Source: Pseudoruegeria sp. SK021
GTDB lineage: Bacteria > Pseudomonadota > Alphaproteobacteria > Rhodobacterales > Rhodobacteraceae
Length of the DNA stretch: 41,440 bases
Direction of reading: 5' to 3'
Assembly: GCF_002119405.1 (NCBI RefSeq)
Contig: NZ_MTBG01000031.1
Location: 1-41,440, forward strand
Part shown: positions 1 through 41,440 of the stretch, piece after piece
How the letters are laid out: every line of letters begins with the position of its first letter
Numbering within the stretch: the first letter of the stretch is position 1
Notes under the pieces: model-generated
The model's input: only the letters and a program-made list of their open reading frames with translations
The model's database searches: none
Told to the model about the DNA's origin: nothing
Position numbers and translations under genes: made by a program

Positions 1-16
1 GGCGACGGGGTGTGCG

Positions 17-1042
17 TCATCGCGCCGCCACTTTCGGCCGCGCCCCGCCATTGGCCTGCAAGCCGCGCAGCACCTTTTCCGGCGTGATCGGCAGGGCATC
101 CACCCGCACCCCCACCGCCGCATAGACCGCGTTGGCAATCGCGGGCAGCACCGGATTGGCGCACATCTCGCCCGGGCCTTTGCCGCCGAACGGCGCGTCT
201 TCCGCCGGACGTTCCAACACCGCGATGTGATGCGGCACCACCTGCCCCGGCCCCGGCATCAAATAGTGGTTGAAATCCTCGGCGCCATGCTCGCGCAGCG
301 GATAATACGGCTCGGTCGTCTCATACAGCGCGTGGCTGACCCCCATCCACGCCCCGCCGATCAACTGCTGCTCGACCAGCTTAGGGTTCAACGCCCGGCC
401 CACCTCATAGGCCGAGTTGATTTCGGTCACCGTGACCTCACCGGTTTCGTCATCCACTTCCAGATCGACGATCAGGGCGGCATGGGCAAAACAGGTCACC
501 GGGGTCATTTCCCCGGTTTCGGGGTCGGCCTCGGAGGGCGGGATCAGGAAAATGCCGCGCCCAGACAAGGTCCGACCCTGCTTGAACTGCGCCGCAATTG
601 ACGTCTCGGCCACGGTGATCGTCCGGCCCGGCGCGCCTTTCACATGGATGTTGCCGCGCCCGTCCGTGTCCAGATCGCTGGCGTTGACCTCCAGTTCCTC
701 GGCGGCGGCTTCCAGCATCTGCTGGCGCGCCTCCGTCGCGGCCCGGATCACCGCATTGCCCATGCGGTGCGTCCCGCGCGACGCGAATGAGCCCATATCA
801 TGCGGGCCAGTATCGCTGTCGGCGGTGTCCACATAGACATCCTCCACCGGCACGCCGATGGTTTCCGCCGCGATCTGCCGGGTGACGGATTTCATCCCCT
901 GCCCCAGATCAATGGCACTCAGCGCCACCTTGAACTTGCCGTCGGGCGTGGCATGGACCAGCGCCTGAGACGGATCGCCGCCAAGGTTCATGCCGATGGG
1001 ATAGTTGATACAGGCAAAGCCGCGTCCCTTGTGAATGGTCAT
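17..1042 (-). CDS. Molybdenum hydroxylase catalytic subunit, C-terminal half
   Basis: This 341-residue protein is the second half of a xanthine-dehydrogenase-family molybdopterin-binding subunit. It opens directly at the conserved GRGFACINYPIGMN block, carries the DLGQGM cofactor-contact motif near residues 45-50, and ends with the KGPGE motif, whose Glu292 matches the catalytic glutamate of the family. There is no signal peptide, so it should be cytoplasmic. Its ATG lies one base after the stop of the upstream gene and is preceded by AAGGAGG inside that gene's end, so translation is probably coupled. The usual large subunit is a single chain of about 700-800 residues; here the N-terminal half is a separate protein with a proline-rich tail. 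The E. barkeri nicotinate dehydrogenase, whose molybdenum subunit is also two chains, is a precedent. The substrate is unknown. Confidence 0.9.
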   Translation of the reverse strand: MTIHKGRGFACINYPIGMNLGGDPSQALVHATPDGKFKVALSAIDLGQGMKSVTRQIAAETIGVPVEDVYVDTADSDTGPHDMGSFASRGTHRMGNAVIRAATEARQQMLEAAAEELEVNASDLDTDGRGNIHVKGAPGRTITVAETSIAAQFKQGRTLSGRGIFLIPPSEADPETGEMTPVTCFAHAALIVDLEVDDETGEVTVTEINSAYEVGRALNPKLVEQQLIGGAWMGVSHALYETTEPYYPLREHGAEDFNHYLMPGPGQVVPHHIAVLERPAEDAPFGGKGPGEMCANPVLPAIANAVYAAVGVRVDALPITPEKVLRGLQANGGARPKVAAR

Positions 1043-1043
1043 C

Positions 1044-2945
1044 TCAGCGCCTCCTTGTGCCGGACAGGAAGGGCGAGGCCCCGGGCCGCTTCACCCCGCG
1101 CGAAAATGGCTGGTCCGGGGCATAAGGGGCCGCGGAGGCCGGCGCGGGGGGCTGCGGCGGTGCCGGGGGCGGCGCCGCATAGGTCGGATACGGCACCGGC
1201 ACGCTGGGTGGGGTTGGCGGTGCCTGTGGCGGCGCAAATCCCGGCGGCGGCGTGATGCTGCCACGGGGCGGCACCGGACCAGCGCTTGCCGCAGGCCGGG
1301 CCGGAACCGGGCCCGAGGGGCGCGGCGCGACCGGCGGCGGAACAGCCCCCGGCCCGCTGCCCATCCGGTGCCCGATCCGATCGGCAGCAATCTGCATGTC
1401 CTCGCGCTGGGGCGGCGCGGCAACAATCGCAACCCCGGCATGGCCCGCCGCGACCCGGCCAGTGCCGGTGCGCGCCGGGGCGGTGTCGGTCACCCGGCCC
1501 GCCCGCCGGGCCCCGATCAGCCCTTCTTGGTCTGTCACCGTCTCAGGGATGGTGCCGCGTGCGCCCTCGCCGCCGCCAACCAGACTGGAGGCCGCCGTGG
1601 ATTCGGAGCTGATCGCCCAGCCCGCCTTGCCCGCAGCCACCTGACAACACTCGATCAGCGCGGTGTTCTTGGCCACCCGCCGATGCGCCTTCATATCGCC
1701 GTCGCGATAGGCGTTGAGGATGCGCAGATCGATCGGGTTCATCCCCACCGCTTCGGCCACCCGGTCCATTTGCACCTCGATGGAAAAATCCACCCCGGTG
1801 ATCCCAAAGCCCCGCATCGCCGTCGCCGGCGTGCGGTTGGTAAAGACACAATAAACATTGGCCGCCACATTGGGGATCGAATAGGGCCCCGGCAAATGCC
1901 CGACCCCCTTGATGATCGCGTAAGAACTCAGCCGGGTATACGCGCCGCTGTCGAAGAACCCGGTGAATTCCCGGGCCACGATCCGGCCATCGCGGCGCAC
2001 CCCGTCCTTGATCCGCCAGCGTTCCGCCCCGCGCGGGGCCCCGACCTGCATCTCCTCGGGCCGGTCCCAGGCAAACTTCACCGGACGCCCGGTCAGCACC
2101 GCCCCCAGCACCGCCATCGGTTCAACGATGCTGTCGACCTTGCCGCCAAAACCGCCCCCCGCCGTGCCGCCAATGAAATGCAGCCGCGAGGACGCCAAGT
2201 TAAGCAATTTCGCCGTGGTTCCCAATGAGAAGAACAGCGCCTGCGTGTTGGTGTGGCACACATAGCGGTCATTCTGCTCGGGCGCGGCAATGGCGCCGCA
2301 AGTCTCGATCGGGGCCTGCTCAATCGGCGACATCTGATATTCGGCCTCAATGATGTGATCGGCTTGGGCGAACCCGGCCTGCACATCGCCAAAGCGCAGC
2401 TTTTGATGATCATAGCGCTCGTGATAGTCGAAGGTGTTGTTGGGATAGGTCGGGTTCACCGATGGCGCACCGGGGGCCAGCGCCTCTTCCACGTCCAGCA
2501 CATGCGGCAGGACCTCCCAATCCACCCGCACCGCCGCCACCGCCGCTCGCGCCTGCGCTTCGGTATCGGCAATCACGGCGCAGACCGGCTCGCCCTTGTA
2601 GCTGACCTTTTGCCCCGACAAGAGCGGCTCGTCATCCTTGCCGAACCCGATCAGTGACAACAGCGTGTTCAGGTTATTGGGCACGTCGCCGGGCTTGACC
2701 ACCCGGCGCACCCCCGGCATCCGCTCGGCCGCCGCAGTATCCAACGACCGGATCCGCGCATGATGATGCGGCGACCGGACCGCCCGCATATGCAGCAAGC
2801 CATCGAACAGATGGTCGTCATAGAACGGGGTGCGCCCGGTGACATGGCCCAAAATGTCCTGCCGGATCGTCGGCTTGCCGATCTCGTTCAGGGTGTCGTC
2901 GCGTTCATTTGCGAACAGGTCCTTGCGGAACTCGATGCTGGTCAT
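1044..2945 (-). CDS. Molybdenum hydroxylase catalytic subunit, N-terminal half with proline-rich tail
   Basis: Residues 1 to about 443 match the N-terminal half of xanthine-dehydrogenase-type molybdopterin subunits: the GGGFGGK motif at 263-269, AMRGFG near 376-381, and the domain starting IGKPTIRQDILGHVTGRTPFYDD. The AYRCSFR motif of CO dehydrogenase is absent, so it is xanthine-dehydrogenase-like. From about residue 444 to 633 homology stops and a low-complexity tail rich in Pro, Ala and Gly follows (densest at 530-620), ending in basic SGTRRR. The family normally continues straight into the sequence now encoded by the next gene. The start overlaps the 2Fe-2S gene stop by four bases (ATGA). 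The tail may be a flexible linker that keeps the two halves together; this is inference. A frameshift artefact is unlikely because the downstream half has its own strong ribosome-binding site. Confidence 0.9.
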   Translation of the reverse strand: MTSIEFRKDLFANERDDTLNEIGKPTIRQDILGHVTGRTPFYDDHLFDGLLHMRAVRSPHHHARIRSLDTAAAERMPGVRRVVKPGDVPNNLNTLLSLIGFGKDDEPLLSGQKVSYKGEPVCAVIADTEAQARAAVAAVRVDWEVLPHVLDVEEALAPGAPSVNPTYPNNTFDYHERYDHQKLRFGDVQAGFAQADHIIEAEYQMSPIEQAPIETCGAIAAPEQNDRYVCHTNTQALFFSLGTTAKLLNLASSRLHFIGGTAGGGFGGKVDSIVEPMAVLGAVLTGRPVKFAWDRPEEMQVGAPRGAERWRIKDGVRRDGRIVAREFTGFFDSGAYTRLSSYAIIKGVGHLPGPYSIPNVAANVYCVFTNRTPATAMRGFGITGVDFSIEVQMDRVAEAVGMNPIDLRILNAYRDGDMKAHRRVAKNTALIECCQVAAGKAGWAISSESTAASSLVGGGEGARGTIPETVTDQEGLIGARRAGRVTDTAPARTGTGRVAAGHAGVAIVAAPPQREDMQIAADRIGHRMGSGPGAVPPPVAPRPSGPVPARPAASAGPVPPRGSITPPPGFAPPQAPPTPPSVPVPYPTYAAPPPAPPQPPAPASAAPYAPDQPFSRGVKRPGASPFLSGTRRR

Positions 2946-3427
2946 CCGACAGCCCTCCCCTGCATCTGCGCCGCCGCGGTCAGAATGGCGTCGATGATCG
3001 GCTCATAGCCGGTGCAGCGGCATAGGTTGCCCGAGATCGCCTCGGCCACCTCATCCCGGCTGGGGTTCGGGCTGCGGTCCAGCAACGTCTTGGCCGCCAT
3101 CAGCATCCCCGCCGTGCAAAAGCCGCATTGGGCCGCGAAGCCGTCCATGAAGGCGCGCTGCAACGGATGCAGCTCGGCCCCATTGGCCAGCCCGCCGGTG
3201 GTCTCGATCCGCTGGCCTTCGGCCGCTTCGGCCAAGGTCAGGCAGGCCAGATGAACCTCGCCGCCAATCCGCACCGTGCAGGCGCCGCAAGTGCCCTGCC
3301 CGCAGCCATGCTTGGGCGTCAGATCCCCCGCGCCGCGCCGCAACACATCCAGCAGATTTGCGCCGGGATCGACGAACAAGGCCACCTCGGCATCATTCAG
3401 GGTAAACCGTACCGGAACCTTCGCCAT
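2942..3427 (-). CDS. Molybdenum hydroxylase 2Fe-2S subunit
   Basis: A 161-residue small subunit of a molybdenum hydroxylase that passes electrons from the molybdenum centre to FAD. The N-terminal plant-ferredoxin-type cluster uses Cys42, Cys47, Cys50 and Cys62 (GCGQGTCGAC and later LAC). The C-terminal helical-bundle cluster uses Cys101, Cys104, Cys136 and Cys138 (CGFC and CRC). All eight ligands are present and the length is normal for the family. The gene sits between the FAD gene (TGATG overlap) and the catalytic N-half (ATGA overlap), the order FAD, Fe-S, Mo seen in many such operons. No export signal is visible. Confidence 0.97.
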   Translation of the reverse strand: MAKVPVRFTLNDAEVALFVDPGANLLDVLRRGAGDLTPKHGCGQGTCGACTVRIGGEVHLACLTLAEAAEGQRIETTGGLANGAELHPLQRAFMDGFAAQCGFCTAGMLMAAKTLLDRSPNPSRDEVAEAISGNLCRCTGYEPIIDAILTAAAQMQGRAVG

Positions 3428-4227
3428 CAGACCCGCCTTTCCGCCAGCAACAACCGTTTCAAATGGACCGGAGCGACCTCGCGCCGATACCAGGCCGAGG
3501 CCAGCGCATCATCCGCCGGGGCCAACCCCTCTGCCGCCACCCGCACCGCCGGCGCGATCCCGTCCGCGTCCAGCGTCACGCCGCGCAGCGCCGCCTCAGC
3601 CGCCTTGGCCCGCAGCGGCGTTGGCCCCATCGCGCCAAAGGCCAGCCGTGCCGCGCCGACCCGGCCCGCCGCCATGGGCAACCATCCGGCAATGGACATC
3701 ACCGACACCCCTTTCGGCTTGACCCGGCTGACCTTGTGAAACCGGAACTCGCCCGTCGCCGGACGCGGCACCTGCACCGCCGCCACCAGTCCGCGCGTAC
3801 CAGACCGGCCCGCCAGAAACGGCTCGATCCCTTCGCGGTGGCCATCGGCCCAGATCACCTGCGCATCCAGTGCCAACAGAGCCACCGTGAAATCACCGTA
3901 GGGATGCGCCGCAAACAGATTGCCGCCCACCGTCGCCATGTTGCGGATCGCCGGGCCACCAATCACCCGCGCCACCGGGGCCAGAAAATCCAATTCCCGG
4001 GACGCGATCACCTCGGCCATGGTCACGCCCGCGCCGATCCGGATGCCGCCGCTGTCATGGCGAATCTCGCGCAGCGCCGCATCGCCGCTGCGCAGCAACG
4101 TTTCGATCCCCGTCGCGCCATAATTCATCGCCCGCATCACCAATGTGCCGCCCGCGATGTACCGGCTACGCTCGCGCATCGCTGCCGCCGCCCCGGCAAG
4201 GGTCGGATGGGTTTCAACCGTCTGCAT
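3427..4227 (-). CDS. Molybdenum hydroxylase FAD-binding subunit
   Basis: A 266-residue medium subunit of the CO dehydrogenase/xanthine dehydrogenase flavoprotein type. The two flavin-binding loops are visible: AGGTLVM near residues 25-31 and ATVGGNLFAA in the middle, followed by a CO-dehydrogenase flavoprotein C-terminal domain. It accepts electrons from the 2Fe-2S subunit. The start codon overlaps the end of the upstream SRPBCC gene by 14 bases, and the stop overlaps the 2Fe-2S start, so the four-gene enzyme is tightly coupled. Length is close to the family norm and nothing looks broken. Confidence 0.96.
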   Translation of the reverse strand: MQTVETHPTLAGAAAAMRERSRYIAGGTLVMRAMNYGATGIETLLRSGDAALREIRHDSGGIRIGAGVTMAEVIASRELDFLAPVARVIGGPAIRNMATVGGNLFAAHPYGDFTVALLALDAQVIWADGHREGIEPFLAGRSGTRGLVAAVQVPRPATGEFRFHKVSRVKPKGVSVMSIAGWLPMAAGRVGAARLAFGAMGPTPLRAKAAEAALRGVTLDADGIAPAVRVAAEGLAPADDALASAWYRREVAPVHLKRLLLAERRV

Positions 4228-4672
4228 GTTCGGCCTCCGCGTTCAGTTGCGCCCGGATCGCATCGAACCCGGCCTGATAAATCTGTGCGCCCACCAGCGC
4301 CTCTAACTCGGCCTCGCGGCCTTTCGGCGTGTCGAACCGGCAGGACCATTCCCAGAAGGTCGCATCCCCGTCAGTGACCGGGATCAGCCGCACGTGGGCG
4401 ACATAATTGAACAGCGGCACCGGGGTCTCGAGCAGGCAGTAGCTAAAGCTCATCTCCAGATCCGACAGGGTCAGCAGTTGCTCGCGCAACTCCGATCCGT
4501 CTGTCAGGATGAACCGCCGCACCGCGCCGATCCGGTCGCCATCGCGGCCACGCTCGATCTGACTGCTGCGCACTGCCGGGTGCCATTGGTCATGGCCGTT
4601 AAAGTCCCGCAACACGGCCCAGACCATGTCCACCGGCGCATCCAAAACGGTGCTGCGAAGGATCTTGACCAT
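4214..4672 (-). CDS. SRPBCC (START/Bet v1-like) protein 1
   Basis: A 152-residue single-domain SRPBCC-fold protein, usually a small hydrophobic-ligand cavity. It begins MVKILRSTVLDAPVDMVWAVLRDFNGHDQWHP, the typical opening strand and helices of polyketide-cyclase/dehydrase-like members. This start was chosen over an in-frame ATG 15 codons upstream because AAGGGGG lies at good distance in front of it. The gene overlaps the FAD subunit by 14 bases. CoxG, which helps attach CO dehydrogenase to the membrane, shares this fold, so a membrane-tethering or electron-acceptor-docking role for the adjacent hydroxylase is possible. That is inference; a ligand-binding or cyclase role cannot be excluded. 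Confidence 0.88.
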   Translation of the reverse strand: MVKILRSTVLDAPVDMVWAVLRDFNGHDQWHPAVRSSQIERGRDGDRIGAVRRFILTDGSELREQLLTLSDLEMSFSYCLLETPVPLFNYVAHVRLIPVTDGDATFWEWSCRFDTPKGREAELEALVGAQIYQAGFDAIRAQLNAEAEHADG

Positions 4673-4756
4673 CCGCGCCCCCTTACGCCAACCGCAAGCT
4701 GCGACGGGCGCCGCCATCTGTCCAAGTCTCTGTCATTGCTGCCCTCCTAAGCCCGG

Positions 4757-4805
4757 TCCGAAAAAGGTCCGACGAAAATCCGATAAAAGTCCGACGATAA
4801 TCCTA
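4757..4805. repeat. 11-bp phased TCCGA repeat, copy A
   Basis: On the plus strand TCCGA occurs at 4757, 4768, 4779 and 4790, with the variant TCCTA at 4801. Every step is exactly 11 bp, about one helical turn, and the spacers are A-rich. In the transcribed (minus) direction it begins at the stop codon of SRPBCC protein 2 and precedes SRPBCC protein 1. A near-identical array lies at 19340-19389, also just after a stop codon in the same block. It could be a DNA-binding array on one helix face or an RNA element with regularly spaced GGA motifs; its function is unknown. Confidence 0.8.
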
Positions 4806-5240
4806 TCCACCAAAATGCCGTTTCAGCGCATCAAAGCCGCCCTGAAACACGTTGGTGCCGACCCCCGAAACCAGCCCGGCCTCGTCTTCCGGCGCACAGG
4901 AAAATTCCGCCGACCATTCGGCAAAACAGCGCCCACCATCGGTCACCGGCGTCAGGCGCAGGGTCGAGATATAGTCGGTCAACGGCATCGGACTTTCGAG
5001 GATGCCATAGGTGTAGAATAGGTCGTAATCGCTCAGTCCCAGCAGTTGCTCGCGCAGCCGGTCGCCGTTCTGTAGCGTGAAGTTGCGGATGCATCCGACC
5101 TTGTCGCTGGGCAGGGCGTCCTCAATCCGGCTGTCGCGGATGCGCGGGTGCCACTTGGGCATCCCGTTGAAATCACGTACTCTTTCCCAGACCTTTTCGG
5201 CCTCTGCCGGGATCACCGATGAAATATAGACCCGCGCCAT
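4803..5240 (-). CDS. SRPBCC (START/Bet v1-like) protein 2
   Basis: A 145-residue SRPBCC-fold protein, paralogous to its downstream neighbour: both share the pattern RDFNG-x-x-x-WHP near residue 22-32, an REQLL-x-LSD segment in the middle, a PLTDY or PLFNY strand, and RLTPVTDG or RLIPVTDG before the last strands. The duplication suggests two related lipophilic ligands or a heterodimer. The ATG directly abuts the flotillin stop codon (TAA then ATG). The phased 11-bp repeat begins at its stop codon. A role in assembling or anchoring the molybdenum hydroxylase is inferred from position and from the CoxG analogy only. Confidence 0.9.
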   Translation of the reverse strand: MARVYISSVIPAEAEKVWERVRDFNGMPKWHPRIRDSRIEDALPSDKVGCIRNFTLQNGDRLREQLLGLSDYDLFYTYGILESPMPLTDYISTLRLTPVTDGGRCFAEWSAEFSCAPEDEAGLVSGVGTNVFQGGFDALKRHFGG

Positions 5241-8213
5241 TTAGGCTTTCCCCTCTGCTTTGGGGGCGTCCTTGGACCGCTTCTGCCGCTCCAATTCGCC
5301 CGCCGTGCGCGTCAGATCCGAGGCCTCGCGGATCAGCCCGCCCTGACCCGCAATATTGGCGCCGTCGATGCCGATATCCTTCAACAGCCCGTCGATCATC
5401 GGGGCCTGCACGCGATAGCGCAGGGCCGAATTGATGACCTCGTCCGTCGGGCTGGTGCCGCTGCCGCCGCTGCCATTCTGGCCGTCGCCCGACCAACCGA
5501 GGCCGTTCGACCCGGACCCACCAAGCTGCATAATCCTGATATCGTTGATCTTTTCCAAAGGCTTGACCGATGCCGCGACAATCCCTTCCACATGTTCCAG
5601 CATCTTGCGCTTGAACAGACTGGTGCGGGCGCCCTCGCTCAGCACGTTCTCGGCCTCGTTGATCAGCTTCTGCGCCTCGGCTTCGACCGCAGCACGGATG
5701 CGTTCGGCTTCCGCCCCGATCCGCTTTTCGTCGGCCATCTTCTCGGCCAGAGTCACATCGACAGCCTTGCGGCGGCTGGCGCCTTGAGTCTCGGCCATGG
5801 TGGTGACCTTTTCGCTGGCTTCCACAGCCCGGGCGCGGGCGTTTTCTGCCTCCACAGCGGCCGCGCTTTGGTCCAATGATTTCTGGTACAAGGCGATGGC
5901 CTTTTCCATCGTTGCCTCTTCCACCGCCTTCTCGCGGGCGATCTCTTTGCGCCGACGTTCGGTCTGGTGGCCAATCCGGGCCTCATCCAGTCCCAACTCA
6001 CTGGCGATCTGGGCGCGTTCGATGTCTTCTTGACTGGCAATCTCGGCCTCGCGCAGGGCGTGAACCCGTTCGATTTCAAGGTGTTCCAGCACGCGACGCC
6101 GGTCGAGCTTTCTGGCGTCGATCTCTTGCTCGGCCAGAATGCGTTCTGCATCCACGGTCTTGGACTTAGCAACTTTCGCCGCCTCGATGGCCTCGTCGGC
6201 GGCAATCTGTGCCGCGTCCAGCGCCTTGTTGCGGGCAATCTCAAGATCGCGGATCCGGCCATCGCGCGCGATCTTATCGGCGGAGGTTTCGGCCTCTTTC
6301 TCGATCCGTTGACTGTCAACCAGACGCCGCGAGCTGATCTCGGCTGCCTCGATGGCCTCGTTCTTTTCGATCTCACGCGAACGAATTTCGGCGTCCTTAG
6401 CGATCTCGGCTGCCCGGGTACGCGCCTGTTCGGAAATGCGGGCCGCACTGACCTGTTCTTGCGCGTTCAGATTGGCGACATCGACGGCGCGGTTGCGGGC
6501 GATCTCGCGTTCGCGCAGATCCTGATCCTGGGCAATCCGCTCGGCAGCCAACGCCTGCTCTTGCGCGATCTGATCCCGCTCGGTTTCTTCCCGTGCTGCA
6601 ATCTCGGCCTTGTCCAGCGCCCTTTGCCGGTCGATTTCCAACGCACGTGTTGCTTGTTCTGCGCTGATCCGGTCTGCCGCCAGTATCTTTTCGCGGGCGA
6701 TCCGCGCCGCTTCCGTGGCCTGCTGGCTGGCGATTTCGGCCTGATCCAGCGCCTCTTTGCGCGCGATTTCCAGCACACGGGTTTCCCGGTCCGAGTCGAT
6801 CCGCTCGGCGCTGAGCACCCGCTCTTGCGCGATCCGCAACTTTTCCGCAGCTTCGCGGGCCGCAATTTCCGCCTCATCAATGGCAAGGTTGCGGGCGATT
6901 TCTTGCTTGCGGGTGGTGCGTTCGTGATCGATCCGGGCTTGGGTGATTTCGCGCTCTTGGGCAATGCGCGCTTTCTGGATCATCTGATCCGCCGAAATGC
7001 CGGCTTCGTCGATCACCCGCTTGCGTTCTATTTCTTTCGACTGGGTGTCCTGATCTTTGGCGATCCGCGCCTCAATCAGGGATTTTTCTTGGGCGATCCG
7101 GGCCTTCTCGGTGGACTCAAGCGCGGCAATTTCCGCCGCTTCGGTTTCCCGTTTGGTGGCAATCCGCGATTCCGTCAGCGCCTTTTGCTGATTGATCCGC
7201 GCCTTTTCTACCAATTCCTGCGTGGCAATCTCCGCCTCGTCGATCACCCGTCCGCGTTCAATCTCTTGCTGGCGAATGGTGCGTTCCGACGCGATCCGCG
7301 CCTCTGCGATCTGCTGGTCATTGGCGATCCGTGCCGTTTCAATCGCCTCGCGCGACAAAAGCTGGGCCTGTTCGGCCTCTTTCTCGCGCTCGGACCGTTC
7401 CCGGGTCAGCTCTGACCGCTGCAAGGCCCGGCGGAATTCGATCTCACGCTCTTGATCCAGGCGCGCGGATTCGCTGTCACGCTCAATATTCAAACTTTGC
7501 CGCTCGGCCTCAAGATTTCGACTACGGATCTGGATCATCGTGTCTTGTTCGATGTCGTTGCGTAGCTTGCGGCGCGCCTCGATCACTTCGATCACCGAGG
7601 TCAGACCTTCGGCATCAAACCGGTTCGAGGGATTGAAATAGGCGATGTCAGTCTGGTCAATGTCCAGAATCGCAACGCTTTCCAGTTCCAGCCCGTTCTT
7701 GTCCAGCCCGGCTTGCGCCGTCTCCAGCACCCGCTCGACATAGGCGTTCCGCTGGCTGTGCAGCTCGTCCATGGTCATGTCTGCAGCGACCGTGCGCAGG
7801 GCTGAGACGAACTTGCCCGCCAGAAGCTGATGGATGCGTTCCGGTTCCAACGTCCGCCGCCCTAGGGTCGACGCGGCCAGCGTCACCGCTTCGCGCGTTT
7901 GCTTGACCCGCACATAGAAGCTCGCCTCGACATCCACCCGCATCCGGTCCTTGGTGATCAGCGCCTGCTCGCGTTCGCGGGTGACGTTCAGATCAAGCGA
8001 GTTCATGCTTACCGGCGTGATGTCATGAATGATTGGCCAGACAAAGGCGCCGCCGTCGATCACCACTTTCTCGCCCATAAACCCGGTCCGGACGAAGGCG
8101 ATTTCCTTCGTTGAGCGGCGATAGAGCCAGTTCATCACCCAATAGAGGATGAAGATTACAATTACGGCCATGATTAGCCATAGGATCAGCTGTCCGATCA
8201 GTTGTCCGGTCAT
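5241..8213 (-). CDS. Flotillin-like SPFH protein with greatly expanded hendecad coiled coil
   Basis: A 990-residue membrane scaffold protein. Residues 5-30 form one N-terminal membrane segment; an SPFH/band 7 domain follows to about residue 215 (IDGGAFVWPI, VRVKQTREAVTLAA). Residues 293 to about 776 are charged coiled coil made of 44-residue units, each four 11-residue hendecads of the type ARIAQExxLxx. The flotillin C-terminal region (LFKRKMLEHVEGIVAASVKPLEKI, about 866-889), a Gly/Ser-rich linker (about 898-920) and a terminal flotillin domain (DEVINSALRYRVQAP) follow. E. coli YqiK, a related protein, is about 550 residues, so this is nearly double, the excess being the repeats. The gene starts one base after the TIM-barrel gene's stop with GGAGG in front. 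Flotillins organise membrane microdomains; here it may scaffold the transporter or oxidase, which is inference. Confidence 0.93.
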   Translation of the reverse strand: MTGQLIGQLILWLIMAVIVIFILYWVMNWLYRRSTKEIAFVRTGFMGEKVVIDGGAFVWPIIHDITPVSMNSLDLNVTREREQALITKDRMRVDVEASFYVRVKQTREAVTLAASTLGRRTLEPERIHQLLAGKFVSALRTVAADMTMDELHSQRNAYVERVLETAQAGLDKNGLELESVAILDIDQTDIAYFNPSNRFDAEGLTSVIEVIEARRKLRNDIEQDTMIQIRSRNLEAERQSLNIERDSESARLDQEREIEFRRALQRSELTRERSEREKEAEQAQLLSREAIETARIANDQQIAEARIASERTIRQQEIERGRVIDEAEIATQELVEKARINQQKALTESRIATKRETEAAEIAALESTEKARIAQEKSLIEARIAKDQDTQSKEIERKRVIDEAGISADQMIQKARIAQEREITQARIDHERTTRKQEIARNLAIDEAEIAAREAAEKLRIAQERVLSAERIDSDRETRVLEIARKEALDQAEIASQQATEAARIAREKILAADRISAEQATRALEIDRQRALDKAEIAAREETERDQIAQEQALAAERIAQDQDLREREIARNRAVDVANLNAQEQVSAARISEQARTRAAEIAKDAEIRSREIEKNEAIEAAEISSRRLVDSQRIEKEAETSADKIARDGRIRDLEIARNKALDAAQIAADEAIEAAKVAKSKTVDAERILAEQEIDARKLDRRRVLEHLEIERVHALREAEIASQEDIERAQIASELGLDEARIGHQTERRRKEIAREKAVEEATMEKAIALYQKSLDQSAAAVEAENARARAVEASEKVTTMAETQGASRRKAVDVTLAEKMADEKRIGAEAERIRAAVEAEAQKLINEAENVLSEGARTSLFKRKMLEHVEGIVAASVKPLEKINDIRIMQLGGSGSNGLGWSGDGQNGSGGSGTSPTDEVINSALRYRVQAPMIDGLLKDIGIDGANIAGQGGLIREASDLTRTAGELERQKRSKDAPKAEGKA
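5886..7337 (-). repeat. Coding repeat: about 44 tandem hendecads (44-residue superunits)
   Basis: Residues 293-776 of the flotillin align as 44-residue units beginning at 293, 370, 414, 458, 502, 546, 590, 634 and 678. The unit at 337-369 is exactly 33 residues, and one extra 11-mer (722-732) precedes the last unit at 733-776. Insertions and deletions are therefore whole hendecads (33 bp). Ala-x-Ile, Ala-Arg-Ile and Glu-Ile-Ala-Arg recur at fixed positions. The 11/3 periodicity implies a nearly straight or right-handed coiled coil rather than a heptad one. DNA copies have diverged, so the expansion is not very recent. Confidence 0.85.
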
Positions 8214-8214
8214 C

Positions 8215-9057
8215 TCAAACCTCCTTCGGCGCCAAACGGCCGATCCTCTTGAATTTGCGCGTTTGTTCGGTCAATGCGATCTCGGTCGGCAGCCGCTCCA
8301 TCGACGAGGCGCCATAAAAGCCGTGGCAATTCTTGGTGTTGGCAAGGACGAAGGCGGCATCCTCGGGCATCGCCACCGGACCACCATGCACCAGCACGAT
8401 CACATCCGGATTCACCGCCAGTGCCGCCGCCGCCCAAGCGTCGGTCAACGCCGGAGCCTGCGCCAGCGTGACCCCGGTTTCCGCCCCAATAGACCCGCCG
8501 GTGGTCAGACCCAGATGCACCACGATAATATCAGCCCCGGCCTCAGCCATTGCCCGGGCGTCGTCTTCACAAAACACGTAAGGCGTGGTCAGCAGGTCCT
8601 TCTCATGCGCCCTGCGGATCATTTCCACCTCCAGCGCATAAGACATGCCGGTCTCTTCCAAATTGGCCCGGAAGGTGCCGTCGATCAGCCCGACGGTCGG
8701 AAAGTTCTGCACCCCGGAAAAGCCCGTCGCCTTCACTTGGTCCAGAAACTTGTCCATCAACCGAAATGGGTCCGAAGCGCAGACCCCGGCCAGAACCGGC
8801 GTATCCTTGACCACGGGCAGAACCTCGCCCGCCATTTCCATCACCACCGCATTGGCATCGCCATAGGGCATCAGCCCGGCCAAAGATCCGCGCCCGGCCA
8901 TGCGATAGCGCCCGGAATTGTAGATCACGATCAGGTCGATCCCGCCCGCCTCTTCGCATTTTGCCGACAGGCCGGTCCCGGCTCCGCCGCCAATGATCGG
9001 TTCTCCCGCATCACGCATGGCGCGGAATTTGCTCATCAGGGTGGCACGGTCATGCAT
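8215..9057 (-). CDS. TIM-barrel 'phosphoenolpyruvate hydrolase family' protein (Tm-1 C-domain homologue)
   Basis: A 280-residue single-domain TIM-barrel protein of the family annotated as PEP hydrolase or TIM-barrel signal transduction protein (PF09370 type). Recognisable blocks are [36 protein letters not shown] near the start, the [12 protein letters not shown] region, the [14 protein letters not shown] strand, and [14 protein letters not shown] near the end. The reaction is not established. It starts three bases after the LivF-Tm-1 fusion gene, in the same order in which the two domains are joined in the plant Tm-1 protein, and ends one base before the flotillin. A partnership with the Tm-1-like domain is therefore likely. 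Confidence 0.9.
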
Positions 9058-9060
9058 GGC

Positions 9061-11232
9061 TCAGGCTCCTTTGGCGACATGGCGCGGCTGCGTGTGAAGC
9101 GACCGGAAGGTCTGCACCACAAGGGCCGCGAAAGCGGGGTCGTTGATATTCTGCGGCACCCGGATCAAGCGGCGGGTCGCAGTTTGGCGCACGGTCTCTT
9201 CCAGCGTGCGAAACAAGGCCTCATCGGCGGCACGGTCCCAGAACGGCTGTCCCGGCGCATCCAGCGCCGAGACCCCGCCCTCGGGAAGATAAAACCGCAC
9301 TGGCGCGGTCATCCGGTTCAGCTTTTCCCCGATGAACCGGGCGATGGCGATATTCTCGTCCACGGTGGTGCGCATCAGGGTAATCTGGGGATTGTGTTCA
9401 TAGAACAAGCGCCCCCGATACTTGTCCGGCACCGTTTCCGGGGCGTTGAAATTGACCATATCAAGGGCGCCACACGCCCCGATAAAGGGTTGGCCACTGG
9501 CGATGGCGGCGTCAAACCGGGTGTCATTGGCGGCAAAGACCCCGCCCGCGATCATGTCGCAGACCTCGGTGGTGGTCAGGTCCAGCACCCCGTCCAGCAT
9601 CCCCGACGACAGCAGCATTTCCATCGACCGCCCACCGGTGCCTGTGGCGTGGAACACCAGACAGTCGTAATCGGCCTCCAGCGCGCGGCTGACCATCTGA
9701 ACGCAGGGCGTCGTGACCCCGAACATGGTGATGCCGATGGCAGGCTTGCCCGGGGCGATCTCGGGCGCTGCCGCCCGGGCCTTGACCATCCCGGCAAGCG
9801 CATGGGCCGCATTGCCCAAGACCGCCCGAGTGATCGAATTTAACCCCTGCACATCCGCCACCGAATGCATCATCGTGATGTCCGACGGGCCGACATATTG
9901 CTCGGTATTGCCCGATGCCACGGTCGAGACGATCAGCTTCGGCACCCCGACCGGCAGGCTGCGGAAGGCCGGTGCCACCAGCGCGGTGCCGCCCGATCCG
10001 CCCGCCGCAATTAGCCCCGCCACGTCGTCGCGGCCTTGCATCCAGCGGGCGAACGCCACGGTCATGCCCGCCACCGCACTGCCCCGATCGCCGGTGAACA
10101 CCCCGGAACTGCCCCGCGGGTGGTGACCTGCGATGGCATGCGGCGGCACTTCGGCCCCCGAGGGTTTGCCACTGGTGGACAGATCGACCAGCGCCACCCG
10201 GCAGCCATCCGCCTTCAGCAGATCGCGCAGGAACCGCAATTCATCGCCCTTGGTATCAAGGGTGCCGCAAACATAGACCAGCCCGGATCGCGCCACATTG
10301 GTCCGGGGCCGCGCCGCCGATTGGCTAAGTTCCGGCACCGGCGTCATGGTGCGCGCCGCCCCTTCGATCATCCGCACCGGCACGGGCGCGCTCCAGCGGG
10401 TTGGGGTCTTGGGGTTCGACAGATAGACCTTGATCGGGCCGGAGGTCGGGGCCGCATCCGGCAGGACCGGGTGTTCGGGCGTAGATGGGGTGTCGTCATG
10501 GGCATGGCGACCGACCCCCAGCAGGGCCTGCTGCAAGTCCCGGTCGGCGGCCAGAACGCCCGCCTCCATGATCCGGTTGACCCGGCCATTGACCATGATC
10601 GCGACCCGGTCCGCCACCCGGCACGCCACCCCGATATTCTGCTCGATGACCAGAACGTCGATGTCCCCTTCGCGGCCAAGCTGCACCAGCAGATCGGCCA
10701 CTTGGCTAACGATCACCGGGGCCAGCCCTTCGGTCGGCTCGTCCATCAGCAACAGGCGCGGATTGGTCAACAGCGCCCGGCCAATGGCCAGCATCTGCTG
10801 TTCGCCGCCCGACAGTTGCGCCCCGCCATTGCTGCGCCGCTCGGCCAGACGCGGAAACACCGAATAGATCCGCTCAGGCGTCCAGGCGCTGCCTTTGCGG
10901 GCCACCAGTTGCAGATGTTCGTCCACGGTCAGCGATTTCCAGAGCCGCCGTCCCTGCGGCACATAGCCGATGCCCAGACGAGCGATCTCGGCCGGGGACA
11001 GTCCGGCCAGCGATTGTCCGCGAAAGCTGATGCTGCCCGAGGCAACCGGCACCAGCCCCATGATCGCCTTGCACAGGGTGGTCTTGCCCATGCCATTGCG
11101 CCCGACCACAGACAACACGCCAGAGCCAAGGGTCAGCGTCACCCCTTGCAAGGCGTGGGACTGGCCGTAAAAGACATTAAGGTCGCGCACATCAAGGATC
11201 GGCGCGCCACCGCGCGGGGCATCAGTGACCAT
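9061..11232 (-). CDS. Fusion of LivF-type ABC ATPase with Tm-1-like (UPF0261) domain
   Basis: A 723-residue fusion. Residues 1-240 are a branched-chain amino acid type ABC ATPase (LivF): Walker A GRNGMGKT at 44-51, signature LSGGEQ at 140-145, Walker B LLLMDEPT at 161-168. Residues about 242-316 are a Pro/Thr/Ala-rich linker. From about 317 ([19 protein letters not shown]) to the end is a complete Tm-1-like ATP-binding domain, with [26 protein letters not shown] and [14 protein letters not shown] blocks. The start was set at MVTDAPRGG, overlapping the LivG stop by 11 bases; an in-frame ATG 27 codons upstream lies inside livG. The fusion joins the transporter motor to an enzyme-like domain. 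The substrate of the Tm-1-like domain is unknown. Confidence 0.93.
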
Positions 11233-12019
11233 CGCCGCCTCCCAGATAAAGCGCTTGGACCTCGGGATCGTCCTCGATCTCGGCGGGTTTGCCTTCTTTG
11301 AAGATGCGGCCATTGTGCATCATCGTCACCTGATCGCTGACCCGCAGGGCAACATCCATGTCATGCTCAATGACGATATAGCCGACATGGGATGGCAGGC
11401 CGGTCAGGATCGCCACCAGATCGCTGCGTTCGGTCGGGCTAAGACCCGCCGCCGGCTCATCGAACAGAATGAAACGCGGCGCCCCGGCCAGCGCCATGGC
11501 GATTTCCAACTGGCGCTGCTGGCCATAGGCCAGTTCCGACACCAGCCGATCCCGCACGTCCTCCAGATGCGCGACCCGAACCAGATCCTCGGCGCTGGCC
11601 ATCAGCGCGTCCGAACGCCGGGGCCGGATCATCGAGAACCGCCCGCGCGACACGCCCCGGCAGGCCAGATAGACATTGTCCAGCACCGTCAGCCCAGAAA
11701 ACAACAACGAAATCTGATAGGTCCGCCGCAGCCCGCGCCGGATCCGTTCCTGCGGCGGGAAGGCGGTGACATCTTCGCCGAAGAACCGGATCGAGCCAGC
11801 GGTCGGGGCAAAATCGCCGGTGATGCAATTGAACAGCGTGGTCTTGCCCGCCCCGTTCGATCCCAGCACCGCCCGACGCTCGCCGGGGGCGACGGTCAGG
11901 GTGATGTCTTGCAAGGCGGCCAGCGCCCCAAAGCTTTTGCTGACCCCGCGCAACTCCAACGCGCTGGCAGTGCCGGTGGCGCGCAGACGCGCGGCCACAG
12001 AGGCGGTTGCGTCGGTCAT
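11222..12019 (-). CDS. ABC transporter ATPase, LivG type
   Basis: A 265-residue cytoplasmic ATPase of a branched-chain amino acid or amide importer. Walker A GSNGAGKT lies near residues 53-60, the LivG-type signature [13 protein letters not shown] in the middle, Walker [12 protein letters not shown] after it, and the switch histidine in VIEHDMD. The chosen start MTDATASV has AGGAGG eight bases ahead and overlaps the LivM stop as ATGA; an in-frame ATG 21 codons upstream lies inside livM. It pairs with the LivF half of the downstream fusion and the two upstream permeases. Confidence 0.95.
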
Positions 12020-13098
12020 TCTGACCTCCTGTCCTGCCCGGTCAGGCTGTCCCGGCGGCGGCTGTCTTTCAGGCGCTGCCACAGCCCCAACAATCCATCC
12101 GGCGAGAAAAACACGATCAGCAAAAAGCCCATCCCGATCAGCAGCTGGAACCGTTCACCGCCCAGCCCCAGCGCCACCAGCACATCCACTGCAAAGGTCT
12201 TCAGCAGCACATAAAGCAGCGCGCCAATGAACGCCCCGATCGGGTGGCCCAGACCGCCAATCACCGCGATTACCAGAATGTCGATGGCAGGCTGGATCCC
12301 CGCCGTTCCGGGCGAGATTTGCGCCGACTGCCATGTCAAAAGGATGCCGCCCAAGCCCGCCGGGATCGCCGCCAACGCATAGGCCGCCACCCGGTGCGCC
12401 GTGACGTTATAGCCAAGCGCGGCCATCCGCCGGGGATTGTCCCGCACCCCCTGCAACGCCAATCCGAACGGCGCGCGCGAGATGTACAGCACCGCGCTAT
12501 AAGACAGCACCGCCCAGAACAGGGTCATGTAATAAAACGCTTCCGGACCGCGCCAGTCGATGCCGAACAACATCGGCGGCAACACGCTATTGAAGCCCGA
12601 GAAGCCGTTGAACAGGTCATAGTTCTGGCGCACGAAATAAAAGAACGCCGCCGCAACCGCGAGGGTGATCATGATCGTATAGATCCCCTCGGTGCGCACC
12701 GCCAACCAGCCCACTGCGGTGGCGAACAGCATCGCGATCAACAAGGCCAGCGGCACCGTCACCCACCACGGCCAGCCCATGGAAATACTGGCGACGGCGC
12801 TGTCGCCAAAAATGGCCACCATATACCCGGCAATCCCGGCGATGGTCATCTGCACCAGACTGACCATACCGCCATAGCCAGCCAGAAACATCAGGCTCAG
12901 GGCGATCATGCCCAGAATAAAGGTCCACCCCATAATCTGGAACATAACGAAATTGCTGGCAAATGCAGGCAGCACCAGCAGCAAGACGCCGACAACCCAA
13001 TAGGCGGCGGGAACGCGGGCAAGCCAGCCACGCATCCGGCCCTGCGCCTCTGGCGCGGTTGCGGGCTTGGCCGTCAGGGGAAGGTCAGTGTTGGTCAT
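12016..13098 (-). CDS. ABC transporter permease, LivM type
   Basis: A 360-residue integral membrane permease of the branched-chain amino acid family. About nine hydrophobic segments are visible, beginning AYWVVGVLLLVLPAF after a 30-residue polar N-terminus. The typical LivM blocks GYGGMVSLVQMTIAGIAGY and GVRDNPRRMAALGYNV are present, and VIGGLGHPIGAFIGALLYVLL precedes the last helix. It overlaps LivG by four bases and follows LivH after four bases. Together with LivH it should form the inner-membrane channel for the ligand delivered by the binding protein encoded upstream. Confidence 0.95.
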   Translation of the reverse strand: MTNTDLPLTAKPATAPEAQGRMRGWLARVPAAYWVVGVLLLVLPAFASNFVMFQIMGWTFILGMIALSLMFLAGYGGMVSLVQMTIAGIAGYMVAIFGDSAVASISMGWPWWVTVPLALLIAMLFATAVGWLAVRTEGIYTIMITLAVAAAFFYFVRQNYDLFNGFSGFNSVLPPMLFGIDWRGPEAFYYMTLFWAVLSYSAVLYISRAPFGLALQGVRDNPRRMAALGYNVTAHRVAAYALAAIPAGLGGILLTWQSAQISPGTAGIQPAIDILVIAVIGGLGHPIGAFIGALLYVLLKTFAVDVLVALGLGGERFQLLIGMGFLLIVFFSPDGLLGLWQRLKDSRRRDSLTGQDRRSE

Positions 13099-13102
13099 CG
13101 GA

Positions 13103-14161
13103 TCAGGCCTTTCCCATCAGGCCCTGCGGCCGGAAGGCCAGCACAACCACCATGATCAGAAAGGTCAGCACGACCGCATATGTCGGAAAATAGACCGAAC
13201 CGAACTGTTCGGCCAAGCCGATCAGCAGCGCCCCAAGCGCCGCGCCGGGGATCGACCCCATGCCGCCAACAATGACCACCACGAGGCTGGCCAACAGAAA
13301 CCGGATATCCTCGCCGGGGGCGACGGATTGAAAGGTGCCGCCAACCACACCGGCCACCCCGGCCAGCCCGGCCCCAAAGGCAAACACCCCGACAAACACC
13401 CATTCGATGCGCGCGCCGGTGGCCGACAGCATATCCCGGTCATCCACCCCAGCCCGGATCAACATCCCGATCCGGGTCTTGTTCAGCGCCAGCCACATGC
13501 CGACGCCCACCACCACCGATGCCGCAAAGATCACCAGCCGAACCATGGGGTATTTCATGAAAATCAACTCGCCGCTGGAGCGCTTGACCCCGGTGACGAA
13601 GAACGTCTCCATCGGTCCCGATAGCCAGCTTGGCGGTGAGATATTGAAGAAATCGCCGCCGAAGCTCCACATCATCAGGTCGGCCATAACGATTGAAATG
13701 CCGATGGTGACAAGGGTCTGGCGCAGGTCTTGGCCCTCGATCCGGCGAAACACAAAGACCTGCATCAGCACGCCCAGAAAGCCGACGACCACAAACGCCA
13801 CTGGAAAAGCGATCAGCCAGTAACCGGTAATATCCGCCACGAAAAAGCCGATATACCCGCCCAAAAGGTAGAGCGAGCCATGCGCCAGATTGACGTTGCG
13901 CATCAGGCCAAAGATCAGGGTAAAGCCGCTAGCGACAAGGAAATACAGCCCGCCAAGGGTGATGCCGTTGAACAGCGCATTCAGGAAGATTTTCTTGCTG
14001 CCGATGCGATCCGACAGCGCGTCGGGCCAAATCGCAAAGATCATCCACAGCAGCACCGCGATCACAATCGCCACCAGCCCGGCCCAGACCGGATGCGTGC
14101 GGGCAAAGGCCCTCACAGGTGCAGCCCCGGCAATGGCGGCGTCATATGGATCGGACAACAA
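13103..14161 (-). CDS. ABC transporter permease, LivH type
   Basis: A 352-residue inner-membrane permease. Blocks typical of LivH are LNALFNGITLGGLYFLVASGFTLIFGLMRNVNLAHGSLYLLGGYIG and, near the end, VVVIVGGMGSIPGAALGALLIGLAEQF. An N-terminal hydrophobic helix (VWAGLVAIVIAVLLWMIFAIW) precedes the core and makes it longer than the usual 290-310 residues. The start is uncertain: the listed one is TTG, no in-frame ATG precedes the first helix, and the purine-rich AGGGAGG upstream is about 19 bases away, farther than usual. It is the first transporter gene after araC, 82 bases downstream of it. Confidence 0.92.
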   Translation of the reverse strand: MLSDPYDAAIAGAAPVRAFARTHPVWAGLVAIVIAVLLWMIFAIWPDALSDRIGSKKIFLNALFNGITLGGLYFLVASGFTLIFGLMRNVNLAHGSLYLLGGYIGFFVADITGYWLIAFPVAFVVVGFLGVLMQVFVFRRIEGQDLRQTLVTIGISIVMADLMMWSFGGDFFNISPPSWLSGPMETFFVTGVKRSSGELIFMKYPMVRLVIFAASVVVGVGMWLALNKTRIGMLIRAGVDDRDMLSATGARIEWVFVGVFAFGAGLAGVAGVVGGTFQSVAPGEDIRFLLASLVVVIVGGMGSIPGAALGALLIGLAEQFGSVYFPTYAVVLTFLIMVVVLAFRPQGLMGKA

Positions 14162-14243
14162 GGTTCGCGGAACACGGCTTCCCTCCCTCTCGGGCGCTGG
14201 CCCGGTTGGGCTGGCGCTTGTCCTCAGGCTAGGGCGGGGTCCG

Positions 14244-15116
14244 CTAGATGGGCATACCTGACAGTCTTGCCGGTTGGCCCATCATCGGAAAACCGGACCC
14301 GGACACATGCGCCACACGGCGGTATTCGCTGGGGGCGATCCCGACATTGGACGAAAAGAACCGGGTAAAGCTGGCTTGCGACGAGAACCCCAGATCAAAG
14401 GCAATGTCGGTGACGGATTTTCCCGTGCTCAGCAGATCGTCAATCGCCTGCTCGGACCGCAACGTGTTCATATAGACATTCGGGGTCACGCCGAATTGTT
14501 GCTTGAACAGTTTGAAAAAATGCGGCCGCGACAGGCCAACGCTGCGAGCGACGGTTTCCATATCCAGATCTTCGGTGATCCGTTCTTGCATCAGGCGCTG
14601 CGACCGGCGCACCCGGAAATCGTTGGACCGGGTGCAGACGGTGTCCAGACGCGACTGCCCCGAATGCCACGACTGTTCAAAACAAGCGCGGGTAACGCCG
14701 AACAGCAAGGGGTCAAAGGCGTCGTGATCTTCATTTTCCATAAGATTTCCGGTCAACCGGCGCACCAGCCCCGCCACGGTTGGCGTGATCGCAAGCTGGC
14801 AGCTGCCAAATTTCAGCGCATATTCGGCGGACTGGCTGTTCTCCAGAAACCACATGGGCTTGATATACAGCACCAGACACAGGCTGCTGCGACCGGCAGT
14901 ATGGTTAAAGCTGTGCGGCTCCCACGGGCTGACCGCAGTGGCATAGTCAAGATCGTTCGGCACCGTCTGGCACCCCACGGTCACCGAGGCCGGTGCGCCG
15001 CTGAGATGGAAAATCAGGTGACCTTCCCGGTGCGCATGGGTAATGATCGGCTTGTCAAGATTATAGACCGCGGCACGACCGAACGCCCCGTGCGAGACGG
15101 CGATTGCATGGCTCAT
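14244..15116 (-). CDS. AraC-family transcriptional regulator
   Basis: A 290-residue regulator with an N-terminal cupin-like sensing domain (residues about 10-110; THAHREGHLIFHLSG and SPWEPHSFNHTAG resemble AraC cupin strands) and a C-terminal two-helix-turn-helix AraC domain (about 185-275; DMETVARSVGLSRPHFFKLFKQQFGVTP and SVTDIAFDLGFSSQASFTRFF). The start at MSHAIAV was chosen because GGAGG lies nine bases ahead. It lies between the binding-protein half and the permease-oxidase half of the block, so it probably controls one or both in response to the substrate or a breakdown product. A 14-bp perfect palindrome lies upstream at 15264-15277. Confidence 0.93.
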   Translation of the reverse strand: MSHAIAVSHGAFGRAAVYNLDKPIITHAHREGHLIFHLSGAPASVTVGCQTVPNDLDYATAVSPWEPHSFNHTAGRSSLCLVLYIKPMWFLENSQSAEYALKFGSCQLAITPTVAGLVRRLTGNLMENEDHDAFDPLLFGVTRACFEQSWHSGQSRLDTVCTRSNDFRVRRSQRLMQERITEDLDMETVARSVGLSRPHFFKLFKQQFGVTPNVYMNTLRSEQAIDDLLSTGKSVTDIAFDLGFSSQASFTRFFSSNVGIAPSEYRRVAHVSGSGFPMMGQPARLSGMPI

Positions 15117-15263
15117 CTGATGTCCTCCCAGGACGGGACGGCACTTCTTCAGAGCGCTCGTCCACCCACAGATCGCACACTTGAAATCTGCTGCGCGCAA
15201 GCCCTTTTGTTCGAAAATCAGACTTAAGGTTAAATGGGCAAGGCGGCGCGCGCCCTGCCAATC

Positions 15264-15277
15264 GGCCGATATCGGCC
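15264..15277. promoter_or_regulatory. 14-bp perfect palindrome upstream of araC
   Basis: GGCCGATATCGGCC is a perfect palindrome directly after the stop codon of the alcohol-dehydrogenase-like gene and about 150 bp before the araC start codon. It has no loop and no T-run, so it is unlikely to be a terminator. A dimeric regulator's operator is more plausible; which regulator binds it is unknown. Confidence 0.4.
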
Positions 15278-16357
15278 TCAGAACACCGCTTGCATGATCG
15301 ACAAGGCGCAGCCGGCTCCGTTGATCGCGTCCAAGGTTCCGCTGCCCGACAGGCTGCGCGCCGCACGGGCCAGATCGGCCCGGGTCAGCCCCAGTTCCGA
15401 CAGCGAGACCGCCAGTGGCAGGTCTTGCAGAAACACCCCCAGACCAGTCGCCAGATCGGTCTCCGCATCCAAGCCCATGATCCGGCGCAGCGGCCGGCTT
15501 CGGTCGCCGCTGCCGTGCTGGGCGCGCAGGACCCCCGGCACCAGCAGCCGCGCCGCGGCCCCGGCATCCAGCCCTTGGGCACTGGCCGCGATCAGGGCAT
15601 CCCCAATGATCTGGGTCGGGCCGATCCCCTTTTGCTGCGCCAACACCGCATTCAGACTGGCGGCCATCAGGTCCCGGCGCACCTCGATGCGTTCGTCGCC
15701 AAACAGCAGATGCAGCGATTGCGCCACCCGGTTCAGCCCGTCCAGCGCCATACCATCTGCGGGCGGGTTGAACGCGGGCGACAGATACGCCTCCAGACAG
15801 CGCACCAGTGTCGCCACCGCCGCACTGGCGCTTTGCGACAGGTCGGCCCCCAACGTCACGGTCGGATCACAGATCAGGATCGAGGGCAGCCCCGATTTCA
15901 CATGCAGATCAGTTGAGGATTGGGTCTCGGTCTGCTGGGCGCGACTGTGGCCCGGAAGCCCGTCGATCCCCGGCACCGCAAACAGGGCCAGCGCCGGATC
16001 TTTGGCCTCACGCGCCCGGCCATCGGTGCGGGTCTCGCGCCGGATCTTGCGGCCAACTGAAATCGCCCGGGCCGAGCCATAGGCCAGAATCACATCCGCC
16101 GATTTCCGGTGCAACAGCGCCGCCAGATCGCTGCGGATCGTCTGCGCCGAGGCGCGGGTGTCGATGGGGTAATGGATGGGCCGACTACAGCGCGGCAACC
16201 CGGAATACACCCGCTCGGTAAAGCTGCTATTCGTCAGGCCCGCATCGGCCAGCACGAGGGGCGCCCGATAGCCATGGGTCTCTAGCTCAGACCGCAGGGC
16301 TTCTTCCAACACACCATCGGCAAAATGCGCGCGCAGGGGAAAGGTGATCAGGGTCAT
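15278..16357 (-). CDS. Iron-alcohol-dehydrogenase-like protein lacking canonical metal ligands
   Basis: A 359-residue protein with the fold pattern of iron-containing alcohol dehydrogenases and maleylacetate reductases. Seen are an N-terminal nucleotide-binding half with ADVILAYGSARAISVGRKI in place of the GGGSxxDxAK motif, the hinge strand LPSILICDPTVTLG, and the helix LEAYLSPAFNPPADGMALDGL. In FucO the metal is held by Asp and His of the DALTH motif and two later histidines; here the equivalent stretch reads AATLVRCLEAY-like with Ala and Arg, and the later VPHG histidine is not found. It probably no longer binds iron in the usual way. Whether it is an enzyme with another mechanism or a binding protein is unknown. 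MTLITFPLRAHF was taken as start; only a weak AGG precedes it. Confidence 0.72.
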   Translation of the reverse strand: MTLITFPLRAHFADGVLEEALRSELETHGYRAPLVLADAGLTNSSFTERVYSGLPRCSRPIHYPIDTRASAQTIRSDLAALLHRKSADVILAYGSARAISVGRKIRRETRTDGRAREAKDPALALFAVPGIDGLPGHSRAQQTETQSSTDLHVKSGLPSILICDPTVTLGADLSQSASAAVATLVRCLEAYLSPAFNPPADGMALDGLNRVAQSLHLLFGDERIEVRRDLMAASLNAVLAQQKGIGPTQIIGDALIAASAQGLDAGAAARLLVPGVLRAQHGSGDRSRPLRRIMGLDAETDLATGLGVFLQDLPLAVSLSELGLTRADLARAARSLSGSGTLDAINGAGCALSIMQAVF

Positions 16358-16403
16358 GTCCGGACCTGCCGTGCAAGGAAGACCGATAAGGGACCATCCC
16401 GCT

Positions 16404-16438
16404 TGTCCGGTCGCCGCAACGCAGGCGGCGACCGGACA
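16404..16438 (-). promoter_or_regulatory. Strong intergenic hairpin after the binding-protein gene
   Basis: A perfect 14-bp inverted repeat (TGTCCGGTCGCCGC and its complement) around a 7-nt loop, 20 bases after the stop of the periplasmic binding-protein gene and before the alcohol-dehydrogenase-like gene. No U-tract follows in the direction of transcription. This fits an mRNA-stabilising or partial-attenuation hairpin that keeps binding-protein mRNA more abundant than the distal genes. Confidence 0.6.
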
Positions 16439-16458
16439 GCGCGACAGAGGCTGTACGC

Positions 16459-17727
16459 TTAGTACGAGGTCTTGCACTCTGGCGTGTCACGGCTGGGCAA
16501 GCCGATCGCGTCAAACGCCGCTTTGTCGATGCCCAGCGTCTGGTTCACGTTCTCTTTCGTGGCGACCAGTTGGTTGGCAAGCGTGCCATCGTCCAATTGC
16601 ACCACCTCGGTGATGAAGTTGGTTCCGATCGCCTGCCGGTTCTCATCCAGCGTGATGGTCCCGTTCGGGGCCTCAAGCGTGATGTTGGACAAGCAATCGC
16701 GGAACCCGGCCTGACCCTCTCCCAAATTGCCCTCGACCGTATCCATGCATTGCAGCACTGCCAGCGTGGCGTTGTAATAGCCGGTGGCAAACAGGGACGG
16801 CGTTGGGAAACGCTCGCTCTCGGGGAAGGTCTCCTGATACAGTTGCACAAAACTGGTCCAGCGCGGATCGTCCCACGTGTCGGCCTGGGGCCCCGACGAT
16901 GGCACCCCGACCAGCGCTTCCTTGGCCGAGCCCTGACTGTTCAGCACGGTGCCATCCACCATGATGGTGCCGCCGATCAGGTTCGCCTCGCCGCCCGCTT
17001 GCTGGTACTGGTTCAGGAAGTTAACGGCATCGCCGCCGCCCAGCCCCAAATAGATGGCGTCGACATCATCCGGTAAGGCCGCGATGATTGAGCCGAAATC
17101 CTTGGTCCCAAGCGGCACCCAGAACCGGTCGGTGATCTCGCCGCCCGCAGCGCAATACTCCGTCGCAAAGCCAAAGACCTGTGTGTAGATGAACGAATAA
17201 TCCTCGCCCACCGTGGCCACGGTCTTATAGCCCTTTTCGTTGAAGACGTAATCGCCCAGACCCGCTGACCACTGCGCCCCATCAATATTGAAGCGGAAGA
17301 AGTTCTCAGAGGGGGTGACATAGGTGGTCTCCATCGCGCCGGAGATCCCGTTGATGAAGGTGACGCCGGGCTGGGTCTTGGAATAATCCCGGATCGCGAT
17401 GCCTTCCGAGCCGGACAAGGGGCCGATCACGATATCGACCTGATCCTGCTCGACCAGTTTGCGCGCCGCCCGTACCGCGCTGTCCGGAGTGGTGTCGGTC
17501 GAGGCGACGATCACTTCAATGGCGCGCCCCCCGGCCATGTTGTCCGCCTCTTGCAAAGCGGCTTCCAAACCGCGGATGCCGTCCTCGCCCAAGGCGGTAT
17601 AGGTGCCCTCCAGCGTCGCCAGAACGCCGATCTTGACCGGACCCTCATGGGATGCCGCCTGGACCGAAGTTGCCCCTGCCGCGATCAACGCCAGCGTGGA
17701 CAAGGTGTTCAGATAGGGTTGTCTCAT
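16459..17727 (-). CDS. Periplasmic substrate-binding protein of Liv/amide type
   Basis: A 422-residue exported binding protein. Residues 1-24 are a signal peptide (MRQPYLN, hydrophobic core TLALIAAGATSVQA, cleavage before SHEG). The mature part is a type I periplasmic binding fold starting KIGVLATLEGTYTALGEDGIRGLEAAL, with ADNMAGGRAIEVIVASTDTTPDSAVRAARKLVEQDQVDIVIGPLSG, as in branched-chain amino acid and short-amide binding proteins. GGAGG precedes the chosen ATG; the frame stays open 175 codons further upstream but that part has no export signal or homology. It should deliver the ligand to the LivH/LivM permeases, which are separated from it by two genes. Confidence 0.95.
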   Translation of the reverse strand: MRQPYLNTLSTLALIAAGATSVQAASHEGPVKIGVLATLEGTYTALGEDGIRGLEAALQEADNMAGGRAIEVIVASTDTTPDSAVRAARKLVEQDQVDIVIGPLSGSEGIAIRDYSKTQPGVTFINGISGAMETTYVTPSENFFRFNIDGAQWSAGLGDYVFNEKGYKTVATVGEDYSFIYTQVFGFATEYCAAGGEITDRFWVPLGTKDFGSIIAALPDDVDAIYLGLGGGDAVNFLNQYQQAGGEANLIGGTIMVDGTVLNSQGSAKEALVGVPSSGPQADTWDDPRWTSFVQLYQETFPESERFPTPSLFATGYYNATLAVLQCMDTVEGNLGEGQAGFRDCLSNITLEAPNGTITLDENRQAIGTNFITEVVQLDDGTLANQLVATKENVNQTLGIDKAAFDAIGLPSRDTPECKTSY

Positions 17728-18059
17728 CAGTTCCTCCCGATGTGGGATCCTGGCGCACTGCGTGTACGCACGTCCCTGACAAACCGTCGCAGGGAAGCCG
17801 CGCACAACGGATCGCGCAGAGTGCGCCGGCGTAACGCAGGGTCTGTTTTTCAGCCGCGCGGACCGGTCCTGCGGCACCATTTGGCCCCCAAATCGGGTCA
17901 GAGTGCCCCCTCCGCCATCCAGAATCGGTGGCCGCCTCGGTTCGTGGCCGGGATCGCCCCCCGCGTCCACCACCGGTATCGTCACAACGCTGGCGTCCGC
18001 TTCCGGCTCAATCGGCGCAGCCGGGCCGGTCTGGCACCGCCGCGGCCCAGATGGACGGT
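17728..18059 (-). promoter_or_regulatory. 332-bp gap upstream of the binding protein, with operator-like inverted repeat
   Basis: No supported gene lies here. TGCGTGTACGCA at 17759-17770 is a pair of 5-bp inverted arms around a 2-bp centre, about 32 bp before the binding-protein start codon, in the position of an operator in the 5' leader. The amidase ends at the far side. A promoter for the binding protein is likely in this gap, but no convincing -35/-10 pair could be picked. Confidence 0.4.
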
Positions 18060-19211
18060 TCAGGTGGCCGCGGCCAATGCGATCAGCGCCCGATCCTGAC
18101 CGGCAGCGCCGATCAGGCTCAGGCCCACCGGGCCGCCATCCACCACCCCTGCCGGGACCGATAATTGCGGCAATCCCCCCAGACCCGCCGGGCATAAGGA
18201 CCGCAGCGCGCGCGACCGGAACGCATCCAACGCCGCCGCATCCATATTGCAAAGCGGGGCCGGGCTGGGACAGGTCGGCAGTACCAGCACAGTCTCTGCC
18301 GTCATCACCGCGGCCAGACGCTGACGAATTTCAAGGCGATGCGCCCGGGCGTCAGCAATCTGACCCTCTGTCAGGGCGGCGGCCATGGCAAAGCGCTCGG
18401 CCACGCCGGGGCCAAATTCTGGCTTGGCCGCTTGCACCCAGTCGCCATGGGTCTGCCAGATTTCCGCAGCCTGCGTGATCCGAAAGGTCTCACACCAGCG
18501 GTCGATGCCGTCCGGGGCGAGCACCACCGGACAGGCCGGCCCCATCCGGGCCTCAAGATCCGCCAATGCCGGGGCCAGCGCCGCCACTGTCTCCGCATCC
18601 GCCTGCGCCCACAGATCCACCGGCAACAACAGTTGCGTCGGGGCCTCTGCGGCGGGCAACCCCATCGCCTCGGCAACCCGGGCCATCACCGCGCCATCAC
18701 GGGCAAACCAGCCACAGGTGTCAAAGGATGGCGCCAACGGCCGCGCCCCGGTCAGCGGCAACAGCCCATGGGTGGTGCGCAATCCCCAAACGCCACAGAA
18801 CGACGCCGGCGCCCGTACCGATCCGCCGGTGTCGCTGCCCAGCCCGATATCGACCAGACCCGCCGCCACCGCCGCCACCGACCCCGAGGACGACCCCCCC
18901 GGCACCCGTCGTGGATCGGCACTGTTTTTCGGGGTGCCGTAATGGGCGTTCACCCCCAGCAGGCTATAGGCCAGCTCGTCAGTATGGGTCTTGCCCAGAA
19001 CCGTCGCCCCAGCCGCCAGAAAGCGGTCGACCACGGCCGCATGGACCTCTGGCACCGGATGCTGCGCCGCCCAGTCCGGACTACCAAAGCCAGTGACATG
19101 GCCCGCCACATCATAAAGATCCTTGACCGCAAGGGTCAGTCCACCTAGCGGCCCATCCGCCGCGCCAGGCAGGGTAAAGGTCTCGATAAAGGCGTCTGCG
19201 GTGTCGTCCAT
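18060..19211 (-). CDS. Amidase (amidase-signature family, AMI1-like)
   Basis: A 383-residue amidase-signature hydrolase that cleaves amides to carboxylate and ammonia. The Ser-cisSer-Lys triad is visible: Lys30 in LTLAVKD, Ser107 in GGSSSGS, and nucleophile Ser131 in DTGGSVR, at normal spacing. The order VTGFGSPDW, GATVLGKTHTDELAYS and HYGTPKN resembles plant indole-3-acetamide hydrolase AMI1 more than large AtzF-type enzymes. MDDTADAF was chosen as start because GGAGGGGG lies five bases ahead. It follows an HpxZ/AtzH-like gene and an HpxW-like gene, the company kept by HpxY/AtzE amidohydrolases, so a small urea or amide acid derivative is a reasonable substrate guess. Confidence 0.92.
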   Translation of the reverse strand: MDDTADAFIETFTLPGAADGPLGGLTLAVKDLYDVAGHVTGFGSPDWAAQHPVPEVHAAVVDRFLAAGATVLGKTHTDELAYSLLGVNAHYGTPKNSADPRRVPGGSSSGSVAAVAAGLVDIGLGSDTGGSVRAPASFCGVWGLRTTHGLLPLTGARPLAPSFDTCGWFARDGAVMARVAEAMGLPAAEAPTQLLLPVDLWAQADAETVAALAPALADLEARMGPACPVVLAPDGIDRWCETFRITQAAEIWQTHGDWVQAAKPEFGPGVAERFAMAAALTEGQIADARAHRLEIRQRLAAVMTAETVLVLPTCPSPAPLCNMDAAALDAFRSRALRSLCPAGLGGLPQLSVPAGVVDGGPVGLSLIGAAGQDRALIALAAAT

Positions 19212-19339
19212 AAGTCCCCCTCCGGGCAAGTGCAGGTCGGGCAGCGCGTGGCACAACCGCAGCGCCTTCTCATTGATCATACTGTGGTTGCCTAGGTTCG
19301 GCCACCGCTTGATCGGCCCGCGCATCCCGCTCCCGGCAG

Positions 19340-19389
19340 TCCGACACAGGGCCCGACGAAAGTCCGATAAAAGTCCGACGTTAGTCCGA
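19340..19389. repeat. 11-bp phased TCCGA repeat, copy B
   Basis: TCCGA occurs on plus at 19340, 19363, 19374 and 19385, with the variant CCCGA at 19352; steps are 12, 11, 11 and 11 bp. The core from the variant to the third unit is nearly identical to copy A at 4757-4805. In the transcribed direction the array begins inside the last codons of the HpxZ-like gene, whose final Ser-Asp codons supply the first unit. It runs toward the amidase. It may represent a genome-wide intergenic element. Confidence 0.8.
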
Positions 19390-19758
19390 CATCAGCGAAA
19401 CATGGGCGGCGACGATTTTCCAGCCCCCCTCCAGTCTGGCCCAACTGTGGCTTTGACGCCCGATCCCGGCGCTGCTGTCGCGCCGAAACTCGGTATTCGC
19501 CGTCGCAAAATCCCGCCCAAATGTGGTGATCACGGTCGATCGCAATTCTCGCGCCAATCCCGCCGACGGCCGCGCCTTGCGGAACGCCAAAATCTGCGCG
19601 TGGCCGTAAAGGTTCTCGGTCGCGCCATAGCGGACCACGGCAGAGCTGTCCCAAAACAGCCCGTCCAAAACCGCGACATCATTGCCCGTCAATGCCGCCT
19701 CATAGGCGTTGAATGCCGCCGTGACTTCGGCCAGAACCTCGGGAATATTGATGTCCAT
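19381..19758 (-). CDS. HpxZ/AtzH-like protein
   Basis: A 125-residue NTF2/SnoaL-fold protein of the AtzH-like group, which includes HpxZ of the Klebsiella oxalurate cluster. Typical blocks are AFNAYEAALTGNDVAVLDGLFWD near the start, RYGATENLYGHAQILAFRKAR in the middle and SHSWARLEGGWKIVAAHVSLM at the end. The biochemical role of this family is unclear; members accompany amidohydrolases in oxalurate and s-triazine ring catabolism. It sits between the HpxW-like gene (38 bases upstream) and the amidase. The DUF4089-type small protein (HpxX/AtzG) found in related clusters was not seen. Confidence 0.88.
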   Translation of the reverse strand: MDINIPEVLAEVTAAFNAYEAALTGNDVAVLDGLFWDSSAVVRYGATENLYGHAQILAFRKARPSAGLARELRSTVITTFGRDFATANTEFRRDSSAGIGRQSHSWARLEGGWKIVAAHVSLMSD

Positions 19759-19796
19759 CGTGTTGATTTATCCTTATTTTTTAGCAGGTTCGCGCG

Positions 19797-21380
19797 TCAG
19801 TATCCCAGCGCGGCCCCATCCTTGCGATGATCCGATCCGGCGATATAGCCCGTTCCGTGACGCGCAATCAGTTGCGCCCCGCCAAAGCCAAACGCATTGT
19901 CCGGTGCCTCGCGGATAATCTCATGCCCGAGGGCGGTCAACGCGGCCACTGTCGCGTCCGGCATCGTCGATTCCACCGCCAGCTTGCGTCCGGAAATGAC
20001 CCGCCAACGCGGCGCGTCGCTGGCCGTCTGCGGCGACTGCCCGAACAGCACCATACGCACCATCATCTGCACATGGCCCTGCGCCTGCATCGGACCGCCC
20101 ATCACCCCAAAGCTCATCCAAGGCGCGCCGTCGCGCATGGCAAACCCCGGAATAATGGTATGAAACGGGCGCTTAGCCGGTCCGACCTGATTGGGATGTC
20201 CCGGCTCCAGCACAAATCCGGCCCCGCGGTTCTGCAGGTGAATGCCGGTTCCCGGCACCACCACCCCCGATCCGAACCCGGAAAAATTCGACTGGATGAA
20301 CGACACCATTCTGCCCGCTTCATCCGCAGCCGTCACCATCACCGTGCCCCCCATGGTCGGCGCGCCAGCCCCCGGGTCTTGCGCCTGCGCCCGGTCGATC
20401 AACGCCGCCCGGCGGGTTAAATAGCCATCATCTAACAGCGCCTCTGGCGTCACCGCCATGCTGCCGGGGTCCGAGACGAACGCCTCGGCATCTGCCAAGG
20501 CCAGCTTCACCGCCTCGATCTGCAAATGCAGGCTCGCAGGGTCGTCCGGATCTGTCGCGTTGAGGGCCAGACGCTCCAAGATCCCCAAGGCAATTAGGGC
20601 CGCGATGCCTTGGCCATTTGGCGGAATTTCATGCAGTTCAGTGCCATGAAATCCCGTTTGGATCGTGCCACACCAATCGACCCGGTGCGCGGCCAGATCC
20701 GCTTTGCTCAACGCCGCACCGTGGGACGCGGCGGCCGCTGCGATCCGCTCGGCCAAGGCCCCATGATAGAACGCATCACCGCCGGTATCGGCAATGGCAG
20801 TCAGGCTAGCGGCCAGATCGGGGTTGCGGAACGTCTCGCCTGCATGCGGGGCGCGGCCGCCCGGCATGAATGTCTCGGCAAAGCCCGGCTGGTCCTGCAA
20901 CTGCGCCGCACCGATCTTCCAAAGCTTTGCAATTGTTGGCGATATCGCAAAGCCATCGCAGGCATAGCCGATTGCAGGTCCAAACAGGGTTGCGAAAGGA
21001 AGCGCCCCAAACCGGTCAGACAGCGCCCGCCATGCAGACACGGCCCCCGGGACGGTCACGCTGTCCCAGCCGCGCAACGGCATGGTGGTCTGACCAGCGA
21101 ACCGGTCGGGATGCCACCCGGCGGGCGACCGTCCCGAGGCGTTTAGGCCGTGCAATTCGGCCCCGTCCCACACGATGGCGAACGCATCACTGCCCAGCCC
21201 ATTCCCGGTCGGTTCCACCACCGTCAGCGTGATCGCCGTGGCGAGGGCGGCATCGACAGCGTTCCCCCCCGCCAGCAACATCCGCAGTCCGGCTTGGGCC
21301 GCAAGCGGCTGCGAGGTCGCCACCACATTGCGGGCCAGAAGGGAACTGCGATGGGTCGGATAACAGCTTTCAAACGTCAT
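19797..21380 (-). CDS. Gamma-glutamyltransferase-family amidohydrolase, HpxW-like
   Basis: A 527-residue Ntn-hydrolase of the gamma-glutamyltransferase family. It should self-cleave before Thr346 in GGTVMVTAAD, the position of the nucleophile, giving large and small subunits. Downstream are SFIQSNFSGFGSGVVVPGTGI and FHTIIPGFAMRDG, typical of the HpxW/oxamate amidohydrolase branch. No signal peptide is visible, unlike classical periplasmic GGT, which supports a cytoplasmic amidohydrolase. It is the first gene of the 21-kb minus block, with the HpxZ-like gene 38 bases downstream. Oxamate or a related half-amide is plausible but unproven; no strong ribosome-binding site is visible before the ATG. 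Confidence 0.9.
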   Translation of the reverse strand: MTFESCYPTHRSSLLARNVVATSQPLAAQAGLRMLLAGGNAVDAALATAITLTVVEPTGNGLGSDAFAIVWDGAELHGLNASGRSPAGWHPDRFAGQTTMPLRGWDSVTVPGAVSAWRALSDRFGALPFATLFGPAIGYACDGFAISPTIAKLWKIGAAQLQDQPGFAETFMPGGRAPHAGETFRNPDLAASLTAIADTGGDAFYHGALAERIAAAAASHGAALSKADLAAHRVDWCGTIQTGFHGTELHEIPPNGQGIAALIALGILERLALNATDPDDPASLHLQIEAVKLALADAEAFVSDPGSMAVTPEALLDDGYLTRRAALIDRAQAQDPGAGAPTMGGTVMVTAADEAGRMVSFIQSNFSGFGSGVVVPGTGIHLQNRGAGFVLEPGHPNQVGPAKRPFHTIIPGFAMRDGAPWMSFGVMGGPMQAQGHVQMMVRMVLFGQSPQTASDAPRWRVISGRKLAVESTMPDATVAALTALGHEIIREAPDNAFGFGGAQLIARHGTGYIAGSDHRKDGAALGY

Positions 21381-21718
21381 AGCGGACTAAAACCCTCATA
21401 TCGGACAGTGTGTTGCGGGCGGCGAACCGACCGCTCCTGTCTCACGGTTATATGGCGTTTCGCGCGCCCGTCATCTTGTTTTGGCGATTGTTAGGCGGCT
21501 TACCATCTTGCCAACTGGCAATTGATCACGACAGCAGGCTGACGCGCAGATGCTGTCTCGTTGGCCTGCGTTGCGCACCCGGCGTCGGATCACGATGCGG
21601 CGATCACGACGTTGAATTTCCCGGTCGAACCCATACCTACCCTGAACAACAATACTTAGGCCTTGGCACAACTGCGCCCCCGACGAGGTCTATCGGCCCA
21701 CAGAATGGAACCAGATCT
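21381..21718. promoter_or_regulatory. Divergent promoter region with palindrome and GATCACGA repeats
   Basis: A 338-bp gap between the minus-strand HpxW-like gene and the plus-strand CurA-like gene; it should hold promoters for both. TTGCCAACTGGCAA at 21508-21521 is a 6+6 inverted repeat around a 2-bp centre. GATCACGA occurs three times in direct orientation at 21524, 21588 and 21602, the last two 14 bp apart. The plus frame of the reductase remains open through most of the gap but shows no homology. Confidence 0.45.
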
Positions 21719-22750
21719 ATGACCCAATCCGACACCGCAAATCGCAAATTTGTTCTTGCCGAACGTCCCAAGGGCGAACCGACGGAACAAACCCTGCGCC
21801 TTGAGACCGACGCGGTTCCGACCCCCGGCAAGGGCGAGATGCTGTTGCGCAATGAATACCTGTCGCTTGACCCTTATATGCGCGGTCGGATGAGCGCCGC
21901 CAAATCCTATGCCGATCCGGTCGAAATCGGTGACGCTATGGTCGGCGGGACAGTGTCGCAGGTTGTGCGCTCGGATGTGTCCGGGTTCGAAGCGGGCGAT
22001 TGGGTCGTCGCCTTTGGCGGCTGGCAGGATTATGCTCTGTCCGATGGCACCGGCGTGATCAACATGGGCAAATCGCCTGAGCATCCCTCATGGGCATTGG
22101 GCGTACTTGGCATGCCGGGTCTGACCGCATGGGCGGGACTGACCCAGATCGGCCAGCCGAAGGCGGGTGAAACGCTTGTGGTCGCCGGGGCCAGCGGCCC
22201 GGTCGGCGCAACCGTCGGCCAGATTGGCAAGATCCTCGGCCTGAAAGTGGTCGGGATTGCCGGCGGCGCCGAGAAATGCGCCCATGTCGTTGACACGTTA
22301 GGGTTTGACGCCTGCATCGACTACAAGGCCGACGGGTTTCCCGATGCCCTGAAACAGGCGGTACCTGACGGCATCGACATCTATTTCGAAAACGTCGGCG
22401 GCGCGGTCTTCGACGCGGTACTGCCTCTGTTGAACCCCTCGTCCCGGATTCCGGTTTGTGGTTTGATCTCGCAATACAATGCCACCTCGCTGCCCGATGG
22501 TCCGGACCGGATGAACTATCTGATGGGCCAGATCTTGCGCCTGCGCGCCACCATGCGCGGCTTCATCGTGTTCAATGATTTCGGCCACCTCTACCCGGAA
22601 TTTGCCAAACAGATGGGCGATTGGGTCTCGGAAGGCAAAATCAAGTATCGCGAAGAGATGATCGAAGGCTTGGAACAAGCGCCTGCCGCGTTCGTTGGGC
22701 TGCTCAAGGGCGAAGCGTTTGGCAAGCGCGTCATCCATTTGAACGATTGA
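21719..22750 (+). CDS. NADP-dependent medium-chain reductase, CurA-like
   Basis: A 343-residue zinc-independent medium-chain dehydrogenase/reductase of the curcumin/2-alkenal reductase group. It has the N-terminal GroES-like part (LRNEYLSLDPYMRGRM), the nucleotide-binding loop VAGASGPVGATVGQIGK, and the C-terminal IVFNDFGHLYPEFAKQMGDWVSEGKIKY typical of this group. Members reduce alpha,beta-unsaturated carbonyls with NADPH. The ATG at MTQSDTANRK was chosen because homology begins there; the frame is open 103 codons further upstream without similarity. A DJ-1/PfpI gene follows 22 bases later, and together they suggest reactive-carbonyl detoxification. Confidence 0.94.
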   Translation: MTQSDTANRKFVLAERPKGEPTEQTLRLETDAVPTPGKGEMLLRNEYLSLDPYMRGRMSAAKSYADPVEIGDAMVGGTVSQVVRSDVSGFEAGDWVVAFGGWQDYALSDGTGVINMGKSPEHPSWALGVLGMPGLTAWAGLTQIGQPKAGETLVVAGASGPVGATVGQIGKILGLKVVGIAGGAEKCAHVVDTLGFDACIDYKADGFPDALKQAVPDGIDIYFENVGGAVFDAVLPLLNPSSRIPVCGLISQYNATSLPDGPDRMNYLMGQILRLRATMRGFIVFNDFGHLYPEFAKQMGDWVSEGKIKYREEMIEGLEQAPAAFVGLLKGEAFGKRVIHLND

Positions 22751-22772
22751 ACCAACACAAAGGAGAGAGACC

Positions 22773-23447
22773 ATGAAGATCCTGATGGTTCTGACATCTC
22801 ACGATCAACTGGGTGATACGGGCGAGAAAACTGGCTTTTGGCTGGAAGAATTTGCCGCGCCCTACTACGTCTTCAAGGATGCGGGGGCCGAGGTGACTTT
22901 GGCCTCACCGAAGGGGGGGCAACCGCCGCTTGATCCCAAAAGCGATAGCGAGGATGCCCAAACCGACGCGACCAACCGCTTCAAGGGCGACCCCGAGGCG
23001 CGACAGGCGCTGGCCAGCACCGCCGTGCTGTCCTCTGTCGACGCTGAAGGTTTCGACGCCATCTTCTATCCCGGTGGGCACGGTCCGCTGTGGGATCTGG
23101 CCGAGGACGCAGACAGCATTCGTCTGATCGAAACCTTCTGGTCCAGCGACCGCCCGGTCGGGGCCGTCTGCCACGCCCCCGCGGTGTTCAAGCACCCCAA
23201 AGGCAGCGACGGCAAGCCGTTGGTGGCCGGAAAGACGGTCACGGGCTTTACCAACACCGAAGAAGAGGGCGTTGGTCTGACCGACGTGGTTCCGTTTCTG
23301 GTCGAGGATATGCTGAAAGCCAACGGCGCCGATTATGAAAAAGGCGACGATTGGGGCGTGTTCGTGGTGATGGATGGCAAGCTGGTCACGGGCCAGAACC
23401 CGGCCTCATCCGAAGAAGCCGCGCAAAAGCTGTTGTCCTTGCTCTGA
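22773..23447 (+). CDS. DJ-1/PfpI-family protein (type 1 glutamine amidotransferase fold)
   Basis: A 224-residue DJ-1/PfpI-superfamily protein. The nucleophilic elbow Cys133 in GAVCHAPAVF and an upstream acidic residue (Glu25/Glu26 in LEEFAAPY) are present, as is the oxyanion region PGGHGPLWDL. Length and the TGFWLEEFAAPYYVFKDAGAEVTLASPKGG opening match the glyoxalase III / chaperone-like branch near Hsp31 and yeast-type homologues. AAGGAGAG precedes the ATG. Its placement directly after a CurA-like reductase fits handling of dicarbonyls or unsaturated carbonyls. Confidence 0.93.
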   Translation: MKILMVLTSHDQLGDTGEKTGFWLEEFAAPYYVFKDAGAEVTLASPKGGQPPLDPKSDSEDAQTDATNRFKGDPEARQALASTAVLSSVDAEGFDAIFYPGGHGPLWDLAEDADSIRLIETFWSSDRPVGAVCHAPAVFKHPKGSDGKPLVAGKTVTGFTNTEEEGVGLTDVVPFLVEDMLKANGADYEKGDDWGVFVVMDGKLVTGQNPASSEEAAQKLLSLL

Positions 23448-23461
23448 CGCCAACGATGGAA

Positions 23462-23484
23462 GGGGGACGGCGTGCCCGCCCCCC
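23462..23484. terminator. Terminator-like hairpin between convergent genes
   Basis: GGGGG-A-CGG, loop CGTG, then CCG-C-CCCCC forms a GC-rich stem with one internal mismatch, 14 bases after the DJ-1 gene and 30 bases beyond the ribokinase stop on the other strand. There is no clear T-run, so its strength is uncertain, but the convergent position fits a bidirectional terminator. Confidence 0.5.
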
Positions 23485-23514
23485 CTCTGACCTTACCGGG
23501 CCGCCCGATGTCGG

Positions 23515-24441
23515 TCAGGGTTGGCGTGCCAACAGTGCCTTGATCTCATCCAAGGTCGGCATGGACGCCGCAGCCCCCGGCCGGGTGACCGAAATCCCGG
23601 CTGTGGCACAGCCGAACCGCACCGCATCAATCGGGTCAGCCCCGCGGGCCAGTGCCGCCGCAAAGCCGCCGTTAAATGCATCGCCCGCGCCGGTGGTTTC
23701 CAGAACCGGCCCGGCCAAAATGGCCGGAACATGCACGGTTCGCTCAGGGTTGTGATAGAGAACGCCCTGCGCCCCCAACGTGATTATGGCGGCCCCGACG
23801 CCCTGCGCCACCAACGCCTGCGCCGCGCGGCCCGCCTCTTCCAAGTTCGTTACCGGCAAGCCGGTTAGGGCTGCCGCCTCGGATTCATTCGGGGTGAGAT
23901 AATCGCAAAGCGCCAGCATTCCATCCGGCAATGCGGCTGCGGGTGCGGGGTTCAGGATGGTGATGGTGCCGCCGTCCCGCGCGATCAGCAAGCCGCGCAG
24001 GGCCGCATCCATAGGCTGTTCCAGCTGGGTCATAAACACCGCAGCACCGGTGATCAGATCGCGCTGCGCCTCGACATCCGCCGCGACGATGGTTCCGGCG
24101 ACCCCGGGACTGACGATGATGGCGTTATTGCCAGTGGCCTCTTCGACGAAGATATAAGCCGCACCGGTATAACTGTCGGCATGACGACTGACCACCGGCA
24201 CCACCCCGGCGTCTTGCCAGATCGACAGCGCCATCTCGGCAAAAGTATCCTCGCCCAACCGCGAGAGAAAATGCACCGCACCCCCGGCCCGCGCCGCCGC
24301 CACCGCCTGGTTGGAGCCCTTCCCGCCAGGCCCCAGTGCAAAGCTGTTGCCCAAAATGGTCTCGCCCATGCGCGGCGCCCGGTCGGCGCGATAGGTGGTA
24401 TCGGCGACGAAGACGCCCAGAATGACAATTTGATCGGACAT
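23515..24441 (-). CDS. rbsK: Ribokinase (PfkB family)
   Basis: A 308-residue sugar kinase that phosphorylates ribose with ATP. The N-terminal PfkB signature GPGGKGSNQAVAAARAGG (about 37-54) and the C-terminal signature ETTGAGDAFNGGFAAALARG (about 248-267, catalytic base Asp254) are both intact, as is NPAPAAALP. AGAGGAAA precedes the ATG. It lies at the end of a minus-strand run after an SGNH hydrolase and a 42-codon ORF. No ribose transporter is adjacent, so a scavenging role, or a different pentose or nucleoside sugar, is possible. Confidence 0.92.
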   Translation of the reverse strand: MSDQIVILGVFVADTTYRADRAPRMGETILGNSFALGPGGKGSNQAVAAARAGGAVHFLSRLGEDTFAEMALSIWQDAGVVPVVSRHADSYTGAAYIFVEEATGNNAIIVSPGVAGTIVAADVEAQRDLITGAAVFMTQLEQPMDAALRGLLIARDGGTITILNPAPAAALPDGMLALCDYLTPNESEAAALTGLPVTNLEEAGRAAQALVAQGVGAAIITLGAQGVLYHNPERTVHVPAILAGPVLETTGAGDAFNGGFAAALARGADPIDAVRFGCATAGISVTRPGAAASMPTLDEIKALLARQP

Positions 24442-24472
24442 GGTGTATTTCCTCTTCAGGCGTCTTCAGGCG

Positions 24473-24601
24473 TTAAGCGTCCGGCGGGATTACGCGTTTG
24501 CGGCACAGGATGCAGCCAAAAAGGCACAACTGTCTGGCCCGATACTCCGCATAATCTGCGCCGTCCTTGGCATAAAAGTCAACGCGGTCGGCGCTGACCA
24601 T
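24473..24601 (-). CDS. Possible 42-residue protein with CxxxCxxC
   Basis: A short frame MVSADRVDFYAKDGADYAEY... ending in RKRVIPPDA, with a CLFGCILC motif near its C-terminus. It lies on the same strand as its neighbours, 14 bases after the SGNH hydrolase stop and 31 bases before the ribokinase start, as an operon gene would. Codon use looks normal for the region. No good ribosome-binding site is visible. The 10-mer CTTCAGGCGT is repeated in tandem at 24454-24473, over its stop. It could be real or the remnant of a larger gene; no family is recognised. Confidence 0.35.
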   Translation of the reverse strand: MVSADRVDFYAKDGADYAEYRARQLCLFGCILCRKRVIPPDA

Positions 24602-24615
24602 GAGCTGGGGCGGGC

Positions 24616-25263
24616 CTAGCTGAATTGGGCAAGAACCGCTTCGGCGACACTGACGCCTAGCCGGCCATGCGACGCCTCGGTCAGATGAATGCCGTCCAAA
24701 AGATCAACCTCGGCGCAAGCGCCAGCGTCCAAAAACGGAACCTGCATCATTTCGGCAATCGCGGCAAAGCGGCTAGCAAGCACCTGAGATTTTGCCGCCC
24801 CACCCTCGAACATCTCAGACAAACTTCCGGCCTCAACGATCGGCGGCGGGCAGATCAAAAGCGTGGCAGGTGCCGCCCCGTTCGGACCGGCATTTGAGGC
24901 CCGAATGACAGACAGTAACCGCCCCGCCGACCGGGCGATATCCAAAGGTGTGACCGCAAACCGGTGCTTCAAATCATTGGTGCCCAACATCACGATCACC
25001 AGATCCAGCGGTCGGTGGGTCTCTAACAGCGCGGGCAGAACCGTCAGCCCGTTCTTATGCGCGCCTTCGACCGGATCGTCATGGGTAATGGTGCGCCCGG
25101 GCTGACCTTCCTCGATCACCGACCAGTCAGGCCCAAGTGCCGCCGCCATAACGCCGGGCCAGCGGTGGCTGTGATCCAGACGCGCCATCTCGCCAAGGAC
25201 TGCAAGGGGACGGGTGCCGTGGGTGTTACTATCGCCAAAGCATAGAATGCTGCGGTGTGTCAT
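24616..25263 (-). CDS. SGNH/GDSL-family hydrolase
   Basis: A 215-residue esterase of the SGNH fold. Block I is FGDSNTHG with nucleophile Ser12, block III is MLGTNDLKHRF (Asn of the oxyanion hole), and block V is DGIHLTEASH with the Asp-x-x-His pair of the catalytic triad. There is no signal peptide, so it is cytoplasmic, and the sequence resembles the small arylesterase / acyltransferase type. Its substrate is unknown. It begins the minus-strand run that includes the 42-codon ORF and ribokinase. Confidence 0.92.
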   Translation of the reverse strand: MTHRSILCFGDSNTHGTRPLAVLGEMARLDHSHRWPGVMAAALGPDWSVIEEGQPGRTITHDDPVEGAHKNGLTVLPALLETHRPLDLVIVMLGTNDLKHRFAVTPLDIARSAGRLLSVIRASNAGPNGAAPATLLICPPPIVEAGSLSEMFEGGAAKSQVLASRFAAIAEMMQVPFLDAGACAEVDLLDGIHLTEASHGRLGVSVAEAVLAQFS

Positions 25264-25408
25264 GGAAAGTCCTCAAGGTGAAACGGGGCAAGATTTTAAA
25301 CGGGTGCCGGGATCGCGCATAGGGCGACCACACGACAGCGGAAGCAGCCGGGCATGCAGTATCGGCTGGGCGGTTCGCCGCGCGTCATCTGGCTACCGTC
25401 ACCCATCG

Positions 25409-25825
25409 TCACAGCGTCGGGCTGAATGGGTTTTCGATCGCCACCCCGGTGGGGGCGAAATCGTCGACATTTCCGGTGACGACAGTGGCGCCTTGTGCCA
25501 ACGCCGTGGCCGCGATCAGCAGGTCAGCCCCAGAATGGCCCAGTCGCGCCGACAAACGGCCCCAAAGGCGGGCCTCCTCCGCGCCGAAGGGTAAAATCCG
25601 ATCCGAAAACAGCAGAACGGTCCGGTCAAGCCACTGCCGAAGATCTGCCGCAAATTGTGGGTTGCGGCGCTCCTGCTGGGCAATCCCGCGCTCGATCTCG
25701 CCCAAAGTGATGACGCTGATGGCCAGATCCTGTTCGGCCCGCCCGGACAACCAAGCCGCCACCTGCGGCGCACGATCCGGTCGGCGCACCGCCGAGATCA
25801 CATTGGTGTCGAGAAGAAAAATCAA
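25409..25825 (-). CDS. vapC: VapC-type PIN-domain toxin
   Basis: A 138-residue PIN-domain ribonuclease toxin. The acidic metal-binding residues are visible: Asp6 in MIFLLDTNVIS, Glu43 in LGEIERG, Asp101 in GADLLIAATA and Asp121/122 in VTGNVDDF. The start is TTG, overlapping the antitoxin stop (TTGA), because the domain begins exactly there; the frame is open far upstream only as a shadow of the antitoxin gene. Coupled translation keeps toxin below antitoxin. It likely cleaves tRNA or other RNA; the target is unknown. Confidence 0.93.
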   Translation of the reverse strand: MIFLLDTNVISAVRRPDRAPQVAAWLSGRAEQDLAISVITLGEIERGIAQQERRNPQFAADLRQWLDRTVLLFSDRILPFGAEEARLWGRLSARLGHSGADLLIAATALAQGATVVTGNVDDFAPTGVAIENPFSPTL

Positions 25826-26082
25826 AACGAGACGTCGCGCGGCACAATCTGCGTCCGGTCTGGCCCCGCATCCTGATCCGACGCGCCGGCCGGAAAGGCC
25901 AGAAGATGCGCCACAAACCCACCCCGGGTCAGGGTCGCCCCTTGCAAGAGCCGGTCGTACTCGCTGACGGACATCACCACCACGGCGGGCTTGCCCCGTC
26001 GAGTGACCTGTTGGGGGGTGCCTGCCAACGCCGCGTCGACCACGGCGCTGAACTTGTTCTTCGCGTCTTGAACCGTCCACAT
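25822..26082 (-). CDS. vapB: VapB/Phd-YefM-type antitoxin
   Basis: An 86-residue antitoxin. The N-terminal Phd/YefM DNA-binding fold is seen in TVQDAKNKFSAVVDAALAGTPQQVTRRGKPAVVVMSVSEYDRL (residues 3-45). The rest is the flexible toxin-binding tail (GGFVAHLLAFP and an acidic end). It precedes the toxin with a four-base overlap. AGGA lies nine bases before the ATG. Antitoxins of this type repress their own promoter, and an inverted repeat lies just upstream. Confidence 0.92.
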   Translation of the reverse strand: MWTVQDAKNKFSAVVDAALAGTPQQVTRRGKPAVVVMSVSEYDRLLQGATLTRGGFVAHLLAFPAGASDQDAGPDRTQIVPRDVSF

Positions 26083-26097
26083 ATCAGCTTGTCCTGT

Positions 26098-26113
26098 CTA
26101 GCTAACTGGCTAG
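26098..26113. promoter_or_regulatory. Likely VapBC operator (inverted repeat)
   Basis: CTAGC and GCTAG form an inverted repeat around a 6-bp spacer, 16 bp upstream of the antitoxin ATG. This AT-richer patch stands out from its surroundings. The position suits autorepression by the toxin-antitoxin complex. Confidence 0.55.
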
Positions 26114-26230
26114 CTTAATCTGGGCGCTCTGACCGGGCCTGTCAAGTCAGCCAGCCCTAGGGCGCAAAGTTTCAGGTGCAGGCGGACGCGGGCTCCACTA
26201 AACCCCGGTTAGGACATACGGGAGGACCAC

Positions 26231-27265
26231 ATGACCTTGAAAACACGCCATTGGGATCGGCTTGGCACTGGCGGGCTGACGTTCACTGAACTGGGGTTTG
26301 GCACGGCGCCTTTGGGAAATCTGTATCGCGCCATCAGCGATGACGATGCCCACGCCATCTTGGAGGCAGCCTGGCAGGCCGGGGTGCGGTACTACGACAC
26401 CGCGCCGCTGTACGGGCTGGGCTTGTCGGAAACCCGGCTGAACCGGTTCCTGCGTGACAAGCCGCGCGATGCCTATGTGTTGTCCTCGAAAGTCGGGCGC
26501 TTGCTGGCGCCCTGTGCGCCTGATCAGCGCGATGGATTGCGCAAATGGTTCGACGTGCCCGCCCGCAAAGAGGTCTATGATTTCTCGTACGACGGAGTGA
26601 TGCGGTCGGTGGAATTCTCGTTAGAGCGGCTCGGCACCCATCGCCTCGACATGCTGTTCGCCCATGACATCGACATATTCAATCAAGGCTGCCAAGCGGC
26701 TGTGGACGCCCGGATCGATGAACTGATGGCGGGGGGCTATCGCGCCTTGGTCGAGATGCGCGATCAGGGGGTTATTTCTGCCTTTGGGGCGGGAGTGAAC
26801 CAGTGGGAACCGTGCCAGACCATGGCCGAACGGGGTGATTTTGACATCTTCCTGTTGGCCGGTCGCTATACGCTTCTGGAACAAGAGGCACTGCAAAGCT
26901 TTCTGCCACTCTGTGTCCAGCGCGGCATTGGCCTTGTCATTGGCGGGGCGTATAATTCCGGCATCCTGGCCACCGGTCCGCGGGACGGGGCATTCTATAA
27001 TTACGAGATTGCGCCACCGGACGTGCTGAGCCGCGTTTCTCAGATCGAAGCAGTGTGCACCGCGCACGGGGTCCGACTGGTCGATGCCGCCTTCCAGTTT
27101 CCCTTGATGCATCCCGCCGTGTTGTCCGTCATCCCCGGCGGTCAAGGTCTGACTGAGATGTCATCCAATGTGCGGGCCGCTGCGGCCGAGATCCCGGCGG
27201 CCCTGTGGTTGGATCTGAAAACAGCCGGGTTGCTGCATCCCGACACACCGACGGAGCCGCGATAA
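26231..27265 (+). CDS. Aldo/keto reductase, aldose 1-dehydrogenase type
   Basis: A 344-residue aldo/keto reductase. The catalytic tetrad is present: Asp56 and Tyr61 in YYDTAPLYGLGLSE, Lys87 in SSKVGRLL and His145 in LFAHDID. The sequence style (LGFGTAPLGNLYR opening, VEMRDQGVISAFGAGVNQW) matches the L-fucose / D-threo-aldose 1-dehydrogenase group, which oxidises an aldose to a lactone. The following gene, overlapping as TAATG, is a lactonase-type amidohydrolase, so the two should act in sequence. GGGAGG lies about seven bases before the ATG. Confidence 0.93.
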   Translation: MTLKTRHWDRLGTGGLTFTELGFGTAPLGNLYRAISDDDAHAILEAAWQAGVRYYDTAPLYGLGLSETRLNRFLRDKPRDAYVLSSKVGRLLAPCAPDQRDGLRKWFDVPARKEVYDFSYDGVMRSVEFSLERLGTHRLDMLFAHDIDIFNQGCQAAVDARIDELMAGGYRALVEMRDQGVISAFGAGVNQWEPCQTMAERGDFDIFLLAGRYTLLEQEALQSFLPLCVQRGIGLVIGGAYNSGILATGPRDGAFYNYEIAPPDVLSRVSQIEAVCTAHGVRLVDAAFQFPLMHPAVLSVIPGGQGLTEMSSNVRAAAAEIPAALWLDLKTAGLLHPDTPTEPR

Positions 27266-28104
27266 TGACCAACTTGATCGACGCGCATCAGCATTACTGG
27301 AACCCGGCCCGGGGGGATTACGGTTGGATGCCCGCCGATGATCCCATCCTCTCCCGCGCCTATGGCCCTGCCGATTTGGCCCCGCTGCTGGCAAAGAACG
27401 GCATTGGCCACACCATCCTCGTACAGGCCGCGCCCAGCATCGCGGAAACCGAGTACATGCTGGGACTGGCCGATGCGACGCCCAGTATTGCGGGCGTGAT
27501 CGGCTGGGTCGATTTCGAGCGCCCGGACGATTTGACCGCCCTGACCCGGCTGGCGCAACACCCCCGGTTCTTGGGGGTGCGCCCGATGATTCAGGATCTC
27601 GAAGATGACAACTGGATGCTGCGCGACGACGTGCAATGGGGCTTTCAGGCCGTCCGGGATCTGGGTCTGCGCTTTGAGGCGCTTGGCTTTGCCCGGCACC
27701 TGAAACAGTTTCGCACCATCCTGACCCGCTATCCCGAGATGGCCACGGTCATCAACCATTGCATGAAGCCGCAGATCTGTGATCCGCAAAGCTTTGGGCC
27801 TTGGGCCGATGGCATGGCCCGCTTGGCGGCGGACACCACGACCTTTTGCAAGCTGTCCGGGCTGGTGACCGAAGCCTCTGCGGACTGGACCATTGCCGAA
27901 TTGCAGCCCTATGCCGATCATATTCTGCAGGTCTTTGGACCGGGCCGGGTGATGTGGGGCTCTGACTGGCCGGTATGCCAACTGGCCAGCAGCTATGACG
28001 ATTGGGTGACGGCCGCCCGCACCCTAACCGCCGGGCTTAGTCCCGCGGACCAAGCCCTGATCTTTGGCGGCACCGCCGCGACCTTCTATGGGCTGACCGC
28101 CTGA
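27265..28104 (+). CDS. Amidohydrolase, L-fuconolactonase type
   Basis: A 279-residue metal-dependent hydrolase of the COG3618 type. It has the N-terminal IDAHQHYWNP motif, a strand ending in INHCMKPQ and the late GSDWPVC motif with the catalytic Asp. The ATG at MTNLIDAH overlaps the stop of the aldo/keto reductase (TAATG). Together they would convert a 6-deoxy or similar aldose to its aldonic acid. No dehydratase or transporter for such a sugar is in the window, so the pathway is incomplete here. Confidence 0.92.
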   Translation: MTNLIDAHQHYWNPARGDYGWMPADDPILSRAYGPADLAPLLAKNGIGHTILVQAAPSIAETEYMLGLADATPSIAGVIGWVDFERPDDLTALTRLAQHPRFLGVRPMIQDLEDDNWMLRDDVQWGFQAVRDLGLRFEALGFARHLKQFRTILTRYPEMATVINHCMKPQICDPQSFGPWADGMARLAADTTTFCKLSGLVTEASADWTIAELQPYADHILQVFGPGRVMWGSDWPVCQLASSYDDWVTAARTLTAGLSPADQALIFGGTAATFYGLTA

Positions 28105-28124
28105 CAGAAGCGGCGGCTTGCAAC

Positions 28125-28159
28125 GGCCCAACATGTCCGCAAGCCGGGCAAGTTGGGCC
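28125..28159. terminator. Terminator-like inverted repeat between convergent genes
   Basis: GGCCCAAC at 28125-28132 pairs with GTTGGGCC at 28152-28159 (8-bp perfect arms, 19-nt loop), between the end of the lactonase gene and the convergent end of the FGE gene. An overlapping alternative stem, GGCTTGC with GCAAGCC, uses part of the loop. No T-run is present. Confidence 0.4.
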
Positions 28160-28229
28160 AACGCCCCCGCATCGGCCCCGGCCCACACCGGTTGCCGTCC
28201 CGAGGGCAGTGTCGGACGACAGAGCCTCT

Positions 28230-29189
28230 TCAGGCAGTCCGACGCTGAATACAGCGAAATCCGATATGGCTCATGCCGGTCTCAATCATTTGGGCATGGC
28301 GCGCCGCCGGGCGGTAACGCCGACAATAATTCGGGGCGCAAAGGAACGATCCGCCTTTCACAACCCGCCGCGGAATGCTGATGGTCGGCTGGCGCGGATC
28401 GAGACTGGTTTTGCGCTCAGGTCCACGCGGGTCAATGATTGCGCAGCAGGATGGGTTTGTTGCATCCGCAGGTGTGTGCGCTGCGGTGAACCAGTCCATC
28501 GTCCATTCCCAGACGTTGCCGCAGACCTCAAACAACCCATAGCCGTTTGCGGGAAAGCTGCGCACCGGACAGGTGCCGGTAAAGCCATCGCTTTCAAAGT
28601 TGCGCCAAGGAAACGGTCCTTGCCACGTATTGGCCATAAACTGACCATCAGGGTTCAGTTCGTCGCCCCACGCAAATTCGGCGCGGTCCAAGCCCCCGCG
28701 GGCGGCATATTCCCACTCGGCCTCGGTCGGCAATTCCTTGCCGGCCCAAGTCGCGTAAGCAGACGCATCCTCAAACGCAATCTGCACGACCGGATGATCC
28801 TCCCGTCCGATGATGGTGCTGTCTGGCCCCTCAGGATGGCGCCAGCATGCGCCGGGGGTCCACGCCCACCAGTTCCGGTAGTCGGTGAGGTCCACCGGAC
28901 CATCGGTCATCCGAAACACCAAGGATCCGGGCACCAGCATTTTTGGGTCTGCACCGGGATAATCGGCAGGATCAAGCGGCCGCTCGGCGACAGTGACGTA
29001 GCCGGTTGCGGCGACAAAGACGGCATACTCCGCGTTGGTCACAGCCGTCTCATCAATCCAAAATTCACTGATCGTCACCCGGTGCGCTGGCTTTTCATCG
29101 GCATAATGCCGGTCAGACCCCATTTGAAACGTGCCCCCCGGAATATGACGCATGGCTGATTGGACAACAGGCGCAGCAGCAGAGTTCAT
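28230..29189 (-). CDS. Formylglycine-generating enzyme (sulfatase-modifying factor)
   Basis: A 319-residue FGE-sulfatase-family enzyme that oxidises the active-site Cys of sulfatases to formylglycine. The N-terminal IPGGTFQMGSDRHYADEKPAHRVTISEFWIDETAVTN block and LPTEAEWEYAARGG are typical. The key C-terminal motif GGSFLCAPNYCRRYRPAARH carries both copper-binding cysteines, Cys284 and Cys289, so it should be active rather than a generic SUMF1-domain protein. No signal peptide is visible, consistent with modification before export. AGGA lies eight bases before the ATG. It is divergent from two Cys-type sulfatases, its obvious targets. Confidence 0.95.
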   Translation of the reverse strand: MNSAAAPVVQSAMRHIPGGTFQMGSDRHYADEKPAHRVTISEFWIDETAVTNAEYAVFVAATGYVTVAERPLDPADYPGADPKMLVPGSLVFRMTDGPVDLTDYRNWWAWTPGACWRHPEGPDSTIIGREDHPVVQIAFEDASAYATWAGKELPTEAEWEYAARGGLDRAEFAWGDELNPDGQFMANTWQGPFPWRNFESDGFTGTCPVRSFPANGYGLFEVCGNVWEWTMDWFTAAHTPADATNPSCCAIIDPRGPERKTSLDPRQPTISIPRRVVKGGSFLCAPNYCRRYRPAARHAQMIETGMSHIGFRCIQRRTA

Positions 29190-29546
29190 CGTGTATCCTT
29201 TGACTAACTATTGGGCGCAGCGGCGACACTGTCATCGACGGCGCGCTGCGTTCTGACGGACCCCAACCGCACCAGAACTCCGTCCCCAAACCTCGCCCTA
29301 ACGCATCCGCCCCCGGCTGACGAGGCCGGCCTTTTGGCAACCGGCTTGATCACAAAAGTTCCATCCGATCCGTGTGCCATCCGCATGCCCATTTTCGGGA
29401 AAATCGCACAAATTGTCAGGAAAACCAAGGCGGATACTGGAGGTATTACCGGGGGTACGTACCGTACCGCAGTTGAAGGAACCGACCGGCAGGCGCATGC
29501 AAAGTTTGGCAGCTGCAGTGGCTGTCACATTGCACGAGGCGACGCG
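29190..29546. promoter_or_regulatory. Divergent promoter region of the sulfatase island
   Basis: A 357-bp gap between FGE (minus) and the sulfatase operon (plus). No supported gene lies in it; the plus frame is open into the 102-residue gene but has no recognisable start. Operator-like pieces are ATACTGGAGGTAT at 29434-29446 (ATAC/GTAT arms) and the perfect palindrome GGTACGTACC at 29454-29463, followed at once by another GTACC. Their closeness suggests a composite regulator site; no clear -35/-10 pair was chosen. Confidence 0.4.
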
Positions 29547-29855
29547 GTGACCAAGCTTGGGGCAATTATCACAAGACTTCCGGCGCACGAGCTGGCGATC
29601 CGCCGGCTAAGCGCGATAGATGCCAGTTTTTTATCCGCGTGTGAGGACTTTGAAGCTGGCGCCGCCGCGATGCAATTATGGGCGAATGCAGGGCCCGGAT
29701 ACACCGCCCGCACCCAGGAATATCGGGATCTACTCGCAGAGTTGGAAGCCGAAATTCTGACCGATCTTGCCACACATCTGCAGCACATACCGGGGTCGGA
29801 CACGGACGTGACCGCGGATCACGCCTTCGATTTGCCGCGACATTCCAAGAACTAG
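29547..29855 (+). CDS. 102-residue helical protein at the head of the sulfatase operon
   Basis: A small protein beginning VTKLGAIITRLPAHELAIRRLSAIDASF with GTG as start; GAGG lies seven bases ahead, which decides the start over earlier codons in the open frame. The central part (ACEDFEAGAAAMQLWAN and TQEYRDLLAELEAEILTDL) predicts amphipathic helices, and the C-terminal 25 residues are polar. There is no signal peptide or cysteine motif. It ends 10 bases before the first sulfatase ATG, so the two are co-transcribed. I recall similar small proteins but know no assigned function. Confidence 0.75.
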   Translation: MTKLGAIITRLPAHELAIRRLSAIDASFLSACEDFEAGAAAMQLWANAGPGYTARTQEYRDLLAELEAEILTDLATHLQHIPGSDTDVTADHAFDLPRHSKN

Positions 29856-29865
29856 AGGACGAAAC

Positions 29866-31599
29866 ATGACACAACCAAGACGAACATCCGCCTTGACCTG
29901 TGCAAGCACGCTTGCATTGGGACTGGCCGCATTCGGGGCGATCACGCCTGCGTCTGCACAAGAGACCCCGACGCAACCCAACATTCTGTTCATCATGGGC
30001 GACGACATCGGCTGGATGCAGCCGTCGATCTACCACCGTGGCCTGATGGTCGGCGAAACGCCCAACATTGACCGGATCGGCAATGAAGGCGCGATGTTCA
30101 CCGATTATTATGCCGAGCAAAGCTGCACGGCAGGGCGAAACGCGTTCTTCACCGGGATGCAACCGCTTCGGACCGGCATGATCATGCCGCAGCTTCCGGG
30201 CAGCCCAAGCTATCTTCAACCCGGCACCCCGTCGATCGCGGTGTTCCTGCGCGATCTGGGCTATTCAACCGGTGAGTTCGGTAAGAACCACTTGGGCGAT
30301 CACACCGACGCGCTGCCAACCGCGCATGGCTTCGAGGAATTCTGGGGTTACCTCTATCACCTCGACGCAATGCAGGGCGTCAGCTTCCCCGACATCAATG
30401 CAGGGCCGACCGATCAGGCGATTGCGCCGGTCTGCAAGAACACCCCGATCCCGGGCCTGACAGAAGTTGCTGGCGCGGTTGATCCAGCCACCACCATCTG
30501 TCTGACCCCGCCACGGCCGGTGATCCATTGCACGTCCAGCGACGGCACCTCGGCCAACCAGACCTGCACCGATGAAGGCCCGCTGACGCTTGAGCGGTCC
30601 AAGACCGTGGACGAGGAAATCTCGGCCCAAGTCATCGACTTCCTCGACCGCAACGATCCTGAGAAGACCGACAAGCCGTTCTTCGTCTGGTACAATCCCG
30701 CCCGCATGCACATCACCACCGTGCTGTCGGACGAATACGCTGACATGCTCGGCACCAAAGGCGGCAAAGACTGGGGCGCCAACGAAGTCGGCATGAAGCA
30801 GATGGACGACAACATCGGCTATGTCTTGAAGAAACTCGAAGACATGGGCGAGCTTGACAACACCATCGTCATCTTCACCACCGACAACGGCGCAGAAACC
30901 ATCACGTTCCCAGATGGCGGCGTGACCCCGTTTAAGGGCGGCAAACTGAGCACTTGGGAAGGCGGCATGCGTGCGCCTGCTGTCATCCGCTGGCCCGGGC
31001 ACATCAAGCCCGGCACCGTGTTGAATGACATCTTCGCCTCGCTCGACTGGATGCCGACGCTGGTCGACATCGCCGGTGGCCCGAAGCAAAATGACCTCAG
31101 AGCACAGATTGAGAAGGGTGAGTATCCCGGCATCGTCAAGACCACGCTCGATGGGGTCAACCAGGTCGATTACCTGCTGGGCGAGTCCGATACCGCCGCT
31201 CGTGATACGTTCATGTACTATTCTGGCAAGGATCCGTCAGCCGTACGCTTCAAGAACTGGAAGATGTACTTCGCGATGGTCTCGGACGCTCCGACCGGCT
31301 TCACGACAGGCGTCGTCCCCTACCACTGGACCCAGATCGTCAACATCAAGCGCGACCCGTTTGAGACATCGATCGGCAGCCAGCTGAAGACCCTACAGGG
31401 TGTGGGCGGCGCACTTGCCGGGCCGCTCACCGCCTATGCCTATGACTGGAACCTGCTGCCGATCGGCCAGCAATTGTGGCTTCGGGAACTGGAAACCTAC
31501 CACGACTTCCCGCCAATGCAGGACCCCTCCAGCTACAACCTTGAGGATGTGATCCAGCAGGTCAAAAACCTGAACACGTCCAGCCACGCGGGGCAATAA
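29866..31599 (+). CDS. Exported arylsulfatase-type sulfatase 1
   Basis: A 577-residue sulfatase with a signal peptide (about residues 1-31, ending ITPASA before QETP). Metal ligands Asp46 and Asp47 lie in GDDIGW; the active-site motif CTAGR (Cys87) fits the C-x-P/A-x-R rule for conversion to formylglycine; GKNHLGDH (Lys140, His142) and FTTDNGAET complete the active site. It hydrolyses a sulfate ester in the periplasm after activation by the divergent FGE. The middle (about 190-245) is an insert with several Cys and Thr residues. An 18-base-scale spacing to the small upstream gene indicates one operon. The substrate is unknown. Confidence 0.95.
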   Translation: MTQPRRTSALTCASTLALGLAAFGAITPASAQETPTQPNILFIMGDDIGWMQPSIYHRGLMVGETPNIDRIGNEGAMFTDYYAEQSCTAGRNAFFTGMQPLRTGMIMPQLPGSPSYLQPGTPSIAVFLRDLGYSTGEFGKNHLGDHTDALPTAHGFEEFWGYLYHLDAMQGVSFPDINAGPTDQAIAPVCKNTPIPGLTEVAGAVDPATTICLTPPRPVIHCTSSDGTSANQTCTDEGPLTLERSKTVDEEISAQVIDFLDRNDPEKTDKPFFVWYNPARMHITTVLSDEYADMLGTKGGKDWGANEVGMKQMDDNIGYVLKKLEDMGELDNTIVIFTTDNGAETITFPDGGVTPFKGGKLSTWEGGMRAPAVIRWPGHIKPGTVLNDIFASLDWMPTLVDIAGGPKQNDLRAQIEKGEYPGIVKTTLDGVNQVDYLLGESDTAARDTFMYYSGKDPSAVRFKNWKMYFAMVSDAPTGFTTGVVPYHWTQIVNIKRDPFETSIGSQLKTLQGVGGALAGPLTAYAYDWNLLPIGQQLWLRELETYHDFPPMQDPSSYNLEDVIQQVKNLNTSSHAGQ

Positions 31600-31656
31600 A
31601 GCGCGGATCGGCCACGGCCCCACTTAGAGGGGGCGCGCCACTGAACAGTTTGGCGG

Positions 31657-31689
31657 GCGGCGGCAAGGGCAAGTGTCCCCTGCCGCCGC
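31657..31689 (+). promoter_or_regulatory. Strong hairpin between the two sulfatase genes
   Basis: A 13-bp stem with one mismatch (GCGGCGGCAAGGG against CCCCTGCCGCCGC) and a 7-nt loop, in the 184-bp gap between sulfatases. No T-run follows. It could be an attenuator, a stabilising hairpin that gives unequal sulfatase levels, or a weak terminator. Confidence 0.5.
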
Positions 31690-31783
31690 TGTGCCACACG
31701 TCGCGGACGACGACCGCCGCTGACCTATCACCCGGATTGGTCCGCACTGGGCGGCCCCTCCACCGATCGAATTGGAAACCACG

Positions 31784-33379
31784 ATGACACCACGCACGAG
31801 ATTTCTGGCCGCGGCGCTTGCCACGTTCTGTTTTCCAGTCGCAATGCCCGCAGTGGCGCAGGATGCCGACAGGCCCAATATTCTCGTCATCATGGGCGAC
31901 GATATCGGTTACTGGAACATCTCTGCCTACAACCGGGGTCAGATGGGCTATCGCACGCCCAATATTGACCGCTTGGCTGAAGAAGGCGGGATTTTCACGG
32001 ATTATTATTCTCAGCAATCCTGCACCGCCGGGCGCGCCGCGTTCATCACCGGGCAGAGCCCGATGCGCACTGGCCTTCTGAAGGTTGGTCTGCCAGGAGC
32101 CAAGGAAGGGCTACAGCCCGAGGATCCGACCATTGCCGAACTTCTGAAACCTCTGGGTTACATGACCGGTCAGTTTGGCAAAAACCATCTTGGTGACCGC
32201 AATGAATTCCTGCCCACTGTGCACGGTTTCGACGAATTTTTCGGCAATCTTTATCACCTGAACGCCGAGGACGAGCCGGAACATCCGGATTATCCGAAGG
32301 GCACGGAATTCCATGATAAGTTCGGCCCACGCGGCGTGATGCGCTGCACCGCGACCAGCGATGTGGTGCCCGGCGAGGACCCGCGCTTTGGCGCAAACGG
32401 GGCCCAAAACTGTGAAGACACAGGCGCGCTCGACAAGAAACGCATGGAAACTGTGGACGAGGAATTCCTCGACGCGACCCTCACCTTCATCGACCAGGCC
32501 CATGAGGCCGAGAAACCGTTCTTCGTCTGGTTCAACCCCAGCCGTATGCATATCTGGACCCGTCTCAAGCCGGAGTCGGAAGGTGTAACCGGGCTTGGCA
32601 TCTATCCTGACGGCATGGTCGAACATGACGGCCATGTGGGCCAAGTCCTTGACCGGCTGGATGATCTGGGCATCGCTGACAACACCATCGTCATCTACAC
32701 CACCGACAACGGCGCCGAGACTTTCTCTTGGCCGGATGGCGGCACCACGCCGTTCCGGGGTGAAAAGAATACCAACTGGGAAGGCGGCTACCGCGCCCCT
32801 GCCCTGATCCGTTGGCCCGGCCATGTGGCGCCGCGCACCGAAGTAAACGGCATCGTCTCGGCCGAAGACTGGCTGCCGACATTGCTGGCCGCGGCTGGCG
32901 AACCCGACATCAAGGCCGACCTGCTCGAAGGCCATACGGTCGGAGATGCCACATTCAAGGTTCACCTCGACGGCTTTGACCAGAGTGCGCTTCTGGCCGA
33001 CCCGACGTCCGAAGATCCGCGACGCTCGTTCTTCTATTGGACCGATGATGGCGATCTCGCCGGACTGCGCTACGACCAGTACAAAGCCGTCTTCATGGAA
33101 CAGCAGGCGCATGGTCTCGAAGTTTGGATGCAGCCATTGGTGCCGCTGCGTGCACCGAAAATCTTCAACCTGCGGTCTGATCCGTTCGAACGCGCCGATC
33201 ACGAAGCTGGCGGCTATGAGCGCTGGTTCGTCGAACATATGTTCGTGTTCGTGCCGGCTCAGGAAATTGTCGGGGAGATGCTGCAAACCTTTCAGGAATT
33301 CCCACCTCGGCAAAAACCCGGCAGCTTTTCCATTGATCAAGCGATGGAAGTTCTGATGAATGCCAAAGGCAGCAACTAG
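31784..33379 (+). CDS. Exported arylsulfatase-type sulfatase 2
   Basis: A 531-residue sulfatase, clearly paralogous to its neighbour. The signal peptide is MTPRTRFLAAALATFCFPVAMPAVAQ. Active-site features are GDDIGY (Asp39, Asp40), SCTAGRAAF (Cys80), GKNHLGD and YTTDNGAETFSWPDGGTTPF. GGAAA lies nine bases before the ATG; an in-frame TTG four codons earlier was rejected. The two proteins differ most in the middle region and C-terminus, which suggests different sulfate-ester substrates or different sites on one substrate. The HAD phosphatase gene follows 18 bases later. Confidence 0.95.
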   Translation: MTPRTRFLAAALATFCFPVAMPAVAQDADRPNILVIMGDDIGYWNISAYNRGQMGYRTPNIDRLAEEGGIFTDYYSQQSCTAGRAAFITGQSPMRTGLLKVGLPGAKEGLQPEDPTIAELLKPLGYMTGQFGKNHLGDRNEFLPTVHGFDEFFGNLYHLNAEDEPEHPDYPKGTEFHDKFGPRGVMRCTATSDVVPGEDPRFGANGAQNCEDTGALDKKRMETVDEEFLDATLTFIDQAHEAEKPFFVWFNPSRMHIWTRLKPESEGVTGLGIYPDGMVEHDGHVGQVLDRLDDLGIADNTIVIYTTDNGAETFSWPDGGTTPFRGEKNTNWEGGYRAPALIRWPGHVAPRTEVNGIVSAEDWLPTLLAAAGEPDIKADLLEGHTVGDATFKVHLDGFDQSALLADPTSEDPRRSFFYWTDDGDLAGLRYDQYKAVFMEQQAHGLEVWMQPLVPLRAPKIFNLRSDPFERADHEAGGYERWFVEHMFVFVPAQEIVGEMLQTFQEFPPRQKPGSFSIDQAMEVLMNAKGSN

Positions 33380-33397
33380 CAAAAAAGGACCTGACCT

Positions 33398-34450
33398 ATG
33401 CGACACTCATTTGATCCAGAATTTAAAGGCACCACAATGCTTCGAACCCTGACAATTGCATTTGCCCTGCTGGCTGCCCCGCTGCCACTGGCGGCGCAGG
33501 ACGACCCGTTGCCGTCTTGGAATGAAGGTGCGGCAAAGACCGCCATCCTGGAATTTGTGGCACAAACGACTGCCGAGGGCGAAGCAAGCTACGTCGCCCC
33601 CGACGACCGCCTCGCCACCTTCGATCAAGATGGCACCCTTTGGGTCGAGCAACCCCTCTACGGTCAGGGCTTTTTCGCCCTCGACCGGCTGGCAAAAATG
33701 GCGCCCGACCATCCCGAATGGAAAGACACCGAACCGTTCAAGTCGGTGCTGACCGGTGACCATGCGGCGATGGCCAAGTTTACCGAAAAGGACTGGATGG
33801 CAATCGTCGCCGTGACCCATGCCGGCATGAGCACCGACGATTTCGAGACAATCGTATCGGATTGGCTGCCGACGTCGAAGAACCCGATCTTCGACGCGCC
33901 GGTGACTGAACTGACCTATCAGCCAATGCACGAAGTGATGGATCTGCTGCGCACCAACGGCTTCCAAACGTGGATTGTCACCGGCGGCGGGCAAGAGTTC
34001 GTGCGGGCCTATGCGAATGACGTCTATGGGGTTCCGACCCAGCAGGTCATCGGGTCGAGCATCGCCACCAAATACCAGATGGTCGACGGCAAGCCTGTCC
34101 TGATGCGCGATGCCAAATTGTTCTTCAATGACAATGACGACGGCAAAGCGATCGGCATCAACCTCTTCATCGGCAAACGCCCGCAAATCGCATTCGGCAA
34201 CACCGAAGGCGACAAGGAAATGCTGCAATGGACCACGGCGGGCGACGGGCTGCGGCTTGGGTTTCTGCTGCTGCATGATGACGCCGACCGTGAGGTTGCT
34301 TACGGCCCAGCGAACGGATTGCCAGACACCAAAGTTGGTACGTTCAGCGAGGCTCTGATGGATTCCGCCGAGCAGAATGACTGGACCGTCATCAGCATGA
34401 AAAACGACTGGAAAACCATTTTCGCAAAAGGGGTCGAAAAGGTTAAGTAA
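33398..34450 (+). CDS. Exported HAD-family phosphatase
   Basis: A 350-residue haloacid-dehalogenase-superfamily phosphatase resembling phosphoserine-phosphatase-like members. Motif I is TFDQDGTLW (Asp76 and Asp78), motif II IVTGGG, and the late motif GNTEGDKEM carries the Mg-binding Asp. A signal peptide is visible from MLRTLTIAFALLAAPLPLAAQ; this ATG at 33437 has its own AAAGG and may be the true start, while the listed ATG at 33398 has AAGGA and adds 13 residues. It is exported, which is unusual for HAD enzymes, and is the last gene of the sulfatase operon. Its substrate is unknown. Confidence 0.9.
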   Translation: MRHSFDPEFKGTTMLRTLTIAFALLAAPLPLAAQDDPLPSWNEGAAKTAILEFVAQTTAEGEASYVAPDDRLATFDQDGTLWVEQPLYGQGFFALDRLAKMAPDHPEWKDTEPFKSVLTGDHAAMAKFTEKDWMAIVAVTHAGMSTDDFETIVSDWLPTSKNPIFDAPVTELTYQPMHEVMDLLRTNGFQTWIVTGGGQEFVRAYANDVYGVPTQQVIGSSIATKYQMVDGKPVLMRDAKLFFNDNDDGKAIGINLFIGKRPQIAFGNTEGDKEMLQWTTAGDGLRLGFLLLHDDADREVAYGPANGLPDTKVGTFSEALMDSAEQNDWTVISMKNDWKTIFAKGVEKVK

Positions 34451-34968
34451 TCAAGCACACACCGATGCGCGGAACCACAGCTGGGCATTATTTCAGTAGT
34501 CCCGCGTAAGGCGTGACTACCGCCTTCCCCGCTTGGGTTATGCCACGCGAACGATCTCGGCGGTGCCGGGGTCGTTGAAGCGGTTCATGAGTGCGATGCG
34601 GGTTTGGATTTTGACAGTCTGGCAGCCGGGGTCTTTTACGGCGATGCGTTCTCCGAATGCCTTGAGACAGCGCAGCGTCGCCTCGACGCCCCTACTCCCA
34701 TGGTATCCTTTCCAGCGTGTCCAGAACGCTGTGCCATATTATCGTATTGCGCGCAGCGTCACGCGCCATGATCGCCTTGCGGCACCGGCGTTGACCGTCC
34801 AGATATTGGTCTTGCCACGATTTAATACTACAGTTGTATTTTGAGTCTAGTTTTCCGATGAGCTCTTGCGGCGTCGAGTTGATGGGCGCGTCGCCATCTC
34901 GACCAATCCCAGATGACATTGGCGGCAAGAATAGAGCGCAAGAGAAGGCGTGCAAGCAGGTGACGGAT
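34451..34968 (-). mobile_element. IS debris left of the IS3 remnant, with IS5-like transposase tail
   Basis: No intact gene lies here. A hairpin, GTAGTC with GACTAC (34496-34520), may be an IS end or terminator. From about 34720 to the TAA at 34538 the minus strand encodes GYHGSRGVEATLRCLKAFGER followed by IALMNRFNDPGTAEIVRVA, the C-terminal tail of an IS5-like transposase; upstream, an in-frame stop shows it is degenerate. Between 34720 and 34968 is a join of unassigned pieces where the IS3 gene also ends abruptly. Confidence 0.6.
34538..34720 (-). pseudogene. IS5-like transposase C-terminal remnant
   Basis: About 60 codons survive, read as FWTRWKGYHGSRGVEATL and continuing to EIVRVA before TAA. 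The order GYH, then an Arg/Glu-rich helix, then the RIALMNRF helix matches the end of IS5-family transposases. The catalytic Asp residues and the N-terminus are absent and no matching ATG exists, so it cannot be functional. Confidence 0.6.
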
Positions 34969-35771
34969 TTCCGAGGCTAGATATCGTCCCTGATCGGCCA
35001 GTTTCGGAACGATTTGGCTGGGCGGGAGGCTGGCGAATTCCGTTGAATTACAGACATCCAGCACGGCCATGCGCTCCACCAGGCTCAGCTTGTTGGCCGG
35101 TTCAGGACGCAGCACAATGGGCCGCTGATCCGGCTGCGCCTGACCGTCTTTCCTCCAGCGGCGCAGGGTGCGGTCGCTGATCTCCAGCTCGGCACAGGCT
35201 TTGGGGCGTCGCGCGCCAGCACAGACAGCCTCATCGATCAGGGCGATGGCGCTTTGGCGATGTGGGGTGCTGATCATGCGTCCTCGTCGCCCCCCCCCAG
35301 ATCGCCGCGGCCTTTTTTCTGAGAACCAGAAGTGCTGCTGTCTCGGCCAAGGCGCGATCCTTGCGGGCAAGGTCGCGTTCCAGCTCCTTGATCCGTTTAT
35401 GTCCGTCCTTCGTCATCTGGTTTAGCCGGGCCGAGCTGGTCCGTTCCCAATCATTGGCCTCGCGAGCAAGCGCCGCGCCAAGCCAAAATTTGCTCCGGGA
35501 AAATCCCACGCGTGCGGCAGTATTCGGCCAGGTCAGCCTCATTCAACGCCGCCGTTTCCAGCACCGCCGCGAACTTATCACGCGAACTCCACCCTTCAGG
35601 TCCAGCGTCAGCATCCGGCAAAAGCTGCCCTTTGCCGCGCGCCTCAGCCCGCCACTTGTGAAGGGTCGCCTCCGATATCCCTTCTTCCTGTGACAGCTGC
35701 CGAATGGCTATGGTGTTCGGCGGCAGCATTCGTTTCAGCACCGCGGCCTTGCGTTCCGGTGAGTATCCCAC
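34969..35771 (-). pseudogene. Degenerate IS3-family element: orfA and start of orfB
   Basis: OrfA begins at 35771 (MGYSPERKAAVLKRMLPPN), with the helix-turn-helix QLSQEEGISEATLHKW. Near 35455-35475 homology jumps frame: after FPEQILAWRGA it continues in another frame as EANDWERTSSARLNQMTKDGHKRIKELERDLARKDRALAETAALLVLRKKAAAIWG. A run of nine G on this strand follows at 35290-35298, probably another lesion. OrfB begins at 35277 (MISTPHRQSAIALIDEAV) and is cut after LADQGRYLASE near 34969; its DDE catalytic domain is missing. At least one frameshift plus the truncation make it inactive. Confidence 0.85.
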
Positions 35772-36150
35772 GTCATCATCCTATCCCGCCCACCTGAGAA
35801 ATAGAGGAAAAATAGAGCGGCGGACAACTACGCTGACACAGGGGGCACTGGCCAACCCGACGACGAGAAAAGTTCATGAGTCGTCTCAAATCCCCTAGCT
35901 AGGCGCACCGGCTTTTTTCAGCCCATGACCAAAACAACGCCATCTTTCGTCCGAGGCGCCACGGCCTTTCCGCCAGATCCTACCGCCACCCCCGGGCTGA
36001 CGCGTTCAGCCCGTAGAGTGACTATACCGAAGAAATGACCGCATGAAGGCCACGCCGCTATTGATCAGGCCTCGCACGAACAACCTGACAATGCCCCGGT
36101 GACTTCTTCTTGTAGGGCGATCCCAGTAACTACGCCTGTCGCTGCGATCT
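35772..36150. other. 379-bp stretch with no supported gene
   Basis: This lies between the start of the IS3 remnant and the end of the DUF1254-type gene. The first 50 or so bases probably belong to the IS end. No coding frame with homology, no clear terminator and no clean inverted repeat were seen. Confidence 0.5.
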
Positions 36151-37173
36151 TTACTTCGTCCTTGGTGTCGGCGGGCCGGGGAAGGTCCAAGTGCCGTTCT
36201 GGATCGCCTCCTCGGGTTCGTACATGCGCACTGCGTAGTTCCAGCCCTCCATGATCGGCAGGCAGTTCTCGACGCCATCGCCGCAGTCACCGAACCGGAT
36301 GGTGTAGCTGCCGTCACTGTCTGGCTTGGCGGTCAGATTGTTGAGGCTGTAAGCCTTGAGGGCGTTCTCCTGAAAGTACCCCTTGGCATTGTAAAGGCTG
36401 ATCGACCAGAATCCCTTGACCGGCACGTCTGCGACCTTGAGTTCATAGGCACCCACCGGCAGGTCGGGCTGCACATTGACGTAGACAGCAGCCGAGTCCG
36501 GCAGGCCACCCCAAGCCGAGGCCGTACCAATCATGAAGTTGACTGCATTGACCTCGTCCTTCGAACCGAAGGTGTGGATATAGCGCTTCAGGCCCTTGGC
36601 CAGATCCAGAATGGGGCTCAGCGTCGCCTCATAGCTGGCGTGGTCATAGTCGGGCATGGTGAAGGCAGCGTCGGACCCGGCCGAAATTTCGATCATGTCC
36701 TGAAGCTTGTGGGCCGCCTCCAAATCCGTCGCATCTTCGGGATTTGCAAGGGTCCGGATCACGATGCCCACGACCGGGGTATCAAAATCGTCAACGGTCA
36801 ACTCATGCGTACCGGCACCATAGAACACCTTATTGACGTAGCCATCGTTGTTGATGATCATCAACGACATATACCGTTTCCCGGCATCCGGCAGGGTGAC
36901 CGTGGCCCCGTTCGAGATGTCGACAACGCCCAAGCTGTACAGCGTGTCGCGGTTCATCCGGATGACATTCTGTTTGTCGATCGGCGTCGGGGTCCGGTTG
37001 CTGTGCAGTTTGTTGATGCCACCAGCCAGCTTGATGATGCCGTCAAATTCCATGTCGGTCTGAGCGCGGTCGAAGTTTTCGACATTCACGGTGATCGGTT
37101 CGGCAGATGCCGCCACCGAAGCCAGGATCGCGGTCATCGTGACCGTGAGAGAAAGAACGCAGAGGTATTTCAT
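36151..37173 (-). CDS. Exported DUF1254/DUF1214 protein, shorter paralogue
   Basis: A 340-residue protein with signal peptide MKYLCVLSLTVTMTAILASVAASA. The N-terminal part resembles DUF1254 (MNRDTLYSLGVVDISNGATVTLPDAGKRYMSLMIIN) and the C-terminal part DUF1214 (VPVKGFWSISLYNAKGYF and ILTR-like final strands ending AVRMYEPEEAIQNGTWTFP). It should be periplasmic or envelope-attached. The enzymatic role of the family is not established to my knowledge. It is 58 bases downstream of a longer paralogue on the same strand. The start MKYLCVL has AAGG about ten bases ahead; an open extension of 73 codons upstream lacks homology. Confidence 0.88.
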   Translation of the reverse strand: MKYLCVLSLTVTMTAILASVAASAEPITVNVENFDRAQTDMEFDGIIKLAGGINKLHSNRTPTPIDKQNVIRMNRDTLYSLGVVDISNGATVTLPDAGKRYMSLMIINNDGYVNKVFYGAGTHELTVDDFDTPVVGIVIRTLANPEDATDLEAAHKLQDMIEISAGSDAAFTMPDYDHASYEATLSPILDLAKGLKRYIHTFGSKDEVNAVNFMIGTASAWGGLPDSAAVYVNVQPDLPVGAYELKVADVPVKGFWSISLYNAKGYFQENALKAYSLNNLTAKPDSDGSYTIRFGDCGDGVENCLPIMEGWNYAVRMYEPEEAIQNGTWTFPGPPTPRTK

Positions 37174-37231
37174 AGCGTTGGGTGCCTTGTGGAAGAGGGA
37201 TTTGTCAAATTGGGCGAGGCCGCCGGGCGGG

Positions 37232-38734
37232 TTATTGCACCAGCTCGATCTCGCCGGGACGCCAGCTTTTGTTGATCCACGGCTCCAACGGGCCGTACAT
37301 GCGCAGGATGGTGAACCAGCTCTTTTCTGGCACCGTTTGAAGCCAGTTGCCGTCCTTACCCTCAGGGGCTTTCGGGCTGAAATAGATGTCATACGAGCCG
37401 TCCGTGTTCTGCGTCATGCCTTTGGTTTGGCTACCGACGGTTGGGAAGCTTTGGCTGGTCTGCAGTTGTGAGCGGGTCTGGGTGTCATAAAGTGTAAGCG
37501 CCCAGAAATCATTGACGGGGACATCTTTCGGCAGATGCAGCTTGTAGGTTTTCGACCCATCGAACGGCTGCTGAGTGGCATCAAGAAGCGCCAGCGCGTA
37601 ATCCGACCCTTGCCCCGGATGCGTGGCCGCCATGGCCGGGGTCACCCCACCGGCGTTGAAATAGTACAGCGTCCGGGCATCCAGCCCCATGATGCCATCG
37701 GCTTCAAAGCTGGTATTCTTGTTGGCGAATGCAGTGGACCAGACGCTGCCGGGGTCATCCGGGTAAATCCGAACGCCGTCGATCCGTGGATAATAAGTGA
37801 TCGAGCGCGCGGTCGCTGCACCAAGCGTGGCGGCCTCGGTCAGCAGCTTTTTCATCCGGTCATCAGGCGCGAACGGCTGGCCCTTGACGATGCCGAGGGC
37901 GGCAATCTCGCCGCGCACATCTGGGGTGATGGCATCGATCGGCTCTTGCTGAATGATCTCGTTCAGTTGCTCAAAATAGCTAAAGTCGCTTGGGAGGATG
38001 GTGTTGAACGCCATGTTGGAGACATTGACGAATTCCGTCGCCGCCGGGTCCGCCGCGTCTTTCAGAGGATAGACCCGCAGCTTGGAGGTGATGTTCTCAA
38101 CCGCGGGCTTCAGCCCATCCGCAATTGAGCCGCGCAGGAACAGGAAGTTCCGGTTGGTTGGTGGCTTCAGCAGGAAATACCCGTCCGGGATCTCGCCGGT
38201 ATAGCCGGGGGGAACCACTAGGTACTTGCCGCCCTTGCCCTGATCCGGTCCGGTCACCCCCATGTTGCCGACGAACCGCTGCCAGGCATCGTCAAGAAAC
38301 CCCAGCATGCCGGGTGGGATCTCGATCACCGTCGGTCCGTCAACGGCAAGGTCGGTGTAGGTATAGGCATAAAGCGTCGACGTGTTGGCCGTAACGACCA
38401 GTGTCTCGGAATCCATCAGCTGCTCAAAGACCGCGATCTTGTTCGCCCCCTTGGCTCCGGCGTCGGCAAGGCCGGTACGCACGCTGTACATCGACACCGC
38501 GCCAACATTGTCGAGAAACACATCCGTTCCACGCAGGCGGTCGAGGTTGTCATAGAGTGTGTCCGCAGTCGCGGCGGCCGGCACCCCGTCGAAGAAATCA
38601 AGCGTCCCAATGGCTGTCTCGACCGTGTCGGGAATGGAGATGGACTTCAGGGTCTCGGACGAGACCTCTCCGAAGGCAGATCCTGCTGAAACGACAAGGG
38701 CGAATACACTCGTGGCAGAAATCAGGCGGGGCAT
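37232..38734 (-). CDS. Exported DUF1254/DUF1214 protein, longer paralogue
   Basis: A 500-residue protein with signal peptide MPRLISATSVFALVVSAGSAFG. The DUF1254 region covers roughly residues 70-200 (LVVTANTSTLYAYTYTDLAVDGPTVIEIPPGMLGFLDDAWQRFV), and the DUF1214 region is near the C-terminus (LPKDVPVNDFWALTLYDTQTRSQL and SWFTILRMYGPLEPWINKSW). GGAGAG lies eight bases before the ATG, inside the end of the AraC-domain gene three bases upstream, so expression is probably coupled to it. The pair may act with the sulfatases on the same envelope or exogenous substrate; this rests on proximity only, and IS debris now separates them. Confidence 0.9.
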   Translation of the reverse strand: MPRLISATSVFALVVSAGSAFGEVSSETLKSISIPDTVETAIGTLDFFDGVPAAATADTLYDNLDRLRGTDVFLDNVGAVSMYSVRTGLADAGAKGANKIAVFEQLMDSETLVVTANTSTLYAYTYTDLAVDGPTVIEIPPGMLGFLDDAWQRFVGNMGVTGPDQGKGGKYLVVPPGYTGEIPDGYFLLKPPTNRNFLFLRGSIADGLKPAVENITSKLRVYPLKDAADPAATEFVNVSNMAFNTILPSDFSYFEQLNEIIQQEPIDAITPDVRGEIAALGIVKGQPFAPDDRMKKLLTEAATLGAATARSITYYPRIDGVRIYPDDPGSVWSTAFANKNTSFEADGIMGLDARTLYYFNAGGVTPAMAATHPGQGSDYALALLDATQQPFDGSKTYKLHLPKDVPVNDFWALTLYDTQTRSQLQTSQSFPTVGSQTKGMTQNTDGSYDIYFSPKAPEGKDGNWLQTVPEKSWFTILRMYGPLEPWINKSWRPGEIELVQ

Positions 38735-38737
38735 GGG

Positions 38738-39169
38738 TCAACTCTCCAGTCTGGATGTCTTTGGTTGATGCTGAACTATCTCTAAATGGGCGTCTGGTCT
38801 GCCCATTTCGCGCCAATCTGTCCTGCCGGGTGCCGAGACGTTGCGAAAGGTTGTGGGCGACATGCCTGCCCATCGACCAAATGCCCGGGCGAAGCCGCCG
38901 GGGGTGCTGTATCCGACGCGATCTGAAATCTGCTGCACACTCAATTCCGTTTCCCGCAGCAAGGCACCGGCAATGCTCAGCCGCGTATCGTCAACGATTT
39001 TCCAGAACCGGAGCCCCTGCTCGGCCAATCGACGTTGCAGAGTGCGCGGGCTGGTGCCCAATTCCGCGGCAACCAGATCAAGGGATACCGACCCAGACAA
39101 TGTTTGTCCTGCGATGACCGCGCGAACCCGGGGGATCGCGGGATTGTGTCTGCGTATTGAACGCGGCAT
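38738..39169 (-). CDS. AraC-type DNA-binding-domain-only ORF (possibly truncated regulator)
   Basis: A 143-residue frame that consists almost entirely of an AraC HTH domain: VAAELGTSPRTLQRRLAEQGLRFW and ISDRVGYSTPGGFARAFGRWAGMSPTTFR. Full AraC regulators of this type carry about 180-220 residues of N-terminal sensing domain, which are missing. The frame opens upstream to a TTG at 39286 that overlaps the divergent AraC gene by eight bases, but those 39 residues look unrelated; no ribosome-binding site precedes the ATG used here. The stop lies three bases before the DUF1254 start, the spacing of a working operon gene. It is either a shortened regulator still in use or a remnant. Confidence 0.6.
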   Translation of the reverse strand: MPRSIRRHNPAIPRVRAVIAGQTLSGSVSLDLVAAELGTSPRTLQRRLAEQGLRFWKIVDDTRLSIAGALLRETELSVQQISDRVGYSTPGGFARAFGRWAGMSPTTFRNVSAPGRTDWREMGRPDAHLEIVQHQPKTSRLES

Positions 39170-39278
39170 GAGGAACAGTGATCCTGAGGAACTTGATGTG
39201 CTCAGTGTGTCTGGGTAAAGGTGCCTTGTCCGACCATATCGCGCCACTTTCGGGGCCTCGGACAAAGGTACGGGACAG

Positions 39279-40322
39279 TTGGGCAATCGGATCGCAATCG
39301 TCAGGGCGGCGCACTTGCTTGACTACCTCGCCGTGATGCGAGGCTTCGGCGCACCGGTGGAGCGTGATCTCGAACGCTCGCTCTTACCCCCCTCAGTCGA
39401 AGAGACGCCAGAACTGTATGTCAGCGTCCCATTGGCCCTCGAATGGGTCGCCCGGTGCGGCCGTGATGTCGAGCCGATGGAACTTGGGTTCCGCGCCGCA
39501 CGAACGGCGTCTTTAGCATCTCTCAAGCCATCGCATCAGGCCGCAATCATCGGGGGACAAACCGGTCTTGACAGGATCAAAGCCTTGCTGTGTGTTGCGC
39601 GTCTGGAAGACAGCGACTTTCGGGGGACCCTACGTGCGGAAGGCGATCAGGTCCGGGTGTTTTGCGGCACAGCTCAGCTTGAACGGCATCCCTTTATCTG
39701 TTTTGCCGAATGGCTAAATCTGCAAGGGGTGATCTCGGTTTTGCGCAGCGTGGCGGGGCAGATGTGGTGCCCGCACGAGATTTGCTTCGTGACGCGCTAT
39801 CCCCCGACCCAGATCATTCGCGAAGCCTTTCCGAATACGCGCATCCTTGTCGCACAGCCCCACACGTCCATTCTGGTTGACCGCACCGATCTGGCGTTGC
39901 CGACGCACGACGCAGCCCCTCAGGCCCTGTCTCTTGTGGACCGGCTTGACGACCCCGCCGAACAGTGGACCTTCGCAAGCCTCCTGCGGCAGGTTGTCCA
40001 ACCCTATCTGAACGATAGCCGCCTCGATCTTGCCATGACAGCCGACATGGTCGGGATGAGTAAGCGCACCTTGCAGCGGCGGCTGGGACAGTGCCACTTG
40101 TCGTTTTCCGATGTCCGGCAGGAGGCGCGTTTCAACGCGGCCCGCACGCTGCTCGAAGATCCAAAAGCCAAGATCATCGATGTCGCAATAATGACTGGGT
40201 ATGAGAACCCGCAACACTTCACTCGGGCATTTCGCCGTCATACAGGTGTCACGCCGACAATCTATCGCCGGAAACTGGCCGCACGTCGCGATGGGGTGAA
40301 TGCGAGCATGATTTGCAAGTAG
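39279..40322 (+). CDS. AraC-family regulator with arabinose-binding-like N-terminal domain
   Basis: A 347-residue regulator of the PF12625 type. The N-terminal ligand domain covers residues about 5-200 (LLDYLAVMRGFGAPVERDLERSLLPPS and later LERHPFICFAEW). The C-terminal AraC domain follows (DLAMTADMVGMSKRTLQRRLGQCHLSF and IIDVAIMTGYENPQHFTRAFRRHTGVTP). The start is TTG with AAAGG ten bases ahead; homology reaches the first residues, so no later ATG suits. It is divergent from the AraC-domain ORF and the DUF1254 pair and may control them or the sulfatase genes. IS66 debris begins 10 bases after its stop. Confidence 0.9.
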   Translation: MGNRIAIVRAAHLLDYLAVMRGFGAPVERDLERSLLPPSVEETPELYVSVPLALEWVARCGRDVEPMELGFRAARTASLASLKPSHQAAIIGGQTGLDRIKALLCVARLEDSDFRGTLRAEGDQVRVFCGTAQLERHPFICFAEWLNLQGVISVLRSVAGQMWCPHEICFVTRYPPTQIIREAFPNTRILVAQPHTSILVDRTDLALPTHDAAPQALSLVDRLDDPAEQWTFASLLRQVVQPYLNDSRLDLAMTADMVGMSKRTLQRRLGQCHLSFSDVRQEARFNAARTLLEDPKAKIIDVAIMTGYENPQHFTRAFRRHTGVTPTIYRRKLAARRDGVNASMICK

Positions 40323-40331
40323 GTGCGTAAG

Positions 40332-40430
40332 ATGCGAATGAACGGCGTAAATCCCGAAGCTTGGCTTGCCTGGGTTCTCGAGCGGATCGCTGATCATAAG
40401 ATCAACCGCATCGATGAACTCGCGCCATGA
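40332..40430 (+). pseudogene. IS66 transposase (TnpC-type) C-terminal remnant
   Basis: The plus strand reads [19 protein letters not shown] followed by [10 protein letters not shown] and TGA, the C-terminal end of IS66-family transposases. The family usually ends in a Pro-Trp-Asn-Trp motif; here the Trp codon TGG has become TGA (CCA TGA AAC TGG). Nothing of the catalytic domain remains. The sequence to about 40500 is likely the rest of the IS66 end. Confidence 0.7.
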
Positions 40431-40637
40431 AACTGGACGCCGAAATAGGCGTCAAGCGCTGCGGGACCGGACGGATACGTCGCTTGTCAATCACGGTGAC
40501 ATAATGGGCCATTTACCGGCGCAAAAAGGGGCCACGCTCGGGATGTCGGTGGCACTCTGGCGCGTGTGCTCACCACATAGCTAACGCGTGCCAGAGCGCG
40601 CTGGCCGTAGGCCAGCACTGATGCTGTTTTGGGGAGT
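40431..40637. other. Non-coding join between IS fragments
   Basis: About 200 bases with no coding homology. The first part probably belongs to the IS66 right end and the last part to the IS21 element end. CTCTGGCGCGTG and its near complement around 40555-40595 form an imperfect inverted repeat. No other assignment can be made. Confidence 0.4.
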
Positions 40638-40766
40638 TCAGTCCTGGAGTTTTCGGCTCTGTTTCAGCCGGTAGCTGTCGCCGTTCATTTCCAAAATATG
40701 CACATGGTGGGTTAAGCGATCCAGGATGGCACCGGTAAGGCGTTCGGAGCCGAAGACAGAGGTGGT
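40638..40766 (-). pseudogene. IS21-family IstB helper ATPase C-terminal remnant
   Basis: Forty-two codons in one frame read TTSVFGSERLTGAILDRLTH, then HVHILEMNGDSYRLKQSRKL and QD before TGA. This is the conserved end of IstB, the AAA+ transposition helper of IS21. The P-loop and the rest of the protein are gone because another IS joins at about 40767. Confidence 0.85.
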
Positions 40767-40819
40767 CCTAGATTTTAGACCAGTTTTCCGCCGATCCAAG
40801 CTATAGCATTGGGTTCATG

Positions 40820-41194
40820 TCAGGCGGCGACTTTCAGGTGTTGATTGTGGGTATCATAAGCCTCACCGGGCGTCAGCAGCCCATGCGATGAGTGTGGGCG
40901 TTTTTCGTTGTAGTATGTGATCCAGGCACCGATCCCCTTGCGGGCTTCCGAGCCGGCCTCGAAGGCGTTCAGGTAGACGCACTCGTATTTCAATGATCGC
41001 CAGAGCCGTTCGATCATGCGGTTGTCGATCCAACGACCGCGCCCGTCCATCGAAATCTTGACCTTTGCGTCGAGCAACACTTCAGTGAAATCGGTGCTGG
41101 TGAACTGGCTACCTTGATCGGTGTTGAAAATTTCCGGCGGGCCGTATCGAAGCAGGGCTTCTTTCAAAGCCTCTACGCAGAATCCGGCATCCAT
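40820..41194 (-). pseudogene. IS3-family transposase orfB, C-terminal part (IS407-like)
   Basis: A 124-residue stretch of an IS3-family integrase-type transposase: FNTDQGSQFTSTDFTEVLLDAKVKISMDGRGRW carries the second catalytic Asp and MIERLWRSLKYECVYLNAFE the catalytic Glu, ending at HLKVAA. The N-terminal part with the first Asp is missing because a second IS3 element joins just upstream (about 41200). The ATG at the listed start is only an internal Met. The element's own end lies near 40767-40800, against the IstB remnant. Confidence 0.85.
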
Positions 41195-41202
41195 GGAGTT
41201 TG

Positions 41203-41440
41203 AACCGCGCCGGGTTTGCCGGAGGCTGAATTGTCTTAGTTACGCGGCCATATCTGATCTTTCCATAGCAGCATAGAAGTTTGCTTCTGCCTCAGCGGGC
41301 GGGATATTCCCGATAGGTTCCAGCAGGCGGCGATTGTTGAACCAGTCGACCCATTCGAGGGTGGCATATTCGACGGCTTCAAAGCTGCGCCAGGGGCCAC
41401 GGCGATGAATGACCTCAGCTTTGAATAGGCCGTTTATCGT
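41203..41440 (-). mobile_element. Second IS3-family element, right end, running off the window
   Basis: The element's terminal sequence begins TGAACCGC near 41203, the usual TGAACC start of this IS3 group's ends, and it interrupts the IS407-like orfB. The rest of the element continues beyond base 41440, so whether it is intact cannot be judged. The joined order IstB, IS407-like, IS3 shows at least three successive events. Confidence 0.7.
41240..41440 (-). CDS. IS3-family transposase orfB, C-terminal part (partial at window edge)
   Basis: Sixty-six codons to TAA, reading TINGLFKAEVIHRRGPWRSF then EAVEYATLEWVDWFNNRRLL and PPAEAEANFYAAMERSDMAA. This is the conserved C-terminal end of an IS3-group DDE transposase (FKAEVIHR and EWVDWFNNRR are hallmark blocks; the catalytic Glu lies in FKAEVI). 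The 5' part is outside the window. No lesion is visible in the part seen, so this copy could be active. Confidence 0.85.
   Translation of the reverse strand, partial: TINGLFKAEVIHRRGPWRSFEAVEYATLEWVDWFNNRRLLEPIGNIPPAEAEANFYAAMERSDMAA

Follow-up and report, generated by a model that had tools for sequence, protein, structure and literature searches.

A Liv/Urt-type importer, a Tm-1 pair, two SRPBCC proteins, a flotillin, a four-polypeptide molybdenum (Mo) hydroxylase, a CoxD/CoxE-type pair and three more hydrolase genes stay together as a unit, as the comparison of gene content among relatives shows, and the part of this set that lies in the window (the whole stretch of DNA analysed, 41,440 nucleotides, which is an entire contig) is, by the same comparison, a conserved system and not a chance assembly. 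With regard to function, the set may tentatively be read, at somewhat short of an even chance, as a conserved catabolic cluster of about 20 genes dedicated to a single class of small ring compounds, with an importer-coupled breakdown via lactone and amide intermediates. The cluster, a catabolic one without an assigned role, is conserved in genera that are common in soil and sea, among them Bradyrhizobium, Bosea and Roseibium, and combines a transporter-enzyme fusion with a Mo hydroxylase whose tail is conserved; no description of the whole was found in the open-access literature.

Gene content and limits of the cluster

Between positions 17 and 21380, the ORF list of the window holds 18 genes head to tail on the minus strand, here lettered A to R in the order of transcription, and both the co-directional run and the families that the sequence-only reading had named for it stand, the latter in agreement with a Pfam search. 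The gene starts were inferred from an annotated relative and from ribosome-binding sites, and on these starts the spacings from G to R range from -14 to 4 bases, with the exception of a single gap of about 130 bases. The start of D was placed at 17727, although its ORF extends to 18252, which leaves about 330 bases between the amidase gene, ending at 18060, and the remaining genes. Terminator-like sites numbered 27 (shuffled mean 14.4, sd 3.9), mostly within genes, and a promoter scan returned 6 sites, near the shuffled expectation (mean 3.9, sd 2.1).

Conservation was assessed in 80 named loci, chosen by similarity to the J fusion among the matches listed and drawn from related genomes that are not independent, and the main counts, given in brackets below, refer to the 62 loci that span 19 kb or more. 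Given that ORF clustering picks some wrong-frame ORFs in GC-rich loci, membership was counted by tblastn. The importer is complete in profile searches, as had been claimed, with one binding protein, two permeases and two ATPases, i.e., the Liv/Urt-type periplasmic substrate-binding protein D (16459-17727; Peripla_BP_6 in Pfam; 57/62), the LivH-type permease G (13103-14116, ORF to 14161; 59/62), the LivM-type permease H (12016-13098; 59/62), the LivG-type ATPase I (11222-12019, ORF to 12082; 60/62) and J (9061-11232, ORF to 11313), in which a LivF-type ATPase is fused to a complete UPF0261 protein (Tm-1 N-terminal family). These are followed by K, a TIM-barrel, PEP_hydrolase-like partner of the Tm-1 C-terminal family (8215-9057; 61/62), by L, a long flotillin of 990 aa with Band_7 and Flot in Pfam (5241-8213; 57/62), which scores 36 bits against an NCBIfam FloT equivalog cut-off of 700, and by two SRPBCC proteins, the helix-grip protein M (4803-5240; predicted structure pLDDT 95; 61/62) and N (4214-4672, ORF to 4717; 57/62). 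The Mo hydroxylase is made up of the FAD subunit O (3427-4227; 51/62), the 2Fe-2S subunit P (2942-3427; 51/62), part 1 of the Mo subunit, Q (1044-2945; 50/62 by tblastn), and part 2, R (17-1042; 50/62). An AraC-family regulator, F (14244-15116; 49/62), lies between D and G together with E (15278-16357; 22/62), an optional member resembling 4-hydroxybutyrate dehydrogenase, an iron-containing alcohol dehydrogenase that falls below the NCBIfam equivalog cut-off (127.7 bits against 500); an ALDH family was found in 17 sequences. All of D to R lie on the minus strand.

The complete core of fourteen genes (D, F and G to R) was found in 46 of the 62 loci, and the gene order is identical in all 46; a further locus, L060, was scored without Q by tblastn, and its Q is evident on direct translation. 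This core recurs from Rhodobacteraceae to Bradyrhizobium and Bosea, with its fixed order spanning several families of Alphaproteobacteria. R-type subunits at 81-100% identity occur in five of 73 genomes (the strain's own included), all of which carry the fusion, and the next-best R match among those listed in the 73 genomes reaches 38% or less. Similarly, six of 385 genomes of the class carry R at 68% identity or above, and in each of the six a J in the long, fusion-length frame lies no more than 10 kb away on that contig. Relatives therefore keep the UPF0261 fusion, the flotillin and the split Mo subunit together in a conserved set of at least ten genes, which supports the idea of one system for D to R.

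The first three genes do not share in this conservation. A (HpxW/GGT-like, 19797-21380), B (HpxZ/AtzH, 19381-19758) and C (amidase, 18060-19325), all on the minus strand, are neighbours outside the conserved set, although B passes the HpxZ cut-off (193.6 bits against 135). No match to B or C was found in the 80 named loci and only one weak match to A, on the opposite strand, so that none of the 80 carries the trio on the same strand; of the 68 loci that have D, 58 show 2.0 kb or more of the sequence upstream of it. Moreover, B occurs at 72% identity in another genome of the genus which does not have the block, was not found in four block-bearing genomes (G010, G020, G031 and G032) and, in the genome G099, lies together with C some 200 kb from the UPF0261 fusion. 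The membership of the HpxW-HpxZ-amidase trio in the system was thus rejected, and by its distribution the stretch from 18060 to 21380 is a set of separate neighbours. The single 21-kb system first drawn is partly confirmed: the block exists and is for the most part a single system, D to R, with edges other than those drawn.

At the other end, the window stops 16 bases beyond R, and the cluster, as judged from gene order in relatives, extends beyond it and resumes on another contig of the same genome. That contig (C38) begins within an amidohydrolase gene, followed by a metallo-hydrolase gene and a gluconolactonase-isochorismatase fusion, and relatives continue with CoxD, CoxE, the amidohydrolase, the lactonase-like metallo-hydrolase and the same fusion. 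Among 20 regions fetched around the fusion gene, which is present in all 20 by construction, CoxD was found in 19, CoxE in 19, the amidohydrolase in 18 and the metallo-hydrolase in 19, in one order and on one strand throughout. The fusion was found at 60% identity or above in 25 of the 29 genomes or records searched, the other four being Mo-free versions. No CoxD or CoxE orthologue was found in the window's own assembly, and these genes may thus have been lost in this strain. The hydrolases fall into L-fucono-lactonase-, AHL/4-pyridoxolactonase-, gluconolactonase- and isochorismatase-like classes, the isochorismatase domain being nearest to the PRK11440, RutB and biuret hydrolase models, all under cut-off. 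According to PMC4240915, CoxD and CoxE serve the maturation of the Mo site of CO dehydrogenase.

The importer-coupled Tm-1 pair and the split molybdenum hydroxylase

The widespread UPF0261/Tm-1 family is known above all for a tomato resistance protein directed against a plant virus, and no assigned reaction for it was found in the open-access literature. Residues 342-739 of J match the Tm-1 structure 3wry (E 2e-101) and K matches the structure 2p10 (E 1.4e-113), with complete N and C domains of UPF0261 and an adjoining PEP_hydrolase/TIM protein. The Tm-1-type pair that had been proposed is thus present, except that its UPF0261 half is not free-standing but joined to the second ATPase of the importer, as a single segment in 72 of the 80 named loci. 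The UPF0261 portion passes two NCBIfam models, both of them entitled "hypothetical protein". On plasmids, unfused Tm-1/TIM/SRPBCC triplets adjoin sugar- or BMP-type importers, and unfused Tm-1 pairs also adjoin sugar-type importers and Gfo/Idh/MocA and cupin genes. Published work reports that the UPF0261 and TBST TIM-barrel families co-evolve in bacteria (PMC5028733, where the term "ABC transporter" does not occur in the main text) and lists a Brucella UPF0261 gene among the hits of an in-vivo screen, in which its reaction is not addressed (PMC2364660).

These arrangements suggest, with some reserve and at somewhat less than an even chance, that Tm-1/UPF0261 supplies the enzymatic half of a portable module (UPF0261 with a TIM barrel and an SRPBCC protein or cupin) which is coupled to an ABC importer and acts on the substrate as this emerges. 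In the present cluster, the coupling would have become covalent, and the flotillin scaffold and the tailed Mo hydroxylase would complete a membrane-side assembly line. The sister version has no Mo enzyme but a quinone-reductase-like domain fused to N, and would represent this line with a different oxidation module. The cluster sets the family in a defined catabolic context, and its ligand-screenable binding protein would make the chemistry of the family testable.

In the Mo hydroxylase, MoCoBD_1 and MoCoBD_2 (the latter in R) lie on the separate, adjacent genes Q and R, accompanied by the FAD and 2Fe-2S subunits, which bears out the claim of a split enzyme. The best PDB matches of Q and R are 3hrd_A and 3hrd_B, the L and M subunits of the Eubacterium barkeri nicotinate dehydrogenase, and the active-site loop of Q has the sequence AMRGFG in each of the 22 rows. 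Q also has a Pro/Ala-rich C-terminal tail, of about 190 residues in the window, closed by RRR. Given that the split and the intervening tail are retained in relatives, a frameshift was rejected as the origin of the split; the structure model of the Mo subunit is poor (pLDDT 60.5), which makes low confidence in the tail weak evidence of disorder. NCBIfam disagrees on the type of enzyme, with xanthine dehydrogenase PucD as the best model for Q and 4-hydroxybenzoyl-CoA reductase for R, both far under cut-off. For the SRPBCC proteins, no CoxG family of Pfam was matched at E<=10, only Polyketide_cyc2/Polyketide_cyc, and no CoxG title stands among the 50 nearest structures listed, whose titles name other SRPBCC, plant hormone-receptor and lachrymatory-synthase proteins. 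A quinone shuttle of the kind that PMC13240472 reports for CoxG, the quinone-binding partner of Mo-CO dehydrogenases, was rejected on these grounds.

Proposed function and rival explanations

Under the preferred reading, the substrate would enter through the importer, at the inner mouth of which the fusion would keep UPF0261 and the TIM protein to perform the first step, the product being held or converted by the SRPBCC proteins. The Mo hydroxylase would then hydroxylate a ring carbon with oxygen taken from water (or oxidise an aldehyde or lactol), yielding a lactone or lactam; the amidohydrolase, metallo-hydrolase and gluconolactonase domains would open the rings, the isochorismatase domain would cleave an amide, and alcohol and aldehyde dehydrogenases of the host or of the cluster would complete the route to a dicarboxylic acid. 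The flotillin is a likely membrane scaffold, and the tail of Q, whose basic end is fixed, may serve for docking, with CoxD/CoxE or the flotillin as the most likely partners. Every step from import onwards is deduced from protein families: no scanned enzyme of the cluster (a scan that covered all but F, G and H) reaches an NCBIfam cut-off for a named function, and each reaction is assigned by class. The logic of import, hydroxylation and hydrolysis that had been put forward is upheld through the Mo hydroxylase, the amidohydrolase and the isochorismatase domain, and not through the HpxW-HpxZ-amidase trio, while for its substrate, an N-heterocycle or amide, these genes point equally to lactone chemistry and the class stays conjectural. 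A resemblance to AttKLM/BlcABC, which comprises an alcohol dehydrogenase, an aldehyde dehydrogenase and a lactonase, is a lead to a gamma-lactone substrate, and stays a lead because the two dehydrogenase genes are optional and score low.

The catabolism of an N-heterocycle of the nicotinate kind, close to the view of the sequence-only reading, would have the Mo enzyme hydroxylate an N-heteroaromatic ring, which the amidohydrolase and the isochorismatase domain would open with the release of ammonia. The best PDB match of both Mo subunits, to 3hrd with its identical gene split, and the models nearest the isochorismatase domain (below cut-off) speak for this, but it is judged unlikely, if a serious contender, given that the tail of Q is not found in the E. 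barkeri enzyme, of the four hydrolase domains three resemble lactonases, the core genes include no ring dioxygenase or hydantoinase, and the trio is outside the system. The fucono- and gluconolactonase-like hydrolases would instead find a place in the oxidation of a sugar-like or aldehyde compound, in which the Mo enzyme would be an aldehyde dehydrogenase producing an aldonic acid or lactone for the lactonases; P has its best NCBIfam score with glyceraldehyde dehydrogenase gamma (156 bits, cut-off 290), and the sugar-type importers and the Gfo/Idh/MocA and cupin genes near unfused Tm-1 pairs fit as well. This reading is rather improbable, as the importer is of the Liv/Urt type, the isochorismatase domain is left without a role, and in the PDB search nicotinate dehydrogenase outscores the aldehyde enzymes for both Q and R.

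The CoxD and CoxE genes that adjoin the Mo genes in relatives, together with the reported role of CoxG, could also suggest that energy is scavenged in the manner of CO dehydrogenase, with the SRPBCC proteins and the flotillin as the link to the membrane. This is very improbable: the invariant loop of Q has no cysteine at the position where the CO enzyme carries one, the best structures are those of nicotinate dehydrogenase, the SRPBCC proteins have no CoxG family match, and an importer and four hydrolase domains would be pointless for CO. The identity as a CO dehydrogenase was rejected on the first three of these points. A chance run of unrelated catabolic genes, with which the absence of the J fusion from all six other genomes of the genus would agree, deserves practically no credence as an account of the block, since the order is fixed across several families; on the distribution of the genes it is refuted for D to R and holds for the trio.

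Comparison with known systems

The aerobic CO dehydrogenase (cox) cluster shares with the present one the FAD, FeS and Mo genes, the AAA+ protein CoxD, the VWA protein CoxE and the SRPBCC proteins nearby. The active-site loop of CoxL carries a cysteine, whereas here the Mo subunit is split and its loop lacks one, the SRPBCC proteins are outside the CoxG family, and an importer and hydrolases are added. The nicotinate dehydrogenase of E. barkeri has the same division of the Mo subunit between two cofactor-binding domains, with FAD and FeS on separate polypeptides, as here, but the long tail ending in RRR is found only on Q, and the genes here accompany an importer, a Tm-1 pair, a flotillin and CoxD/CoxE. 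The Hpx (oxalurate/oxamate) genes are represented by the HpxW-like and HpxZ genes directly upstream, which nevertheless form a separate unit that is not conserved with the block. Finally, the UPF0261 domain and its neighbouring TIM-barrel partner are shared with the Tm-1/UPF0261 and TBST proteins, although here UPF0261 is joined to the ATPase of an ABC importer, and not to the TIM domain, within a catabolic operon.

Gene content and conservation of the block

The window, an entire contig (C31; 41,440 bases) from a genome of 3.97 Mb, holds eighteen minus-strand genes that fill positions 17-21380 and are lettered A to R in the order of transcription. Their families, as named in an earlier sequence-only reading, were borne out by Pfam: HpxW/GGT-like (A), HpxZ/AtzH (B), amidase (C), binding protein of the importer (D), iron-type alcohol dehydrogenase (E), AraC regulator (F), permeases (G, H), ATPase (I), an ATPase fused to UPF0261 (J), a TIM-barrel PEP_hydrolase-like protein (K), flotillin (L), SRPBCC proteins (M, N), the FAD (O) and 2Fe-2S (P) subunits of a Mo enzyme, and the two halves of its Mo subunit (Q, R). 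If gene starts are inferred by comparison with an annotated relative and from ribosome-binding sites, C and D are separated by some 330 bases, and D-E, E-F and F-G by about 100-160 bases each. As the spacings from G to R run from -14 to 4 bases, with a single gap of ~130 bases (M-N), this segment looks like one operon. Outside the block, the plus strand carries two neighbouring sulfatase genes (29866-33379) followed by a HAD-like gene (33398-34450). A weak transposase-type HTH (34828-35370) and an integrase-core fragment (40820-41194) lie toward the right contig end and may have caused the contig to break there.

The fusion J was found as one match in nine of 121 genomes, the window's own included, and in two pieces in a tenth (G099), and none of the six further genomes of the window's genus in this set has it. 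Near these fusions most block genes recur in the same order, with fewer in G035 and G099. GTDB genomes were then scanned with an alignment of the UPF0261 half, which gave at least 592 relatives, the best 80 of which were retained as loci. The sequence-only reading had suggested that conserved co-occurrence in other genomes would support one system, and such co-occurrence was found for fourteen core genes (D, F and G-R), all present in 46 of the 62 loci of at least 19 kb among these best 80 of at least 592, and in the same order in 46 of 46; E is optional (22 of the 62). Carriers include Roseisalinus, Roseibium, Jannaschia, Hoeflea, Bosea, Phreatobacter, Acuticoccus and many Bradyrhizobium. The gene order and identity of L099, a record titled Frankia sp. 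RB7, resemble those of the Bradyrhizobium loci, and the record may be misnamed or contaminated.

The 16 remaining loci of the 62 were listed individually. In L060, Q was missed by the similarity search, yet is present on direct reading, and in L063 the contig end cuts the locus before R; L070 and L076 are without F and L109 without D; six are Mo-free (L089, L107, L110, L129, L135, L138); and L124, L130, L132, L134 and L136 carry only parts of the core set. The Gammaproteobacterial loci L130 and L134 (Natronospirillum and Halomonas) have two or more TIM (K) genes, besides an SRPBCC gene and importer genes whose identity is mostly 26-45%, and constitute a further version of the module.

The same reading had also counted the HpxW-HpxZ-amidase trio (A-C) as part of the block, and this membership did not hold. 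Among the best 80 loci of at least 592, neither B nor C has a match and A has one (28%, on the opposite strand, in L070). In 58 of the 68 D-bearing loci, 2.0 kb or more is visible upstream of D, sufficient to see C and B if placed as in the window. In 15 further stretches of up to 40 kb, the sole match to A-C was a 29% amidase in G079. Within a 73-genome set, B occurs in five genomes (own included), one of which is of the same genus (72%) and lacks the fusion, and it was not found in four block-bearing genomes (G010, G020, G031, G032). In G099, B and C adjoin each other ~200 kb from the fusion.

In the 73 genomes, R-type subunits of at least 81% identity occur in five (own included), all with the fusion, and the next listed match is at most 38%; the fusion occurs without R in G028, on a contig of 4,976 bases, and in G035 and G099, where the loci have no Mo genes. 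Among 385 genomes of the class, R was found at E<=1e-100 in eight. In six of these (R at least 68%) it lies less than 10 kb from J on the same contig, and in G294 and G387 (best R 54-58%) R and an unfused J are on different contigs. Judged by open-frame length cut at 700 aa, which is an indirect sign, the fusion is present in 19 of the 34 UPF0261-bearing genomes, including the six with R at 68% or more; that six of six should fall in 19 of 385 has a probability of 6e-9 assuming independent genomes, which they are not.

Downstream extension and the Mo-free version

The conserved cluster is longer than the window. In relatives, R is followed on its 3' side by genes for an AAA+ ATPase of the CoxD type, a VWA protein of the CoxE type, an Amidohydro_2 protein, a protein with the metallo-beta-lactamase fold and an SGL (gluconolactonase)-isochorismatase fusion. 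At 60% identity or more, the SGL-isochorismatase fusion occurs in 25 of the 29 genomes or records searched, and the four that lack it at this level are all Mo-free versions. Around 20 of these 25 genes (present in all 20 regions by construction), CoxD was found in 19, CoxE in 19, the amidohydrolase in 18, the metallo-hydrolase in 19 and R in 15, as some stretches stop before R. The downstream genes keep a single order and strand in all 20. L165 is a contig end of 3.8 kb, the amidohydrolase is missing from L154 and the metallo-hydrolase from L167. Past the SGL-isochorismatase gene, no gene common to many loci was seen. In the window's own genome, another contig (C38:1-3352) opens inside the amidohydrolase and continues with the metallo-beta-lactamase-fold, lactonase-like protein and the gluconolactonase-isochorismatase fusion. 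This assembly yielded no orthologue of CoxD or CoxE (best CoxD match 33%); both would lie in a gap of ~2 kb between the two contigs.

The sister version, known from Fodinicurvata (L107), Azospirillum (L110), Variovorax (L142) and other carriers, retains the importer, fusion, TIM protein, flotillin and both SRPBCC genes and lacks O-R. In L129, the single sister locus scanned with profiles, N carries a fused NADPH:quinone-reductase-like domain (277 bits vs a cut-off of 348), and next come genes for an FAA-hydrolase-like protein, an alpha/beta hydrolase of enol-lactonase-like type and an amidohydrolase; the annotation of the Variovorax record gives the same kinds of gene, plus a long SRPBCC protein. 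This Mo-free cluster lies on a plasmid of V. paradoxus VAI-C (2.5-Mb record). The oxidation module thus looks exchangeable.

The Tm-1 pair as a possible portable module

For the UPF0261 half of J, tomato Tm-1 (3wry, E 2e-101) is a better match than the entry 9mpy (1.3e-57), and K matches 2p10. According to one study, UPF0261 and TIM ("TBST") proteins show co-evolution across bacteria, archaea and fungi, and plants have them fused to one another (PMC5028733). The annotated surroundings of eleven unfused pairs on plasmids, picked from 206 matching records, include a Liv-type importer in Thermomicrobium, sugar-type importers in five cases and a BMP-type importer in one; two other pairs stand beside lone binding-protein genes, one has an opposite-strand metal importer and one has no importer. 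The pair is followed by an SRPBCC gene in five of the eleven and by a cupin gene in three. These neighbourhoods suggest a portable, importer-attached module. A second set recurring by Tm-1 pairs (L188, L190, L192, L193) consists of a PEP_hydrolase-family protein of ~580-615 aa, a Gfo/Idh/MocA oxidoreductase and a cupin protein.

Probable function and comparison with known enzymes

The theme common to both versions is an importer, the Tm-1 pair, SRPBCC proteins and one oxidation module, followed by lactone-/enol-lactone-like and amide-type hydrolases. One paper describes CoxD and CoxE as proteins that mature the Mo site of CO dehydrogenase (PMC4240915), and another describes CoxG as the partner there that binds quinone (PMC13240472); in a profile search, M and N did not come out as relatives of CoxG. 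The structure predicted for M is a high-confidence helix-grip fold; the solved structures nearest to the model are uncharacterised SRPBCC proteins and the plant PYR/PYL hormone receptors, consistent with the binding of a small ligand. Searches of open-access papers found no description of the cluster. We read it as a catabolic cluster whose basis is a Mo hydroxylase, with the importer-enzyme fusion and a conserved tail as its unusual features.

This tail, at the C-terminus of Q, is rich in Pro and Ala (mean 45% P+A at residues -90 to -15, 52 rows) and ends in RRR (51) or RKR (1) in 52 of 55 rows, the window included; the remaining three (G046, L063, L080) run off their contigs. The nearest relatives found outside the system (L177, L178, L180) lack such a tail. 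These stretches (L177:476-3932, L178:1-3161, L180:9068-12576; G294 and G387) encode a related, tailless four-subunit split Mo hydroxylase, 47-58% identical in Q and R; they carry no further gene of the block and provide a natural outgroup. The AMRGFG loop of Q is invariant in all 22 aligned rows. The NCBIfam profile favoured for Q is PucD and that for R is 4-hydroxybenzoyl-CoA reductase, both far below the cut-off. The Pro/Ala-rich tail is the new feature of Q. The split is a known architecture, because the best PDB matches of Q and R are chains A and B of the Eubacterium barkeri nicotinate dehydrogenase.
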